Of a stretch of 61,556 nucleotides of DNA, positions 1 through 61,556 are shown in pieces. The stretch comes from a virus, in the IMG/VR virus record IMGVR_UViG_3300030012_003022, positions 1-61,556 of that record. One strand, 5' to 3'. Below the pieces are notes generated by a model that made no database searches, was not told the origin of the DNA, and saw only the letters and a list, made by a program, of their open reading frames with translations. Numbering within the stretch: position 1 is the first letter of the stretch; the number at the start of each line of letters is the position of its first letter. The translations under genes and the position numbers were made by a program.

Positions 1-3000
1 TGGCTTGTGGAGGAAGACCCGGATACTCAAGTGGTGGTCTTGTGGACTTTACAGATTATAATGTAGCAACACATGGATTTCCATATCTACTTGATTCATA
101 TTGGAGAGAGGCTACTGCATCTTATAAAAATGTAACAAGTCCTTTTGCTGAACATAAAAACTCTTTGAATTTTATTAATGACGGGACTAAACTAAAAAGT
201 AATGTTGTAGTAGGAGATACTGAATTACCACTAAAGGATATAACAGAATTTGATACTTCCGGATATGGAGTAATAATGTGCGAGAAGGGTAGTGGTAATA
301 CCGCAGAAAAAATTGCATACTACTATGCTTGGACAGGAAAATCAACTTCTACTATAAATGGAACTGTTGTTGATGTTCTAACAGGTGTATATATTACATC
401 TTATTCAGTAGTCACACACCCTCAACATGCAATAGCACAATTAAAAGGAGATGTAACGGCAGGTGCAACAGGAAGTGATGTTGATATTGGTAGTAACGAA
501 GACTTGCTACCCGATGATAAATTAGAAACTAATTTTGATAAAGTTACTGTGTATAATACTCCTGCTGCTCTATATGGTCTGCGATTAAACTTAAACATAG
601 TAGGTAAAATTACTTCTGCTAACTGTGGAACATTTACTGCCGACGAGAAGATTTCATTTATTCAAAATAATGCGATTCACGAATCTTGGTTGAATAACTC
701 TTCTCTTCCTGCAATTAGCGATATTAACAATGTTCCTATAATGAAAGATAATTCTTCCGACACCTTCGGGTGTTCTATTGATGCAAAGACAAAAACCATT
801 TATGATATTCTTGATACTATGAGTAGCAAAGAAGGAGTAGGTCTTGCTGGTAATACTAAAAGAATGACTTTCCAAATGGGAAGAGACAATAGATTAGACT
901 TTAGAGAAGAATATTCTTCCGGTATTACTCTAAATCGCAACAATTTAAAATTATCAAATCTTAGAACAGAAGGATTTTCGCAAATAACAAATGTAAGAGT
1001 ATATTATAATGGTAATAGTTCATTTGTTGATTTTCCAACACCAAGCGAAAATACAGATATAAGATGGAGAACTTTAGCATTTCCCGAAATTATGAATAGA
1101 GGAGAAGCAGAAGCATTAGCAAAACAAGAGTTTGATAGAGAAACTGAATCAAAAATTAGTATTGAAGCAGAAATGCTAAGAGATGCTAATAATAATCACA
1201 AGATGCTTAGTGGTAGAAGAGGTTATGTTGCAGATGTATTTAGAAAGAGATTAAATACAGATAACTTTGCTATTGATAATTCGCAACCGGAAACCTGCTG
1301 GTGGACTAATCTAAATGGAGGTAGCCCTTTCTTTGGAATACAAAACGGATTGCATAAAAGAGGTAAAAGTAAGGCTTCATACTCTTTTAATACGGGGAGT
1401 CATACATCAACATCAACAGTTTGTCATGCTTATATAACTCAACAATCAAAACCCGAAAGTCTCGGAATAGTTGCTTTATCGTTAGTTAAAACAGATGGAG
1501 GCGCATTTAATCCAAGCGGTAGTAATACATTTGCTAATCCACCATTAGGTAGTTTTGGTGGTAGTGGTAGTGTGACGGTTCTAACAGGAGGGTCAGCAGA
1601 TAATTTTAGATTTGACTATGAGGGAAATACAGGAACTCTTGTAGCCTTTGGTGGAGTAGCAGGATATTATAATTTACCATGCGAAATAGGAAGCACAGGC
1701 AATTTTTATAATCTAAGAATATATTATGACGGAACTACTATTTCAAGTAGTAGTTCTATGGATGTTAATTTTGCAGAACAACATACAAAAGATGAAGCAT
1801 ATTATTTTTATGGTGCTAATAGCCTATCACATGCTCTACAAGTAGTTCATATTGATGCAGGAACTAACAAAGTAAGTGCTACTACCGGAGAAAAGTTGCG
1901 ATTAGCAATTGCTTGTTTTAGTGGAACTAATAGCACAGATGCTAAATTTATTTTGTATTTAGCAGATTGCGATTTTAAGACAACCGCTACACAAAAGGGC
2001 GCAGTATATTATCCACCCGATAATACAGTAACAAATACACTAAACACAACATTTAGAAAAGATATTATCATAGACGGAAATGGATATTATACAATGACTA
2101 TACCATCAAGTTATGATGGTAATGCTCGTAAAATAATATTTTCAGTTAATTATGATTATCTATGCGCGCTTATTAAAGAAAGATGCGGTGATATAGTAGG
2201 TAATGGACAATCTTCAATAGCAAACGGGAAGATAGGTCTTGGGTCATTTGGTTTATCCACTTCTGCTGATTCCATATTCCCATTAGGAATGCGAGAATAT
2301 CCGGAGATGGGTGCTTTAGCAAATCAGCATGCTGCGTATTATGCACCAAGAATAAACATCGTTGATGATTTTACTTACATACCTGCTACGAGCCTAACTT
2401 ATACAGATGCTCATATTGACATAAGTAATGAGAGAATGATAATAAAAAGAATAAGTTATCAACAACAAGAAAGAAATGTGGAACAAGTAAAATTAGGTCT
2501 TGAGAAAATATCAACCCATTCTCGATACAATTTCGCAAGAGTATTCAAAGAGAGAACAGGGGGAGGAGGAGGCGGAGGAGAAAAGGCGAAGCCGAGACCC
2601 ACAAGACCATTACCACCTTCTCTAAAACCTGCACCCGACACGAAAGGAGGTTCGGGAGTTAATAAGGATGGGGCGCAGCCAAGAAAGGTCTTGATGAGTA
2701 GTAATGTAGGTGGCGGAGACCCTTCTTCACAAGGTATGGGTTATAGTGGTATGACTTCTAACGATATATCGCAAAGCCTACTAAACAGAATCAAAGGTAA
2801 ATCCGACTTCAACAACGACATAGGCTCAAGTGGTGGTAATTGGTCTGTTCTTGGTATGAAGAAGACAGGTAATCAATCCTCCTTTGATAGAGCAGTTGAT
2901 GGTGTTGATGTTATCAGTTCACCTGCGACAGGTGTAGCAATCGCAACATCGGAAGGATTCTGTATGTCCGGTATAGAGAACCCTCTTGATTCCGGTTCGG

Positions 3001-3395
3001 GACAAAATGAACAACACACATACTCTATGTCTGTGCGAGTTCCTAATGATTCAGCAGGTGGATTCTTTTCTCTTGAGTCAATAGTATCAACAGATACCTC
3101 AAACACAATCGAACTAACAATGACTGCTACTTGTATTGAAACTAACAAGAGCGTTAGCACTACAAAAGCCCTTACAGGCTCTAAAAATAGGGAGAAGATA
3201 CTCTTGATGCCTACTACCCTCATTGAGGGTCTTAGCACCGCAGGAAACACCCTTAAAATAGACATAACAAGGAAACCTAATCAAGGTAATGACAATGCAC
3301 CTTATGATTCCCTAATCATTCACAATACTTCCGTTAATCTAAGAAGATTGAATAAGCCTAACATAGCCGAAAGTGATAACTTCCGACCTTACTAA
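1..3395 (+). CDS. giant tail tip/baseplate-like protein, C-terminal part (continues from the right edge)
   Basis: The frame is open from base 3, with no stop before 3393-3395. A GTG at 42 could be mistaken for a start but has no ribosome binding site. This part holds a segment like the tail endopeptidase/hub family (residues DRETESKISIEAEML near nt 1133-1180), more beta-rich repeats, then a glycine/proline-rich hinge (nt 2560-2660, seven consecutive glycines followed by RPTRPLPP) and a C-terminal beta domain. Such a hinge usually separates a virion-anchored part from a receptor-binding tip. It is the last gene of the rightward late unit. Confidence 0.75.
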   Translation, partial: ACGGRPGYSSGGLVDFTDYNVATHGFPYLLDSYWREATASYKNVTSPFAEHKNSLNFINDGTKLKSNVVVGDTELPLKDITEFDTSGYGVIMCEKGSGNTAEKIAYYYAWTGKSTSTINGTVVDVLTGVYITSYSVVTHPQHAIAQLKGDVTAGATGSDVDIGSNEDLLPDDKLETNFDKVTVYNTPAALYGLRLNLNIVGKITSANCGTFTADEKISFIQNNAIHESWLNNSSLPAISDINNVPIMKDNSSDTFGCSIDAKTKTIYDILDTMSSKEGVGLAGNTKRMTFQMGRDNRLDFREEYSSGITLNRNNLKLSNLRTEGFSQITNVRVYYNGNSSFVDFPTPSENTDIRWRTLAFPEIMNRGEAEALAKQEFDRETESKISIEAEMLRDANNNHKMLSGRRGYVADVFRKRLNTDNFAIDNSQPETCWWTNLNGGSPFFGIQNGLHKRGKSKASYSFNTGSHTSTSTVCHAYITQQSKPESLGIVALSLVKTDGGAFNPSGSNTFANPPLGSFGGSGSVTVLTGGSADNFRFDYEGNTGTLVAFGGVAGYYNLPCEIGSTGNFYNLRIYYDGTTISSSSSMDVNFAEQHTKDEAYYFYGANSLSHALQVVHIDAGTNKVSATTGEKLRLAIACFSGTNSTDAKFILYLADCDFKTTATQKGAVYYPPDNTVTNTLNTTFRKDIIIDGNGYYTMTIPSSYDGNARKIIFSVNYDYLCALIKERCGDIVGNGQSSIANGKIGLGSFGLSTSADSIFPLGMREYPEMGALANQHAAYYAPRINIVDDFTYIPATSLTYTDAHIDISNERMIIKRISYQQQERNVEQVKLGLEKISTHSRYNFARVFKERTGGGGGGGEKAKPRPTRPLPPSLKPAPDTKGGSGVNKDGAQPRKVLMSSNVGGGDPSSQGMGYSGMTSNDISQSLLNRIKGKSDFNNDIGSSGGNWSVLGMKKTGNQSSFDRAVDGVDVISSPATGVAIATSEGFCMSGIENPLDSGSGQNEQHTYSMSVRVPNDSAGGFFSLESIVSTDTSNTIELTMTATCIETNKSVSTTKALTGSKNREKILLMPTTLIEGLSTAGNTLKIDITRKPNQGNDNAPYDSLIIHNTSVNLRRLNKPNIAESDNFRPY

Positions 3396-3403
3396 TAGTA
3401 GAT

Positions 3404-3481
3404 GAGGCAGGGTAGCGCACAGGAGGAGTTTATGCAAATGAAGAATGAGAACCATAAGAGTGTTGCGCTACTACCTGCCTC
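3404..3481. terminator. long stem-loop between convergent late and early units
   Basis: GAGGCAGG and GTAGCGCA (3404-3419) pair with TGCGCTAC (3464-3471) and CCTGCCTC (3474-3481), a 16-bp stem with a TA bulge. It sits between the stop of the rightward tail gene and the end of the leftward nuclease gene, so a bidirectional transcription boundary is likely. The loop holds a perfect AGGAGG followed by ATG at 3432 and a frame of 18 codons ending at 3488, which may be chance or a leader-type peptide. Confidence 0.55.
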
Positions 3482-3504
3482 AATCTAAACACGGTATGTT
3501 GTAT

Positions 3505-4248
3505 TTATAAATCCTTCCATGTGGTTCTCAATTCTTTTAAGCGTCTTGCGGTGACTCTACCTACTCCTCTAATAGCCATCAAATCTTTGATTCTAACCTT
3601 TGTCTTGAGTAAGTTAGGTATGCTACCGAACTTATTCAGTAATGATGTTGCGATTTCTTCTGTTATTCCTTGAACTCCCATTAGAGCAAGCAATCTTGGG
3701 TCTGTTGGTAGAGACTTAGTTCTCTTAGCAACAGTCAATGTCTTGCCTATTTGCTTTTTCAAGTGCGATACTTGTAGCCACTCAACGAAGTCTTCCATAT
3801 TTACGAACTCTATAATCCTAAGTTTAGGGAAATGCGAATAGGCAACCATCTTAAATGACTTGATAACCCTATTCATTTTTGCTATTTCTTTCCTCATTTC
3901 ATGTGCCTTTGGTTTCCTTCCTTTGAAATATGGTTTCAATTGAGTTCCATAAATCGCAAGGAATGGTTTTTCTGCCACTTCACAAAGTTCCGATAATTGA
4001 TGATTGATTGTCCTTCCGTTCCTTCCTATACCTAAGATTGTGCGATACAAGTCGTTGATTTCCTTTGCTTCAATCAACCAATCGCCTATTTGATAATCGC
4101 CATGAGGCAGTCTCTTTACGAGAACATTACCTTTTGGGTCAGTCTTGCGATTACCCGCAGCAACATACAGACGATGCAGCAAAGCGTCGTTTTCCCTGTC
4201 GTCTGCATATATCATATTGCGAATAGGATTAACAGACTGTATAATCAT
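3505..4248 (-). CDS. ERCC4/XPF-family structure-specific nuclease with C-terminal HhH
   Basis: 247 residues from the ATG that overlaps the primase stop (ATGA). The N-terminal half matches the ERCC4 nuclease fold: YADDREND, then HGDYQIGDWLIEAKEINDL, where the family usually has GDY...ERKxxxD; here the ERK is EAK, so one conserved arginine is missing. The C-terminal 60 residues contain tandem helix-hairpin-helix motifs (LMGVQGITEEIATSLL and LMAIRGVGRVTARRL), as in XPF, Mus81 and Hef. It probably cuts branched or flapped DNA in viral replication or recombination. It ends the leftward replication operon. Domain assignment is strong; activity is inferred. Confidence 0.85.
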   Translation of the reverse strand: MIIQSVNPIRNMIYADDRENDALLHRLYVAAGNRKTDPKGNVLVKRLPHGDYQIGDWLIEAKEINDLYRTILGIGRNGRTINHQLSELCEVAEKPFLAIYGTQLKPYFKGRKPKAHEMRKEIAKMNRVIKSFKMVAYSHFPKLRIIEFVNMEDFVEWLQVSHLKKQIGKTLTVAKRTKSLPTDPRLLALMGVQGITEEIATSLLNKFGSIPNLLKTKVRIKDLMAIRGVGRVTARRLKELRTTWKDL

Positions 4249-5222
4249 TTCGCACAATACCAACAATCCCCGTCGCATAAATTATGTCTTCGATACCAAG
4301 ATGGGGAGGGGGAACGCTTGTATTTCATCATTCCACGAACATACTTGCGAGTAGTTGCAGCGTTGTAGTCAATCCAATTTAGACCCTCTATGAAGTCGCA
4401 TATATTATCAACAATTCCCATTCTCTCATCAATAGTCAAATCTTCGGGGTCTGCGAACCATCTTAACTGTTGAGCCATTGTCTGCACTAAACCAACACGG
4501 ACATGATGCGGTGGGTTACTCATACGAATAGCCCTGTTGAGGCATGTAGGTAATGCTACCTCTCCCCCATGATGCCCGACTTTAACTGTATTATTAGTGC
4601 GATTATTAGACTCTTGATACGGATTATCAGCCTTCCAAATAACCAAGTCGAAGCAATCATCGTGATTCACTACACCGAAGAAAGGGTCAAGCATATTATC
4701 AAGGTTCTTTCTTTTCGGTATGCGATAATCGTTGGGGTTCTGTGCGAATACCCTTGCTTCTATTGGAGTAGCCCACTTGCCCCTCGATACATTGAAGGTA
4801 TTAGAGACGCGAGTAATCTTCTCCGGATAACCTACACCATCAAGGGAAGTAAGTCCTTCGGCCATCTTCCTTTGGTAACGGTCAAGGTGAAAAGCCCAAT
4901 CCCTGCCCTTGACGGGTCTCTTGAATATTTGATGAACATGAAAGCCCCTGCCTGTCGCTACGAGCCTCACATCTCCCTCTAAACGCTTGATTAGATTAGC
5001 AACATCTTCCTTGACTACCTCCATAGGGTAATCTTCATTCATGTCAAAATCCCACCAAGCCCTGTCAATAACGACAGTATCGTAGTCGTATGGGTCGTCA
5101 AAGTGGTAGAGGCTTGTGTAGATGTTAGTCTTGCCGTTGAGCCTATTGATATAACTATCGAACTCCTCTTTGGAATAACACTTCTGCCTCTTCAAGCCAA
5201 TCTGTCGGGGGAACTTGAGCAT
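4245..5222 (-). CDS. archaeo-eukaryotic primase, small-subunit type
   Basis: 325 residues. AEP signatures: the metal-binding pair in WWDFDMNEDYP (about residue 56), the GRGFHVHQIF strand (sxH motif, about residue 91) and a later basic stretch VSRGKWATPIEARV. The C-terminus ends in a cysteine cluster, CDGDCWYC, preceded by RRHNL, which may bind zinc or an iron-sulfur cluster. It would make primers for the polymerase at 6.7-8.9 kb. No PriL partner is visible, so this may be a single-chain viral primase. It overlaps the nuclease gene by 4 nt. Confidence 0.8.
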   Translation of the reverse strand: MLKFPRQIGLKRQKCYSKEEFDSYINRLNGKTNIYTSLYHFDDPYDYDTVVIDRAWWDFDMNEDYPMEVVKEDVANLIKRLEGDVRLVATGRGFHVHQIFKRPVKGRDWAFHLDRYQRKMAEGLTSLDGVGYPEKITRVSNTFNVSRGKWATPIEARVFAQNPNDYRIPKRKNLDNMLDPFFGVVNHDDCFDLVIWKADNPYQESNNRTNNTVKVGHHGGEVALPTCLNRAIRMSNPPHHVRVGLVQTMAQQLRWFADPEDLTIDERMGIVDNICDFIEGLNWIDYNAATTRKYVRGMMKYKRSPSPSWYRRHNLCDGDCWYCAK

Positions 5223-5236
5223 AATGTTATCACAAC

Positions 5237-5383
5237 CTACTCGTCGTTAATAACCTCTCTATGTCCACATATAGAGCATATTGCTATTCTTTTGCTTTCG
5301 GTTTCAACATCTCCCGTTATCAGCATAACGGGTCTGCTATCCTCTTGTATCTTCATTTCTGCATCGCATTCTTTACAAATCAT
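5237..5383 (-). CDS. 48-residue zinc-ribbon protein
   Basis: Small frame starting MICKECDAEMK and ending HREVINDE, with two knuckles, CKEC near the start and CSICGHRE near the end, spaced as in a four-cysteine zinc ribbon. The GGTGA at the upstream gene's stop codon serves as ribosome binding site 4 nt before the ATG. It fills the gap between the Cas4-like nuclease and the primase, so it is co-transcribed with them. Function unknown; a nucleic-acid or protein adaptor is plausible. Confidence 0.7.
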   Translation of the reverse strand: MICKECDAEMKIQEDSRPVMLITGDVETESKRIAICSICGHREVINDE

Positions 5384-5387
5384 TCTT

Positions 5388-6320
5388 TCACCACAAATTA
5401 TCTAATCCATTCATTTCACTTTCGCAAGACATAGAAAAGTCGCACCATTGGGGGCAGAAGTAATCCGACCATTTCATAGGCCACTCATGGTTCTTTATAC
5501 CCTCGCAAGCCTCTTTTAGAGACTTCTCTAATGATGTAATACTTCTCTTATTTACTTTCTCCACGATTAATATTCCTTTACCGCCTTTGCCTAATGCGAT
5601 TTCTTTCTTGTTTTCGGTCTTTACCCATCCACCTTTGCAGGTCATAACTCTATCAATATCCCACTCTCCCCAATCATCCTTCCAACCACACAGTTCTGCG
5701 AAGAACTTGGGGTTTTCTGCGTCGGGCGCAAGATAAGCAAAATGCGTGATAGGTCTTGTTTCCCCCATCAAACGCAACATACGGGAATAATAACATAGTT
5801 CCTTTCTTGTCTTTTGCATTTTATTAGAAGCCCAATTCCCTGTCTTTAGTTCATAGATACACAGACCGCCATCGGGATGAACGAGAATCGCATCTATTAG
5901 ACCTACAAGAATAACCCCGTTTTCTTCATCCCACACGGCACGATACTCTTCATACTCTACGGGTTTGAAGTTCTCAAGACCCCACCTTTCTATCCTGCAT
6001 TCTTCAAGAAATGTTAGAGTCTTGTTTGATTCATGCTCTCTATCCTCCGGTATTAGGGGAGACAATACAGACTGCCCTTCCCAATTATCATAGACAGTCT
6101 CAAGATTCTCATGCACGAATGAACCTGCAATCATGGCCTCCGTAGCAGGTAAGCGCGTATTTTTCAATTGTATTTTTTCCCACCAAAACTTGCGAGGACA
6201 CATTACATAGGACATGAACGAAGACTTTGACATCTTCAAGAACTTATCTTCATCGTTAGGGTCATAACTACCTAACTTTGCTAACTCCTTAGAAGTAAGC
6301 CCCTCCGGTGGCCTCTCCAT
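5388..6320 (-). CDS. Cas4/RecB-like PD-(D/E)XK nuclease with cysteine cluster
   Basis: 310 residues. The order of motifs is that of Cas4-type exonucleases: an early cysteine (YVMCPRKFWWEKI, about residue 40), GSFVHENLE, then the catalytic VGLIDAILVHPDGGLCIYELKTG (D...ExK), a QxxxY-like KELCYYSRML, and a C-terminal group CPQWCDFSMSC that with the first cysteine would hold a 4Fe-4S cluster. It probably resects or processes DNA ends alongside the RecA-like ATPase and ERCC4 nuclease. No cas1 or cas2 is nearby, so this is a replication/recombination enzyme, not a CRISPR gene. Confidence 0.85.
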   Translation of the reverse strand: MERPPEGLTSKELAKLGSYDPNDEDKFLKMSKSSFMSYVMCPRKFWWEKIQLKNTRLPATEAMIAGSFVHENLETVYDNWEGQSVLSPLIPEDREHESNKTLTFLEECRIERWGLENFKPVEYEEYRAVWDEENGVILVGLIDAILVHPDGGLCIYELKTGNWASNKMQKTRKELCYYSRMLRLMGETRPITHFAYLAPDAENPKFFAELCGWKDDWGEWDIDRVMTCKGGWVKTENKKEIALGKGGKGILIVEKVNKRSITSLEKSLKEACEGIKNHEWPMKWSDYFCPQWCDFSMSCESEMNGLDNLW

Positions 6321-6322
6321 AA

Positions 6323-6622
6323 TTACTCCTCTTCTTTTATATCGTGGAGTGTAGTCTGCACAGTCTCTCTTAGAGGTTCATTACAGTAAGGGCAATCATC
6401 AACCTTGTCTATACCTTCAAGTATAGGTGTCCTAATAGTTCCGCCACAATGAGGGCAGTCTTCTTTGTGCATCATATCAAGACTCTCAAGTAGTTTTGAT
6501 ATAATCATATTGTGCTTCTCTAATTCTTTGACGAACATATTTAGGAACGAGTCAATACGACTCGCCATAACATTTAGGTTATTCTCCAATTCTCTTACTG
6601 TCGGCTTTCTCTTACTTGGCAT
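6323..6622 (-). CDS. coiled-coil zinc-ribbon protein
   Basis: 99 residues from the ATG giving MPSKRKPTVRELENN. Residues 10-55 form a heptad-rich helix; the C-terminal part has CPHCGG and CPYCNEP, a classic four-cysteine zinc ribbon, and an acidic tail. Longer starts (6646, 6673) run into the polymerase gene. I chose 6622 because a TATA box lies 22 nt upstream and a GTGAG sits just before it. Role unknown. Confidence 0.7.
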   Translation of the reverse strand: MPSKRKPTVRELENNLNVMASRIDSFLNMFVKELEKHNMIISKLLESLDMMHKEDCPHCGGTIRTPILEGIDKVDDCPYCNEPLRETVQTTLHDIKEEE

Positions 6623-6643
6623 ATTTATCTCACTCTCTTTTAT

Positions 6644-6656
6644 CATTATAAATCTG
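6644..6656 (-). promoter_or_regulatory. TATA box for the coiled-coil zinc-ribbon gene
   Basis: On the minus strand this reads CAGATTTATAATG, centred about 27 nt before the ATG at 6622, the spacing expected for an archaeal promoter with a near-leaderless transcript. It overlaps the end of the polymerase gene. Confidence 0.5.
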
Positions 6657-6659
6657 TCG

Positions 6660-8888
6660 TCAAATCCACTCAATATCGGCTACACCACGAATAGTATTCT
6701 CAAGAGGCATAATATCCCAATTCATAACCTCATAGTATGGTAATACTTTTGACAGAATATATTTGTCTGCTAATTCTTTATATCCGATTTTTGCGATACC
6801 TTCTATCTCATCGGGAGAATCGAAACCTATGTAGTTTCCGTCTTCATCAATGGTGCATAGAAAGTAATCTCCTTTGCGATACCCTTTACCTAAATTATCG
6901 TTAGCCCATTTAGCACCTGCTCTCGCTTCACCAAGAACGGAATATTTTGACAAATCGTTCTTTAGTTTTGCTTTTATTGTCAAATCCTCAACAGGTATCT
7001 CGCCATTGACTACCTTTGATATGAGAGAGCGTAAGTGCATAGTTATCACTTCTTCCTTAGTATCTGTAAGTATCGCATCTATCACATACGACATAGCATC
7101 TTTCATGGCTTTAGGCAATCTGCTTTGTTTCATTTCTATACCTTTGACATAGAACTCTCTCTCATGGTATGAACCATCAGTCCATTGAACCATACCTGCG
7201 TATCTGTTCTTCGCCATTATCAAAAAGGAGGAAGACCATTTCTCAAACTCGGTGATTATTGGTTTCATCTTCTCGTTGATAATTGATAGTGCCTCCACGC
7301 CCTTTTCGGGGTTGGGAACTCGGCACATGATAGAATCAGTATGTCCGTAAATAACAGGGAATCCAAGTTCTTCTGCATGGTCTCGCAACTCTCCCAATGT
7401 CTGCCTTGAAGTAAATGTAATAGCAGAAGCAATATCGGGGTGATACATTCCAAACTTTGCGTCTCCTGCTACCCCATACATAGAAGCAACAAGGGATTTA
7501 GTTGCGAATTGTAGAGCGTCGTATCTCTTCTTTTCTATCTCGGTCTCCGATTCTTTCATCTTCTTCTTGTATATGTTGCGAAGTTCTGTCATTTTATCCA
7601 TCTGTCTGCATAAGAGACCTTTCTTTTCCATGTTGAACTTGATACCATTACCGCAGTCTTGCCCCTGCTCATCAAGAGTAGTCCAACATATACCGTATTT
7701 ATCCACATTACTGTGATACATGGCTCGCACATCGAATATACCTATGTCTTTATACACTCCCGCTTGAGGCTTCATTATCTCCGCACCTTCATATTCCACC
7801 TTACCAAACTGCGGTTTAGTAGGAATCTTTCTATCAAAGTCCTCATCTCTCATACTTAGATAGGTGAACATCTTTGTGATAAATGGTGTGCTTCTAATAT
7901 CGCAACCTACAATATGTTGTAGAGCAGTATAATATCCGAGAGCATCAACCAAATCATTTAGTCTCGGTAGCAAATCAACATCTTGTCTTGCGTAATCAAG
8001 ATATGTTCCAAAGTCCGTGTAGTAAGTGTCGTGTCCGTCTTCAAGTGGAACTTTCTTGTCTTTTAGACAATGCAAAGAAACGGCATCAAGAGCCATAGAT
8101 GGTAATTGACCGTTCTTCATAACCCACAGTTTGCTAAACGCAATCATCAAGTCTATAACATTCGTTCCCACTATGGGCTGACCCCAATCACCGAACTCAT
8201 ATCGCACCCTCCTCATAGGAGAGAGCATTCGCACATCTATGTTGTTATGTTTGAATCTCTTGAATAACTGTTGAATATCCGCATTGACTACATTCCAACC
8301 TGTCAATATGTCGGGGTCATGGGAATTGAGCAATTTAGCAAATGCGTATAGCATATCGGACTCGTTGCTGAAAGCCTTGAATGAACGACCATCAGTCTCG
8401 CAAGCCTCCTTCTCATAGGGGTGATTCTTACACGGTATGCTTGTGTAATTACCTGCCTCATAATCTTCATGCGTAAAGAAAACAAACTCGCCCTTGATAG
8501 AATCACGCACTACAATTATAGTTATCTCCCCACCATCAATCTTCCATTCCATATCGAAGAACCACACCCTATGTTCGTATTTAGGACATTCAAACTCACT
8601 ATCCACAAGAACTCTATTGGTGAAAGGGATATTACCTTCCCATGTCGGAGTATCGGGGTTGCTACTGCGAAACTCCGACAAATCTTGCGTTGTGTTGAAA
8701 AATACCTTCTTTAGTCTCTCTCCGTATAGACCTGTAAAACCACTTTCGGTTTCAAGGGGGATAGTATCAATATGTTCTTCGACATATAGGTAGGGTCTAT
8801 GTCCTGTGATTTTGGTTGTCTGTCTCTTGCCTTCGCTATCTCTATGTCTTACAATGACGGTGCTTCCCCTGCCTCTCTCAACAATCAT
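6660..8888 (-). CDS. polB: family B DNA polymerase with 3'-5' exonuclease
   Basis: 742 residues, start at the ATG overlapping the acetyltransferase stop (ATGA). The exonuclease looks intact: WFFDMEW (Exo I, about residue 110), GWNVVNADIQQL (Exo II) and YARQDVDLL (Exo III). The polymerase motifs are divergent: motif A is FDVRAMYHSN (about residue 385) instead of DxxSLYPS, motif B is KSLVASMYG, and motif C is YGHTDS (about residue 513) instead of YGDTDS. The second, catalytic aspartate of motif C is kept and the first is histidine. It is the replicative polymerase, working with the clamp, clamp loader and primase of this block. Confidence 0.93.
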   Translation of the reverse strand: MIVERGRGSTVIVRHRDSEGKRQTTKITGHRPYLYVEEHIDTIPLETESGFTGLYGERLKKVFFNTTQDLSEFRSSNPDTPTWEGNIPFTNRVLVDSEFECPKYEHRVWFFDMEWKIDGGEITIIVVRDSIKGEFVFFTHEDYEAGNYTSIPCKNHPYEKEACETDGRSFKAFSNESDMLYAFAKLLNSHDPDILTGWNVVNADIQQLFKRFKHNNIDVRMLSPMRRVRYEFGDWGQPIVGTNVIDLMIAFSKLWVMKNGQLPSMALDAVSLHCLKDKKVPLEDGHDTYYTDFGTYLDYARQDVDLLPRLNDLVDALGYYTALQHIVGCDIRSTPFITKMFTYLSMRDEDFDRKIPTKPQFGKVEYEGAEIMKPQAGVYKDIGIFDVRAMYHSNVDKYGICWTTLDEQGQDCGNGIKFNMEKKGLLCRQMDKMTELRNIYKKKMKESETEIEKKRYDALQFATKSLVASMYGVAGDAKFGMYHPDIASAITFTSRQTLGELRDHAEELGFPVIYGHTDSIMCRVPNPEKGVEALSIINEKMKPIITEFEKWSSSFLIMAKNRYAGMVQWTDGSYHEREFYVKGIEMKQSRLPKAMKDAMSYVIDAILTDTKEEVITMHLRSLISKVVNGEIPVEDLTIKAKLKNDLSKYSVLGEARAGAKWANDNLGKGYRKGDYFLCTIDEDGNYIGFDSPDEIEGIAKIGYKELADKYILSKVLPYYEVMNWDIMPLENTIRGVADIEWI

Positions 8889-9346
8889 CTTAAACACCAC
8901 ATCTCGTATTTTTCCATATCAAGATGTAGTTTGGTGAACAACTCATCGTCATACCGTATTGGCTGATAACCGAGACTAACTACAACATCTCGCAATCTCG
9001 TAGCGGCAGTTTCACCAAAGGGATTTAAGATAGCCACAATAGGAACGGCTAACTTTTTAATTTGTTCATTTCTGTGCTTTAGTAATTCTTTGTGAAATCC
9101 GTTGCCCCTAAACTCTAACTTGACATAGGTATTACCTACAAATACGAAACTTAGGTTGTCTTGTGCATCATAGACAAGTGTAGCCGTAGTATAACCTACG
9201 GGGTAATCATCAATCATAAGGACATAGTATATTGCATCGTTGTATATTTGAGGATAACCCCTCTCATGCGCTCTTACTAAGCCTTCTCCTACCCAATTGT
9301 GTTCTAAATCTGTATATGTCCAACCGCTTGAAATTCTCCACTCCAT
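8885..9346 (-). CDS. GNAT-family N-acetyltransferase
   Basis: 153 residues with the GNAT core: strand YPVGYTTATLVYD, the next strand VKLEFRG, and the acetyl-CoA loop RGNGFHKELLKHR (R-G-x-G), followed by the late strand pair ending in VSLGYQPI. Substrate unknown. It has its own promoter, with no Shine-Dalgarno, and is the first gene of the transcript carrying the polymerase, with which it overlaps by 4 nt. Confidence 0.8.
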   Translation of the reverse strand: MEWRISSGWTYTDLEHNWVGEGLVRAHERGYPQIYNDAIYYVLMIDDYPVGYTTATLVYDAQDNLSFVFVGNTYVKLEFRGNGFHKELLKHRNEQIKKLAVPIVAILNPFGETAATRLRDVVVSLGYQPIRYDDELFTKLHLDMEKYEMWCLR

Positions 9347-9365
9347 GAGTTAGAATAGGTATGAA

Positions 9366-9379
9366 GACCTTATAAATCC
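9366..9379 (-). promoter_or_regulatory. archaeal-type promoter (TATA box) for the acetyltransferase-polymerase unit
   Basis: Minus strand GGATTTATAAGGTC, followed by TTCA. The TATA core lies about 26 nt before the ATG at 9346, implying a leaderless message. The 12-mer ATAAGGTCTTCA recurs at the promoter near 21.3 kb. Confidence 0.6.
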
Positions 9380-9382
9380 GTC

Positions 9383-10174
9383 TTACACCCAATCAACGCC
9401 TTCCTTCTTAGGAAGGGAATCAAATCTTTCTTTCATTCTCTCGGCTGACTCTTCATATAACTCAACCATAGTTGAGTTGCGATTATTCAAGTAGGCCGCT
9501 ACTCCGGTAGTTCCCGAACCTGCGAACGGGTCGAGAACCCAATCGCCTTCTTCTGTGCTTGCTAACAAACACTTTTCCGGAAGTTCCAATGGAAACGGTG
9601 CTTCATGTCCGTTATTCGCAGGAGTCATATCCCACACAGTAAATAGATTCGCAGGTTTGTAGAAGTAATCTTTGCTTTTAGCAAACATGAATATCCTCTC
9701 ATGCTTAGGAATAGGTCTCTTAATGTATGCTTCCGGTTGAGGATATGCTTTGCTTTTATTCCAAATTATTTCACTTCGCAAAATCCAACCGTCTTCCTGT
9801 AAAGCAAGTGCTACAAGCCAACCAACACCGAGTAGATTCTTAGGTGGGAGGTCTTTTACATTCCTTGAACCCCACTTATTCTTTAACGCTTTTATTCCTC
9901 CTTCTTTGTAGTCCGAACCTGCACCACCACTACCGTTATAGCAATCTCCTATGTTCAACCATAGTGTGCCATCGTCTGTTAGACTATCTCGCACCTTCCT
10001 AAATACATTTACCATACTCTCAATGTATTCATTGAGGGTCTGCGATTTCCCTATTTCGGCATCATCATCCCCATAAGAACGCATACCAAAATAAGGGGGG
10101 CTTGTGATACAAGAGCGATATAGATTGGTCGGTAATGTTACTTCCATTATATCTCCAACTACTATCTCATTCAA
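9383..10174 (-). CDS. DNA methyltransferase, beta-type order (N4-cytosine or N6-adenine)
   Basis: 263 residues. The catalytic motif SPPYFGMRSY lies near the N-terminus (about residue 26) and the AdoMet-binding motif WVLDPFAGSGTTG near the C-terminus (about residue 217), the permuted order of beta-class enzymes. SPPY is more usual for N4-cytosine enzymes. The start is a TTG with a strong AGGAGG 7 nt upstream; no in-frame ATG fits. No restriction endonuclease partner is adjacent, so it is an orphan, probably protecting viral DNA or marking it. The target sequence cannot be read from the protein. Confidence 0.88.
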   Translation of the reverse strand: MNEIVVGDIMEVTLPTNLYRSCITSPPYFGMRSYGDDDAEIGKSQTLNEYIESMVNVFRKVRDSLTDDGTLWLNIGDCYNGSGGAGSDYKEGGIKALKNKWGSRNVKDLPPKNLLGVGWLVALALQEDGWILRSEIIWNKSKAYPQPEAYIKRPIPKHERIFMFAKSKDYFYKPANLFTVWDMTPANNGHEAPFPLELPEKCLLASTEEGDWVLDPFAGSGTTGVAAYLNNRNSTMVELYEESAERMKERFDSLPKKEGVDWV

Positions 10175-10550
10175 GTGAAGTCCTCCTGTATTGTTTGGTT
10201 GGTCTCCAATGGGGGGAAGGTAGTTCTTCCAAGTAACCCCATCTTGCTATTAACTTCAAAGCGTGACCGCACATATCAACAGTCATACCTGCTCTAAATC
10301 GCACAATATCTAAACTTCTTTTTAGAACATCGTTAGCAGAAATCAATTCATCTTCTTGCATCTGCAAGACGATATACATAGTTGCTATCTTTCTGTGCAG
10401 TTTGCGAAGACTCATCACATTACCCATCTTGGATAGTGTGTGTATCAAATCATCGTGATTTAGTGCTACTGCCCGACTGTATATATTCTTGAGTTTGCGA
10501 GGATTACTCTCGGCAATCTCTTTAGACCATTCGGACAGATTAATAGGCAT
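10167..10550 (-). CDS. small helical protein, possible winged helix
   Basis: 127 residues from the ATG overlapping the clamp stop (TGATG), with GGAG 7 nt before it. Mostly helical; the last third (GHALKLIARWGYLEEL then HWRPTKQYRRTSLE) looks like a winged-helix recognition helix and basic wing. No family recognised. Its place between clamp and methyltransferase suggests a DNA-linked role. Confidence 0.6.
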   Translation of the reverse strand: MPINLSEWSKEIAESNPRKLKNIYSRAVALNHDDLIHTLSKMGNVMSLRKLHRKIATMYIVLQMQEDELISANDVLKRSLDIVRFRAGMTVDMCGHALKLIARWGYLEELPSPHWRPTKQYRRTSLE

Positions 10551-11362
10551 CACAAAACTCCTCTTTGGAAGATAAAGCCACCTGCGAATCGCAATAGTAT
10601 GCTCATACCTTGACCGTATTCTGCAAAGTTAATAAAGTGGATTGTTAGTAAGTTTCCGTAATCAATATTCTCAAGACCGCCCTCAAACAAACAAGGCTCA
10701 ATGTCTAAGTCTTTTTCTATCTCGCAAAGATAGGTAGTGGTTTCTCCTTTGGTATCTTGCCCCACTCTCAAGAATAGAGAGTCGCCATCACTATACAATT
10801 CAAAGCGATTTACTTTCTGCGAATTTACAGAACCGCTTTCAATAGCATCTTTGAATACGGTGGGGTCAAGCCCAACAGTCGAGGCTTGCGGTGAAATTAT
10901 TTCACCACCCGCAGTAATGTAGGTAAAGCCGTCTATACTTTCCGCCCTCTCTTCCGATTTCAAAGACCATTCAAGAATAGTATCGGTTGTATGTGGGAAA
11001 GCCTTCGCTCTCTTATCTGCCGTAAGTGTGGTAGTCTTTGAGTTAGACTTGACTCGCAATTTATCATCATCTTGTATCAAGGTGATTTTACCTTTGTGTT
11101 TTGATAGGACACCAAGAAGCATGTCAATATCGGGGATAATAATAGATTCGTCTCCATCATCACTAATGTTGCCTTTCACACTAAACTCCGATAGACTTGT
11201 CTTCCCATCTCTAACAATCATGGTAGTCTCTAACTTAATACCACTTCTGCTATGCAAAACGCAACCTTTGACTTGATTAATGGGCTTGCCATTAATCGTG
11301 CATTTCCTTTGTGTATTCTTCAATAACTTTACCAATTCTGCCTTCTCTATTGTAGTTGCCAT
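10550..11362 (-). CDS. PCNA-like sliding clamp
   Basis: 270 residues, close to the size of archaeal PCNA. The sequence is rich in short beta strands with the two-domain clamp rhythm: IIIPDIDMLLGVLSKHKGKITLIQDDDKLRVKSNSKTTTL, and a second half with FELYSDGDSLFLRVGQDTKGE. Identity is by pattern and by its place beside the RFC-type loader, RecA-like ATPase and polymerase; a structural search would settle it. It has a TATA box of its own inside the preceding small gene, allowing separate expression. Confidence 0.65.
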   Translation of the reverse strand: MATTIEKAELVKLLKNTQRKCTINGKPINQVKGCVLHSRSGIKLETTMIVRDGKTSLSEFSVKGNISDDGDESIIIPDIDMLLGVLSKHKGKITLIQDDDKLRVKSNSKTTTLTADKRAKAFPHTTDTILEWSLKSEERAESIDGFTYITAGGEIISPQASTVGLDPTVFKDAIESGSVNSQKVNRFELYSDGDSLFLRVGQDTKGETTTYLCEIEKDLDIEPCLFEGGLENIDYGNLLTIHFINFAEYGQGMSILLRFAGGFIFQRGVL

Positions 11363-11589
11363 GCTTCTTCATCCTCCTCATGTTCATATAAATCCAATGT
11401 TAGTTTTCTACCCCTCATAACTTTATTGCAGTATGAGCAGTTAGATTCTTCACCTTCGATATGCTCATACTTCCCGAAAGAATCCATGCCTTTGCATAGG
11501 AAGTAAGAGAAACCATCCGGACATACTACGGCTATATGAGTAGCCTTTCTGCGCTTGCCGGAACGGACAAGCCTAACCCTTAGAGGCAG
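11347..11589 (-). CDS. zinc-ribbon protein without a canonical start codon
   Basis: An open frame runs from just after the RecA-like gene to 11347 and encodes CPDGFSYFLCKG and a CSYC knuckle, ending EEDEEAWQLQ. Between the upstream stop and the conserved part there is no in-frame ATG, GTG or TTG until an internal ATG; a CTG at 11587-11589 follows the GGTGA of the upstream stop by 4 nt and is the likely start (80 residues). It overlaps the clamp start by 16 nt. Codon pattern and cysteine spacing argue for a real gene; the start is uncertain. Confidence 0.5.
   Translation of the reverse strand: MPLRVRLVRSGKRRKATHIAVVCPDGFSYFLCKGMDSFGKYEHIEGEESNCSYCNKVMRGRKLTLDLYEHEEDEEAWQLQ
11384..11396 (-). 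promoter_or_regulatory. TATA box for the clamp gene
   Basis: Minus strand TTGGATTTATATG, about 26 nt before the clamp ATG at 11362. It lies within the upstream zinc-ribbon frame. Confidence 0.45.
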
Positions 11590-11593
11590 GTCT

Positions 11594-12532
11594 TCACCCC
11601 CACTTCAAGAAAGGGTAGCCCGACCACTTCGCTTTACGGTCTTTTACCTCTAAGATAGTGTGAGTAGTGCCTAACTGCTCTTGATTAAAGCCCTTCATTT
11701 CCTCAATACTCGCTCGTATTTCCCATGCGCCTTCGGCCATGTTAGAGTCTGCCTTTACACCTGCTGCAATATCGCCTTTCTTGGTGTATCTTGCGAGGAA
11801 TATCTGTTGAGAAAACAATCGCATAGTTCCCTTCTCCCAATCCGGAACTTCTCCGACTTTCATCAAGCCCTTCTGTCCGTTGCCTAAATCTGCGAATTGC
11901 TTTACATCTTTTAGATGGAAGGTAAAGAATACTGCATCAACGGGTAGTTGATGTGCGCGATTCATTACATCTCGGAACAATTGATTGCGAACTCGCCATT
12001 CCGCTTGGTTGAACCTGTCTCCATCTTCGACATTGATAGGATTTTTACTGCGATTCATTAGAACATAAGTCATAGCCTGTTCGCACCACTTTAGGAAAGT
12101 GGAACAACCGTCTATAATAACTGCGCCTATGTCGCCTTCTTTTGCCTGTTCACCTATAATCTTGATGAAAAAGCCCATCTTATCAACAAGAGCGACCCAA
12201 TCAGTAGTATTATCTTCCTTGAAGATAGAAGCATCGGTCTCATCGAATATAGGAATAACCCTAATGTTCTCGTCGTCTGCATAGTCGTGTGCGATTGTTT
12301 GAACTGCCGAGTTATCAATGTCAAGAATTATGATTGTCTTATCTTTACCCAAGAACTCTCTTGCGATAGATACCGCAGAACCCGTCTTGGCGGTGTTCTC
12401 TTTACCTGTCAAAGACATTCTAATGGGGGAGTTGGTAGTCCTCTTTCTTGCGAACAATTCCCTGTAATGGTCTATACCAAATACAGTTTCTTCGACCTTC
12501 TCCTCTTTCTTTGCGCCACTTCCCCAAGACAT
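11594..12532 (-). CDS. RecA-like/Sak4-type recombination ATPase
   Basis: 312 residues. The P-loop is LTGKENTAKTGSAV (about residue 40), where the usual GxxxxGKT has alanine before KT. Walker B is IGAVIIDGCSTF. The single RecA core, absence of an N-terminal HhH domain and a later VFFTFHLKDV strand fit the phage Sak4/AAA_24 group of single-strand annealing proteins more than full RadA. It ends KWG just before the next gene's start. It would act with the ssDNA-binding protein immediately upstream. Confidence 0.7.
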   Translation of the reverse strand: MSWGSGAKKEEKVEETVFGIDHYRELFARKRTTNSPIRMSLTGKENTAKTGSAVSIAREFLGKDKTIIILDIDNSAVQTIAHDYADDENIRVIPIFDETDASIFKEDNTTDWVALVDKMGFFIKIIGEQAKEGDIGAVIIDGCSTFLKWCEQAMTYVLMNRSKNPINVEDGDRFNQAEWRVRNQLFRDVMNRAHQLPVDAVFFTFHLKDVKQFADLGNGQKGLMKVGEVPDWEKGTMRLFSQQIFLARYTKKGDIAAGVKADSNMAEGAWEIRASIEEMKGFNQEQLGTTHTILEVKDRKAKWSGYPFLKWG

Positions 12533-12537
12533 TCAAA

Positions 12538-13761
12538 TCACTCCCAATCGTCGTCTGCGTTACCACCGTATGCTTCATCGAGGGTCGCTTGATGCGAACC
12601 AAGTGATTCAATACAATGCCATCCTGTAATAGCAAGTCTTCCGTCACCTTCTTTTCCTATGTATGGTTGTCCTACAACCGCTAAGATAGAGCCGATACCA
12701 AAGTCCACTTTGCTATCCTCTTCCGCATTCACATATAGGTCAAGCGGAGGAGACATACTCGTTAAGTCTAAGTCTGCGAGAGCCATGATGTAGCCACCGT
12801 TCTCTCTTGGGTCAATGTGTGCTACTTCCATGACAATACATGCAAGAGCATCCCACTTTTCTTTATCGTCAAGAGTATTTACATACTCTTCAATAGAATC
12901 AAGACCATCTAATACCTTCATATTATCTGCGATAATACCTTTACCTTCGGAATCTAAAGGCGCATAAGGGAATATGGTTGCGACTTCACTTTCAAGAGTG
13001 TAGTGTGAAACACCCGCTTTAGCGTATGCTTTGCCATTCTTGGATAGATTCGCAGGTATTCTTAGAGGCATGAAGGTAGGATAATTTACCTTAGCCAATT
13101 CTCCTCTAAATGCGAAAGGAATCACTTGAATGCCGTCTTCACCTTGCTTTCTACCTACAAATGTGCAGGTTCTTTCAAGGTCTTGCGTTGCCCTTGCTTT
13201 TCCGTATGCGTAGTTAGGAGAGCCGGATGGGTATGTAGGAGAACTCTTGTTCTCAATACATACAAAGTAGCCTGTTCCATCCCCTATGTCTGTCGCTTGC
13301 TTTGGCAAAGATGTTCCATTCATAGAATCAAAACCTTCTGCGAAAGGTTGTTTGTTTGTCAAGGAAGGATTGTGAATAATCTCATACCCGCCTTCATCAT
13401 TGTGTAGGTATAGGGTGATTAGACCCTGTGCCACAAGTGCCTTTCTTGCTTCTTCGTTCAATGTTCCCATCAAGGTCTTGTATTTGTTGTAAAAGACTTT
13501 GCCCCAATCTTTGTATCTCGGACTGCTGATGAACATACCTTCAAGCATAACACAACCGCTACGGGCTAATTTTGCTTTTGTCGCTCTCATTTCTGCCGCA
13601 CCCATTCTAAGTGTCTTTGTGTGCATGTCCTCTTCGGTGACACCCGCTTTTAGAAGGGAAGCACCTTCTCTCTCCATTAGAGAGTTGTGCCTTTGCTTCA
13701 ATTCATTCACGGAACAACCGATGTTTTTTGCTATTCTTTCATACATATTTTCGTCTATCAT
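12538..13761 (-). CDS. probable ssDNA-binding protein (RPA/OB-fold type)
   Basis: 407 residues from the ATG after GTGAGGCGAAGAAAT. The N-terminus is helical (MIDENMYERIAKNIGCSVNELKQ), the middle is beta-rich with repeated strand patterns consistent with OB folds, and the C-terminus is an acidic tip, GGNADDDWE, like the protein-recruiting tails of SSB and T7 gp2.5. Position between clamp loader and RecA-like ATPase supports the role. Assignment is by architecture; no zinc finger is present. Confidence 0.5.
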   Translation of the reverse strand: MIDENMYERIAKNIGCSVNELKQRHNSLMEREGASLLKAGVTEEDMHTKTLRMGAAEMRATKAKLARSGCVMLEGMFISSPRYKDWGKVFYNKYKTLMGTLNEEARKALVAQGLITLYLHNDEGGYEIIHNPSLTNKQPFAEGFDSMNGTSLPKQATDIGDGTGYFVCIENKSSPTYPSGSPNYAYGKARATQDLERTCTFVGRKQGEDGIQVIPFAFRGELAKVNYPTFMPLRIPANLSKNGKAYAKAGVSHYTLESEVATIFPYAPLDSEGKGIIADNMKVLDGLDSIEEYVNTLDDKEKWDALACIVMEVAHIDPRENGGYIMALADLDLTSMSPPLDLYVNAEEDSKVDFGIGSILAVVGQPYIGKEGDGRLAITGWHCIESLGSHQATLDEAYGGNADDDWE

Positions 13762-13812
13762 ATTTCTTCGCCTCACTTTGCTTGTATTCTGTCCTAAACT
13801 CCCATGTCCTTA

Positions 13813-14703
13813 TTAACCAACCGATGCCAACAATCTGCAATAATTCCATGATACAATCGCTTCATCAACACCCATGAGTATATCTCTCTCACTTGTGATT
13901 GAAGCATCTATCACTTTCATTTTTGCTTCTGTGCTTACGCTTGATTCGACGGCATAATCAAGAACTGTCTTGATGGTCTGTCGTAAAGGCATGGACTCTA
14001 TCATCTTATGTGCGGATTCAACCGCCTTTGCTTTACACGCAGTCTTTAGAAAAGACTTGCTATTGAAACTTGAATCACCGAGAATAGAAATATATTTCTC
14101 TTTTTCGGGATGAACTGAATAGGATTGTAGGCAGTTTATTGCGTTTCGCAAATCGCCTTCATGTCTCTTTGCTATACTGCTCAAATGTTCGGATGGGATA
14201 GTAAGTAATTCTTCTGTTGCTATCATATTAAGTGCGTGATACATATCTCCATATCTTATAGGTGCGAAAGTCCGGACTTGACACCTTGATTGAAGCCAAC
14301 GACTTACTTTACCCAAGTCGTTGCATGTGAGTATGAAATAGCAAGTCGCATTTTCAATGACTCCTTTAAGTGCATCTTGCGCTTGTATAGTTAGACGGTC
14401 TGCTTCATCGAGCAGTATGATTGTCTCCCATCTCCCACTTTGCGATAGTGGAATCAAGTCTTCTTCAACAAACTCAATACCTCTTTGTCTCTTTGAGGAT
14501 GCGTTGAAGATGTGTAGTTGGAAACCTAACTTCTTTGCTAATAGGTGTGCCGCACTTGTCTTTCCCGTTCCTGCTTCGGGGGAATGAAACAAATAGTGTT
14601 GCATGTTGTCTTTTGTCAAATTTGACAATTCCTCTCTTAGGATAGGTTGCCCTACAAACTTATCCCATGTATCGGGTCGGTGTTTGCTAAACCATAGACT
14701 CAT
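13813..14703 (-). CDS. rfcS: clamp loader, replication factor C small subunit
   Basis: 296 residues. Starts MSLWFSKHRPDTWDKFVGQ, the RFC signature, then Walker A HSPEAGTGKTSA, Walker B IILLDEADRL, sensor 1 FILTCND and the SRC arginine-finger motif in LQSRCQVRTF, followed by the lid helices. It would load the clamp at 10.6 kb onto primed DNA. Shorter at the C-terminus than cellular RFC (about 320), and no large subunit is present, so it may form a homopentamer or use host RFC-L. Confidence 0.93.
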   Translation of the reverse strand: MSLWFSKHRPDTWDKFVGQPILREELSNLTKDNMQHYLFHSPEAGTGKTSAAHLLAKKLGFQLHIFNASSKRQRGIEFVEEDLIPLSQSGRWETIILLDEADRLTIQAQDALKGVIENATCYFILTCNDLGKVSRWLQSRCQVRTFAPIRYGDMYHALNMIATEELLTIPSEHLSSIAKRHEGDLRNAINCLQSYSVHPEKEKYISILGDSSFNSKSFLKTACKAKAVESAHKMIESMPLRQTIKTVLDYAVESSVSTEAKMKVIDASITSERDILMGVDEAIVSWNYCRLLASVG

Positions 14704-14891
14704 TGTGCTACCTCCAACTCATCTTTGTAGTGTTGAGCCATTTCCTCAAGCCATAGTTCTTCATAACACTCTTTGCATGTCTCGTTCATTTCGGTTGCGA
14801 TTGCATCATCACACATTCTGCATAGGATGAGACCCTTTCTTTTAATGACCCACTTGAAAGTCTTTTTGCCAATCTTTTCAATCAAGCCCAA
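14700..14891 (-). CDS. 63-residue CxxC protein
   Basis: Contains CRMCDD and CKECYEE, a four-cysteine zinc-binding layout, with a basic N-terminus and acidic C-terminus. Starts at TTG with AGGGGG 8 nt upstream, overlapping the kinase gene by 14 nt; its stop overlaps the RFC start by 4 nt. Function unknown. Confidence 0.6.
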   Translation of the reverse strand: MGLIEKIGKKTFKWVIKRKGLILCRMCDDAIATEMNETCKECYEELWLEEMAQHYKDELEVAQ

Positions 14892-15489
14892 GAGTATGCC
14901 CCCTACTTAGCAAAAAGTCTTGGACTGTGTCCTTTACCTGCACGAACATACCGTGTGGGCTTCTTCCGCTACTGTCAATCATCATGCACCTTGAGCGATT
15001 TGCTAAATGCTCATCTAAGGCTACCATGTTTTCGCTTGCGTGTTTTAGATGTATGTCTTCTGCACCACGCTCAATTAGGGTGTTTGTATCTGCATATATG
15101 CGAATAATCATACCGCCATTTGACAACACATCTTCTGCCTCGTTGATGTGTCTTACATCATCAACAATAGCGAACTTCATTCCCTTTTCCTGTGCATACT
15201 TGCGAAGACGCAAGACCCAATAATCAATATCTTCCATGTCTCTTCTTGCTTGACCCCATGCTTGCAGTAAAGGTCTTGTCTTGGATTTATCTAAATCTTC
15301 AAGGTTGTCCCACATGAAGCGCGCTTCATTCTTACGCATCTTCGGGAAGAACGCCTGTGCTACTTCCATACGCAAAGACTCCGCATAGGATAGAATAGGT
15401 AGGTTGTATCTCGTTGCGAGCGTTAGAGCAAGAGTGGACTTGCCGGACTTCATATTGCCCGCTATGCCTATAAGTATAGTTTCAGTCAC
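14878..15489 (-). CDS. deoxynucleoside monophosphate kinase
   Basis: 203 residues. P-loop GIAGNMKSGKSTLA at residue 9; the family pattern LLQAWGQARRDMEDIDYW in the middle, where dNMP kinases have a conserved G...R....YW, then FAIVDDVRHINEA. It is of the T4 gp1/phage dNMP kinase type and would raise dNTP precursors for replication. Overlaps its upstream neighbour by 4 nt. Confidence 0.85.
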   Translation of the reverse strand: MTETILIGIAGNMKSGKSTLALTLATRYNLPILSYAESLRMEVAQAFFPKMRKNEARFMWDNLEDLDKSKTRPLLQAWGQARRDMEDIDYWVLRLRKYAQEKGMKFAIVDDVRHINEAEDVLSNGGMIIRIYADTNTLIERGAEDIHLKHASENMVALDEHLANRSRCMMIDSSGRSPHGMFVQVKDTVQDFLLSRGHTLGLD

Positions 15490-15677
15490 TCTTCTTCACT
15501 CCTTAGACCTGCTTCCAATACCTTTTTTGCTTCACCTGCATAGCCTCTCTCTATGTGTAGTATGGCCTTTATGACCGTATGCTTTAGTGCGTATATCCTA
15601 TCAACCAAATCCGATACTATCTCCATTACGCTATCTTGCGCTTGCTTCTGTGCCTTCTCTATAATCTCTTTGCTCAT
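15486..15677 (-). CDS. small helical protein
   Basis: 63 residues from the ATG after GGAGGAATGGAT. Entirely helical and amphipathic (IIEKAQKQAQDSVMEIVSDLVDRIYALKHTVIKAILHIERG), with an acidic end. No family recognised. Translationally coupled to the dNMP kinase (4-nt overlap). Confidence 0.55.
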   Translation of the reverse strand: MSKEIIEKAQKQAQDSVMEIVSDLVDRIYALKHTVIKAILHIERGYAGEAKKVLEAGLRSEEE

Positions 15678-15943
15678 ATCCATTCCTCCATATTTTTCTC
15701 TTTGAGACATTCAATCCTCTTCTTCGACTTCTCCGCCTCACTCATCTTGCCGATAGAGTTCTCCTTAATAGTCTTAACCTTCTTGGTCTTACTCAAAAAG
15801 TTAAGTCCTTCGGGGAAACAAATCTCACACGGCTTCATAGAGAGTGCCGTCTTGTCGCTAATCATACCGTAGTCGTAAATGTCAGCCCCACATTTGTAGG
15901 TCTTCGACATTGATGCTCTTGCATGCAGTTTTCTTCCGGTCAT
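15674..15943 (-). CDS. small basic cysteine-containing protein
   Basis: 89 residues; a CGAD...CEIC arrangement in the first half, possibly zinc binding, followed by a lysine-rich helical half. No Shine-Dalgarno at the first ATG, but a TATA box lies about 20-30 nt upstream, so a leaderless start at 15943 is likely; an in-frame ATG 11 codons later is the alternative. First gene of the transcript leading to the kinase and clamp loader. Confidence 0.55.
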   Translation of the reverse strand: MTGRKLHARASMSKTYKCGADIYDYGMISDKTALSMKPCEICFPEGLNFLSKTKKVKTIKENSIGKMSEAEKSKKRIECLKEKNMEEWI

Positions 15944-15962
15944 GTTTGACGATACAGACTAA

Positions 15963-15975
15963 GTCATTATAAATC
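15963..15975 (-). promoter_or_regulatory. TATA box upstream of the kinase/clamp-loader unit
   Basis: Minus strand GATTTATAATGAC about 26 nt before the ATG at 15943. Same core as the element at 6644-6656. Confidence 0.55.
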
Positions 15976-16380
15976 AGTCGGTTGTCGTCTTTGACATACG
16001 AGGCATTCTGTCCACTTGTCCTTTATCAAACGCATCTGTCCACAGGAAACGCATCTTTGCGACAAGTCCTTCTGCTTCTGCGTCATTGTTGAGTAGGGTC
16101 TTGTGTATAGCAAATCTTCTTTGTCGTGGATAATCTCATCGTTAATCGCATACACTACATTCTTAGTCTTGAGTCCATTCCCTACATCAACCATCTCATA
16201 GCCGTCTTGCTTAATCTGCAAGTTCTTGGATAGCATAGCAGTTAAACTTGAGTCGTTTGGTAGGGAACGGAACTCTCCTTCTGTTAGTAATATAGAAGCC
16301 ATTTCGATACGCGTCATTCTCCCTCGCTCAAAGAGGATTTCCGCTACCCTCCTTCTTATGCGAGAGTTATTACGCGCCAT
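15967..16380 (-). CDS. winged-helix protein with C-terminal zinc ribbon
   Basis: 137 residues. The N-terminal 60 residues read as a winged helix (RRRVAEILFERGRMTRIEMASILLTEG...NDSSLTAMLSKNLQI), the C-terminus has CVSCGQMRL and CLVCQRR. A TATA-like AATAAATACTC lies about 20-30 nt upstream. Probably a DNA-binding regulator; target unknown. Confidence 0.65.
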   Translation of the reverse strand: MARNNSRIRRRVAEILFERGRMTRIEMASILLTEGEFRSLPNDSSLTAMLSKNLQIKQDGYEMVDVGNGLKTKNVVYAINDEIIHDKEDLLYTRPYSTMTQKQKDLSQRCVSCGQMRLIKDKWTECLVCQRRQPTDL

Positions 16381-16410
16381 CACATAACTGTAAATCGCAA
16401 GAGTATTTAT

Positions 16411-16587
16411 TCATTCCGATAAATAACCTAAAAACGCAAGGTTAGCATCATCTTCCTTAACATTCACACTCTCTCCATCTAACTTATTAGATGCAGGGTT
16501 AATCCACAAAATTATGAATTGAACAAAACCTTGCTTGAAAGGCGTTGCTAAAAGCAACAGACCAATAGAGCATAGAGCATCAATCAT
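16411..16587 (-). CDS. small membrane protein
   Basis: 58 residues; two hydrophobic segments (ALCSIGLLLLATPF and FVQFIILWI) joined by a short basic turn, then an acidic tail. The ATG overlaps the upstream stop (ATGA). Unrecognised; membrane location is predicted from composition only. Confidence 0.55.
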   Translation of the reverse strand: MIDALCSIGLLLLATPFKQGFVQFIILWINPASNKLDGESVNVKEDDANLAFLGYLSE

Positions 16588-17243
16588 ATCCAACCCATCT
16601 CCTTCTGTTTGCGTTTCTTTGCTTTCTTAGGAAGTGTGTCTTTTGCTACTGAACGAATCTCATTAGATACTGTTGCATCTCCGAGTATTATTTCATCTCT
16701 ATACATATCGCTTTCTCTAAATCCATAAGGTAGTATGGATTCTTCTTCCTTGCGTTTTTTCGCAGGATACGAAGGTCTCGCAACAACATTACAACCAAAT
16801 GTTATTGCAGCCATTTGATAATAATTAGGACACCACTTGAATGATTTAGCAAGTAATCTCCATAGTTCTATGTCTTTGTGATTCTCTCGTAAGAAAGATA
16901 GCATTAGCGGAACGGGAATATCTTTTGCTAAAGCCCATGCTCTATTCTTGTTATCCCATTTGAGAACCGCTTGTATAGCGGGCATATAATCAACCTTACT
17001 ATCCTTGATTGATTTGTCATAAATGACATTGTCATGTTTAATCTTTGGTGGATTGTTGCATACTATAACCAAACGATACGCAACATAGTCAAGCCACGAC
17101 ATACATTCCTCTTTGGATATGCGAGGCATGTGTGCTATGACTGTCAAATCTTTAGTTGTAGGAGAACAAATTATTCCTTCTCCCTCGACATACTCGCCCT
17201 TCTTATATGGCGCAGTATCATGCGTAAAAATGACGACTCCCAT
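16584..17243 (-). CDS. unknown protein with lysine-rich tail
   Basis: 219 residues from the ATG after AGGTGA. Globular, mixed alpha/beta, with a strongly basic C-terminus (KKAKKRKQKEMGWI) that could bind nucleic acid. No motif recognised. Overlaps the upstream winged-helix gene by 26 nt. Confidence 0.55.
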   Translation of the reverse strand: MGVVIFTHDTAPYKKGEYVEGEGIICSPTTKDLTVIAHMPRISKEECMSWLDYVAYRLVIVCNNPPKIKHDNVIYDKSIKDSKVDYMPAIQAVLKWDNKNRAWALAKDIPVPLMLSFLRENHKDIELWRLLAKSFKWCPNYYQMAAITFGCNVVARPSYPAKKRKEEESILPYGFRESDMYRDEIILGDATVSNEIRSVAKDTLPKKAKKRKQKEMGWI

Positions 17244-17490
17244 CATCTTCACCTTCTATGCGAGAGAACTCCAAGACTCCTCTCGTAGTCTTTCTTCCTA
17301 TCAATTGACCTCTTGCTTCCATAATACGAAGCCAACGCGATACTGCATATACATTCACAGACATTGTCTTTTGCGGTAATTCTTCTATCACCTTCGGTAA
17401 TAATTGGTCTGCCGTGAACCATTCGCTCAAATCCCAATTTTGAACTGCCGCTTTGATAGCAGGTTCTCTATATGCTTTGTTAGGCATCAT
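17218..17490 (-). CDS. winged-helix DNA-binding protein
   Basis: 90 residues with a clear winged-helix layout: WFTADQLLPKVIEELPQKTMSVNVYAVSRWLRIMEARGQLIGRKTTRGVLEFSR, where the turn and recognition helix are followed by a basic wing. Likely a transcription or replication regulator of the local operon. The ATG overlaps the stop of the next small gene upstream. Confidence 0.65.
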   Translation of the reverse strand: MMPNKAYREPAIKAAVQNWDLSEWFTADQLLPKVIEELPQKTMSVNVYAVSRWLRIMEARGQLIGRKTTRGVLEFSRIEGEDDGSRHFYA

Positions 17491-17597
17491 ACATACCCCC
17501 TTTCAAAGACATAACAATCTTCGCACATAACATCATCATCAACCCACTTCGCCTCATCATAATCAATCATCACTCCACATAAACAACATTCCATCAT
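17487..17597 (-). CDS. 36-residue CxxC protein
   Basis: MMECCLCGVMIDYDEAKW followed by CEDCYVFERGYV: two CxxC pairs 18 residues apart, the minimum for one zinc knuckle. GAGGAAGAG precedes the start and the stop overlaps the next ATG, so it is in the translational chain. A TATA-like GGGTTTATATG lies about 36 nt upstream (17633-17647). Confidence 0.6.
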   Translation of the reverse strand: MMECCLCGVMIDYDEAKWVDDDVMCEDCYVFERGYV

Positions 17598-17598
17598 A

Positions 17599-17877
17599 CT
17601 ACTCTTCCTCCGCTATCTCTATAAACGAATCGTTCATATAAACCCACCGTTCAAACCTTTGCATTTGGCTTTTAGATAAATTCCACATCTCCCCAACAAC
17701 CTTTTTTTGAACGGGATAACGACCTGCATACCACTTGACACCGTCTAATGTCAAGATGGCTATTAGTCCATCTTCATACATCTTACGAGCAATCTTGGGA
17801 TATTCTGTCTGTGGTATTGGTCTCGCAATCAATTGATTGAAATGCGGCCTCCACTTGACAGGTTCTCCGGCACTCAT
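17599..17877 (-). CDS. unknown small protein
   Basis: 92 residues, tryptophan-rich (VKWRPHF, GVKWYAGRYPV, RWVYMNDS), acidic end. No family recognised. ATG overlaps the stop of the upstream gene by 4 nt. Confidence 0.55.
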   Translation of the reverse strand: MSAGEPVKWRPHFNQLIARPIPQTEYPKIARKMYEDGLIAILTLDGVKWYAGRYPVQKKVVGEMWNLSKSQMQRFERWVYMNDSFIEIAEEE

Positions 17878-18050
17878 TCTCTCACCACCCTCATATATCC
17901 GCAGTATTTACGCTTTCCATTCGGCATGTATGTCCGACAAGAAGTGTATCTAACTTTTGCTTCACGACCACAATTAGAACATCTTCGCAACTGCGATACA
18001 GGCATAGCATATCCCATACCTCCCCTATCTTCACCGTAGGTTATACCCAT
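17874..18050 (-). CDS. small zinc-binding protein
   Basis: 58 residues from the ATG at the upstream stop (TGATG), with GGAGG 7 nt before it. Cysteines in CSNCGRE, YTSCRTY and RKYCGYM form a likely zinc site; the rest is basic. Function unknown. Confidence 0.6.
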   Translation of the reverse strand: MGITYGEDRGGMGYAMPVSQLRRCSNCGREAKVRYTSCRTYMPNGKRKYCGYMRVVRE

Positions 18051-18670
18051 CACGCTTCCTCCCATGTAGTATCTATGTAGGTAGGTTCTTTCAAAGCACC
18101 TACTCGCAATTCTATTTGGTTTAGCAATTGAGGCTCACTACGCAGAACATCAACGAGGATTCCCATGACACCATTTACTTGTTGTTGTGCTAACAACAAC
18201 TGCGAATCAACACCTATCTCTTGCTTCAAAGTTCCTATGAGTTTGAGACTTGTGTTTGCTTGGCCTACTAATCTTGTAGCATTAGCAATCCATTCTGCGT
18301 TTATTCCTTCTGCATCTTTCTGCGCTTCCCATTCATCCAACCAACGCTCGATTCTGCTAAATACATTTTCTGCCATATCCAAAGTGCTTATCGCTTCTTT
18401 GCGAGTATGCTCAACCGCCTTTGCTTCCTGCGGGTCATAGGTCATGTGTCCTTGCATGTGCATTTCCGTCGTGCCATCTTCCCACCCATTAGTGGTATCA
18501 AGATAAGCAGGAGTCATATTACCCATGAAGACTTGCGATTCTAATTCCTTTCTTTGCTGGTGATTACACAAAGGACATTCGGGGGATTCAAGAACCCACT
18601 TCAAAGTCTGTATCACTTTAGTATCTTCTTCGTATTTGATTCTCTCTTCAATCAACCATTTACTCTTCAT
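18050..18670 (-). CDS. candidate small terminase-like DNA-binding protein
   Basis: 206 residues. Residues 30-75 (ECPLCNHQQRKELESQVFMG...EMHMQGHM) resemble the N-terminal C-x2-C/H domain found in phage small-terminase-like proteins (CxxCxHxxRxxID...HxxxHL). The C-terminal helical region (LDMAENVFSRIERWLDEWEAQ, then NTSLKLIGTLKQEIGVD) also resembles those proteins. No other small terminase is visible. It is on the early strand, 18 kb from the large subunit. Similarity was judged by eye. Confidence 0.45.
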   Translation of the reverse strand: MKSKWLIEERIKYEEDTKVIQTLKWVLESPECPLCNHQQRKELESQVFMGNMTPAYLDTTNGWEDGTTEMHMQGHMTYDPQEAKAVEHTRKEAISTLDMAENVFSRIERWLDEWEAQKDAEGINAEWIANATRLVGQANTSLKLIGTLKQEIGVDSQLLLAQQQVNGVMGILVDVLRSEPQLLNQIELRVGALKEPTYIDTTWEEA

Positions 18671-18920
18671 GTGTTAGCCTCCATATCTTCTGCTTGGCTT
18701 GCCATTTACCCATTTCATGTATGCTTCCCCTGTCTTCGTATTCTCCTATGAATCTATCGTCTCGCATCAATATCTGCGTTGCACTCATAACATTCTTGGG
18801 CTTACTCTTATGCACACCTGCCGATAACCATAGTGTGCGGGTGAAAGACGCACCATTTTCTTTAATGTATTCCACGCACTTATCCCTCCATCTTCGATAA
18901 TGTGTCTTTTTACTCGGCAT
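18660..18920 (-). CDS. winged-helix-like protein, paralogue of its upstream neighbour
   Basis: 86 residues from MPSKKTHYRRWRDKC, with AGGAGG 9-10 nt upstream. Shares the layout basic start - CVEYIKENG - MSATQILMRDDRFIGE - aromatic end with the protein at 18910-19188. Probably a small DNA-binding fold, perhaps HARE-HTH-like. Confidence 0.55.
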   Translation of the reverse strand: MPSKKTHYRRWRDKCVEYIKENGASFTRTLWLSAGVHKSKPKNVMSATQILMRDDRFIGEYEDRGSIHEMGKWQAKQKIWRLTHEE

Positions 18921-19188
18921 TCTCATCATCCCTCCTATCTCTTACTCTCCAATAGGAAGTCCTGCGTGTTCCGGAAAAATCTGTGCCTTCGTTGATAATC
19001 ACTTCCTCAAACCTATCATCCCCACGCAAAATCCATGTTATGCCCCTTGAGTGAGGAGGATTCCTCCACCTGCGACCCTTCTTGCTTTTAACCACCAAAG
19101 GCAAGTCTGTTGCCTTTGCCATTCCGTTCTCGCAAGTTTTCAAATATCTATATGCCGCTTCTTTCCATACTTTGTGTTTCTTTCCCAT
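18910..19188 (-). CDS. winged-helix-like protein, paralogue of its downstream neighbour
   Basis: 92 residues from MGKKHKVWKEAAYRYL, with GGGGTGG 6 nt upstream. Pattern: YLKTCENG, GITWILRGDDRFEEV, YWRVRDRR, parallel to the next gene. A tandem duplication followed by divergence is likely. Confidence 0.55.
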   Translation of the reverse strand: MGKKHKVWKEAAYRYLKTCENGMAKATDLPLVVKSKKGRRWRNPPHSRGITWILRGDDRFEEVIINEGTDFSGTRRTSYWRVRDRRDDENAE

Positions 19189-19190
19189 AT

Positions 19191-20516
19191 TCAACCACCC
19201 CAATTTACATTGTCGCTTTGTAGGTCGGGCATACCGAACCTACAAACCACACCCCTGCGACCTCTTCCTTCTTTGCGAGGAGTGAACTCCTCAAACCAAA
19301 TTTGCTGATTCAAATTTTCGTCAATCCATCTCTTAGCCGCTTGATAATCATTGTTAGTAATTAGTTTAGCAACATCTTTAATCAAAGATGAGCGAGGAAC
19401 ATCTTTATCCCAAAATGTAGTCTTAATCAAATGCACATCTTCATCCATTACATTACGACGCATTCGTAGACATTGTTCCAACAACTTATCCAACCTATCA
19501 TCCATTTCCACTTCAAGTATTCCGCCCTTCCATTCTCCCTTCATCATAGAATAACCGATAGCAAGTCTTCGGAACAAGTCACTCTCAAATGAGCGCACCG
19601 ATTCCTTCATTACCCAATCTTGGAACTCTTGCGAGAACCTTATTCCTTTAGGAGGATTCATTACAATATCCATCTGCCTGTCTATGAACCATGCTCTCAT
19701 GTCAATAATCTCGCTTGCTAAATACGCTCTCTCTTCGGGAGGCATAGACGCTTGTTTGTTCTGTGCTTCTTTGTATAGACGCTCTTTTTCTGCATCCATG
19801 AGAATATCAATAATGAAGAACCTACGGTCAAGACCGGACTCCAAATCCATACGACCATGTTGCGTTCCACCCCATATAGTGTAGCGAGTATTGTATTTCA
19901 CCCACCCGTCTCTCATACCTTTATTCACACGACCACTATCAAGTGAAGTCAGCAATTGATTCTTCATGTCTATACTGTGGTCTTTCTTATTCGCATCGGA
20001 GACCGATGAGAACTCTTCAAAACATAGGAAGCCACCGCACAACTCCCTTGCGAGAGGTCGGCCTACTATCTGTCCTTCGTCATTGACAGAACCGAACATA
20101 CCTGCCTCCGTGATAGAGTTTGAGCCAATCATTGTGCGAAAACCTATACCATTGAACCCTTCGGGATTCCAAAGGAGACCTGTATATTCCGCACAGAATA
20201 AATCAATCAATACATTCTTTCCCGAACCCTTAGCACCACGCATGATAATGTGTATTCTTGTATCTGCGATTCTCGATGATGGAGTATAGATAGGATATTC
20301 CGTGTGTCTTAGAGGGCAGTCTGCGATTACAAAACGATAGCCTTCGTCTCCCTCTCTCGGTGCAAAGTCGCACATACTACACTTGTTCACGGTATTAAAC
20401 AAGTGTGCGCCAATGCTCGATAGGAATACGGGAACTTTGTCCTCCATATCTATGATATAGTTTCTATCGCAAAAATCAAGAACTCTATCAAAAATATCCC
20501 CTGTCATTCTAATCAC
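19191..20516 (-). CDS. MCM-like AAA+ replicative helicase
   Basis: 441 residues. Walker A IMRGAKGSGKNVLIDL (about residue 95), Walker B GGFLCFEEFSSV (MCMs have CxIDEF), sensor 1 YTIWGGTQ, arginine-finger region SGLDRRFFII, and a C-terminal winged helix ending GRRGVVCRFGMPD. An N-terminal CSMC with later cysteine may bind zinc, as MCM N-domains do. It would unwind DNA ahead of the polymerase. Shorter than cellular MCM (about 650), lacking much of the N-terminal domain. Confidence 0.75.
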   Translation of the reverse strand: MIRMTGDIFDRVLDFCDRNYIIDMEDKVPVFLSSIGAHLFNTVNKCSMCDFAPREGDEGYRFVIADCPLRHTEYPIYTPSSRIADTRIHIIMRGAKGSGKNVLIDLFCAEYTGLLWNPEGFNGIGFRTMIGSNSITEAGMFGSVNDEGQIVGRPLARELCGGFLCFEEFSSVSDANKKDHSIDMKNQLLTSLDSGRVNKGMRDGWVKYNTRYTIWGGTQHGRMDLESGLDRRFFIIDILMDAEKERLYKEAQNKQASMPPEERAYLASEIIDMRAWFIDRQMDIVMNPPKGIRFSQEFQDWVMKESVRSFESDLFRRLAIGYSMMKGEWKGGILEVEMDDRLDKLLEQCLRMRRNVMDEDVHLIKTTFWDKDVPRSSLIKDVAKLITNNDYQAAKRWIDENLNQQIWFEEFTPRKEGRGRRGVVCRFGMPDLQSDNVNWGG

Positions 20517-21307
20517 CCGAACATTCCGTTTGCATTTATATCTCTCTTGTTTTTAGTCTTCATTCTCGCCACTACTTCATTAGCCATCTTAGCCGCCTCA
20601 TTTGCTTCGGAAGAAGCCTTATCGTAAATACCTTTCGACCTTTTTATAGCACCAACGGTATTATATCCGTTCTTTTTGAGTAAGCCCAAAGCCTCTCTAA
20701 TGTGACTCTCATCATAGGAAAGGCTCTCCAACCTTGCACCGTGAGAAGGAATAATTAGTATCTTTGCACCTGCGCTTTCAACGCTGAACATGAAAGCGGG
20801 AAGCCAACCCCAAAGGGGTTGAAGCGAGTTATATGCTTCTTCTCCGCCAATATCTTCACCCTTTACGATAACGCATGAGTCAATCTCTTCTTCCATCATC
20901 CTGTCAAATGTATCGCTTGTCAAAACAAAGAAGTCTTTGACTCCGATATTAACAAGCATCTTCGCTATATCTCTCGCAGGAGGATAGTTGAATAGCCATG
21001 CGTTTTTCTGTTGGCCTATATCCTTACTTATGTGTGCGGGCGTTAATACTTCAACGATTAGGCAATTGTCATTTCTGTATATCGCCCAACCTGTAAAGCC
21101 CACTTCAAGGAAGGTATGCGGGCTTGAGTGTATATGCTTGCTCGTCATGTAGCCTATCGGCTCGCTATCCTTTACCATAGATGCGCCCACTACGGCAGGA
21201 ATATGGTCTGTGCCTACTGCATCGTATAGTATGGCTTGCGTGATGCCTTTAGGCTCACCATCAAACCATACAAAATCTGTTTCGTTTATTGTCTGTATCT
21301 CTCCCAT
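20513..21307 (-). CDS. possible PAC2-family (proteasome-assembly-chaperone-like) protein
   Basis: 264 residues. Alternating strand/helix pattern with VGFTGWAIY, a middle LTPAHI, ILIIPSHGA and a C-terminal helical YDESHIREALGLLKKNGY, reminiscent of the PAC2 fold. The last 60 residues are a charged coiled coil. Similarity was judged by eye and is weak; another Rossmann-like fold is possible. First gene of the helicase transcript, with its own promoter. Confidence 0.4.
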   Translation of the reverse strand: MGEIQTINETDFVWFDGEPKGITQAILYDAVGTDHIPAVVGASMVKDSEPIGYMTSKHIHSSPHTFLEVGFTGWAIYRNDNCLIVEVLTPAHISKDIGQQKNAWLFNYPPARDIAKMLVNIGVKDFFVLTSDTFDRMMEEEIDSCVIVKGEDIGGEEAYNSLQPLWGWLPAFMFSVESAGAKILIIPSHGARLESLSYDESHIREALGLLKKNGYNTVGAIKRSKGIYDKASSEANEAAKMANEVVARMKTKNKRDINANGMFG

Positions 21308-21324
21308 GTATATACCTCATGTTG

Positions 21325-21341
21325 TGAAGACCTTATGAACC
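21325..21341 (-). promoter_or_regulatory. promoter of the PAC2-like/helicase unit
   Basis: Minus strand GGTTCATAAGGTCTTCA, sharing the 12-mer ATAAGGTCTTCA with the promoter at 9362-9379. The CATAAGG core lies about 27 nt before the ATG at 21307; an AGG 8 nt upstream of that ATG could also act as ribosome binding site. Confidence 0.5.
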
Positions 21342-21542
21342 CCGTTATTATTTTCAAGCCCGTAGAAATAATTAAGAAAAATTAAATCGGGCTACGGGAT
21401 GCGATTCTAAATTATTCTTTTTTCTTTCTTAAGAGTTAATCCTTTATTTATTAAATAAATAATAGTCGGACTTAAGTTTAATCTCTTAGGAAATAATACA
21501 AAATAAAATCGGTAGGCTCGCAGTCTTGCGTTTATTTTTTTC
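21342..21542. other. AT-rich intergenic region with inverted repeats
   Basis: CCCGTAG (21359-21365) pairs with CTACGGG (21392-21398); TTATTTAT and ATAAATAA form an 8-bp hairpin with a TAA loop near 21447-21465. TTTCTTAAGAGTTAAT (21425-21440) recurs inverted at 39765-39780. I see no convincing gene; the region probably carries a terminator for the upstream gene and operator sites. Confidence 0.5.
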
Positions 21543-22355
21543 TCAATTCTTTCCTCCGATTTGAAAAATATATCTATCATACTCAAGACGGTCTCTTTCG
21601 CGTGAATACATACCTGCATTATCCTTGTTGGGTAATGTGTTGCTGACATCGTATGCTATCTCCGCCATGTGGTATGACATTCTCGTTATGTAGTTATTCA
21701 TATCTTTGAAACAATCCATTTCGGGATTGAAATAGCATTTTTGTGGCGCAATCCTATAATCCGCACCACAATTCGCGTGTATTATTGTTGATACCCGCCA
21801 CAATTGGGTTTTTATCTCTTGGACTATACATAACTGCGGGTGTTCTCCATAGATGTAAGAAGGACATCTTGTTCGCAAATCCTTGCTACTATAAGGCAAC
21901 CACATTTTTGCTATGCACCCTTCCGGTTTCCACCGCCAACCCTCTTCTTGCATAGTGCTATCGAGAACGCGAGAGGCTATGTATGCCTTTATCGCCTTCT
22001 TGGGTCGTGTATTAGGTATGATAAACTTCCTTTTATCATAGTTAAAACATACCCATTCAACCTGCGATTCATCTATTAGAGCCTGTATTTCCTTGTCGAA
22101 ACTATGAGGCAAGTCTAACTTGCCGAGCATACCTGCCTGTATCATAGTGCGATACATATTAGGCTGAATCGCATCTAAGAACTCCCATATAGCATCGTAG
22201 CCGTCAAGCACTACATCAAATTCGTCTATACGCAAGTGTAGGTATGGTTTGAATCTACGACCTTTGGAGGTCTTTCTAAGGGCAATAAAATCTTCAACCA
22301 CGATGTCTTTTGGTTGCGATAATATGTATGCCCCTTCATACCTAAACGGTTGCAT
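21543..22355 (-). CDS. unknown protein
   Basis: 270 residues from MQPFRYEGAYIL, with GGTGG 5 nt before the ATG. Contains several cysteines (GCIAKM, RTRCPSYI, QLCIVQ, HANCGADY, QKCYF, DCF) that may form a metal site, and a basic patch KRKFIIPNTRPKKAIKAY. No family recognised. End of its transcript, before an AT-rich gap. Confidence 0.55.
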   Translation of the reverse strand: MQPFRYEGAYILSQPKDIVVEDFIALRKTSKGRRFKPYLHLRIDEFDVVLDGYDAIWEFLDAIQPNMYRTMIQAGMLGKLDLPHSFDKEIQALIDESQVEWVCFNYDKRKFIIPNTRPKKAIKAYIASRVLDSTMQEEGWRWKPEGCIAKMWLPYSSKDLRTRCPSYIYGEHPQLCIVQEIKTQLWRVSTIIHANCGADYRIAPQKCYFNPEMDCFKDMNNYITRMSYHMAEIAYDVSNTLPNKDNAGMYSRERDRLEYDRYIFQIGGKN

Positions 22356-22491
22356 TACTCCCACCGCCTATGTTTGCGTTTTTAATAAGCCTCTCAAGCA
22401 GGAAGTCAGCCGTTGGGTCATGTCCTGCGATTCTTAGCAATTGTATAGCGTCAAGTGCTACATTCAATACTTCTTCGTATTGAGGATTCAT
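22342..22491 (-). CDS. 49-residue helical protein
   Basis: Frame MNPQYEEVLNVALDAIQLLRIAG...FLLERLIKNANIGGGSNATV, one amphipathic helical hairpin. ATG overlaps the upstream stop (ATGA) and the frame ends inside the next gene, the same coupling as its neighbours. Function unknown. Confidence 0.5.
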   Translation of the reverse strand: MNPQYEEVLNVALDAIQLLRIAGHDPTADFLLERLIKNANIGGGSNATV

Positions 22492-22826
22492 TCAATCATC
22501 TCCTTCCATGTTTCCGGTAAGCCTAATCCTTGTTCAAGTGCTTTCATTATTTCAACATGGTCGTTGCCATATCTAATCATTTCATCTAATGTTGAAAGAA
22601 CATCAAGTTGCTTCTTGTTCTCTTCACGCAATCGCTTGCCTTCTTCATCACATAATTTGATAGTCCATTCACGATTACCTATTATTTCACGCAATCGTTT
22701 GACTTCTTCAATCAAAGGAAACATTCTTGCTAATAGCGTATGCTCGTTTTCTTTATCGCCATAAAAGGCGTTAAACTCCAATTCTAATTCTTCTATGTCT
22801 ATCATCCAATTCCACTCCGGTTTCAT
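22488..22826 (-). CDS. coiled-coil protein
   Basis: 112 residues, almost all helical with heptads (LIEEVKRLREIIGNREWTIKLCDEEGKRLREENKKQLDVL). Overlaps both neighbours by 4 nt. Function unknown. Confidence 0.55.
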   Translation of the reverse strand: MKPEWNWMIDIEELELEFNAFYGDKENEHTLLARMFPLIEEVKRLREIIGNREWTIKLCDEEGKRLREENKKQLDVLSTLDEMIRYGNDHVEIMKALEQGLGLPETWKEMIE

Positions 22827-23035
22827 TCTTCCTCATCTCCTCCTTTCATAGGTCTGTGCCACTCCTGTAATCCATCATGTAGATACTCTAACAAATACAA
22901 ATCGCAACCATCAAAGTTAAGCCTACGGGCATATCTACCATCGGGTAGCAAGACAGTCTTCGACTCCTTGACTGCATACCACACACCATCCGGTGCAAGC
23001 ATTGTGTCTATGACGGGTATGTTGTATATGCTCAT
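22823..23035 (-). CDS. small beta-rich protein
   Basis: 70 residues: MLAPDGVWYAVKESKTVLLPDGRYARRLNFDGCDLYLLEYLHDGLQEWHRP then an acidic tail. Looks like a single small beta domain. No family recognised; in the overlapping chain. Confidence 0.5.
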   Translation of the reverse strand: MSIYNIPVIDTMLAPDGVWYAVKESKTVLLPDGRYARRLNFDGCDLYLLEYLHDGLQEWHRPMKGGDEEE

Positions 23036-23286
23036 GCTATTGCCTCCACTTGACTTATCAAATCCTTCAAAGTGTCTTCAAGAACACCTTGCACAGTCTC
23101 CGCATTGTCCTTTACTTCCTGTATTTGCGTTTCAACATTGAAGTCTAAATTGATAGCGCACAAGTCGTCTAATGCACTATTGATTTCATCAATCGCATTT
23201 AGGGCATCATCACATGCACTCATCAATTCATCAAGTGCTATCGCCTTGTCTTTCAATTCCTCGCAAAGTCCGTCTATATCTGTCAC
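23032..23286 (-). CDS. small acidic helical protein, GTG start
   Basis: 84 residues if begun at the GTG (VTDIDGLCEELKDKA) that follows GGGGGTGA-GTAAT; longer starts overlap the upstream gene. Contains a repeated helix pattern (LDELMSACDDALNAIDEINSALDDLCAINLD), a coiled coil. Function unknown. Confidence 0.5.
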   Translation of the reverse strand: MTDIDGLCEELKDKAIALDELMSACDDALNAIDEINSALDDLCAINLDFNVETQIQEVKDNAETVQGVLEDTLKDLISQVEAIA

Positions 23287-23287
23287 A

Positions 23288-23770
23288 TTACTCACCCCCA
23301 TAGCCATACATAGGTGTATCATCCTGTTTATGACCTGTCATTAGGTATGATGCTTCCTGTATGGTGTATCGCCTCTCACCCTTCATAGGCTCGTCAGTTT
23401 CCGCATAGTGTATGATAGCATTACCCACAAGTGGCATAATGTTCTCCAAGTGTAAGTCTACGAAAGACTTATTGTATTTTGCGAGAGTTGCTAAATGATT
23501 TGGTTCAAGACCAATTAGCAATCCTTCTTCATTAACAACGATGTCAAGGACATCTTGTTTCATTACTCGTAGGTATCTTAGATTATCTCCCATCTTCCTC
23601 GCCCTCTTTGTTGATTTTTTACAATTCACAAAGAAGTTAGACTTCTTTTCAGCGTGTGTATATTCTATGAGACCACCTACGAACTCTTGCATTTCTGCAA
23701 GAGTAGGTTCTTCATCCACTATCTTTTCTATTTCTCCACCTGTTCTTAAGAACAACCATTTTTCTTTCAT
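23288..23770 (-). CDS. DUF3846-like protein
   Basis: 160 residues. The pattern LAEMQEFVGGLIEYTHA, then VLDIVVNEEGLLIGLEPNHLATLAKYN and LVGNAIIHY is that of the DUF3846 family common in phages and plasmids (core NEEGLL-GL-N--A). The family has no established function. An insert of about 25 basic residues (NCKKSTKRARKMGD) separates the first two blocks. Confidence 0.65.
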   Translation of the reverse strand: MKEKWLFLRTGGEIEKIVDEEPTLAEMQEFVGGLIEYTHAEKKSNFFVNCKKSTKRARKMGDNLRYLRVMKQDVLDIVVNEEGLLIGLEPNHLATLAKYNKSFVDLHLENIMPLVGNAIIHYAETDEPMKGERRYTIQEASYLMTGHKQDDTPMYGYGGE

Positions 23771-23976
23771 CTTTTCACCTTCCTATTTTTTATCTCCAAT
23801 TTACTAAGGAGTATTCCCATGTTATCTTCTATCTCACGGATAGCGGGTTCTACGACCACCTTCCACGCATTTACCTTCTCGATACCATGCTCGGTATCTA
23901 TGTATGCGATTTCTTCAATGAGTTGCGTAGCAATCTCAAGAGCCTTTATCGTCTTGCCGTATCTGTATTTCCTCAT
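23767..23976 (-). CDS. small helical protein
   Basis: 69 residues from MRKYRYGKTIKALEIATQLIEEIAY, with GGAGTGA 5 nt before the ATG. Helical with basic ends. No family recognised. Confidence 0.5.
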   Translation of the reverse strand: MRKYRYGKTIKALEIATQLIEEIAYIDTEHGIEKVNAWKVVVEPAIREIEDNMGILLSKLEIKNRKVKR

Positions 23977-23981
23977 GTATA

Positions 23982-24650
23982 TCACTCCCAATACTCGTCT
24001 CCGTATGGGTCGTCGTCATAGTCGTCAATATCCTTCTTAGGATATTCAAGACCCATTTCCTGTTGTTTCTTTGCGATTCTATCTTCAACCTCTCCTAATG
24101 TGCATGTCTCATCAAACATACCATGTGTAGCATCTCCGGCTCGCCATTGAATACTCTCGTAGTAATTCACCAATGTAGGGTGTGCATCTGCCGCTAAAGC
24201 AATCGCACCTTCACTCTTTACGAAGTAATCCGGTGCAAGAGCCTCGCAAGTATCTGCAATTGTCTTTATCAAATGCGCTTCCCTTCGGAACTTTCTTTCT
24301 TCTTGCGTTTCTGTGATTATATTAAAATCAGCCGTCAGCGTGACTCCGTCTGCTTGTAAATTAGGTTCGCTTAACACTATGCGACTAATCAAAAGACTCT
24401 CCATGCTATGCACTACTTCCTGTGCATCTATGTTCTCTTGTGCAAGAATAGCCCTTGCTTGCTTGTTCAGCCTATGCAGTTCTCTTGCGCTTCTGTCTGT
24501 GATGTGGTTGAATACACTAACACCATTCTCGTCAAGGAATCCCTTATCTGTTTGCATAACACACGCCTGTTCGACCACAACCGTATGATAAAACATATAC
24601 GCCTCATCCTTATCCTTTACATTCACTTCTCCTTCTTTCCAATTGCTCAT
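23982..24650 (-). CDS. unknown acidic protein
   Basis: 222 residues, helical, with a very acidic tail (DIDDYDDDPYGDEYWE) of the kind that binds basic partners or DNA-binding surfaces. No family recognised. First gene after a promoter of the recurring bipartite type. Confidence 0.55.
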   Translation of the reverse strand: MSNWKEGEVNVKDKDEAYMFYHTVVVEQACVMQTDKGFLDENGVSVFNHITDRSARELHRLNKQARAILAQENIDAQEVVHSMESLLISRIVLSEPNLQADGVTLTADFNIITETQEERKFRREAHLIKTIADTCEALAPDYFVKSEGAIALAADAHPTLVNYYESIQWRAGDATHGMFDETCTLGEVEDRIAKKQQEMGLEYPKKDIDDYDDDPYGDEYWE

Positions 24651-24674
24651 TCATATCACTCCTGTTTTTCATCC

Positions 24675-24696
24675 TTAATACGGGTCTCCCCTATTT
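24675..24696 (-). promoter_or_regulatory. bipartite promoter, copy 1
   Basis: Minus strand AAATA, 7 nt, ACCCGTATTAA; the TATTAA part ends 24 nt before the ATG at 24650. It aligns without gaps with the elements at 25718-25739, 27796-27817 and 28915-28936. Confidence 0.55.
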
Positions 24697-25267
24697 ATTT
24701 GTTTCCCTCACTATAAGCACCATTTTTGAGACGCTCAATCGCAGTATCATAATCCTTTTGCTTTATCACGCCCATATCCAAAAACTCTTTCAAGGTCTCG
24801 TCAATTTCAACAGTCCATCTAAAGCGAGAACGCAAACGATGGACTAAGAAACTAAAGTCCTCATACATCTTCTGTGTATGCTCATCCCATCCATTCACTT
24901 CTTGCATGTGTTCCCGAACCTGTTTGGCCGCACCTACCTTGAGACTGCGACCCAAATGTTTGACACAATGGCAGTAAGGACATAGTGCCTGTATGCCTTT
25001 CAATGTCTGTATATGTCTTATGTCGTCATAAGACCAAACCTCATGTGCTTCAACGGCATGTTTGCGATTTTGCGAAAATCCGTCTTGTCCACAAATCTCA
25101 CATTTATGTCCTGCTTGCTCATAACACCATTTGCGTAAGCGATTCCATCCCGAAGGCGGGAGAAGGCTACGCAAGTTTGCACCCCATGTTCCGGTAGGAA
25201 CTAACTCGGTTGAGAGTATGGGGAAGCGTATCTTGCCGTCTTTGTCCTCAAAGACTTTCAAGCACAT
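24695..25267 (-). CDS. HNH endonuclease
   Basis: 190 residues from MCLKVFEDKDGKIRFP; a TTG two codons later has a better-placed GGTGA. The HNH domain is plain: HKCEICGQDG, AVEAHEVWSYDD, LKGIQALCPYCHCVKHLG, with two CxxC pairs holding zinc and the catalytic histidine in EAHE. The C-terminal helices have basic faces. Could be a homing endonuclease or a packaging-linked nuclease; it is far from the terminase, so the first is more likely. Confidence 0.8.
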   Translation of the reverse strand: MCLKVFEDKDGKIRFPILSTELVPTGTWGANLRSLLPPSGWNRLRKWCYEQAGHKCEICGQDGFSQNRKHAVEAHEVWSYDDIRHIQTLKGIQALCPYCHCVKHLGRSLKVGAAKQVREHMQEVNGWDEHTQKMYEDFSFLVHRLRSRFRWTVEIDETLKEFLDMGVIKQKDYDTAIERLKNGAYSEGNK

Positions 25268-25700
25268 CACCCATAGCCTTCGCAACCTTGTCTTTGATGT
25301 CTTCAAAGGAGACATCAACAAGTTCTGTTTCTGTGTTGTTTGATGATTTAGGAATGAAAGTATTTCCGTCAATGAATTTAGGACTCTCAATCTTTGTTCG
25401 TATCTTTGGTCTTGCGAAGTTAGATGTCATTCTAACTTTTCTTACGGCCATGACTACGGGAGTAGCACACGCACTACATACATAACCTACATCTCCCCTG
25501 CTCATTCTTCTACCACAAGTAGGACATTCTCCTTCTTTTATGCTACCATCTAACCTCACATGGTAGTCCAAATGACTACCATTTGGGTGTTTGCACCTAA
25601 CTACAAAGTTAGGTGCATTAGGCACACATTGTATTAGCAATTGCTCATAGTCCTGCGGCACTTCATTCATCTGTTTCAATTCTCGTCGGTTCTCGTTCAT
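25248..25700 (-). CDS. zinc-ribbon protein
   Basis: 150 residues from the ATG preceded by GAGGTATGTAT. Middle: ECPTCGRRMSRGDVGYVCSACATP, a zinc ribbon; C-terminal half is polar and low-complexity. Its coding sequence carries two perfect hairpins at 25560-25617. Follows a bipartite promoter. Confidence 0.6.
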   Translation of the reverse strand: MNENRRELKQMNEVPQDYEQLLIQCVPNAPNFVVRCKHPNGSHLDYHVRLDGSIKEGECPTCGRRMSRGDVGYVCSACATPVVMAVRKVRMTSNFARPKIRTKIESPKFIDGNTFIPKSSNNTETELVDVSFEDIKDKVAKAMGDVLESL

Positions 25701-25717
25701 ATACATACCTCGTTTAT

Positions 25718-25739
25718 TTAATAGGGGCTTCTCATATTT
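25718..25739 (-). promoter_or_regulatory. bipartite promoter, copy 2
   Basis: Minus strand AAATA, 7 nt, GCCCCTATTAA, ending 17 nt before the ATG at 25700. See copy 1. Confidence 0.55.
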
Positions 25740-25932
25740 AACTCAATGGGTTGTCATGCCCTCCTTGCGCCCATTGTAGTGCTTTTATCACGCCTCTCAA
25801 GGCGTTGTAATTCCTTACGCATTCTGCTCTCTCGCTTCTTGTGTTTGCATTACGCATGGCTTCATACCACTTCTCACGCAGTATAATAGCCTCTTGTTTC
25901 ATCTCCTCTAATTGTTCCCATGTCCTAATCAT
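25738..25932 (-). CDS. small helical protein
   Basis: 64 residues from MIRTWEQLEEMKQEAIILREKWYEAM, a helical hairpin; GGTGG lies 5 nt upstream, at the end of the previous gene. No family recognised. Confidence 0.5.
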   Translation of the reverse strand: MIRTWEQLEEMKQEAIILREKWYEAMRNANTRSERAECVRNYNALRGVIKALQWAQGGHDNPLS

Positions 25933-26432
25933 TATTTCCACCACCAATTAGGGGCTTGTCTCCCCTTTTGCCACTTTGCGAATCTTGCTTTCTCATGTAG
26001 GTAATAGTTTCTGTATGCCATGACTGCGTCACCTTCGACCTTGTATTCGTCGGGCATACATTGAGCGAACTCGGTCAATTCCCCTTCGGGAATCATGTTC
26101 ATCATGTGGAACATCTGTTCGATACCATCAACGCAGTAATGCGATTTTCCAAATCTTCTTTCGTATTCTTCGCAAAGCATGGCTGCATGGAACGCAGCCC
26201 AAATGAAATTCTCTCTCGTATCACCTACCCAACGGGTAGCGGGGTGAAAATGATAACCACCTTTTAGGGGCGTGTTTGACTTTGTCAAAGGCATCTGCTC
26301 ATCTGTTGCGCCATGTCTGCGTAGTGCTGAACCCATTTGTTGATATAATTCGCATACCATTTTAGGCACATGCTTATCACAATACATCTTTGCGGCCTCC
26401 GTAGGGGATTTGTCAAGGACAAATATATTCAT
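25932..26432 (-). CDS. conserved phage protein of the CDKHVxKM type
   Basis: 166 residues. Opens MNIFVLDKSPTEAAKMYCDKHVPKM and includes HPATRWVGDTRENFIWAAFHAAMLCEEYERRFGK and MPDEYK...YRNYYLHEKARFAKW, a pattern I recognise from hypothetical proteins in many marine phages. The conserved cysteine, histidines and arginines suggest an enzyme, but no activity is established that I know of. Confidence 0.65.
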   Translation of the reverse strand: MNIFVLDKSPTEAAKMYCDKHVPKMVCELYQQMGSALRRHGATDEQMPLTKSNTPLKGGYHFHPATRWVGDTRENFIWAAFHAAMLCEEYERRFGKSHYCVDGIEQMFHMMNMIPEGELTEFAQCMPDEYKVEGDAVMAYRNYYLHEKARFAKWQKGRQAPNWWWK

Positions 26433-26606
26433 TCAATCACCCCTCCTTTCTTCGGGTGTCAAAAAGAAATTAGCATATTCGGGGTAGTCTCTTAGTATGG
26501 CTACTACTTTACTGTGCCAAGCATCACGCCAAGCACCATTGTTCCCACTATGTATGAGCGTGAAATACGCTCGTATAATAGTATCAAACTCGTCTTTTGT
26601 TATCAC
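26433..26606 (-). CDS. 57-residue protein, GTG start
   Basis: Frame VITKDEFDTIIRAYFTLIHSGNNGAWRDAWHSKV...FFLTPEERRGD. The GTG overlaps the upstream stop (GTGA) and the TGA lies immediately before the next ATG, so it completes an unbroken chain. Helical; unknown function. Confidence 0.55.
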   Translation of the reverse strand: MITKDEFDTIIRAYFTLIHSGNNGAWRDAWHSKVVAILRDYPEYANFFLTPEERRGD

Positions 26607-26884
26607 TCTTCTTCACCTTCCCAATTGTCAGTTATCTTTGCGAACTGTTCCATAAATTCTTTATGGGAATGTAATTCTCTTAGTTCGCATAAGACTATGG
26701 AAGTTATACTTCTCAATACGCCTACCTTGTATGGATGGCCGTCGAAATCTTCGATTACATCACCTGCCTCTAAGGTATCGCATATCTCGCTTAGTATTTG
26801 TTCATACAAATCGTCGGCTTTTCTTTTCGCTCTTGCGTCTCTAACTTCTTTCATCAATTTTTTTGCTATTCCTTCTTCTTTCAT
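26603..26884 (-). CDS. small protein with basic helix
   Basis: 93 residues; basic N-terminal helix (KKLMKEVRDARAKRKADDLYEQ) then a small beta region GDVIEDFDGHPYKVGVLRSI and acidic tail. No family recognised. Confidence 0.5.
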   Translation of the reverse strand: MKEEGIAKKLMKEVRDARAKRKADDLYEQILSEICDTLEAGDVIEDFDGHPYKVGVLRSITSIVLCELRELHSHKEFMEQFAKITDNWEGEEE

Positions 26885-27078
26885 GCTCTCGCCTCCATCA
26901 TTTTCTTTATCCTGTATGCAATCACTAATTCATTACATGAATCGCAAACTCTACCAGCAACCAAAGGTTGTCCGTTGTGTCCACTATCCCAATACATGAC
27001 GCGCTCACCCTCAAGGTTGGTCATGTATTTTTTCTCAATTTTGCCAAAGCATAAATCGCATATTTTTTCTTCGCTCAC
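26881..27078 (-). CDS. zinc-ribbon protein
   Basis: 65 residues: CDLCFGKIEKKYM ... GRVCDSCNELVI, two CxxC pairs bracketing a beta hairpin, a typical treble-clef/zinc-ribbon layout. Overlaps both neighbours by 4 nt. Confidence 0.65.
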   Translation of the reverse strand: MSEEKICDLCFGKIEKKYMTNLEGERVMYWDSGHNGQPLVAGRVCDSCNELVIAYRIKKMMEARA

Positions 27079-27293
27079 TCTTCCTCATCTCCAAATAATT
27101 CTTCGTTGCCGTAGCCGTTCTCATAGTCTTCTCGCAAGGCACTTTCATAATCAGCCATGCCTACATTGTAGGCTATCGGGTCTATCGTCTGTAATGCGAC
27201 TGACGGCAAGTAGGTATAACCTGCAATCTTCACCATCGGGTAGCATTCGTCTAACATCTCATCATACATTTCTTTCAGCAATTCTTCATTCAT
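27075..27293 (-). CDS. small acidic protein
   Basis: 72 residues, MNEELLKEMYDEMLDECYPMVKIAGYTYLPS...YGNEELFGDEEE. Net negative, in the overlapping chain. No family recognised. Confidence 0.5.
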   Translation of the reverse strand: MNEELLKEMYDEMLDECYPMVKIAGYTYLPSVALQTIDPIAYNVGMADYESALREDYENGYGNEELFGDEEE

Positions 27294-27772
27294 TCTATCA
27301 CTTCTCCTAAAGCATCTCGCAACAGTTCCTTGACCTGTGCCGTAGTCATAGGCTTGCCTGTGCTACGCTCATTCCATGACCTTGTCATGGGTTTGCTATC
27401 GGTGTAGCCTTTGGCTACGGTTCTGTTGCGAGAATATTTTGCACCATGCCATGTGGCCGTAGTGTTGAGAACTTTGTTCCCTACGGGGCTTCGGTGTCTT
27501 TTTGCTTTGTAAGCATTCTGCTTACGAAGATACTCTTGATGCTTTGCATCATCATAATATGGAATACCTGTAATCACTTGTGATTCGGGGTAGTCTTCAA
27601 GGTCTGTAATACGCATAGCGCAAACCATCTTCAAGTCGTGGTCTTTGTAAAAGACTACATGCCTATACCCTTGACCGTTAGAATTGACACGCCACAAAAT
27701 AGGGTGTCCGTTCTCACATCTAAAAATTTCAGCGTTCTTCAATTGTCCGTCTTCATCATATCCTGCCATCAT
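27290..27772 (-). CDS. unknown protein with basic middle
   Basis: 160 residues. Beta-rich N-terminal third (IFRCENGHPILWRVNSNGQGYRHVVFYKDHDLKMV), then a basic, poorly ordered middle (NAYKAKRHRSPVGNKVLN...YSRNRTVAKGYTDSK). The coding sequence holds perfect hairpins at 27374-27390 and 27404-27418. First gene after a bipartite promoter. Confidence 0.5.
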   Translation of the reverse strand: MMAGYDEDGQLKNAEIFRCENGHPILWRVNSNGQGYRHVVFYKDHDLKMVCAMRITDLEDYPESQVITGIPYYDDAKHQEYLRKQNAYKAKRHRSPVGNKVLNTTATWHGAKYSRNRTVAKGYTDSKPMTRSWNERSTGKPMTTAQVKELLRDALGEVIE

Positions 27773-27795
27773 TCATCACCTGCATATATTACAAA

Positions 27796-27817
27796 TAAAT
27801 AGGGGGTTTTGGTATTT
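27796..27817 (-). promoter_or_regulatory. bipartite promoter, copy 3
   Basis: Minus strand AAATA, 7 nt, CCCCCTATTTA, ending 23 nt before the ATG at 27772. Confidence 0.55.
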
Positions 27818-27823
27818 AACATT

Positions 27824-28054
27824 TTACTCCGACCTCCTGTCGCATACACATTCGCTACGCCACTCGCCACACCCATTACATAGGCGAGCCTTTGCATATC
27901 CAAGTGCCGCCTGTATCTTTGAGCGTATTGCACCCTCAAGATTGTCGCTTTTTGGTAGGCAGTCTAAAGCAAGCCTCAAGTATTTGCGAATATAATAACC
28001 TCCGGTAGGAGGTTGATTTTGGTTGATTACATCAGCCGTAAATGCGTTGCTCAA
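27824..28054 (-). CDS. zinc-knuckle protein, TTG start
   Basis: 76 residues; TTG with GGAGG 7 nt upstream, overlapping the upstream stop. C-terminus CNGCGEWRSECVC, four cysteines in 13 residues. The middle is helical. Function unknown. Confidence 0.6.
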   Translation of the reverse strand: MSNAFTADVINQNQPPTGGYYIRKYLRLALDCLPKSDNLEGAIRSKIQAALGYAKARLCNGCGEWRSECVCDRRSE

Positions 28055-28326
28055 CAGACCGCCTCCTCTAAAGTCATTATCGCATTTTCAAGGCAAGTAT
28101 GCGCCTCATCTGCTTCTGTGTATGCTTGCTCAAGTGCTTCAACCGCTTCCGCAAGTGCTTCTCCAATGGGAGAAGCCTCAAGACCATTATCGCAAATGTT
28201 CTCATACTTTATCTGTTCTTCGGTTTCTCTTTCCTCAAGGAAAGCCCTAATGTCTTCAACCTGCGAGAGTATCTCTTGCAGTTCGCCTATTCTTTGCTCT
28301 ATCATTTTTCTGTCCTTTGCGTTCAC
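28051..28326 (-). CDS. coiled-coil protein
   Basis: 91 residues, GTG start overlapping the upstream stop. Long acidic helices (IEQRIGELQEILSQVEDIRAFLEERETEEQ and EALAEAVEALEQAYTEADEAHTCLENAIMTLEE). No family recognised. Confidence 0.5.
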   Translation of the reverse strand: MNAKDRKMIEQRIGELQEILSQVEDIRAFLEERETEEQIKYENICDNGLEASPIGEALAEAVEALEQAYTEADEAHTCLENAIMTLEEAVC

Positions 28327-28406
28327 TCTTCTTCACCTGCCTCATCCTTATCCGCTACGGGCAAACCTAATACACGGAAAATGTCCTTGAAAATTGGGTG
28401 GGTCAT
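28323..28406 (-). CDS. 27-residue protein in the overlapping chain
   Basis: MTHPIFKDIFRVLGLPVADKDEAGEEE. AAGGAGG lies 7 nt before the ATG, which overlaps the upstream stop by 4 nt; its own stop overlaps the next GTG by 2 nt. The strong ribosome binding site and exact stop-start overlaps on both sides support translation. Confidence 0.45.
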   Translation of the reverse strand: MTHPIFKDIFRVLGLPVADKDEAGEEE

Positions 28407-28627
28407 TGACCTCCCTCCTTTGCGAACTCTTCGATAAAGTCTTTGACTTTACCAATATCTACTGTGCCTTCGCCCCATTGGTAATTACATGCTTTTGCTA
28501 TATGCAAAAGTATGTCCGTGTCATACTCGCATGACACGGCATCAATGAAGCAACTTGTCAGTCCTCCATCTTGCGCGCAACCATATCCAATCATGTGCAA
28601 CATAATTTCAAATTTCTCATCATTCAT
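28403..28627 (-). CDS. small unknown protein
   Basis: 74 residues, MNDEKFEIMLHMIGYGCAQDGGLTSCFIDAVSCEYDTD..., helical with three cysteines. Directly abuts the DUF2958-like gene. No family recognised. Confidence 0.5.
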   Translation of the reverse strand: MNDEKFEIMLHMIGYGCAQDGGLTSCFIDAVSCEYDTDILLHIAKACNYQWGEGTVDIGKVKDFIEEFAKEGGQ

Positions 28628-28888
28628 TCAATAATCCCTCCTTCCGGAGTAAGGCAAATCGCAATCCTTAATCTCCCATACCATAGGTATGCTATCCAAT
28701 TCGGCTACGCTGAAATAACCCCATTCGGGGTATGTGCCTTGCACATACCCGAAGCATGTTCCATCGTCGTGTATCTCCGTTGCGAACCAATACCAACCGG
28801 ACATGGATTCCCAACCCTTCAAAACTTTGTTTTCATCTCCGTATGCTCGGAGGTATAATTCACCATTTTTCGTTATCAATTCAGTCAT
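28628..28888 (-). CDS. DUF2958-like protein
   Basis: 86 residues. GWYWFATEIHDDGTCFGYVQGTYPEWGYFSVAELDSI matches the DUF2958 core (WYatE...fGyV-G-E-GYFsl-EL). The family is common on plasmids and phages without a known function. The sequence carries a 10-bp perfect hairpin at 28728-28750. Confidence 0.65.
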   Translation of the reverse strand: MTELITKNGELYLRAYGDENKVLKGWESMSGWYWFATEIHDDGTCFGYVQGTYPEWGYFSVAELDSIPMVWEIKDCDLPYSGRRDY

Positions 28889-28914
28889 TCTTCATCGTCT
28901 CCTGTTTCTCGGCC

Positions 28915-28936
28915 TTTATAGGGGTTCTTCATATTT
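28915..28936 (-). promoter_or_regulatory. bipartite promoter, copy 4
   Basis: Minus strand AAATA, 7 nt, ACCCCTATAAA, ending 26 nt before the ATG at 28888. It overlaps the 3' end of the upstream gene. Confidence 0.55.
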
Positions 28937-29092
28937 AAAAGGAACTGTCGAGCAATAATCACGCTCATAAATTTTAAGAGCATCTTTCACGCTAATAAAA
29001 TGCGAGTTCTTCGCGTGTGTAAATACGCGCCACCTGCTCGGAGGCACACCTAATGCGAGTGCGCTCATGTGTATATAGCCTTCTTGCGTCAT
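28916..29092 (-). CDS. small unknown protein
   Basis: 58 residues from MTQEGYIHMSALALGVPPSRWRVFTHAKNSHFISVKDALKIYERDY. The first part has a short HTH-like turn. GGTGA precedes the ATG closely. No family recognised. Confidence 0.45.
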   Translation of the reverse strand: MTQEGYIHMSALALGVPPSRWRVFTHAKNSHFISVKDALKIYERDYCSTVPFKYEEPL

Positions 29093-29094
29093 GT

Positions 29095-29553
29095 TCACCA
29101 CTCCTCCGGCATAGGTTCACCTGCACACCTTATTACGCCTTCATCAAATTCCCAAGAACCCTCATCCGTTCTCATACCAATTCTTTGAATTGCACCCCAT
29201 TTTTTTCTATCTACTGTATTAGGTTCTGTGAACCTAATACCTGTCATTTCTGTTAGAACAGAAATCGCAAAGACTAAATCTTTAGGACATAGCCCTGCTA
29301 TGTAGTTCATACCTTCGGGAGTTAGGACATCATAATAATGCACAAACAATAAATCGCACATAGTTTCCTCGATGATTTGTTCTCCTACGGAGACTCCGGT
29401 ATGCTTCGATTCATCTCCGGCCATGAGTCTTATGAAAGACTCAAAATTTTCGTGGTCTTCGACATGGTTTAACAGTCTCTTGCCTGTGTTTGTAAAACAA
29501 ACTCTTGCTAAGAGCCACGCTTGCCTAAAGGTATCATCATGCCAAATACTCAT
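29095..29553 (-). CDS. unknown helical protein
   Basis: 152 residues from the ATG overlapping the upstream stop. Mostly helical with tryptophans (FRQAWLLARVCF, DRKKWGAIQRI, EGSWEFDEG). No family recognised. Confidence 0.5.
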   Translation of the reverse strand: MSIWHDDTFRQAWLLARVCFTNTGKRLLNHVEDHENFESFIRLMAGDESKHTGVSVGEQIIEETMCDLLFVHYYDVLTPEGMNYIAGLCPKDLVFAISVLTEMTGIRFTEPNTVDRKKWGAIQRIGMRTDEGSWEFDEGVIRCAGEPMPEEW

Positions 29554-29780
29554 CAAGCCCACTCCCCTGCATCTAACGCCATGTGTCCTGCTGATTCATC
29601 AAGCAAGCAAGCCATCTGTTTTACCTTGAAACCTTCAAAGAAGTTTTCAAATTGATTTACGATGTGCATCGCAAATTCTTCCATCTCCTCCTTAGGAGGA
29701 GTCGGAAGCACAATCAAATGTGTCTCCTCCTCGCCTGTCTGTTCGTTTATCATGCCTACATTCCATACTTTCATGTTCAT
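29553..29780 (-). CDS. small unknown protein
   Basis: 75 residues, MNMKVWNVGMINEQTGEEETHLIVLPTPPKEEMEEFAMHIVNQFENFF..., an alpha/beta mini-domain. Followed at once by the next gene's start. The region before its ATG contains a hairpin, TTCAAATA-TTC-TATTTGAA, at 29804-29822. Confidence 0.5.
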   Translation of the reverse strand: MNMKVWNVGMINEQTGEEETHLIVLPTPPKEEMEEFAMHIVNQFENFFEGFKVKQMACLLDESAGHMALDAGEWA

Positions 29781-29822
29781 ACTTTATCACTCCTTTTGCT
29801 TTTTCAAATATTCTATTTGAAC

Positions 29823-30770
29823 CTAATACTCATCCTCACCATCTGCTTTAGCAGTCCATTTTGATATTGCTTCTTTGACATCTTCGATGCCGACTTTGAT
29901 AGCCGCCTCGACGCTATGTTGTCCGTCACCTTGCCTCATTACATGAGCCTGTTGAAGCCCTATGGCTTGAGCAACATATTTTTGCGATTCTTTAGGTAGT
30001 TCACAAGAACGACCTAATCCCCAATCGGCATCACCTTGTGCCGCCCACATTCCGAAGATACCACTTCGGAAGAACCACGCTGACCCTGCTGATGCTGCGA
30101 TAGCCTCGTTAAGAGGCTCGTCGGCTGATTTCAGCATAACTGCTGCGATTGCATTCTTGTTTTTGCTATCATTATAGCAACCCACAGAATAAGCGTAGCC
30201 CCAAACTTCGACTATGAATCCGGCCTCGCCAAGCAATTCTGCGGCTGCGAGGGCGACTGCGGTTCTTGCGAACATGACTTCGGCTTTGATGTTGGCATTA
30301 CCTCCGGTAGGAACGACTAATGCTACGGCTTCCGCAGGGGCTTGACTCTTTGTAAGAGTCCTGCGAAATCTTGAGTCTCCGTTAAGGAGACGACCCGCAT
30401 TTACTTTGCCTCGATTGTCCGACCACTTGAGCATTCTCTTCAAGGAAGAGAAGTCAATCGAATCAACCAAATCCGACATATTCTTTCTTGCTTTAGCAAT
30501 TTGCTTATGGTCGTTCTCTACATAGTCTCCGACTAATGCGGCCACTTCACGACGCTTCTTGATGCCACTACCTTTTAGGTCTTCACGACCTATCCAATGG
30601 AAGTCAGCACTTTGATTCAAAGGATTATATCCTTTGAAGTCGGAGTTCTTGAGCGAACCGACATAGTCGGAGGCCGCTTGCACAGTCTCCGCTACGCTAC
30701 ACCTTGTTTTGATTTCCGGAATAACGAAGTTATTGATGCCTCGTATATCTGTCTTATGAACCATGTTCAT
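29823..30770 (-). CDS. VWA-like/CobT-like partner of the MoxR-type ATPase (tentative)
   Basis: 315 residues. C-terminal half alternates strands and helices (AEAVALVVPTGG, AAELLGEAGFIVEVWGYAYSVG, AIAAVMLKSAD, SGIFGMWAAQG) as a von Willebrand A-like fold does, but no DxSxS MIDAS is seen. It directly follows a MoxR/CobS-like ATPase gene; phages often carry such ATPase plus VWA-like pairs. The role is unknown; the pairing is the main argument. Confidence 0.45.
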   Translation of the reverse strand: MNMVHKTDIRGINNFVIPEIKTRCSVAETVQAASDYVGSLKNSDFKGYNPLNQSADFHWIGREDLKGSGIKKRREVAALVGDYVENDHKQIAKARKNMSDLVDSIDFSSLKRMLKWSDNRGKVNAGRLLNGDSRFRRTLTKSQAPAEAVALVVPTGGNANIKAEVMFARTAVALAAAELLGEAGFIVEVWGYAYSVGCYNDSKNKNAIAAVMLKSADEPLNEAIAASAGSAWFFRSGIFGMWAAQGDADWGLGRSCELPKESQKYVAQAIGLQQAHVMRQGDGQHSVEAAIKVGIEDVKEAISKWTAKADGEDEY

Positions 30771-30812
30771 TCACCACCTTTGCGAATTTTTGATAATCTC
30801 CTACGGAGGTTA

Positions 30813-32294
30813 TCAAGCCGCCCCTCCGTTTCCTGTTGCATCTTCGATGAAAGACTTGTCGTAGCCTATGGCTCGGAGGTCTTTCTCATTCCAATCTGCT
30901 AAAGCAGTAGTTCTCCAACGGTTGCCATTCCAACCCAATACATGCTTTTGCTTGTAGGCAGTTTGCATGTGGCGAGGACTGATAATCCTACGGATTCCTG
31001 CTGAATCGGCTTTGCTTCGCACTTCATGGAAGAAATTGACGATTTCATCGTCTTGGATAAGTTCTCGCTCAAAGGCTCGGTCATAGCCCCAATGGATAAC
31101 GCCTCCTGCAAAGCGATTCAAAGTGGATATATCAAGTGTTTCATTGGCTATATAGCCACTTCGACCACTACCCTGTCCAAGAGTATTTCCGGTTGCGAGA
31201 ATCCATAAATCGTCGGAACGACGGACAACTTTTCCATCGGGCATTCTCCAAGTATCTCCGGCTAAAGCCGCATTTGCCGCTATTGCAGTTCCACCTACAA
31301 GGCATGGGAACTCGTCAAAGACGAGGACTCCACCATCTCGATAGACTTTGACTATGTCACTCATTCGGTGAACCTCGACTTCGCCACCATCCTTCGGATT
31401 GATTTGAGGAATCATTCCACCGACTATGTCGGAAGGCATCATTTCATTGTGACATGATAGGATAACGAAGTTATCGTCAAGGGTCAAATTCTTGTTTGCG
31501 AATCCGCCATTTTCCTTCGGAAGATGGAGTAGGGTCTCAAATATTTGCTTTGCAGCAAATGTTTTACCGCTTCCTGCCGCACCACATGAGTAAGCATTGG
31601 CTCGGATTTTTGCTAAATCCAAAGCATGCTCAAAGCATGGATGAGTCAAACCAACCTCAAGGTCTCTTGAGTCCTTGCCAAGTGGCTTAACGACCAAAGG
31701 TCGAGGTAAAGACATAGCCGCTAATTGCGAAGCAATTTCGGATTGAACATGGTTTGAGACCATCCCGATAAGGGATGGGGCAACTAATCCTGCAAGCACA
31801 TCTCCGGCTTCTCCGGAAGCCGCAGTAGGTATTGAAACCTTTACAGGTTTTAGGGGGTTCTCCTTGAATAAGGAGTCAAGGTCGTCTTTGTTCTCCTTCG
31901 GAGGAGTCTTAGACTCCTTTGGAGGAGTCTTAGGCTTAGGGTTATCCCAACCTCCATCTTTGATGGAGTGAACATAATCTCGGTCTTCATCAGCGAAGTA
32001 AGCATCTTTGAATGCTTTCATGCTTGAGCCATTGTGAATTATTGCATAAGCAATATTTTGGCCGGACATTTTGTGGTCTTCGGGAAGTAGATGTTTATCA
32101 ACATCTATGCAGGAAGTATGAATCCAAGATTTTTTGCGACTTTCAGTCGGTAGATTGACACATACTACCGCATGTTTAGGGGCTTTGCCCCTTATTTTTG
32201 TTCCACAAACTTTACAGTTTGCATCAAAATTTGCGTTCTTCGTTTTTAGGCCGACTGCTCTTAGCAGTTTGTTTGTTTCATTTTGCTTGCTCAT
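30813..32294 (-). CDS. MoxR/CobS-like AAA+ ATPase with N-terminal zinc finger
   Basis: 493 residues from MSKQNETNKLL, with GGAG 9 nt upstream. Residues 25-65 hold CKVCGTKIRGKAPKHAVVC...WIHTSC, a PARP/treble-clef-like C2HC finger. A proline/lysine linker (KPKTPPKESKTPPKENK) leads to the AAA+ core: Walker A SCGAAGSGKTFAAK, Walker B GGVLVFDEFPC, sensor 1 WILATGNTLGQG, and TLNRFAGG, in the pattern of CobS/MoxR ATPases. It probably remodels a nucleic acid or protein complex with the downstream gene. The linker coding region is itself a run of near-palindromes. Confidence 0.75.
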   Translation of the reverse strand: MSKQNETNKLLRAVGLKTKNANFDANCKVCGTKIRGKAPKHAVVCVNLPTESRKKSWIHTSCIDVDKHLLPEDHKMSGQNIAYAIIHNGSSMKAFKDAYFADEDRDYVHSIKDGGWDNPKPKTPPKESKTPPKENKDDLDSLFKENPLKPVKVSIPTAASGEAGDVLAGLVAPSLIGMVSNHVQSEIASQLAAMSLPRPLVVKPLGKDSRDLEVGLTHPCFEHALDLAKIRANAYSCGAAGSGKTFAAKQIFETLLHLPKENGGFANKNLTLDDNFVILSCHNEMMPSDIVGGMIPQINPKDGGEVEVHRMSDIVKVYRDGGVLVFDEFPCLVGGTAIAANAALAGDTWRMPDGKVVRRSDDLWILATGNTLGQGSGRSGYIANETLDISTLNRFAGGVIHWGYDRAFERELIQDDEIVNFFHEVRSKADSAGIRRIISPRHMQTAYKQKHVLGWNGNRWRTTALADWNEKDLRAIGYDKSFIEDATGNGGAA

Positions 32295-32298
32295 ATTT

Positions 32299-32625
32299 TC
32301 ACACTCCATTTATTGCTCGGATTTGACCCTCCGAGAGGGTTTCACTATTAAAAGATTTTGAAATTGCTTTGGCAATATCTCCGGAAAATTTGCTACCGAA
32401 GGTCTCAAAGCGAACTAATGCCGATTCAACACAATCGTGCATGTATAAAGCATCAAACAAGGACTCTTGTTTGTCTTCGTCTTCAATTACATCATCTATG
32501 ATTTTGCCAACGGCAACCTCGACGATTTGTTTGTTCAATCCTAATGAGGCGAGTATGTGTGTTGCCTCATCAATTAGGTCGTTAAACCCTTTATTCTTAA
32601 TATCCTTCTCAATATTAGTTATCAT
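32299..32625 (-). CDS. small helical protein
   Basis: 108 residues from MITNIEKDIKNKGFNDLIDEATHILASLGL. The frame stays open upstream to 33294, but there it translates repeat-rich DNA into low-complexity sequence, so I start at 32625. The start lies in an imperfect palindrome (TATCACACC/GGTGATGATA), a possible operator. First gene of the MoxR unit; function unknown. Confidence 0.55.
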   Translation of the reverse strand: MITNIEKDIKNKGFNDLIDEATHILASLGLNKQIVEVAVGKIIDDVIEDEDKQESLFDALYMHDCVESALVRFETFGSKFSGDIAKAISKSFNSETLSEGQIRAINGV

Positions 32626-33129
32626 CACCCTAAGGTGTGATAACAATATAGAAGGATATAGAATAGGGTCTATATCCCTAAAGGGATATACCGGACTGCG
32701 ATTCTCAAATAAAGTATGTTGATACTTTATTTTAGAATCCGTATGTATGCACATACAGGGAAATTCAGTCTGCATTTTCATACTCCGTAGGAGTATGGTT
32801 TTTAGGAACTTTAATATACACCTTCCTTTAAAAGGAAGCAGCGCGTAGCATGTGCCTATGTGCGAGTCTATCGTTTTCAAAACAAGAGATATATCAAAAT
32901 ATTCTATTTTGTATCTCTCTTGCGAATCGAGGTTCGGTGGTATGACTTTACCGTTTGCGATTTTGTCGGCTTGATAGGGTATCGAGAACGGCAGGAAACA
33001 CCGCTTTACTTTTTGCACCACTTCAATTTTAGTCTTCCCTAAACTTCCGTAGGAAGTCAAGTATGCCTCCGCATGTGCTTGGGTATGTGCGAGGGCATCT
33101 AAATTCTCAAGGAGAATTGACCCATTTTT

Positions 33130-33156
33130 AGAATAAGAATTATGGAATCTTATTCT
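33130..33156. repeat. hairpin R1
   Basis: AGAATAAGA and TCTTATTCT arms around the 9-nt loop ATTATGGAA. Preceded at 33102-33118 by a hairpin with arms AATTCTC/GAGAATT and followed by an alternating purine-pyrimidine tract. Confidence 0.75.
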
Positions 33157-33483
33157 TAAAATCACATGAGGCACAGATACCCGCACATGCAGGTAGGCGA
33201 GCGAGCAGGTATGCGAGCGTAGGTGCGTATGCAAGCGCGAGGGCGAGGGCATAGGCAAGCCCACTTGAGCAAGGGTCTGTTTGTGTCTGTTCATCTAAAG
33301 TTTGGAAATCTTTTTTTTCCGAAAATTTTCGGTTTCATCAAGAAAACTTTAGGATTTTAGAGAAATCTAAGTAAATTAGATTTATCAAAAATTAGAAAGT
33401 TCAAGGTGAGCAGGTATGCGAGCCTACACCTACACAGGTGCGTAAGCAGGTCTTAATTCTCGGAGAGAATTTCGCAAATCTAA

Positions 33484-33510
33484 TGAATAAGAATTACAGA
33501 ATCTTATTCA
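33484..33510. repeat. hairpin R2
   Basis: TGAATAAGA and TCTTATTCA arms around ATTACAGAA, 354 bp after R1. Also preceded (33455-33471) by AATTCTC/GAGAATT around GGA and followed by an alternating tract, so the composite unit repeats. Confidence 0.75.
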
Positions 33511-33760
33511 TAGATTCACACATGCACATAGGCATGCGCGAGGGCGCATGCACATACATGCTCGCAAGCATACATGCACACCCGCGAGGGTGTGCATACC
33601 TACACACATACCCACACCTACCCCCCCGTATGCGCTCACCTACACCCCTGCGCGAGCATGTGCAAGCACATGCGAGAGTGTGCGAGCAAGCGCACACATG
33701 CGTTTTTTAGCGATTTTTCTAAAGAAAAATAGCAAAAAAACTTAGGAAAATTTCCCCCTT

Positions 33761-33797
33761 TTTTAGAAAGAGGAATTGAGGAATCCTCTTTCTAAAA
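33761..33797. repeat. hairpin R3
   Basis: 14-bp arms TTTTAGAAAGAGGA and TCCTCTTTCTAAAA around ATTGAGGAA. Preceded by an ATTTTTC/GAAAAAT hairpin near 33713-33730 and followed by an alternating tract. Confidence 0.75.
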
Positions 33798-33872
33798 CTT
33801 CGCGTAGGTGTGCATGCACACGCATACGCACATACGCGAGTGTGCGTAGAGGCACACACGCAAGCGTAATTT

Positions 33873-33900
33873 AGAATATAGATTCAGTAATCTATATTCT
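33873..33900. repeat. hairpin R4 (inverted relative to R1-R3)
   Basis: 12-bp arms AGAATATAGATT and AATCTATATTCT around CAGT. Read on the minus strand the inner part is TTACTGAA, close to the ATTNNNGAA loops of R1-R3. Marks the right end of the array. Confidence 0.7.
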
Positions 33901-33927
33901 TAAATTTGTTTTTTTTAAAATAAAAAA

Positions 33928-33959
33928 AAGCCCGTAAGCCTAAATTGGCCTACGGGCTT
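33928..33959 (-). terminator. hairpin terminator for the 507-residue gene
   Basis: AAGCCCGTA and TACGGGCTT form a 9-bp stem, with GCC/GGC inside after one mismatch. On the minus strand the stem is followed by eight T, an intrinsic-terminator layout, 76 nt after the stop at 34036. Confidence 0.65.
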
Positions 33960-34035
33960 AATTTATTCCGGATTTAAACTTCGTTTATTTTGATAATACC
34001 TCCATAATTTGTTGATTCAAAACTTCGTTTTGGGT

Positions 34036-35559
34036 TCAGTAATTACCGTTCCAGCAGTCATTCGCACAAGAATTGAAAATTCTTTTGTAATGTTTTAGAA
34101 TCTTTTTCGGCACTTTTGCTTTCGTAGAAAGCAATTCAAGGGAAAGATAGTCATAAAAAGCGACCCAACCTCTCAAAGACTTCGTCTTAATTCCTTCATC
34201 ACAATGATATTCAAAGTTCTCTACTAAACAGTAGAGTTCGGAAAGGCTCATTTTTGAGACCATGTCTCTAAAAATTTGATAGATTTCTTGGCCGAATTTA
34301 TCTTCCATATATGGAAGATTACAGTCTCTTGCTAACTGATTGACTCCGTCAAAATAGTAGCAATTTAATGTAGTTGTTCCTTGAACAAACTCCTCATTGT
34401 CTTTGTAATTCTCAAGGAGAATTTCACCAATTTTTCGGTCTAATTCCGTAGGAAGTCCTTTTACAAATTCAATTGCTTCGCAAATCTTCAATTGTCCTTC
34501 TTCATCTTTACGATGAATGAAGGCTCTTGGAAATGTTTTTTCCCCTTTAGGGAAACCCGAAGGATATTGTCTTAGACAATGGGCTGAATATCCGGCTTTC
34601 ATTCCTTGAATGAAGAAGTCAAATCTATCAAGAATTTTAAATTCTTGAAGCCACTCCTCTAAATCTTCAACTATTACTTTGTAATACTTCATCGGCATTT
34701 CCCAATTATAGACAACTCGGTTGAAAACCGAAACGACATAATCAATGACATCGTCAATTTCCGAATCTACGATTCGGCTGAACTCCACTTCTTGAAATGC
34801 TTTCAAGAATGGAGAAGTCCATTCCTTTCGTTCTTCGTCAGTCAATAAGTCGTAAAGACTTATTGGATTAGCAGTTACAACTGCTTTGTTTGCGATTTCT
34901 TGCTGAATTTTCAATTCAGTTTGAAGGTCTTGACCTTCCATGAAATACTCAAAAATGCTGACATGGTCAGCATCGTCAAATTGGTTCTCTATTTGCCAAA
35001 TTTCCAAAGGAATCTCATCAATAGCAAAAATTTTCCTAAAAGCCCTTTTAAGGGCTGATTCGGTCTGTTCTTCAAGCCATATATGGCTTGATTTGAAGAC
35101 CTTGTAGTTAGGAATAATCAATTCATTGATTATTTCATCTTTTGTCAAGGACAAAAGACGGCTAACTTCATTGACATAGTCAATGGCTTGGCAGTTTAGG
35201 TCGTTAATATCTGTTGATATTAAATCAATAATTTCATTATTGGTGTAATCGTCAATCAAATCTTCTACGAAGATGCAAAGGTCTCGGCCTCCGTCGGTCT
35301 CTTCAAGACCGAGAACGGCAAAAAATCTACCAAAATTCAGCGCAGTTTTACTGTTTTTTAGAATTTGGGAGACCATCTTTTCTCCGACATGGTCGGTGAA
35401 GTAGTCCAAAGCCCAATTTGCAGTTTCAACAATTGGTTGTTGAAAATTCAAAGGAAAGGCAATCTTGATTGCCTCTTTCGGAGACAAGTCTCCGGTTTCA
35501 GTTTCAGCCCAACTCAAAGAGTCGGTGGTCGGTTCTTTCTTTTGATTAGGTTTTATCAT
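34036..35559 (-). CDS. unknown 507-residue protein between the two structured non-coding blocks
   Basis: Long acidic, mostly helical protein starting MIKPNQKKEPTTDSLSWAETETGDLSPKEAIKIAF. I recognise no catalytic motif. The gene is flanked on both sides by hairpin-rich DNA, the place where initiator or partition proteins usually lie, but that is inference. The coding sequence itself is full of perfect hairpins (for example 35113-35134, 35139-35157, 35169-35185, and the 16-base palindrome at 35074-35089), about one every few tens of bases, without breaking the frame. Confidence 0.7.
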   Translation of the reverse strand: MIKPNQKKEPTTDSLSWAETETGDLSPKEAIKIAFPLNFQQPIVETANWALDYFTDHVGEKMVSQILKNSKTALNFGRFFAVLGLEETDGGRDLCIFVEDLIDDYTNNEIIDLISTDINDLNCQAIDYVNEVSRLLSLTKDEIINELIIPNYKVFKSSHIWLEEQTESALKRAFRKIFAIDEIPLEIWQIENQFDDADHVSIFEYFMEGQDLQTELKIQQEIANKAVVTANPISLYDLLTDEERKEWTSPFLKAFQEVEFSRIVDSEIDDVIDYVVSVFNRVVYNWEMPMKYYKVIVEDLEEWLQEFKILDRFDFFIQGMKAGYSAHCLRQYPSGFPKGEKTFPRAFIHRKDEEGQLKICEAIEFVKGLPTELDRKIGEILLENYKDNEEFVQGTTTLNCYYFDGVNQLARDCNLPYMEDKFGQEIYQIFRDMVSKMSLSELYCLVENFEYHCDEGIKTKSLRGWVAFYDYLSLELLSTKAKVPKKILKHYKRIFNSCANDCWNGNY

Positions 35560-36279
35560 TAGTTTATACCCCCTTCATCATAGATGAGGGGGTTAAACAA
35601 TGTAAAACCAATCAAGAAATATCCCCCTAAAGGGGGATAGCCTTTGCGAATTATGATAATCAATATCTGTATATTGATTATCTTAATTTAGAAATAATTT
35701 TTGGATTTGGAAAACCGATAGACTCGCGAGGGTATGCGTGGACTCCTTTTAAAGGAGTTAAGTTATAGAGTTTTGCGATTTTTTACTCTCTCTAAAGAGA
35801 GAGTAATTTCTTGGGGAAAGCCGACCTCTCGCGCGCGAGATGTTTGATTTTGCCTTTTCAAAATATAGGATATTAGTTCTTCAACAATATCCTATATTTA
35901 ATGGAGAAGTTTTCGCCATTTTTGTAATTCTGTGGAATTACAAGATTAAAATTCAAGTCTTATATTGTAGAATAGTCTTTTCGGATTAACGAGTTAATCC
36001 GTTTTCAGTATTAAGGTCAATAAGGCTTGGTAGATATTTGAATGCTTTTTTTGGTCTAAAGACCAACCACCACATTCAAAAAAACACCAAAAATTTCTTA
36101 GAAAAAGTTGCCCTTTATTTGGACACCGGAAATCCTCTTTAGAGGATTTCCGAAAAGAAATAAAAAAAGGGGCGGAGTTCGATGAACTCCGCCCCAATTT
36201 CCAAATTTTCAGTTTTGCGATATCTTTTTTCAATCCTCCATATTTTCATTCATTCTTCGGCTTGCTGAAACTGTCTTGA
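35560..36279. repeat. second non-coding hairpin-rich block
   Basis: No credible gene. Perfect hairpins include 12-bp arms GATAATCAATAT/ATATTGATTATC near 35658-35685, TTACTCTCTC/GAGAGAGTAA around TAAA near 35784-35810, AATATAGGATATT/AATATCCTATATT near 35865-35901, TTGTAATTC/GAATTACAA near 35923-35944, CGGATTAA/TTAATCCG near 35982-36001, and CGGAAATCCTC/GAGGATTTCCG at 36127-36152. Loops are short (2-4 nt) in most. A frame at 35994-36233 translates these repeats and is rejected. Confidence 0.65.
36169..36195 (-). terminator. strong GC hairpin terminator
   Basis: 12-bp perfect stem GGGGCGGAGTTC/GAACTCCGCCCC with a 3-nt loop; on the minus strand it is followed by seven T. It lies 85 nt after the stop of the small zinc protein gene. 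Confidence 0.7.
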
Positions 36280-36444
36280 TTATTCGTTGATATAACCCTG
36301 ATTTTTAGCACAATTCAAACAAAGGATGTTCAAACTTCCATCATCAGCCATTGAAAGCAAAACACCATAGTTTGAACATGGTCTTTTGGTTTCAATCATT
36401 ACATTACAGTTCCATTCATTACATTTAGTTAGGTTATTTCTCAT
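36280..36444 (-). CDS. 54-residue cysteine-rich protein
   Basis: MRNNLTKCNEWNCNVMIETKRPCSNYG ... ILCLNCAKNQGYINE, with five cysteines including a final CLNC, a probable zinc-binding fold. GGGAG precedes the ATG by 4-5 nt. Isolated between the terminase terminator and a strong hairpin terminator. Confidence 0.6.
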   Translation of the reverse strand: MRNNLTKCNEWNCNVMIETKRPCSNYGVLLSMADDGSLNILCLNCAKNQGYINE

Positions 36445-36604
36445 ATTACTCCCTGTTAGTCCGGTAAAAATCGGTAGTTATTAGTTGTTTGGTGGGATTG
36501 CCCCACCATAAAAACAATACAAAAACGATTGACTGAAAGCCTAAAATGGTTAATTTAGGGCAACCTAAAAATTTTAGTTCGGATTCAAAAAATTGCCAAA
36601 AATC

Positions 36605-36629
36605 CGACTACTAACGGAGTTAGTAGTCG
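36605..36629 (-). terminator. hairpin terminator of the terminase unit
   Basis: 11-bp perfect arms CGACTACTAAC/GTTAGTAGTCG around a 3-nt loop, followed on the minus strand by GATTTTTGG, 43 nt after the terminase stop. Confidence 0.6.
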
Positions 36630-36671
36630 CCAAGCACCTCAAAAAAATTTTTGAAAAATTTTTGAAAAATT

Positions 36672-38192
36672 TTAGAAAAAAGTCCTATACTTTCCACTTC
36701 TTCTTGCATTCCCTCGATTTCTTGCGAATTTGTTGTTGCGATTTGTTGGTTTGCCCCAATTTGACATATTTACTGTCGAAGATGCTACGGGTAATGGACT
36801 GTTCTGTGCAGTCTTGTATTGGTCTATGGCGTGTGCAAGTGCCATTACGGTGTCATTGTGCTTACCTTTGTCCACTATTACGCCACTTTTCCAAGTATGC
36901 GATTCTAACTCTTGTAGTAGTATATTCATTAGTTTTCGGGTCTCATCGTTGCCGTATGGGATGATTATTTTGCCCTGCTCAAACCATGAACGGAGTCTTG
37001 TCAATAGACCCTGCTTAAGAGTTCTGTTTGAGACCTTTGACATATTGACATCTAAACTGATTCCCCTTTGATTTATGATTGCTCTATACAGATGTTGAAA
37101 ACCTGCACTCTCAAAAGCAAACTTAGGTCTCTCGTAAGCCTTGTCATACTCTTGTATTACATCAACCTGTTTATCGGGAGGGAAGTCGTTGCGCCTCCAT
37201 AAGTTTGCGATATGCACATTTCCGTCTTCATCCTTTCGCAAGACACACATAACAGAAAAATCTTGTCCGATACCATGTGAAGGGTCAAAGCCTATGACAT
37301 AGTCGCCATCGTATATCTTATGTGTCTGTAATGTGGAAGACATATCTAAGTTCTTACGAGTAATTATCTGTGGGAATACTGCCGAATCATCATCAACGAC
37401 TTTACATAGATACTCTTGAGCAAATGCTAAATCACCTATTGCTTCTTTTTGTTCAAGTAAAAAGTCAAGAGGTCTTTCGCTTTCCCATAGACAGATAGGT
37501 TTTATCTCTTCGGGATTAAGTCGCCACTCATCATAATTAATTATTGCACCTTTACGCCATGATTCCCAAGCATTATTATCTAACATCTCGGTATGATACA
37601 AGTCATTCATTGACATAGGAGTTCCTACACAGTAAATCGAAGTTCCGGGCGATAACATAGGAGTAAGTTTCTTTCTAAACCATTGTTGATACATCTCATA
37701 GGACATATCATTTTGGTCGTCAAGTATATCATCAAGTGCTATTGCTGCGGGGTGTTCACCACGAATACCCGAACCAACCGATGTTGCCTTAATCCATGAA
37801 CCATTTGTTAGACGAAGTTCAAATCTATTACCCTTTTTATCATCAATCAATCTGCTAAGTTCGGGATGCCTCTTCATGTCTTGTCGTATTTCATCAAGAC
37901 GATTCATAGCCAAATCTTTGTTAGCAGAAAAAAGCCATATTGTAAAGGGTTTATCTCGCCATCTTTCAAATATCAATTGATGTAGTATCTTCACACGAAG
38001 AGTAGTGGATTTACTATGGTCTCTTGGTGCAATAATACATACACGATGAACTTGTTTATCTTGTCTATCACCATAGAGATTTAGCCAATCACCTATATGG
38101 TCGCCCCATTTGTAGCCAAGCCACTCATAGAAGTGTCTAATATCATAACGACTTCTCTCCATGTGGAAAGCAGTCATAATTCTTTGCTTCAT
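36672..38192 (-). CDS. terL: terminase large subunit
   Basis: 506 residues. ATPase: Walker A in CIIAPRDHSKSTTLRV (about residue 53), Walker B AIALDDILDDQND, motif III region IYCVGTPMSMND. Nuclease: VIGFDPSHGIGQDFSVMCVL (RNase H-like first aspartate), with later VDKGKHNDTVMALAHAID supplying the last acid. It packages DNA into the prohead. It is on the leftward strand, opposite to the rest of the head genes, which is unusual. Confidence 0.93.
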   Translation of the reverse strand: MKQRIMTAFHMERSRYDIRHFYEWLGYKWGDHIGDWLNLYGDRQDKQVHRVCIIAPRDHSKSTTLRVKILHQLIFERWRDKPFTIWLFSANKDLAMNRLDEIRQDMKRHPELSRLIDDKKGNRFELRLTNGSWIKATSVGSGIRGEHPAAIALDDILDDQNDMSYEMYQQWFRKKLTPMLSPGTSIYCVGTPMSMNDLYHTEMLDNNAWESWRKGAIINYDEWRLNPEEIKPICLWESERPLDFLLEQKEAIGDLAFAQEYLCKVVDDDSAVFPQIITRKNLDMSSTLQTHKIYDGDYVIGFDPSHGIGQDFSVMCVLRKDEDGNVHIANLWRRNDFPPDKQVDVIQEYDKAYERPKFAFESAGFQHLYRAIINQRGISLDVNMSKVSNRTLKQGLLTRLRSWFEQGKIIIPYGNDETRKLMNILLQELESHTWKSGVIVDKGKHNDTVMALAHAIDQYKTAQNSPLPVASSTVNMSNWGKPTNRNNKFARNRGNARRSGKYRTFF

Positions 38193-38193
38193 T

Positions 38194-38388
38194 TTACTCC
38201 TCTTCCTTATTTATGAATAGGGGGATTCCACACCATTCTGCAAGGCAGCCACATAACTTTTCTATTTCTCTTCTACTTAGAGTAACACCCACAATAAATT
38301 CGTCTGTAAATAAATTTACTGCAACATAATTTTCTTCTATTTCTGTAAATCTAAGTTCTCTATCATTGGATGCCCAAATTTTCATCAT
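38194..38388 (-). CDS. small unknown protein
   Basis: 64 residues, MMKIWASNDRELRFTEIEENYVAVNLFTDEFIVGVTLSRREIEKLCGCLAEWCG..., beta strands then a helix. GGAG lies 6 nt before the ATG. Sits immediately upstream of terminase in the same transcript. Confidence 0.55.
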   Translation of the reverse strand: MMKIWASNDRELRFTEIEENYVAVNLFTDEFIVGVTLSRREIEKLCGCLAEWCGIPLFINKEEE

Positions 38389-39598
38389 ACTCATCTCCAT
38401 TTAATGCAGCGAGTGTCCTTAAACCATGTCGCAAATCTGTGAAAGCCTGTATTTCTTTTGTATGTGGATTTAATATTACCATAGGAGATGTAGGTCTCTC
38501 TCTTGAAAATCCGCACATCTCACTAAAAGAATCAACAATTTTATATGCGCCCGGTCTTACAGACCATCTTTCAATACCATGTTTAGTAAATGGGACTACG
38601 GAAGGAGTGTGGTGATGTCCTACTACTCCAATATCAAAGTCTGCTTCGCCATCATCCCACATTTTCTTAACAACACGGCTTGGGTCTAATTGACTGTTAC
38701 CTCTTCGCTTATGTCTTACAGAAATATGATATGGTATATCATTTACCCATACTCTAAGATTTAACTCATGAGCATGATACAAAATGCCTCTTTCTTCTGC
38801 AAGTCTCTTTAGAGGGTCATAATCTGTCATACTTGCAGTCCATAAGTCATGATTACCCGCAACAATAGCCATTAGACATTCGGGAGTCATGTCAATGTAA
38901 TGCTCACATAACTTCCATTGAACAGAAGGGGGAATTGGTGCTTTCATAGCAGGTTTTGGTTTATCTATTACAAAGTTATCAATATAGTCACCTGCATGTA
39001 TTACAAACACATTTTTGCTATTATTAATCATTTCAGTATCAAGTCTTAACTTTTCAAGGTCGCAGAAAGGATTACCTATGTGTTGGTCGCTTTGGAATGC
39101 AATACCTATGTATTTATCACTATCAATGTTTCTCATGTGTATGTCAGCCCATCGAGCATGCTCTACACCTTCTATTGCTTTTTTGCATACTTCTTCTATG
39201 TTAGCCCATAAGTCTTTACCACTTGATGATGCTTTCTTTAGAGACTCTACAACGAATTGTGGTTTATGACTTCTTGTGATTGCGCCTCTTTGTCTTTGTA
39301 GTCTTATCTTATGAGTCCAAGCATTTACGCTAATAGAAGGATTTTGTCTCCAAAGCCTTCTTGCTAACTCCGCATCTGTTCCATCCCACTCTTTAGGAAT
39401 CATATCATAGTAGTTGAATGTATCATAGTTAAACCATTCGGGATGCTGATTCTTTGTTCTAAATACAAATTGACACCAAGAGTTTATGCTAAAATCTGCA
39501 TCTGCTTTGTCATGTAGTAATTCTGCAAAATGCTTTACTACTCCTTGCCATTCACTAAGATTGTCTTTTACAAATTGAAGTCTGTCTGCGGTCTTCAT
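38363..39598 (-). CDS. calcineurin-like metallophosphoesterase
   Basis: 411 residues from MKTADRLQFVKDNL; the longer frame to 39739 is AT-rich and lacks signals, whereas a TATA box sits at proper distance from 39598. Metal-binding motifs in order: AFQSDQHIG (D-x-H), IHAGDYIDNF (GDxxD), IVAGNHDLW (GNHD), HISVRH and VGHHHTPS (GHxH). The N-terminal 130 residues look like a helix-turn-helix region (SISVNAWTHKIRLQRQRG). Could process DNA ends or nucleotides; similar proteins flank terminases in other viruses. Confidence 0.85.
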   Translation of the reverse strand: MKTADRLQFVKDNLSEWQGVVKHFAELLHDKADADFSINSWCQFVFRTKNQHPEWFNYDTFNYYDMIPKEWDGTDAELARRLWRQNPSISVNAWTHKIRLQRQRGAITRSHKPQFVVESLKKASSSGKDLWANIEEVCKKAIEGVEHARWADIHMRNIDSDKYIGIAFQSDQHIGNPFCDLEKLRLDTEMINNSKNVFVIHAGDYIDNFVIDKPKPAMKAPIPPSVQWKLCEHYIDMTPECLMAIVAGNHDLWTASMTDYDPLKRLAEERGILYHAHELNLRVWVNDIPYHISVRHKRRGNSQLDPSRVVKKMWDDGEADFDIGVVGHHHTPSVVPFTKHGIERWSVRPGAYKIVDSFSEMCGFSRERPTSPMVILNPHTKEIQAFTDLRHGLRTLAALNGDEYDENLGIQ

Positions 39599-39620
39599 GT
39601 TTATAGCACACACCATATAC

Positions 39621-39634
39621 CATATAAATGTAAT
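39621..39634 (-). promoter_or_regulatory. TATA box of the phosphoesterase-terminase unit
   Basis: Minus strand TACATTTATATGG, centred about 29 nt before the ATG at 39598. No Shine-Dalgarno, so leaderless expression is likely. Confidence 0.55.
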
Positions 39635-39709
39635 TATTTTGATGTTTCTGAAAGAATTAAGAAAAAAATAAACGATGCACCAAAAGCCTGTTTTGTTTAT
39701 TTTGTTTAA

Positions 39710-39780
39710 TTTCTTAAGAGATGGTGTCAAAGATGCCAAACTATTGTATTATAATAATAAAAATATTAACTCTTAAGAAA
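39710..39780. promoter_or_regulatory. inverted CTTAAG-centred operator pair
   Basis: TTTCTTAAGAG (39710-39720) and CTCTTAAGAAA (39770-39780) face each other across about 50 AT-rich bases. The right copy, ATTAACTCTTAAGAAA (39765-39780), is the exact reverse complement of 21425-21440. The arrangement lies between the early leftward and late rightward units, where a switch regulator would act. Confidence 0.5.
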
Positions 39781-39790
39781 TAAAAAAGAA

Positions 39791-39940
39791 TTAGACCCAT
39801 TTGTTTTCAGTAGAGTGTTTATTTCTTTTTTTATTTTTTCTAAATCTCCGAAAAAATAAATATCCTACCATAAACCAAAAAGTGATTTCTAATATAGCAA
39901 GACAGATAATTACGGGTGCGCTCAAATCTAAAATCTCCAT
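39791..39940 (-). CDS. 49-residue single-span membrane protein
   Basis: MEILDLSAPVIICLAILEITFWFMVGYLFFRRFRKNKKRNK...: a short acidic N-terminus, one 21-residue hydrophobic segment and a strongly basic tail, so an N-out/C-in topology is likely. No Shine-Dalgarno; a TTATTA element lies about 20 nt upstream. It may be a spanin/holin-like or superinfection membrane protein; not recognised. Confidence 0.55.
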   Translation of the reverse strand: MEILDLSAPVIICLAILEITFWFMVGYLFFRRFRKNKKRNKHSTENKWV

Positions 39941-40043
39941 GTGGTGCATAAACAGTAATAATTATGAGTCATTAATATATGCTTGTGCTTGCAGACCTAA
40001 TACAACCATACATTTAAGAAAGAAAGACTTCCTAACACCCCAC

Positions 40044-41432
40044 ATGAGGATTCCATTTATAGGACAGTTAGGTGGAAAGTCTAAAAAGGAGGCATCCGAA
40101 ACTAAGCCTTTTAATTATTCTTATCCTGTCCAACACCGAAGCCCCTTTACACTTACTGCGGGCATGAAAGATATTGTTGAAGAAACAAATAAATTAAGAG
40201 ACAACACTAACTTTGATAATGATTTTGAGTTATTTGATGAGATGCTAAAACTTGACCCCGAACTCAACGGGGCAGTCCGAGCAGTTAGCCTAACGGCTAA
40301 CAATTATAAGATTGATTACAGGGCAGCAAAGAATAGCAGAATACGAGAGGCAATACGAATACTCACAGAAGAGACTCTTGATTTTGATGATTTCTTAATT
40401 AATGCCATGAGAAACTTGATGGTCTATGGAAATGATGTAAATAAATATGTAGGAACATCAAGAAGAGGTATCACAGACCTACAAAGCCTACCTGTGAGAC
40501 AGATATTCATAATGGACTCAAGAGGAAACAACGAGACTGCTGATGAAGACAACCCAATCATTGTAGCAGAAAGATACATCTTGCGTAAAGGAGAACAGAC
40601 CGAGCAAGAGTTTCCTGTAAAAGAAATACTACACATAAAGACTGACTATCGTAGTAATTGGTTTGAAGACTCCGATGGAAAAATGACATACGGTATATGG
40701 GGTGCATCTCGTTTTACTTCTCTAAAACAGGCTATACGAGCAAAGTATAACAGTATGAACAATCGTATTTCACTTGAGGATGCTATGACAAAACAATTCA
40801 TTACTATTGACAAATCAGCAATAGACCACATACAAGACCCAAATGAGCAACAAGAGAGACTATCATTCATTATGAATCAAGTTGTAGATACTCTTGAGTC
40901 TCTAAGAGGAGACCAAACACCAATATTCCCCGACTATGTAAATATACGACACATAGACCAAAGAACTGCTATACCCGACACAACTTCATTCCTTGATAAT
41001 GTCAATGCAGACATAGCGGCAGTCCTTCAAGTCCCAAGAGTTGCGGCAGGTCAAGAGCGAGGCTCAACCTTTGCTGCAACATATACTGCAAGCACTTGGT
41101 CTTCACAGGCTATACGAAGAATGCAAAACATTCTAAATCAAGCAGTAAAGAAGGTATTCTCAAAACATCTTGAACTTCTAAGAATATCACATGAAATGAA
41201 GGACTTACCAAAGTTAGTCTTTGAGCCTATTGATGAAGAAACAAGGCTAAACAAAATGCAAAGGGCAAATATTGGTTATACAAATGGCATACTGACCCTC
41301 AATCAAGCACTTGAAATATTAGGTCTTCCCGAAGAAGAAGGTGGAGACACAAGAAAGCAAGGCGGTAGAGCAAATACAGGTGAACTTCCAAGAGAGAACT
41401 CACAAGATGGGGCGAGTGATTTAAATGACTGA
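40044..41432 (+). CDS. portal protein
   Basis: 462 residues from MRIPFIGQLGGKSKKEASETK; the frame is open upstream to 39801 but that part is unlike the rest. Portal features: DELNGAVRAVSLTANN-type clip region (KLDPELNGAVRAVSLTAN), DFLINAMRNLMVYGND, the wing beta segment, then long crown/stem helices and ADIAAVLQVPRVAAGQERGSTFAATYTAS, a hallmark of phage portals. It forms the dodecameric DNA entry ring. First gene of the late unit. Confidence 0.9.
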   Translation: MRIPFIGQLGGKSKKEASETKPFNYSYPVQHRSPFTLTAGMKDIVEETNKLRDNTNFDNDFELFDEMLKLDPELNGAVRAVSLTANNYKIDYRAAKNSRIREAIRILTEETLDFDDFLINAMRNLMVYGNDVNKYVGTSRRGITDLQSLPVRQIFIMDSRGNNETADEDNPIIVAERYILRKGEQTEQEFPVKEILHIKTDYRSNWFEDSDGKMTYGIWGASRFTSLKQAIRAKYNSMNNRISLEDAMTKQFITIDKSAIDHIQDPNEQQERLSFIMNQVVDTLESLRGDQTPIFPDYVNIRHIDQRTAIPDTTSFLDNVNADIAAVLQVPRVAAGQERGSTFAATYTASTWSSQAIRRMQNILNQAVKKVFSKHLELLRISHEMKDLPKLVFEPIDEETRLNKMQRANIGYTNGILTLNQALEILGLPEEEGGDTRKQGGRANTGELPRENSQDGASDLND

Positions 41433-41673
41433 TGATGCGGTGCAGAACCATAGACTTGATACAATAGAGCGCAGACTTGATAAGCATGATGAAATGTTAG
41501 CAAGTCTTGTAGAATCGCAAGTTAGAACCGATGAACAGTTTAGTGCTTTAGCGGAAACTCAAAAAGGCACTCAAGATATGATTAGCGACATAGGGAAATC
41601 TATCGTTAAGTGGTTGATGGGTGTAGGTTCAGTAATAATTACGGCAGTTCTTGGCGGGCAGGTGATGATGTGA
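41425..41673 (+). CDS. holin-accessory-like coiled coil with membrane anchor
   Basis: 82 residues: DTIERRLDKHDEMLASLVESQVRTDEQFSALAE coiled coil followed by one transmembrane helix WLMGVGSVIITAVLGGQVMM. The layout resembles XhlA-type hemolysin/holin accessory proteins. Overlaps the portal end by 8 nt. Confidence 0.6.
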   Translation: MTDDAVQNHRLDTIERRLDKHDEMLASLVESQVRTDEQFSALAETQKGTQDMISDIGKSIVKWLMGVGSVIITAVLGGQVMM

Positions 41674-42101
41674 AGACAAAAAAGATTAGTTTTAATGACA
41701 GAATGGTTAAGAGAACAGTTATACCTGCAATATATCTTTGGCTTCTCTCATGTGGCGCAGTAGTAGGTATGGGTATTCTTCATCCCGATGTAGTTCTTGC
41801 TAACTTAGATGGCTTCATAGCACTTATCGCTATTATTGGAGGAACTGCTGCCCCTGCTTTAAGCACAGTTCTTCGTATGTGGGAATCGGAACAACAACAA
41901 GAAGTTGATAATATTCCTACTGAATTAGAACATGAAAGAGAACTTAAGAGTGCTATGGATGAACATAACATACAATTACAAAAAGTTGCTCAAGCACACA
42001 TGAATGAAATGAAAACTTCTGCTCAAAAGCATGCTCAAGAGATTGAGAAGATTAAACTTGATATGACTACCGAACTAAAGCCCATTGTTAAGAGGAAGTG
42101 A
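41670..42101 (+). CDS. holin-like two-span membrane protein
   Basis: 143 residues from a GTG overlapping the previous stop (GTGA), with GGTGA 4 nt upstream. Two transmembrane segments (AIYLWLLSCGAVVGMGIL and GFIALIAIIGGTAAPALSTVL) and a charged coiled-coil tail. Together with the preceding gene it may form the lysis pair, though no endolysin is recognised. Confidence 0.6.
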   Translation: MKTKKISFNDRMVKRTVIPAIYLWLLSCGAVVGMGILHPDVVLANLDGFIALIAIIGGTAAPALSTVLRMWESEQQQEVDNIPTELEHERELKSAMDEHNIQLQKVAQAHMNEMKTSAQKHAQEIEKIKLDMTTELKPIVKRK

Positions 42102-42106
42102 TTATT

Positions 42107-44668
42107 ATGCCTACACCTAACAAAGGGGAGTCAAAAGATGATTTTATGAGTCGCTGCATGGGCGACGATAAAATGAATGATGAGTTCGGTAATCCACGAC
42201 AAAGAGCCGCAGTATGTAATTCATACTATGAAAAAAAAGACGCAAAGGCTAAGATGGAAGATTATCTATTCCGAACTCCCGAAGGCGCACGAAAGAAATC
42301 GCAACAAATAGGATTTGACGGAGAGATACATGAGTCCACATTAGCAGATGGAACTAAACTATATTCACCTGCAAAGACTGAAAAGGAGTTCATTGAATGG
42401 TATCGCAAGAATGACCCCGATGCAGAACAGGAGTTAAGTGCTTTACAATACGGAAGACCCGGAAAAAATGACCCTCGTAAGACTCCTGCTAAACCAAGCG
42501 AGCGTCGTAAAGGCTCAAAGAAAAATAAACCGGGTTCTGCTAAGAAACCTAATAAGTCAATCAGCATGAGCAAAGAGACAGAAAACAGGCTCAAGTCCAT
42601 GATGAGGGAACATAATGCAAAAGTCGCAAAGAAAGGAAAGGGTAGTAAAGCATCATTGGGTAGGCTCAAGTCTGTGTTTAGGCGTGGTGCTGGTGCTTTT
42701 AGTAGGTCTCACGCACCTAATATGTCAAGAACAGGTTGGGGTATCGCAAGAGTCAAAGCCTTCCTTTATCTTTTGCGAAACGGAAGACCAAGCAACCCAA
42801 ACTACAAGCAAGACAATGACCTATTGCCTAAGTCTCACCCAAGAGCCGCAAGTGAAGGAGAAGATTACGAAGATTGGGATAATGAGGTCTTTGAAGGCGC
42901 AGAATACAAAGGTCGTAAAGTAAAACTCAATAAACCATTTAGAACTCCCAAAGAAAAGAAGAAGTTTGCAGTCTATGTGCAAAATGCAAACGGCAAGGTA
43001 ATCATCGTGCGTTTTGGCGACCCTAATATGGAAATCAAGAGAGACGACCCACAAAGGAGAAAGAACTTCCGTAGCAGACACAATTGCGATACTGCTAAAG
43101 ATAAGACTACTCCCCGATATTGGTCTTGTAAGATGTGGGAGAGAGGTAAATCTGTCACAGATTATACGAGTAGCGAGTTTAATAAGACAGACGACTCTTT
43201 AGAGACAGTCATGGGCGGTTGTGGTTGTGGTTGTAGCGGTGATTCCGTTGAAGCCAAGATGATTAGAAAAGATGTATTCGATAATCCGGCAGAAGCCATG
43301 AGTAGGGCTAAACAAATGGGATGCGACGAAATTCATTCACATGAAGAAGATGGTAAAACAGTCTTTATGCCATGCAAAACTCACAATGAATATATGCAGA
43401 AGAATGAAGGAAAAGATATTCCTAAGAAAGAACAAGAAGTCGAAGGTTACGGTGGCGGGGGTGGAGGTTATTCATACTCCAAACCAAAAGTCAAGAAAGA
43501 CGGTTGCCGTGAAGGATATGAAAAGAGAGGCGGAGAATGTGTCAAGATGGCATGGACTCTTGACTTAGATATATCAGTTGATGAAGCAATCATTGAAGCC
43601 TCAACGGGTAAAGAAGTCATTAGAATTAGTGGTGTTGCTTTCCATCAAGGGGTCAATAAGAACGGTTGGGAAATCACAAGAGCAGGTGCTAATGTAGCAG
43701 TCCCACAGATGATAGGCGCAGACCTAACACTAAATCATCCTCCTTCCGAAAATGGCAGATTCCGTAGAAACATGGATGGAGGAGTCAATGATGCCGTAGT
43801 AGGTATTGTAACAGAAGCACAGACAATTGACAAGACAGGCGGAGAATGGGAAGTTCGTTTCAAAGCAGATGTGTATAGAAGTGAATTGTTTGAAAGTCTT
43901 GAATCCGGATTGTGGCTAAGAAAAGGCTACGGTGTATCAATAGGCGGAACAGGTATTCCTGATGAAATGATTGAGGCAGAAGATGGAAAGACTATAATGG
44001 TATTTGAAAGTGAATTTGAGTTTGACCATCTTGCTATTGTTCACAAACCTGCTTATGCGGGCGCAACAATTGATAGCGTAAAAAGAGTAAAATTGGCTGA
44101 ATCTTCCGAAGTCTTTAATAGTGATACCCATAATGGCTTAAATCAACAAAAGGTGAATATAATGACCGAAGAAGAAATTATTGAAGTCGAAGCATCCGAA
44201 GAGGTTGTTGAGACTCCTGTTGTGGAAGAACCTAATCATTCCGCAGAACTTGAAGCATTAAAGGCTTCCCTTGCAGAAAAGGAAGCAGAACTAAACGCAA
44301 TTAAAGCAGCAGAAGAAGCCAAAGCAGAAGAGGCTCGTCTTGCTCTCGTTGAGAAAGCAACCGAACTTGGTATTGCTGGTGTAACTGATTTGCCTTCCGA
44401 GACAATCCAATCCATTATTGCTTCCTTTGAAGCAAAGATTAAAACCGAAGAGGTTGTTGAAATGAAACCTGTTGAAGCAAGCGAAGCCTCTCCGATAGAG
44501 AGCAAGCCTTCTTCAACAAATGTAGTCTCCAATTGGTTGAACCAAAGAAGACTAAACACTCCCGAAGAAATATACGAAAAGGCATGGAATGTATGGGCTA
44601 AGTCGTGGAATCAATTTGAATCCACTCACAAAGCACCACTATATGCTGAAATAAAGGAGAAAATTTAA
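42107..44668 (+). CDS. capsid maturation protease fused to accessory domains and scaffold
   Basis: 853 residues from MPTPNKGESKDDFMSRCMGD (GTGA 5 nt upstream). Blocks in order: an N-terminal segment ending RQRAAVCNSYYE, seen at the start of many protease polyproteins; a basic linker; a RTGWGIARVKAFLYLLRNGRP domain; a KKFAVYVQNANGKVIIVRFGDP...RSRHNCDTAKDKTTPRYWSCKMW domain; a CGCGC stretch; a prohead protease core (GVAFHQGVNKNGWEI ... LNHPPS ... LWLRKGYGVSIGG ... FDHLAIVHKPAYAGA); and a glutamate/alanine coiled coil that serves as scaffold. The product probably self-cleaves during head assembly. The accessory domains lie before the protease rather than in separate genes. Confidence 0.8.
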   Translation: MPTPNKGESKDDFMSRCMGDDKMNDEFGNPRQRAAVCNSYYEKKDAKAKMEDYLFRTPEGARKKSQQIGFDGEIHESTLADGTKLYSPAKTEKEFIEWYRKNDPDAEQELSALQYGRPGKNDPRKTPAKPSERRKGSKKNKPGSAKKPNKSISMSKETENRLKSMMREHNAKVAKKGKGSKASLGRLKSVFRRGAGAFSRSHAPNMSRTGWGIARVKAFLYLLRNGRPSNPNYKQDNDLLPKSHPRAASEGEDYEDWDNEVFEGAEYKGRKVKLNKPFRTPKEKKKFAVYVQNANGKVIIVRFGDPNMEIKRDDPQRRKNFRSRHNCDTAKDKTTPRYWSCKMWERGKSVTDYTSSEFNKTDDSLETVMGGCGCGCSGDSVEAKMIRKDVFDNPAEAMSRAKQMGCDEIHSHEEDGKTVFMPCKTHNEYMQKNEGKDIPKKEQEVEGYGGGGGGYSYSKPKVKKDGCREGYEKRGGECVKMAWTLDLDISVDEAIIEASTGKEVIRISGVAFHQGVNKNGWEITRAGANVAVPQMIGADLTLNHPPSENGRFRRNMDGGVNDAVVGIVTEAQTIDKTGGEWEVRFKADVYRSELFESLESGLWLRKGYGVSIGGTGIPDEMIEAEDGKTIMVFESEFEFDHLAIVHKPAYAGATIDSVKRVKLAESSEVFNSDTHNGLNQQKVNIMTEEEIIEVEASEEVVETPVVEEPNHSAELEALKASLAEKEAELNAIKAAEEAKAEEARLALVEKATELGIAGVTDLPSETIQSIIASFEAKIKTEEVVEMKPVEASEASPIESKPSSTNVVSNWLNQRRLNTPEEIYEKAWNVWAKSWNQFESTHKAPLYAEIKEKI

Positions 44669-44679
44669 GGTGATTAAAA

Positions 44680-45105
44680 ATGGTAGTATTAAATAACCCA
44701 AGAACAGGAACAATAAAAACAGTAGCAACACAAGCACTTGTTAAAGGAACACAAGCAGGTCTATGCTTGCACATGGATGGAACAACATTTGAAGTCTGCG
44801 CTCAATCCGATGTAGTAATTGGTGTAACCGCAGATGAGCAAGAGAGAGACTCCGATGGATATGTATTAGCAGGTGCAAGCATCAGTTATTACACATTGGG
44901 CGGAGTTTTAATGCTTGCTTCAAAGGCCGGACAATCTTACGCAGTTGGCGGCTTTGTTTATGCTGACGACGATGGTTTTGTTGCAGCAGCACAAGCAGGT
45001 TCTTCCAAGAAAGTCGGAATCTATGTAGGCGCAAGCGCAGTTACTACGGGTAGCAGCGCAGGAGATTTGATAGCAGTTGATACCTCATTTGCGGAGAAGG
45101 TTTGA
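44680..45105 (+). CDS. capsid decoration/stabilisation protein
   Basis: 141 residues, beta-rich: TVATQALVKGTQAGLCLHMDGTTFEVCAQSDVVIGVTADEQ ... AGQSYAVGGFVYADDDGFVAAA. The pattern and place between protease and major capsid protein fit DUF2190-like head decoration proteins. Confidence 0.65.
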   Translation: MVVLNNPRTGTIKTVATQALVKGTQAGLCLHMDGTTFEVCAQSDVVIGVTADEQERDSDGYVLAGASISYYTLGGVLMLASKAGQSYAVGGFVYADDDGFVAAAQAGSSKKVGIYVGASAVTTGSSAGDLIAVDTSFAEKV

Positions 45106-45134
45106 GGTCAATAAAATATAGGAGATGATGAAAA

Positions 45135-46043
45135 ATGAATAACAGTTTGGAACAAATACTAACAGTAGAAGCAGCAACAGGACAATTCGGACAAGCCGAT
45201 GCAGTCCTTGAACAAACCCTAAGAGACTTTATCCAATTACAGTCCACTACTATCGCAGTAGGAACTCAATTGGTTGGTGTCCGAAAAGTAGGTTGGTTAG
45301 AATACACATTCTACACAGGCGCAGAAGGAACATTTACTTATCCTCTTGCTGACAATGCAGTAACCGACCCAACAAAAGTTGGCACAAAGAACTATTCAGT
45401 CCACTTGAAGAAAGGACAAGGCCGATGTATCTTCCTTGACTCCACTCTACTTCGTGGTGAATCCTTTGAGAACATGGACAGGCAACAATTGGCTATCGTT
45501 AGAAACATGGCTGATGTAATTGACGACCTAATTCTTGAGACTCTTATTGATGGTGCAAACCAAACAGTAACAGTTGCAGGTGGTAAAGAGTGGGATACTG
45601 CTTCCGCAGATGCAGAAGCAAACATTCTAAGTGCTATGGACTTAATCTTTGAGAATGGCCGTGTTTCCGGTAATGAGCCTCTTGCTCTTGTAGTTCCTGC
45701 AAAGCACAGAAATGTTCTATTGCAGACCACTCTATACGGAAATGTTGTCGAATCTTTGGGAGACCACCTAAAGAGAATGGCTAACATCACTATCTACTAC
45801 ACACGAAACTCTCGTCTTGCCGACCTTGCACTTCTATTAGTTCCGGGTTCGGAGACTGCCGAGTTCTTCCAATACAACGGTGACGGATTTAGAGAAACTG
45901 AATTGACTCGTATTCCGGGCGTTGGTTTCGATTGGATGCTAACAGGCTACATGGGTTGTGTTGTTCACGAAATGCAAGATTCTGCAACCGCAGGAAGTGG
46001 CAAGAACGACAGAATTTGTAAGATTTCTAACATTACCGCTTGA
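45135..46043 (+). CDS. major capsid protein, HK97 fold
   Basis: 302 residues. After an N-terminal segment, the sequence has the E-loop and spine-helix order of HK97 capsids (RQQLAIVRNMADVIDDLILETLIDGANQ; then EPLALVVPAKHRNVLLQTTLYGNVVESLGDHLKRMANITIYYTRN), ending in A-domain strands. GGAG lies 8 nt before the ATG. Location after protease and decoration genes is standard. Confidence 0.9.
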   Translation: MNNSLEQILTVEAATGQFGQADAVLEQTLRDFIQLQSTTIAVGTQLVGVRKVGWLEYTFYTGAEGTFTYPLADNAVTDPTKVGTKNYSVHLKKGQGRCIFLDSTLLRGESFENMDRQQLAIVRNMADVIDDLILETLIDGANQTVTVAGGKEWDTASADAEANILSAMDLIFENGRVSGNEPLALVVPAKHRNVLLQTTLYGNVVESLGDHLKRMANITIYYTRNSRLADLALLLVPGSETAEFFQYNGDGFRETELTRIPGVGFDWMLTGYMGCVVHEMQDSATAGSGKNDRICKISNITA

Positions 46044-46061
46044 GGTTAGGCGGTGATTTAG

Positions 46062-46271
46062 TTGTCTAAGCAGTTCATAGAGTATGCAGAATCCAAAGGC
46101 GGTAAAGCCTTAAGTGACGCACAGAAAGAACTTGTGTCAAAAGAGACAAGTTATGCAGGTGTTAGGGCTTTGCTTGCGGAGTTCAAAAAGACTAAGGCTT
46201 CTTCTCCTAAGAAAAAGAGCGACAAGCCTATTACAAAAGTAATTGACGAGGTCGTTTCAAATGAAGAGTAA
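46062..46271 (+). CDS. small lysine-rich head-associated protein, TTG start
   Basis: 69 residues from a TTG with GGTGA 5 nt upstream. Helical N-terminus with ALSDAQKELVSKETSYAGVRALLAEF and a lysine tail. Unknown; perhaps a head accessory protein. Confidence 0.5.
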   Translation: MSKQFIEYAESKGGKALSDAQKELVSKETSYAGVRALLAEFKKTKASSPKKKSDKPITKVIDEVVSNEE

Positions 46272-46704
46272 AGCAGCAGTCGCAAAGGCTCTAAAAGATA
46301 AAGGCATTCCTCTTCCCGAAGAAGATTCATACGATGCTATGATGCACCGTCTAAATACTTGGAAACAAGGTAAAGGATATTTATTCCGAAGAATAAAAAC
46401 AAGATTCTATGGAAGACAAAACCTTCCTCTTGAAATACCATTCGGTTCAGTAGTATTTATTCCCGATAGCGACTTTGCTCGCAAAATTATGAAGACAGGT
46501 GCTATGTTCCCGTTGGGTCGAGCAGAATATAATCCGGAAGTTCACTTGCTTATTGATGTTCCTAAGACTGAAACTTATACAGAACCTAAAGCAGAAAAGC
46601 CAAAAGTTGAAAAGAAAGCCACACCAAAGAAAAAATCAACACCTAAGAAGAAGACAAGCAGTAAGAAGGTGAAAGAAGATGGCGATAACAACAAGTCAAA
46701 TTAG
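46261..46704 (+). CDS. lysine-rich head-to-tail module protein
   Basis: 147 residues from MKSKAAVAKALKDKGIPLPEEDSYDAMMHRLNTW. The middle has beta strands (FRRIKTRFYGRQNLPLEIPFGSVVFIPDSDFARK), the C-terminus is repeats of PKKKSTPKKKTSSKK that may bind DNA. Position suggests a neck or head-lining role. Confidence 0.5.
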   Translation: MKSKAAVAKALKDKGIPLPEEDSYDAMMHRLNTWKQGKGYLFRRIKTRFYGRQNLPLEIPFGSVVFIPDSDFARKIMKTGAMFPLGRAEYNPEVHLLIDVPKTETYTEPKAEKPKVEKKATPKKKSTPKKKTSSKKVKEDGDNNKSN

Positions 46705-47071
46705 AGACTTACTCAATAGGCCAAGAGGTCTAAATGATGAGACTATTAGTGAGTATCTAACTATTAGAACGCAAGAAGTCGCAAAGAAGGCTCGTTCTGC
46801 TTCTAAGTATGGTCTTGGTGATACAACAGGTGTTGAAGAAACCGAAAAAGAATCTGCGATTAAAATGTTAGTCGCAACAGATTGTTTGCGAGTTATGTTA
46901 GATACTATTCCTTCATATTTGCCCGAAAACGAGCAAAGAAGTCACGATATAAGAGTAAGAGCGCAGTTAGCAAGGTTTGAACAAAGAGCAGATGAATTAA
47001 TGTCTGCGATATCCGAGAAAGGCGGTAGTGCTTTCAGCGTTGGCAAAACCGACTCTCGGCAGGTGAACTAA
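46679..47071 (+). CDS. head-tail connector, gp6-like
   Basis: 130 residues, all helical: ITTSQIRDLLNRPRGLNDETISEYLTIRTQEVAKKAR ... ESAIKMLVATDCLRVMLDTIPSYLPENEQ. The arrangement of a start helix, loop and amphipathic helices resembles HK97 gp6/SPP1 gp15 adaptors, and the gene is in the expected place. Overlaps the previous gene by 26 nt. Confidence 0.6.
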   Translation: MAITTSQIRDLLNRPRGLNDETISEYLTIRTQEVAKKARSASKYGLGDTTGVEETEKESAIKMLVATDCLRVMLDTIPSYLPENEQRSHDIRVRAQLARFEQRADELMSAISEKGGSAFSVGKTDSRQVN

Positions 47072-47072
47072 G

Positions 47073-49394
47073 TTGCCCGTTAAATTATGGGTTGCTACGG
47101 GTGCAGGAACGGCAAGCACCGCAAGCAATTGGCTTCCAAGTGGTGCGCCCGGTGTTTTTGATACTGCAAGATTCGCTATTAATTCAAACAATTGCGAATG
47201 GGATATTGCTACTTCTGTAAATGCAATAGCAATTGAATCAACATATACAGGAGTAGTAGAATTTACTGCTAATGCTTCTTTAGTATCATACTTATCTTTA
47301 GAAGCAGAAAACTGTATAACTGCTAATTCTTCTAAATCAATAACCTTTACAGGAACGGCATTCTTTAATACAAATCAAACTTATGTAAAGAATAATTGCA
47401 CAGACCCTTTTGTTAATGCAGCAGGAAGGGAAAACTTAGAATATGTATTTACAGGTAATGGTAGCACTCCCGTATTATTAGATACAGGAAAATATCCCCA
47501 TGTAAGATATAATGGTAGTAAATTTTTACCAAAGTATGTATCAAATACTCTTAGCACAAATGCAAATAAAATATCTATGCAGTCATTTACTTATGAAACT
47601 AATTCTTCTGTTTCACATGAAATACCTACACAAAATGATAGAGACCTCCGTTGGGAAATAGACGGTCAATTGAATGCTTCTGCAAGTAATTCTTTTAATA
47701 TACCATACACAAACAATATAGAATTATTTGATGGTGGTTATGGAACATGGGATTTTCAAGCAGGTTTTAGATTCCCTACTTCTTCTTCAAGTCTTTATGG
47801 TAATTTTAATCAAGTTGGGCTTAGGTTTGTGTGGAGAAATGTAGAGTTATCTAATAGAGCAGGTGCTACTAATCCACAAACAATATTACAAGGAACACTA
47901 TATCTTGATAATCTAACAGTAAATAGTGGTATATTTTTTGGAAATAGACCAAGTGCGGGTGCTACATTATTAACAATAAATAGACCAAAGATTAGAGGAA
48001 CATTGGGTCTAAAACAAGTAGCAGATGGTATGTATATTAGTGGAACTCCTAACTTAGATGTTGCCTATGGAGGAACGGGTCTAAGTTCTATACCTCAAGG
48101 AAGAATACCATTTGGTAATAGTGACGAAAAAATGGCTACTAATTCAAACTTTACTTTTATTAGTGATTTGCTAAGTGCAGGTAATGGTATAACACTTAAT
48201 CCTATTTCATCTCAACCTTCTACAAGTAATACTTTATGGCTAAATAGTCTTGCTTCAAATTCCCTTTATCTTGACGGTGCTGCCGTAGGTGGGGGCGGTG
48301 GTGGTGGTGGTATTAGTGGAATTACCATTCAAGATGAGGGAGTATCATTGGGAACTGCGACTACGACTCTTAACTTTGTTGATGGACAACATGCAGTTCA
48401 AACTGTTCCGACTCCACAACCATTATGTGTTCAAGCAACAGGAACAGGTTCAAGTAAAACAATTACTATTGATGGGTCAAAAGTTAGAACAGATGCAACA
48501 GATACATTACCTGCTTATCTTGATGCAAAAATAAATGCAGGGTCAAATATGACTATTAGTCTTGATACTTCACTTGCGGCATCAGTAGGTCATAAATTTG
48601 TATTTTCGGCAGATAATAATAAAGTAGGAATATCATCAGCAGATACAACACCAAACTTTTTAGAAAATAAATTAGTTGCAGGTTCTAACATTACTCTTAC
48701 TAAACAAAATGCAGGTGGAAATGAAACAATTGAAATTTCATCAAGCGGTGGTGGTGGTGGGGGTAGTAGTGGCTATCCATTGTTTAGGCATGATGATAAC
48801 CCAACCACTCATAATTTTAAGCCTTTTAGATTATTAGCAGATGGAGATACAATAAAAATAGGACAAGGCTCAACCGATGTTTCGGTATTTAGCCCTATTT
48901 TGTCGCAAGGTGGTTCGATAGATACTATTACTGCTGACAACATAGGGAGTGTATCAGCAAACACAGGTCGAGAATATATCTTTTATGGTCAATTAGGTAA
49001 ATTAGGTGGTGCTAATCACACAAAATATAAATTAGATACGGTGGCAAATACAGGAGTTAAGACCTTTTGGATTAGTCACATGGGGGTGATTGGTAATGGT
49101 ATTTTAGGGACTACTCCTGTCGCAAGTGAATTAATTATTATTGGATTACCAAATACAAGTAATGTTAGAGTAATAGATGCCGGAGAGCATGATATAAAAC
49201 CTCTTGATGGTTCAGAAGAAGAATTTGGCGGATTTCCCGACCCCGAACAACCTACGGAAACTTGCAGACTGTTATTGATAGACCATTACCAATATTATTT
49301 TGATGGTAAAACAGACCCCGATGAACCTTTGTTTCCCAATTTTGTATTTAATGAAATACTATTACCAAAAGGAAAAGGAGGTAAAGGAAGATGA
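47073..49394 (+). CDS. tail-fibre/adhesin-like protein, TTG start
   Basis: 773 residues from a TTG with GGTGA 6 nt upstream. N-terminal beta-helix-like region, then LDVAYGGTGLSSIPQGRIPFGNSDEKMATNSN, a signature of trimeric phage fibre proteins, glycine stretches (GGGGGGGIS and GGGGGGSS) separating domains, and a basic end GKGGKGR. Likely a receptor-binding or head-fibre protein. It lies unusually in the neck module, not after the tail genes. Confidence 0.65.
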   Translation: MPVKLWVATGAGTASTASNWLPSGAPGVFDTARFAINSNNCEWDIATSVNAIAIESTYTGVVEFTANASLVSYLSLEAENCITANSSKSITFTGTAFFNTNQTYVKNNCTDPFVNAAGRENLEYVFTGNGSTPVLLDTGKYPHVRYNGSKFLPKYVSNTLSTNANKISMQSFTYETNSSVSHEIPTQNDRDLRWEIDGQLNASASNSFNIPYTNNIELFDGGYGTWDFQAGFRFPTSSSSLYGNFNQVGLRFVWRNVELSNRAGATNPQTILQGTLYLDNLTVNSGIFFGNRPSAGATLLTINRPKIRGTLGLKQVADGMYISGTPNLDVAYGGTGLSSIPQGRIPFGNSDEKMATNSNFTFISDLLSAGNGITLNPISSQPSTSNTLWLNSLASNSLYLDGAAVGGGGGGGGISGITIQDEGVSLGTATTTLNFVDGQHAVQTVPTPQPLCVQATGTGSSKTITIDGSKVRTDATDTLPAYLDAKINAGSNMTISLDTSLAASVGHKFVFSADNNKVGISSADTTPNFLENKLVAGSNITLTKQNAGGNETIEISSSGGGGGGSSGYPLFRHDDNPTTHNFKPFRLLADGDTIKIGQGSTDVSVFSPILSQGGSIDTITADNIGSVSANTGREYIFYGQLGKLGGANHTKYKLDTVANTGVKTFWISHMGVIGNGILGTTPVASELIIIGLPNTSNVRVIDAGEHDIKPLDGSEEEFGGFPDPEQPTETCRLLLIDHYQYYFDGKTDPDEPLFPNFVFNEILLPKGKGGKGR

Positions 49395-49555
49395 TGAAAG
49401 GAAAAATAGTGTATATTCCCCCCGAAAGATGTTATACTAATGTAAAGATTGAAGAGACACCACATGGCTACCGTCTATATAGGATAGGCGAAAGCAAGCC
49501 ATTTATGAGTCTCCCATTTTCGTGCGTTAAAAGTATAGAATACAAGGAGGAGTGA
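49391..49555 (+). CDS. 54-residue protein in the late operon
   Basis: MMKGKIVYIPPERCYTNVKIEETPHGYRLYRIGESKPFMSLPFSCVKSIEYKEE, a compact beta-type mini-protein. ATG overlaps the upstream stop (ATGA); the end supplies the GGAGG of the next gene. No family recognised. Confidence 0.5.
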   Translation: MMKGKIVYIPPERCYTNVKIEETPHGYRLYRIGESKPFMSLPFSCVKSIEYKEE

Positions 49556-49560
49556 AAAAT

Positions 49561-49860
49561 ATGGAAACAGAAATAATAATATTAGGAATAGGAATAGCCG
49601 TTGTTGCGATTGAAAGAGGATATAAATTTTACAAAAAGGTCATGGCTGATGGTAAAATTACCCTTGATGAAGTCATTGAAGCGGCAGATATGCTAAAGGA
49701 TTTACCGAGCATATCCGAAGTAAAAAAGATGAAGAAAGCAGACCTTGTTGCTCTATGTGAGGAACATGGAATTGACTCCGATGGTGTAAAGGCTGACTTA
49801 ATCGCAAGACTTGAAAAGGCACTTTGTTGTCTCGATGAAAAAACCGAGTGTGATTGCTAA
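49561..49860 (+). CDS. membrane-anchored SAP-domain protein
   Basis: 99 residues. One transmembrane helix at the N-terminus (IIILGIGIAVVAIERGYKF) and a C-terminal SAP motif, MKKADLVALCEEHGIDSDGVKADLIARLEKAL, which binds DNA in other proteins, followed by CCLDEKTECDC. GGAGGAG precedes the ATG. A single protein linking membrane and DNA in the late module is unusual. Confidence 0.65.
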   Translation: METEIIILGIGIAVVAIERGYKFYKKVMADGKITLDEVIEAADMLKDLPSISEVKKMKKADLVALCEEHGIDSDGVKADLIARLEKALCCLDEKTECDC

Positions 49861-50384
49861 TGGTAAGATACTGTTCTGTTGCTGATGTAGGTCAAAGACT
49901 TGGTCTTGATAGCGCGCAGCGTAGCAGGGCAGAAAGTAGAATCAATGCTTGTATTAGAAGGGCAGGTGTAAAAATAGACCAATGTTTTCTTGACTATGGT
50001 AGAGAAGAACCAAGCAAAGCAACAGTAAGTAATACACTAAATGGTGCTATATCAGCAGGTGCTACTACTATTACTGTAACAAGTGGAACTTCCTTTTCAA
50101 GTGCAGGTTCGGGAAATATTGATGGGGATTCTTTTACATGGTCGGGCAAATCAACTAATGATTTAACAGGATGCACAGGAATTTCATTTGACCATGCTTC
50201 GGGAGTTGTAGTTCAAGAAGGACAAATGGCTCATGCTCTAAGAGAGTTGTGTGCTGATATAGCAAGCGGTCTTTATCTTGAAGATGAATCAACACATCAA
50301 ACTACGGATGATATACGAGGAAAGAATCTCCGTATGCGTGGATATGCAGAACTACAAAGGCTTGCTCATTTGGGTAAGGCTTGA
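49860..50384 (+). CDS. head-tail adaptor with inserted beta domain
   Basis: 174 residues; ATG overlaps the previous stop (TAATG). The ends (CSVADVGQRLGLDSAQRSRAESRINACIRRAGVKID and MAHALRELCADIASGLYLEDE) are helices as in neck adaptors; between them about 65 residues (SAGATTITVTSGTSFSSAG...FTWSGKSTNDLTGCTGI) form an inserted beta domain of the sort found in fibre proteins. Confidence 0.6.
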   Translation: MVRYCSVADVGQRLGLDSAQRSRAESRINACIRRAGVKIDQCFLDYGREEPSKATVSNTLNGAISAGATTITVTSGTSFSSAGSGNIDGDSFTWSGKSTNDLTGCTGISFDHASGVVVQEGQMAHALRELCADIASGLYLEDESTHQTTDDIRGKNLRMRGYAELQRLAHLGKA

Positions 50385-50388
50385 TAGT

Positions 50389-51084
50389 ATGGTACGCGCA
50401 ACATTTAGATATGGCAAAGGTGGCGCACAAGGGAATGTTCCCCGCACAGGAATGCGAGGTTCTTCCGGTGGTGCTATTCAAGGTCAGTATCGTATAGATT
50501 GGGATGACCACGAATTACGAGTAGCCCTTGATAAATTAGGTCTTAATGGAGATGCTATTCTTAAACAGTCTCTTATTAAAAGAGTCGAAGAGGCAATAAA
50601 AGAAACGCAAATGAAATTAAAAAGAATGGCGGGTGCTTTAGCAGGTGTTAGGATTCCCCCTCCTCCAAGAGCCTCACAAAATATCTATACAAAAGTAGCA
50701 GACCACTTAACTTATGATACTATTGCCGGAACTTCATTTATTCGTGTATATGCAGCAGAAGAGTTGCGAATGGCAAGATTTGGTGTGCGTGGTAGTCGTG
50801 GTGGAGAAATCGCAAAAATAGTAGCAGGTGGCATGAAACCATTTAGTTACTCTCCATTCTTACCTCCAATGGTAAGGTCTTCTACTGCATGGTTTTCAAA
50901 AACAGGTAGAGGATTTGATTATGCAATAGGTCTAAGGAAAAACAAAACTCATCCGGGTTTTAAGAGAACTTATGACTTTATGTTAAATGTAGAAAATAAT
51001 GTAGTATTAAACTTTGAAAAGGATAAAGAATTAATAAATAGGAATTTAGCAAGATTCGCAGGATTAGGATATGGTAGGGTATAG
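50389..51084 (+). CDS. neck/minor tail protein
   Basis: 231 residues from MVRATFRYGKGGAQGNVPRTG. Contains WDDHELRVALDKLGLNGDAILKQSLIKRVEEAIKETQMKLKRMAG then a tail beta region, resembling HK97 gp10-like neck proteins. The start has no strong ribosome binding site. Confidence 0.5.
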   Translation: MVRATFRYGKGGAQGNVPRTGMRGSSGGAIQGQYRIDWDDHELRVALDKLGLNGDAILKQSLIKRVEEAIKETQMKLKRMAGALAGVRIPPPPRASQNIYTKVADHLTYDTIAGTSFIRVYAAEELRMARFGVRGSRGGEIAKIVAGGMKPFSYSPFLPPMVRSSTAWFSKTGRGFDYAIGLRKNKTHPGFKRTYDFMLNVENNVVLNFEKDKELINRNLARFAGLGYGRV

Positions 51085-51086
51085 AT

Positions 51087-52205
51087 ATGGCAATAGCAAA
51101 GAATCATCATTTTTGGACTTCAAGACTTGGGGGTAATGACCCTGCATCTCCGGTAGGAAATAATAATAGCGCATGGACTTTAATTCAAGGAAGTGCCTCA
51201 AATGGTTCAGTTTCGGGTAATGCTTGGAAAATTGATGGAACAGGGGGCGGTGGGTCAGTATGGAAACAGACAATAGAAGACGACCAAAATGATTTAACTT
51301 TAATTGTAGGAATATCTTATGACCCTGCTAATCCCCCTATGGGAGGAATGAAATTAATGCACCTTGATAACGGAACTTATTACACAGAAGTTAGAACTCA
51401 CTCCGACCCTAATAAATTAATTCTTATAGGTTCTACGGGAGTCGGTGCTTTGAATACACAAGAATTAGATTTAACTATGCAAGAATTTAATCCTGTTCCT
51501 ACTCTTTTGCGCCTTACTCTTAGTAATGATGGTAAATGCAGATTATATGTAAAAGAAATAATAGAAGATGATGATGCAAACATACACTATTTAGAACAGG
51601 ATGCCGTTAATGCAACAATAGAGCAGGGCGCAGTATTTGGTAATTTTAGTGGAATAGTAAATTGGTTTTCTGTTTATTTTACTCCACATGGCGCATATTC
51701 CCCCGATGAAATGGATATGTCCGACTTTACTACTAATAGTCTAATTAGAACGGGTATTAACATTGTAAATATATTAAAGAAATCAAGAAGATTCTTTATC
51801 AAGACTCATGTAGGGGAAGGAGGGATAGTCTATGGTTATGACTTATCTTCTAATGCTATGACTAATCGTATTCATCCACCATCTATTCATGTAATTACAC
51901 AGAAGATAGAAAGTCCGGAGTTTTTGACTCTAAGCGGAACAAGAACAGACCAAGACTATAATGTAATAATATATGTCACTACAAAAGGAACTGACTACAA
52001 AAACGCCTATCGTTTAGGTCTATCTATAATGGGCGAAGTCTTTGATGAACTATACACTAAGACAGGTTTAGAAGATGGAGTTGATTCTCTTATAGCCCAT
52101 ACTACTACATTAGACCACAAGATTGATGATGATGAAGTTGTCTGTGTTCATACTCTAACACTAACTTATATGAAAAAGATTCGCATGTTCTTAAGAGAAG
52201 TGTGA
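51087..52205 (+). CDS. tail-completion-like protein
   Basis: 372 residues. N-terminal LamG-like strands (NSAWTLIQGSASNGSVSGNAWKI...DNGTYYTEVRT), C-terminal alpha/beta part with DYNVIIYVTTKGTDYKNAYRLGLSIMGEVFDEL and VVCVHTLTLTYMKKIRM. Positioned just before the tail tube gene, where tail terminator genes lie. Exact family not recognised. Confidence 0.5.
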   Translation: MAIAKNHHFWTSRLGGNDPASPVGNNNSAWTLIQGSASNGSVSGNAWKIDGTGGGGSVWKQTIEDDQNDLTLIVGISYDPANPPMGGMKLMHLDNGTYYTEVRTHSDPNKLILIGSTGVGALNTQELDLTMQEFNPVPTLLRLTLSNDGKCRLYVKEIIEDDDANIHYLEQDAVNATIEQGAVFGNFSGIVNWFSVYFTPHGAYSPDEMDMSDFTTNSLIRTGINIVNILKKSRRFFIKTHVGEGGIVYGYDLSSNAMTNRIHPPSIHVITQKIESPEFLTLSGTRTDQDYNVIIYVTTKGTDYKNAYRLGLSIMGEVFDELYTKTGLEDGVDSLIAHTTTLDHKIDDDEVVCVHTLTLTYMKKIRMFLREV

Positions 52206-52211
52206 GAAGCC

Positions 52212-52227
52212 TTTATTAGTTATAATA
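52212..52227 (+). promoter_or_regulatory. TATA box for the tail tube gene
   Basis: TTTATTAGTTATAATA lies 16-31 nt before the ATG at 52243, with no Shine-Dalgarno. The gap between stop and start is 37 nt, unlike the overlaps nearby, so a separate late promoter for the abundant tube protein is likely. Confidence 0.45.
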
Positions 52228-52242
52228 TTCATGTCTTAAAAC

Positions 52243-53283
52243 ATGGCAATAGGACACCATACAAGATATGTTGCATTAGCAGCAGAAGCAACCTACAATT
52301 CTCCCGAATTAACGGCAGATGCAGTAGGCGAAGTTGAAAGCGAGACTTTCCAACAGACATACGATATACTCAAAAGAGCAGACATGAACTACTACGGTGC
52401 AGCAAAAGCAGTAACCAGCAAACTAATGTCAAGTGGTGCGGTAACAATGGCACTACAACCCGATGCTTTTACTCTAATGTGTCTTCATGGAATAACAGGT
52501 GTTGATAGTGCTACAAATGCTACTGATGCAAGAAACTTTACTGAAATAGGAGTAACTGCAACAGATACTCTTCCTTCTTATACTGTAATGGTTGGTAGAG
52601 ATGAATATGAGCATGTTTTCTCCGGCCAAGTAATTGATTCTATTAGTGTATCTTCAAGTATTGGAGAGTATGCTATGATGACAGTTAATTTTACAGGCGC
52701 AAAACAAAATGATGATAACGGGGCTTTACATACTGACCTACCTGCTTATACAGGAGATGCAGCGCACTTTTCAAAGGCTTTCGTAAATTTTGAAGCAAGC
52801 GCAAGTAATTCAGCGTTTTCTTCCCATGTTCAAAGTGTTGATTTTGAAATTAGAACAAACAGGGATATGGATAACTCTTACTCTTTAGGTAGTGATACTT
52901 GCGTTCGCAAGCCACCTGTTACTCTAAGAGAAGTAACAGGAAGTATTACTTTCCATAAGAGTCTTGATGGAGACCAAGCGAGCGATATAGCAAATAATGA
53001 ACCTCACTTTAAGGATTTAATGCCCGGAACTAATGCCTTAAAAAATCCGGGTTCTGCTGCACCAGCACTTTCAGTATTGTTTGAAGTAGATAGTAACAAT
53101 TTCATTCAATTCAACTTCCCTAAACTAATCTATGAGATGCCCGAAACAAGCGTAAGTGGTAGAGACTCACAGACTATGACTGTAAACTTTCATGGTCTTT
53201 ATGATATAGCAGATGCAAATAGCATGGTTTCAATAACTTGTAAAACAAGTGATGCTACAATAGACGACTATGATGCACTTTGA
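52243..53283 (+). CDS. major tail tube protein
   Basis: 346 residues, beta-rich: opens HHTRYVALAAEATYNSPE, then ILKRADMNYYGAAKAVTSKLMSSGAVTMALQPDAFTLMCLHG, a pattern of tail tube proteins that start with a grafted loop and a beta sandwich, and repeated SVSSSIGEYAMMTVNFTG/DSQTMTVNFHG strands. Directly precedes the chaperones and tape measure. No sheath gene is seen, so the tail is probably non-contractile. Confidence 0.75.
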   Translation: MAIGHHTRYVALAAEATYNSPELTADAVGEVESETFQQTYDILKRADMNYYGAAKAVTSKLMSSGAVTMALQPDAFTLMCLHGITGVDSATNATDARNFTEIGVTATDTLPSYTVMVGRDEYEHVFSGQVIDSISVSSSIGEYAMMTVNFTGAKQNDDNGALHTDLPAYTGDAAHFSKAFVNFEASASNSAFSSHVQSVDFEIRTNRDMDNSYSLGSDTCVRKPPVTLREVTGSITFHKSLDGDQASDIANNEPHFKDLMPGTNALKNPGSAAPALSVLFEVDSNNFIQFNFPKLIYEMPETSVSGRDSQTMTVNFHGLYDIADANSMVSITCKTSDATIDDYDAL

Positions 53284-53296
53284 TGGGGGTTCTTAG

Positions 53297-53488
53297 ATGA
53301 GCCACACCATCACCGACCCTGCGAAACTAACTACTACGGTAGTATTTGGAACGCAAGATACAATTCATACACAATTACAAACTGCGCTAAGAGCATTAGC
53401 AGCAAGTGATAAGATTGTTGATATTAGCATAAGTAGAAAAAGCGTAGGTAATAATTTTATAGGAATTATTACTTATGAAGACCAATGA
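53297..53488 (+). CDS. small tail-module protein
   Basis: 63 residues: ITDPAKLTTTVVFGTQDTIHTQLQTALRALAASDKIVDISISRKSVGNNFIGIITYED, one alpha/beta unit. GGGG lies 6-7 nt before the ATG. Unknown. Confidence 0.55.
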   Translation: MSHTITDPAKLTTTVVFGTQDTIHTQLQTALRALAASDKIVDISISRKSVGNNFIGIITYEDQ

Positions 53489-53533
53489 GATGAGATTCCA
53501 TGAGATATAATAGTAGTATAGTATCTCTTTGGA

Positions 53534-53550
53534 ACGAGTCAATGACTCGT
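53534..53550 (+). promoter_or_regulatory. hairpin upstream of the tail chaperone gene
   Basis: ACGAGTC and GACTCGT around AAT, in the 90-nt gap between 53488 and 53579. An ATATAATAG element lies upstream at about 53500. It could be an attenuator or a processing signal that sets the level of the chaperone/tape-measure message. Confidence 0.35.
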
Positions 53551-53578
53551 ATAGTAATAGAAAAGGAAAGTGAAAAGA

Positions 53579-53926
53579 ATGCCTGTATTGAAGAAGGAAA
53601 TTGAATTAGACAACGGAAAGAAAATTTGGGTTAGACAAGCATCCGGAATGGATAAACTTGCGATTGAAAAAATACAAGCCGGAGTTTTGCGAAAGTGCAG
53701 ACACTTTGGCACAGACCCTACCAAATGGTCGGAAGAACAACAACAAGAGTTTGCAGATATGCTTGATGCAGAAGGCGCAGGTATAGATAGCCAAATCTCC
53801 AATTGGATTCCAAAATGTGTCATTGATAAAGAAATTGACATTGATATTTTAACAAGTGAAGAATTAAGAACAATATTAAATTTCGTTAGAGGAGACGACT
53901 TAGAGGGTGCTTGCCCTTTGGATTAA
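53579..53926 (+). CDS. tail assembly chaperone, gpG-like
   Basis: 115 residues from MPVLKKEIELDNGKKIWVRQASG (GGAAAGTGAAAAGA upstream). Size, acidic helical end and place between the tail tube and tape measure genes match phage tail chaperones. Its last codons carry a slippery CCCTTTG, after which the -1 frame is open. Confidence 0.7.
   Translation: MPVLKKEIELDNGKKIWVRQASGMDKLAIEKIQAGVLRKCRHFGTDPTKWSEEQQQEFADMLDAEGAGIDSQISNWIPKCVIDKEIDIDILTSEELRTILNFVRGDDLEGACPLD
53914..53920 (+). promoter_or_regulatory. programmed -1 frameshift site
   Basis: CCCTTTG placed as C-CCT-TTG in the gpG frame is an X-XXY-YYZ slippery heptamer; the zero-frame stop follows two codons later. A -1 slip continues into the frame ending at 54213. 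Confidence 0.7.
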
Positions 53927-54213
53927 TTAGCCAAGTTGCACCAAGTTTATGTTCAGCATTTAAAGGAGTATTACCAAGTGACTTATTTGAAAAATATAAC
54001 TGTAAAGGAGGATTGTTAAAGTTAGAGTTTGATATGATTATTGCTTCGGAAATGGCTGAAAGAATAAGCGAGCAATATGATGAAGCAAAGGGTCAAGTTG
54101 GAAGTCGCCAAGCAAAGAAAGCAGTAGCCCGAAGAAATCAAAAGAGAAGTGCAGCAATAAGAGACCAAGCGGAAGTAGCAAATAAGTTAGAAGGTTGGTT
54201 GAAGGATGGCTAA
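53920..54213 (+). CDS. frameshift extension of the tail chaperone (gpGT-like)
   Basis: 97 residues read after the slip: GLISQVAPSLCSAFKGVLPSDLFEKYNCKGGLLKLEFDMIIASEMAERI ... ANKLEGWLKDG. The frame is open from 53890 but lacks a good start (only a TTG at 53911), so it is most likely made as a 211-residue fusion with gpG. As in lambda, the fused form would hold the tape measure during tail assembly. Overlaps the tape-measure start by 8 nt. Confidence 0.7.
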   Translation, partial: GLISQVAPSLCSAFKGVLPSDLFEKYNCKGGLLKLEFDMIIASEMAERISEQYDEAKGQVGSRQAKKAVARRNQKRSAAIRDQAEVANKLEGWLKDG

Positions 54214-57200
54214 GTCGGGTGCAGCAAGAGTATATTTCGATGTAATCGGTAGATTTTCAGCCGATAGAATCTTAGGTGATACTCAAACCGCAGCAACAAT
54301 TCAAAAGGCTATTCTTGTTGATACATTAGGAGGTATTAATGACTCCTTTATGGAGACTACTAATCAAATCCTTATGGGTGTAGCATCAATGACTGATGCT
54401 TTCTTTGAGTTTGAACAACAGTTTGTTAGAGTTCGTAAATTTTACAATAGCGAATCAATTGATGAAGTAAATAGATTTGCAGAAGCCGCAGTAAAAATGG
54501 GTGAAGGCTTTGCCTTCACAGGTGCAGAAGCACTTGCAGCGTCAGCAAGAACGGCTCAATTGAAGGGTGTCTTAGGACAACAGGAAGCAGTTATCGAAGC
54601 CGCAAGAGCAGGTCTATTGATGGCACAGATTGGTGAAATGGAAACCGAAGAAGGAATGAATCGTTTTATCCAATTGGCGCAGCAGACACAATTCCTATAT
54701 GGTGGAATGACTAAGGCTCAATATGATGCTCTTGATGCAGCAAGACAAGCAAATATAGTAAGGGAATCTTCTATTCATACTCTCAATCAATTGAATACAA
54801 TTGAAAACTCTTCTGTTGCTACAATGGAAGACATTACTTTCGTTCTTAACCAATTCGCAAGTCAAGCGAATATTGCAGGTGAAAGTATTGGTGAAATGGC
54901 TGCTATGTCTGCTTTGTTACTTGAGACAGGTGAAGAAGTAAGCAGGGCAGGAACAGGTCTGCGTATGATTTACCAGCGTCTCGGAAACGCAAGTAATAAT
55001 GCAACACAAGCAATCGCAGAATTAGTTGATGGTGTTGATGCTCAAGGCGTAGCACAAATGAAACTAACAGATGTTCTAACTGCAATTGCACCTGCTTATG
55101 CAAATATGAATAGCGAGCAGAAAAGAGCGTTAGCGGTAAATATCGCAGGTTCAAGGCACTATATCAAATTCCTAAAGTTGATGGAAAATCAAACAAGACT
55201 TACAGAATTGCAGACTATTGCATTTGAATCGCAATTCCCTGCTATCGAAGAGTTTGAAAATAAACAGAAGTCTGCTGCATTTAAAATAGACGCTATGAAT
55301 GCTAAGTTAGAAAATCAAAGAGTAGAGTTAGGTGAAAAATTAGCACCTGCATTTATGTCAGCAGCAAGGGCTGAATCATTTTTCTTAGATAGATTAGAAG
55401 ACATTATTAGCGCACAGGTTCGTGGAGAAGAAGTATTTTTACCATTTGTAGGTAGTGTTATAGGTCTTGGTAATGCGTATCAAAAGATTCTACAACCTAC
55501 TATGGATTTAGGTCTAAACATAATGGGTATGGTTGTTGCTTTTAGGACATTACGGGCTATCCATCCTAAAAATATTGAAGATGTAAAAGAGAGTGTAAAA
55601 TCTTATCAAGCCATGAGAGAAGAAGCAATTTTACAAAATTCCGTATTAAAAATGAATAAAAGCGAGACATTAGCATCCACTCAAGTTACTTTAGTAGGTC
55701 TAAATAAAGTTCAACATTCTTATCAAATGACTGCAATAGCAGCAAGAAAGAAGGCACAAGTAGAAAAATCAAATTTAGAGCAAGATAGAATAGCACTAAA
55801 AGTAAAAATTGAAGCAGCAAAAATAGAATTACAAAGTGCAAAAGGTAAAAAACAAATTGCTGCTGCAACTTCAAAATTAATTTCTCTTGAAAAACAGTTA
55901 AGCGAAGGAAAAAGAAGTATAAATCATAAAATAACTGCAAATATGAATTTGACTAAGCAATTAAATGCAGAAACGAAATTTCAAAGTATTCTTACTAAAG
56001 GTCTAAATCAAGATAGACATTTGGCTAATGAAATAGGGGCAAGGTCAATTAAACAATTACAAGCAAGCGTAAAGCAACAACGAAGCATAACAGGAACAAT
56101 ACAAAAATTAAATACTTTAAGGTCTGAAGAAGTAGTTTTAGCAAGGACATTAGAACCTGTCGTAAAGCAAGGTCTAATGACAAAACAAGCAGAAATAAAA
56201 GTAAGTATAGAAGAAGCGCGTCAAAGAGAAATGCAACTTAATAAACAAGAAGCAATTGCTATTTCTAATAAAGAGGAAACTAATACTATAAGAGAAAAAA
56301 TATTAGCAAATGAACAACATATAAACCAATTAGTTGAAGAAGAAATAAGAGTAAGCGCACTTATTGTAGCAGACGACCAAGCACACATGAGACAAAAAAG
56401 AAGCATTCAAGGAAATGCTCAAGAAGCCATGAGTTTCAAAAATGTAACCGAAGCCATAAAAAGTAAAGAATTTGCTCAAGGTGCGCTTAATGGTGCTTTG
56501 CTAACATCAATGCTAATTCTTCCAAGTATTGTTGATGAAAACAAACAAATGTCTGCTATTATGTATGGTATGGCTTTAACTACAATCCCAATGTTAGTAA
56601 AATCATTTAGAACACTTCAAAATGCACTCAAGGCTACTGCAAGAGAAGGTGTTGTAATGTCGGGTATGATGTCCGGTGGTCTTGCTGCTGCGGGTATGCT
56701 ACTTGGTGGTATTGCTGCCTATGCAGGTTTTGAAATATTCGATAGTATATTTGGAGAAAACTTTGAAACAAACATTGATGATTTAGAAACTATGAATAGT
56801 GAATTAGATAGAACTTCACAGATTCTTGCAGACCTACAAGGTGCTGCTGGTGCTACTGCGGTAAATGAAGGGTTATTTGGTAGTCTTACTTATGATGATT
56901 TAAAGCAAGATGCCGAACTTACAGATTCTACATTAGCAACCCTACAAGAAAGAATAGGTTTAATCAATAAAGATATAGAGACGGCAACAACCGCAGGAGA
57001 CATAGAGTTAGTAACAGGATTACAACAACAGGTTAGAAGGCTTGAGGTCATAGAAGGAAAATTACTTGCTATTGATGATGCTCAACATTTAGTATCACAG
57101 GGCGCACAAGAAATGGATGAGGCTTATGCAGAAATATTTAGACCGAGAGCAGATGGATTTACAGGTGTATTTGGAGATGATTCACTTTTAGTTAGAACAG

Positions 57201-57682
57201 GACTTGTTGAAAATAGACAATATGGAGTAGTCGGTAAGAAAAATGGAGAATTTTTTAGGAAAGAATTTGGTAAAGGCGCAGACGGAAAGGCCGCAGCAGA
57301 AGAGTTTATTGCTAATTTTGCAGGTAATGATGCTTATGATGATATTAATATAACATTTATGCAAGATTATTACAATAATTTACTTAGTGTCCAAGAAGAC
57401 GGAGTAGAAGCATTAATCGCAAATGAAAGACAGTTATACGATAGTATTTTAGAGCAACAAAATGAATTTTCTAATGCAAGAGAAGAATTATTTTTTGGTG
57501 AAAGAGCAAACTTTACAGGTCAAATTTACAAGCAAGTAGTTCAAGGTGGCGTAGAAAGTCTGCTACATAAAGTTGAACTTGTGCAACATAATGTGTTTAA
57601 TGGAATGACCCTTCCCGAAATGGTTGATGCCGTTTCGGATGGAGTAATGAATGAGTTGAGAAGTCAAGGGATAGTGAATTAA
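54206..57682 (+). CDS. tail tape measure protein
   Basis: 1,158 residues. N-terminal part follows the TP901-type tape measure pattern (FEFEQQFVRVRKFY ... ALAASARTAQLKGVLG ... SSVATMEDITFVLNQFASQANIAGESIGEMAAMSALL ... VSRAGTGLRMIYQRL). A long coiled coil (residues about 480-740) and three hydrophobic stretches follow, including GMMSGGLAAAGMLLGGIAAYAGF. It sets tail length; the size suggests roughly 170 nm by the usual 1.5 A per residue rule. Confidence 0.9.
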   Translation: MAKSGAARVYFDVIGRFSADRILGDTQTAATIQKAILVDTLGGINDSFMETTNQILMGVASMTDAFFEFEQQFVRVRKFYNSESIDEVNRFAEAAVKMGEGFAFTGAEALAASARTAQLKGVLGQQEAVIEAARAGLLMAQIGEMETEEGMNRFIQLAQQTQFLYGGMTKAQYDALDAARQANIVRESSIHTLNQLNTIENSSVATMEDITFVLNQFASQANIAGESIGEMAAMSALLLETGEEVSRAGTGLRMIYQRLGNASNNATQAIAELVDGVDAQGVAQMKLTDVLTAIAPAYANMNSEQKRALAVNIAGSRHYIKFLKLMENQTRLTELQTIAFESQFPAIEEFENKQKSAAFKIDAMNAKLENQRVELGEKLAPAFMSAARAESFFLDRLEDIISAQVRGEEVFLPFVGSVIGLGNAYQKILQPTMDLGLNIMGMVVAFRTLRAIHPKNIEDVKESVKSYQAMREEAILQNSVLKMNKSETLASTQVTLVGLNKVQHSYQMTAIAARKKAQVEKSNLEQDRIALKVKIEAAKIELQSAKGKKQIAAATSKLISLEKQLSEGKRSINHKITANMNLTKQLNAETKFQSILTKGLNQDRHLANEIGARSIKQLQASVKQQRSITGTIQKLNTLRSEEVVLARTLEPVVKQGLMTKQAEIKVSIEEARQREMQLNKQEAIAISNKEETNTIREKILANEQHINQLVEEEIRVSALIVADDQAHMRQKRSIQGNAQEAMSFKNVTEAIKSKEFAQGALNGALLTSMLILPSIVDENKQMSAIMYGMALTTIPMLVKSFRTLQNALKATAREGVVMSGMMSGGLAAAGMLLGGIAAYAGFEIFDSIFGENFETNIDDLETMNSELDRTSQILADLQGAAGATAVNEGLFGSLTYDDLKQDAELTDSTLATLQERIGLINKDIETATTAGDIELVTGLQQQVRRLEVIEGKLLAIDDAQHLVSQGAQEMDEAYAEIFRPRADGFTGVFGDDSLLVRTGLVENRQYGVVGKKNGEFFRKEFGKGADGKAAAEEFIANFAGNDAYDDINITFMQDYYNNLLSVQEDGVEALIANERQLYDSILEQQNEFSNAREELFFGERANFTGQIYKQVVQGGVESLLHKVELVQHNVFNGMTLPEMVDAVSDGVMNELRSQGIVN

Positions 57683-60600
57683 TGAAGACAGTTGGAACAA
57701 AATATAATTATTGGTTGTCCGGATATTACGACGATTTTAACTCTTGTAGATTAGTTGCAGATGATTTAAACCCTGCATCATATAGAGAGTTAGACCATAC
57801 TCTATCCCATCATGGTTCTTCTCTTGGTGATGTATCTTTTATTCCACGATTTATTTACTCTTATTCGGATAGATTACGACAAGAATATTTAGGTAGTCTT
57901 CATACCTCTTATTCAACACAACAAGAATTATATTTAACTTCATTTGCTTCTGTATCGGGAGATAAAATAAAAACAAATGCGGGTTTCCATGAAGCACTTA
58001 CACTAAATCCAAAAGAAGCAGACTCAAATTTATATCAAAATAGAATGCACTTAGAAGTTCCTAATTCTATAATCGCAAATAGACAGAAATACAATGGTGA
58101 AGCAACAGACCATAACTACCTTGCATTTCGCAACGGACATGAAACGGCAGGAATATATTATGTTCCTATGGGTATTATGGATATGTCTTATGGTTCTGCG
58201 CCTGTAAGTTTATACAATATAGAAACAGGAGTAAGCGGTATTGCTCACTCATCTGCCGGAAATCCAACACCGTTTTTTCATAAAGGACTTACTAATACTT
58301 CCGGAAGCCACGATACGCCCGATAAGACATTAGTAATGGCTTCATTTGCTGGTGCTTATTATCATTCGGGATTCGCAAGATTAACTCCTACTGTTGAGTA
58401 TGCAATTACGCAATCGCACGAAATAACAAGTCCTTCCGGACAAAACTTTTTTGTTCATAATGTATTTATTGAACCCGAACAAACTGATTCTGTATCGGGA
58501 ACTCATAGAGTGATTAATTATACAGGTAAGTTGCGATTCAAAGGTATAGGTGAGACATTTAACTTGCGATTAATGTGCGACCCACATACAAACCATACTC
58601 CAAAATATACACTTAAATTAGGTTATCCTAATCCTTATGTAAAAGCAAACAATACTTGGTCTTCTGTAACATCTCTTGTTACAGTTGATATTGATTTATC
58701 ACATTTCTCTTTGAATAAAGCAAAGGGTTCTATTACCAAAGACTCTTATGGTGGTGTTAGTTCAACCGCAGGTATAGGGCAAACAAAAGTAGGAGATTGG
58801 GTTGATATTCAAGTAGTAATGGATTTTGTTACTAATTCATGGAAGGCTTATGCTGATGGTAATACTATTCATTTTGATAATGGTTCTTTTGGAACAACAT
58901 TCAATGCAGCGACTATGGGTAGCCTTAATGGTTGGTCTTTAGATTTGCATTATACAAAAGGTAGTGATGATTACATAAATCATACTACTCTTATTGATAG
59001 AGCAGGTATGGCTCTACCTCTTACAAATAAATTCGATGGAGACCTAAATTCATTACCTCCTGTTCATAAAATGAATATGAGTTTAGGTGCTAATTCTACA
59101 AGCACATGCTCTATTGATATATTAGATGATGATAGCACATTCACTCTTACTCCTCTTACATCTACGGCAGAAGATTGGAGACTATTAGTATTTCAAGAAA
59201 ACGAAGATAGACCTTTATGGTGGGGCTTTATTGAAAACATTACACATAAACAAAATGCTTATGAAAATACTATGACAACAACAATTAGTGCTTCGGATTC
59301 TCTAAGTATATTTGACAGACTTCTTCCTATTTGGGAAGTAGGTCAAGGCGCATTCCAATCCCTTAGCAACCATTTATCCATGTCTCCTTCTACTGCTAAA
59401 AAATACGATGAGACATTTACACTACATCAAAAATTGCACTTTGGTTCTGTTGATTTACAGATGCTTGATTCTCATTTAGGATATTCTAAATTTAATGTTA
59501 GAGGAAATTTTGATGATTATAATGATGTTCCGAATAGCAAAATGAGTTTATACTCCGGAACTGCTATACAGATGTATATTAATGAAGACGAAGATGGCGC
59601 AAACTCCGTTGAAAAAGAGTGGGCTGGTCTAAATGCTGAAAATTGGGGAATGTTTGATATTTACTCTATATATAGACAAACAAATAAATTATTTGTAATT
59701 ATAGAAAGAGATACAAGATTTACTATTGGTGTTGATTCATTCGGATTGACTAATTATCGTAGTTTAGCGGTAACAGAAAGTATGAGGCTTAGAGGAACAT
59801 TAAGTGATGATGGAGACTATGTTATTGCCGGAATAACATATAAACAACATCAAGGAGGAACTGATAACAGGTATGTAGCCTTTGAACTAACATCAACAGG
59901 AACACAAGTTTCCGACAATAGGCTTTGTTCCTTTGGTGATGTTATTCACGAAACATCTTATAGTGATAATGGGGCTTCCTCTAAAGAATTACTAAGATTT
60001 GAAGTAGGCGCACCAAGCCCACACGGTCTAAATATAGGTGATGAATTTGTAGGATTTTCCGGTGTAGACCATCCATTTGCAGGAGAAGTATTTACTGTAA
60101 TAGGAGTTCCCGACGCTACATCAGTTCTTGCTGAAACAAATAAAGCAACGGGTGTTGCTAACTTTACTGCTGCGTCTACTGCACAAGAAATGCAAGTATA
60201 TTCGCAAGCAGATATTAATTCGCATTCTCCTACAAGAAGAGTAATAACTCCTGCCGTTGCTCTTAATTCACCAACTACTAACTTAGGGCAGGTAGGTGGA
60301 CTCGCAACAGTATTAAACAAGATAAAAATAGATAGAGCAGCACATAGAACAATTCATGCTCGTTGGATGCGAGACTTGCCTTTATCTACTTGGTTCAAAG
60401 CACAGTTTGGTATTATAGATGCAGAACCATATACAAGAGCAGGTGTAGGTAGTGTTACAGAACATCCCTTTACTTCAACACAAGCAACGGCAAATGGTTG
60501 GGCTACATCAACAGGTAAAACAAGTGCTAAATTGACTGCTGATATAGCCGCAGGTGCTACTTCAATAACAATTAAAGACCCTGCTATTTGGTATTATGCT

Positions 60601-61556
60601 ACTTTTAATAAATTAGATAATGTAATATTAGACTTAATAGACAATGCAACAGGAGAGCATGATTATGCTATTGGAAGCGTAAGTGGAATACAAAATGAAG
60701 TTTCTATTGATTGGGAAGGAGACGGAACTTGGAATTTTGGAAGCGCGCATGGTCTTGCAGAAGGAGATGTTATAGCAATTCATGGTTTCAAATCAAATGC
60801 TGCATTAAACGGGGTTCACATGGTAAAAGAAATATCTACCTCGACGGGTTCATCATTATCAGCAAATCACATTAAGACATGGAAAATTAATAAATATGTT
60901 CCTACAAGAAACTCTTTTGCGTTTTTACAGGCTAAATATCAACAAGGTTCGGGTTGGAACGATGGAACGGCAAGGCATTATCAAGACCCCGATGCGATTG
61001 ATTGGAGTCTTGAGGCAACCGATAGTAATACTAACTTTACTTGGGATGGCACTTTCCCTGCTGCCGAAACAGGAGGCAAGGCAGCACATGGTATTGTGAC
61101 TATTCTTAATGTAAAAGGAGTAAAAAGAGAATGGAAAATAAATGATACTATCGTAAGTTTGCGAAAAGTAGATGAGTCTAATGGATATAAGCATATATGG
61201 TTGTCTTGGGCTGATATGAGAAACAACGGTATGGCTGATGCAGACGGAGGACATAGAAAAACAAGTTATGGTCTTAATTTACCCACTACAAACTATGAGT
61301 TACTACTTACATTTGCAGACCAATTTGATAATCAAGGACAACCCGATGTATTTACAGACTTAAAAGTAGGCGCAGATGCAGATATTTGGGATATTGATGC
61401 TACTACCGAACCTTATACGGGGCTTGCTTGGTCTGCTCTTAATGGTGCAAGCAACGATGAACCATACGACACAAGATACCACAATTGGCAAAATAAAGGT
61501 GGTGCAATCGCACTTGTTGATGTAAGTCGTTTTTGGAATTTAAACACTATGGCTTG
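57682..61556 (+). CDS. giant tail tip/baseplate-like protein, N-terminal part (runs off the right edge)
   Basis: Open to the end of the window without a stop; merging the 7-base terminal overlap continues it in frame into 1-3395 for 2,420 residues in all. The ATG overlaps the tape-measure stop (TAATG), so the two are translationally coupled. Around residues 350-440 there is a LamG/concanavalin-like beta stretch, and near residue 500 a segment with WWGFIENI and a following serine/threonine-rich strand, resembling baseplate-hub or Tal-type tail proteins. Its position directly after the tape measure and its size fit a tail-tip protein with host-recognition domains. No enzymatic motif was recognised. 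Tail role is inferred from order and composition. Confidence 0.75.
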   Translation, partial: MKTVGTKYNYWLSGYYDDFNSCRLVADDLNPASYRELDHTLSHHGSSLGDVSFIPRFIYSYSDRLRQEYLGSLHTSYSTQQELYLTSFASVSGDKIKTNAGFHEALTLNPKEADSNLYQNRMHLEVPNSIIANRQKYNGEATDHNYLAFRNGHETAGIYYVPMGIMDMSYGSAPVSLYNIETGVSGIAHSSAGNPTPFFHKGLTNTSGSHDTPDKTLVMASFAGAYYHSGFARLTPTVEYAITQSHEITSPSGQNFFVHNVFIEPEQTDSVSGTHRVINYTGKLRFKGIGETFNLRLMCDPHTNHTPKYTLKLGYPNPYVKANNTWSSVTSLVTVDIDLSHFSLNKAKGSITKDSYGGVSSTAGIGQTKVGDWVDIQVVMDFVTNSWKAYADGNTIHFDNGSFGTTFNAATMGSLNGWSLDLHYTKGSDDYINHTTLIDRAGMALPLTNKFDGDLNSLPPVHKMNMSLGANSTSTCSIDILDDDSTFTLTPLTSTAEDWRLLVFQENEDRPLWWGFIENITHKQNAYENTMTTTISASDSLSIFDRLLPIWEVGQGAFQSLSNHLSMSPSTAKKYDETFTLHQKLHFGSVDLQMLDSHLGYSKFNVRGNFDDYNDVPNSKMSLYSGTAIQMYINEDEDGANSVEKEWAGLNAENWGMFDIYSIYRQTNKLFVIIERDTRFTIGVDSFGLTNYRSLAVTESMRLRGTLSDDGDYVIAGITYKQHQGGTDNRYVAFELTSTGTQVSDNRLCSFGDVIHETSYSDNGASSKELLRFEVGAPSPHGLNIGDEFVGFSGVDHPFAGEVFTVIGVPDATSVLAETNKATGVANFTAASTAQEMQVYSQADINSHSPTRRVITPAVALNSPTTNLGQVGGLATVLNKIKIDRAAHRTIHARWMRDLPLSTWFKAQFGIIDAEPYTRAGVGSVTEHPFTSTQATANGWATSTGKTSAKLTADIAAGATSITIKDPAIWYYATFNKLDNVILDLIDNATGEHDYAIGSVSGIQNEVSIDWEGDGTWNFGSAHGLAEGDVIAIHGFKSNAALNGVHMVKEISTSTGSSLSANHIKTWKINKYVPTRNSFAFLQAKYQQGSGWNDGTARHYQDPDAIDWSLEATDSNTNFTWDGTFPAAETGGKAAHGIVTILNVKGVKREWKINDTIVSLRKVDESNGYKHIWLSWADMRNNGMADADGGHRKTSYGLNLPTTNYELLLTFADQFDNQGQPDVFTDLKVGADADIWDIDATTEPYTGLAWSALNGASNDEPYDTRYHNWQNKGGAIALVDVSRFWNLNTMA

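Follow-up and report, generated by a model that had tools for sequence, protein, structure and literature searches.

The early operon of the virus analysed here is saturated with perfect short DNA hairpins, which were probably written into it by a localized mutational process, namely template switching on folded-back DNA, and which decay afterwards. The window comprises the whole virus record of IMG/VR, 61,556 bp in length. Late genes lie on the + strand from the portal (start at 39,801) to the tape measure (start at 54,206) and occupy 39,801–57,682. TerL and the early/replication genes lie on the - strand, including an ERCC4-HHH nuclease (3,505–4,278), a PD-(D/E)XK nuclease (5,388–6,320), a family B DNA polymerase (PolB; 6,660–8,900), an N4/N6 DNA methylase (9,383–10,174) and an RFC-like clamp loader (13,813–14,703).

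Perfect stems of at least 6 bp with loops of 2–6 nt were counted and compared with 100 local dinucleotide shuffles for regions and with synonymous-codon shuffles inside genes. Between positions 22,500 and 36,700 we found 144 stems against 15.5 ± 3.6 in the dinucleotide shuffles (maximum 27 in 100), and for stems of at least 9 bp the figures are 27 and 0.19. TerL and the late genes (36,700–57,700) are at chance level, with 23 stems vs. 25.1 in shuffles and none of at least 9 bp; the portal has 3 vs. 1.9 under synonymous-codon shuffling. The initial annotation had described the former region as saturated with hairpins, genes included, and the portal and most late genes as poor in them. Both descriptions hold, the excess surviving both kinds of shuffle, and all eight example hairpins that it quoted are exact, although its upper stem length of 14 bp was too high, the longest perfect stem of the window being 12 bp. 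Loops of 3 nt are the commonest, followed by 4 and 2. Eight related early regions together contain 749 stems vs. 175 in synonymous-codon shuffles. The excess over synonymous shuffles is nearly independent of codon phase (4.5, 3.6, and 4.7 fold), so that the amino-acid sequence itself has apparently been bent, and protein sequence here appears to be shaped by a process at the DNA level. Alternating purine-pyrimidine sequence (Z-DNA) was considered as a common factor and gave no general signal.

The hairpin zone begins abruptly at the TerL stop. The TerL gene (36,672–38,192, - strand) has no stems (1.2 expected) and marks the edge of the zone, while the adjoining non-coding block between its stop and a 507-aa ORF (35,560–36,671, - strand) contains hairpins of up to 12 bp. 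In six genomes the first hairpins are located at most about 55 bp from the TerL stop, mostly within 40 bp, and the kilobase preceding the stop has only a few isolated stems of 6–7 bp. Further along the - strand, the 507-aa ORF (34,036–35,559) has 30 stems where synonymous shuffles predict 5.3; it is an ORFan and a mosaic of modules among relatives, and its weak, all-alpha structure model (pLDDT 62) gave no significant fold match. A second non-coding block (33,050–33,900) consists of alternating xCGC/GTGTGC-rich stretches between AT-rich hairpins, and is followed by the phrog_249-type AAA ATPase gene (30,813–32,309, - strand; 20 stems vs. 2.3 expected) and a DUF7192 gene (29,823–30,770, - strand; 10 vs. 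0.7). Density falls through the small early ORFs (22,500–29,822, - strand), and a weaker excess in the distal early arm of replication genes (3,400–22,500, - strand; 53 vs. 18) extends leftward to about 10 kb. Downstream of the TerL stop the stems per kb follow an exponential of 22/kb with a decay length of 6.4 ± 1.0 kb. The same fit in G003, a relative whose ends are identical over 105 bp and whose genome is therefore probably complete, gave 28/kb and 6.4 ± 1.2 kb. It had been proposed that density peaks near the two non-coding blocks and fades with distance, and that this gradient around a putative origin favors template switching. The fading stands, the symmetry around the blocks does not, since the sharp edge at 36,672 makes the gradient one-sided, and the argument from an origin was thus half right. 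A replication start, a resected DNA end or early transcription may each account for the confinement to the early side of TerL; no replication origin was identified in this analysis, and a DNA terminus or an early promoter would fit the edge as well as an origin.

Not all relatives bear these hairpins. A TerL search led to 60 loci, and those with enough sequence form two classes, with the trait (H+: the window, L007, L009, L010, L045, L063, L065, L069, and L071, nine genomes or contigs) and without it (H-: L050, L051, L053, L055, L056, L058, L061, L067, L074, L098, and the more distant L077–L096). The trait is shared by relatives at about 88–94% identity and by others at 50–60% in the AAA gene. 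Five collinear near relatives and two more distant ones are without it, and some H- TerLs are nearer to the window's TerL than some H+ TerLs. The H+ members occupy one side of a branch in the trees of PolB (SH-aLRT 99) and of a 441-aa core protein (98), and with weak support in that of TerL (80); judged from these phylogenies, the trait belongs to one clade, strongly in two of the three gene trees. The H- genomes are collinear with the H+ ones and have the replisome in common with them (PolB 59–62%), with a shorter TerL–AAA interval. Additionally, all nine H+ genomes or contigs carry the methylase gene, to which the five nearest H- genomes have nothing closely homologous, and a close homologue of the 507-aa ORF is absent from H- genomes. 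These differences in gene content are a correlation with one clade and pinpoint no cause; PolB is suspected as the actor behind the hairpins. The clade is one of marine tailed dsDNA viruses, and the archaeal-type replisome hints at an archaeal host. Similarity searches for a host found no match in genome contigs, and the portal and the 441-aa core protein have no match among named phages. Comparison with Magrovirales/Poseidoniales viruses led to no close named relative in a phage collection that may not contain named magroviruses; genomes of the family measure 60–65 kb vs. 90–110 kb for those viruses.

The loops follow the rules of DNA. Among non-redundant hot hairpins with loops of 2–4 nt, 85% carry C or T immediately 5' of the loop. 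Closing pairs of the 5'-Y..R-3' type outnumber R-Y pairs by 523:94 in the hot regions of H+ members. The ratio is 177:174 for H- genomes and, within the window, 16:11 for TerL, the late part and the leftmost part taken together. Favored loops are T(AA)A, T(TT)A, C(TT)G, C(AA)G, and c(TNC)g/c(GNA)g. TTTA loops are favored in DNA. Likewise, d(GNA) triloops closed by C-G are unusually stable (PMC5815330). No G-U asymmetry is present in the stems: read in mRNA sense, single changes within stems are even (GT 131 vs. AC 127), and one-mismatch stems have 77 GT vs. 118 AC. With their Y-R closing pairs, DNA mini-loops and lack of G-U bias, the hairpins are a DNA phenomenon. TNC loops exceed GNA loops (66:40, p = 0.015) and, together with the excess of AC over GT mismatches, give a hint that the + strand of the window may fold more. 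A strand preference as such was rejected, the non-redundant mismatch counts being small (21 vs. 12) and the single stem changes even. The + strand, toward which the weak loop asymmetry leans, is also the one that 5'-3' resection would expose if a DNA end lay at about 36.6 kb, and this is no more than a hint.

Comparison of relatives revealed how the hairpins change. Six distinct spacer inversions with unchanged arms were found, among them GGATT(CAAC/GTTG)AATCC at 98.6% identity, CCCCT(AA/TT)AGGGG at 99.3% identity and GTATT(ACTG/CAGT)AATAC. Exact inversions account for 6 of the 15 fully changed loops of 2–4 nt, where we estimate about 0.65 to be expected at 1/3 per base. Alignment of relatives, the check proposed in the initial annotation, also showed that stems change in pairs, often several together, while the arms stay complementary. 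Such a block-wise replacement is seen between CTATGTGGACATCgaaGATGTCCACATAG and CTATACCCCTATCgaaGATAGGGGTATAG, at loci about 86% identical. A 7-base difference within a hairpin was also observed between L018 and L020 and may be due to recombination. The excess of stems with one interior mismatch relative to perfect stems is 0.19–0.46 for lengths of 8–12, just under the 0.25–0.50 expected for stems that are born perfect and decay neutrally. New stems seem to appear whole and perfect, and the earlier idea of a machinery repairing imperfect palindromes need not describe the dominant step. The turnover of coding hairpins is close to neutral: between the window and L016, only 1 of 69 stems is unchanged and density is equal. 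Coding stems are retained above geometry-matched controls, mostly within the survivorship bound; L013/L023 keep them somewhat beyond it, which counts against the mutational account. An apparent lower divergence of stems (1.5–4 fold) was considered as proof of selection and rejected, as in coding DNA it largely vanishes with symmetric classification, and it is mostly what survivorship predicts. Loop inversions, paired changes, near-neutral turnover and the born-perfect ratio support template switching, which the initial annotation had preferred to selection for structure.

The strongest rival is selection on DNA structure, in which early hairpins or cruciforms would be needed, for instance in replication priming, supercoil buffering, single-strand protection or early transcription, and selection on overall hairpin content would keep them up. 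The non-coding block is where this reading is at its best. Between L063 and L071, hairpins are found at nearly equal offsets (82/84, 133/132, 706/702, 760/755, 838/836, 898/893, 1001/997, 1081/1077, and 1172/1168), with largely unrelated, co-varying stems and conserved linkers. Since positions persist while stems change wholesale, a function is possible there, and the block reflects a structure that is being maintained, or else a process acting repeatedly at fixed spots. The favored loops are also the best extruders, comparable to the C(GNA)G loops known from N4 promoters, and the density profile is the same in every H+ member. However, the near-neutral replacement of coding hairpins, the lack of the over-representation of near-perfect stems that stepwise selection would leave, the mutational signature of the loop inversions and the collinear close relatives that manage without hairpins all speak against it, and we regard it as rather unlikely.

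Selection on RNA structure, whereby hairpins of the early mRNA or of a leader would serve stability, translation or escape from RNA-targeting defence, is improbable. The zone does coincide with the early operon, and the non-coding covariation would pass for structured RNA. However, the missing G-U bias already disfavors the structured mRNA considered in the initial annotation, the loops obey DNA rules and invert freely, and no Rfam match was obtained. Moreover, paired changes comprise 64 transitions and 54 transversions (3031/3355 outside hairpins), so that there is no strong excess of transitions as a G-U route would give.

Phage N4 offers another comparison, as its early promoters are likewise short stems with a C-G-closed G.A triloop, features thanks to which they extrude from duplex DNA at physiological supercoiling (PMC4496689). 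The N4-type C(GNA)G loop on a short stem is enriched in H+ members, beside other loop types, and the hairpins are confined to the early arm, as promoters for a virion RNA polymerase reading extruded hairpins might be. N4, however, has few, sequence-conserved hairpins bound by that polymerase, whereas here there are hundreds, diverse and inside genes, with loops in either orientation and no common stem or flank sequence. No RNA polymerase was recognized among the scanned proteins, one of which was the 2364-aa late protein of G003, and an N4-like system is very improbable. Finally, it is hardly credible that assembly, whole-genome amplification or low-complexity sequence produced the pattern as an artefact: several contigs do end within the zone (e.g., L008, 360 bp past TerL), but identical hairpins occur at 99% identity in contigs of different samples, the profile recurs in many metagenomes while collinear H- relatives are normal, and the shuffled controls preserve local composition.

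Under the fold-back template-switching account that we favor, a strand in the early zone would fold back on a tiny and very stable DNA loop, such as c(GNA)g, TTTA/TAAA, C(TT)G or their complements. A polymerase would then copy one arm from the other arm, or from the sister strand, and return to the template; we infer both this fold-back switch and the polymerase. One event would yield a perfect stem, later changes would affect both arms, and the loop would sometimes be inverted. The stems would erode by ordinary mutation, density thereby being a balance of birth and decay. Localization may come from abortive replication near an origin, from a resected DNA end (3' tail) at a packaging site near TerL, or from supercoil-driven extrusion during early transcription. 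Besides the fixed hairpin positions of the non-coding block and the stems of L013/L023, three observations count against template switching. The mechanism alone leaves the sharp edge unexplained. Some block replacements alter six adjacent pairs, which exceeds one-arm copying unless there is a second source of variation. The simplest footprint, a polarized one-arm multi-base gain, is rare, with one clear case among the few polarizable ones. A bolder and less likely reading is that H+ viruses possess a heritable, region-targeted hairpin-writing activity, by way of an acquired or altered replication/repair function, that keeps rewriting the early genes and generates diversity through template switching and module shuffling, and that their close collinear relatives lack it.

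The mechanism is a known kind of mutation. Quasipalindrome or short-range template switching in E. coli, yeast and rRNA genes (PMC8604942; PMC8794818; PMC7202029) is alike in multi-base paired changes and short loops, as well as in arm homogenization and spacer inversion, its published signatures (PMC8604942; PMC8794818). Elsewhere it is rare and scattered (a comparison of yeast strains yielded 10 spacer inversions in coding sequence), unlike the 20–30 perfect stems per kb of H+ viruses in one operon of one clade, with their sharp edge and their decay over 6.4 kb. Templated inversions formed by fold-back at resected breaks, which increase when single-strand binding protein (RPA) is scarce, likewise produce very short inverted copies, with a folded 3' end serving as the primer (PMC11724301), but are repair products at single induced yeast breaks, whereas the H+ pattern is inherited and regional. 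The nearest published case is that of coding palindromes in Nematomorpha mitochondria (PMC6649704), perfect inverted repeats within working genes with species-level gain and loss, for which template switching is suspected. Repeat length, scale and mismatch statistics set it apart: those repeats reach 284 bp, and imperfect ones are not in excess there, while H+ stems measure 6–17 bp with mostly 2–4-nt loops, have imperfect stems at about the neutral-decay level, follow a positional gradient and are on or off among close relatives. Dispersed palindromes of the RPE, REP or MITE type are a different matter, as no sequence is shared among copies here and apexes and stems are diverse within each genome. 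In the literature searched, we found no report of comparable density, of such sharp localization, or of collinear relatives differing in this way by presence and absence.

As a rule, template switching has to be inferred from events that are few and dispersed, and here hundreds are gathered in one operon. The example also warns that strong covariation need not imply a selected RNA structure. As the zone has a sharp boundary and a decay length that can be measured, and as matched relatives lack the trait, these viruses make the localization and the drive of template switching testable.

Metagenome contigs often break within the hairpin zone, the early-gene side of the TerL stop (36672), as seen at the end of locus L008 and at the starts or ends of genomes or contigs G004, G005, G006 and G007, so this zone may be under-represented in assemblies. 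Family genomes span about 60-65 kb; the relative G003 (L032-L035; 63,998 bp), whose ends are identical over 105 bp, is probably complete, and no close named relative of the family was found. The N4/N6 DNA methylase (9383-10174) is carried by all nine genomes or contigs with a hairpin-rich early region; a close homologue is absent from the five nearest genomes lacking such a region (one of these five has a 33% match).

Between the relatives' loci L018 and L020, from genomes 99.86% identical, a 7-base cluster (L018 position 3957) alters both arms of a single hairpin, which may stem from template switching or from recombination with a related virus. The 507-aa ORFan (34036-35559, minus strand) is a mosaic, together with its homologues in L007, L010, L013, L023, L063 and L065; blocks such as ADHVSIFEY, FPKGE..FIHR and FDGDA are combined differently from relative to relative, as if modules had been shuffled.

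In the second non-coding block (33050-33900), low-complexity xCGC/GTGTGC units alternate with AT-rich hairpins. Low-complexity blocks of this kind also lie in L023 (1-60 and 2600-2680) and L010 (about 4080-4400). Genomes that are 98.6% identical differ by indels in these blocks, and the ORFs called there could be false predictions, one example being the N-terminus of 32299-33294. One AT-rich hairpin type, GAATAAGnATT....AATnCTTATTC, is repeated between the GC-rich blocks in several genomes (33132-33160 and 33480-33510; L023 about 535). The blocks and AT-rich hairpins together constitute a possible origin element.
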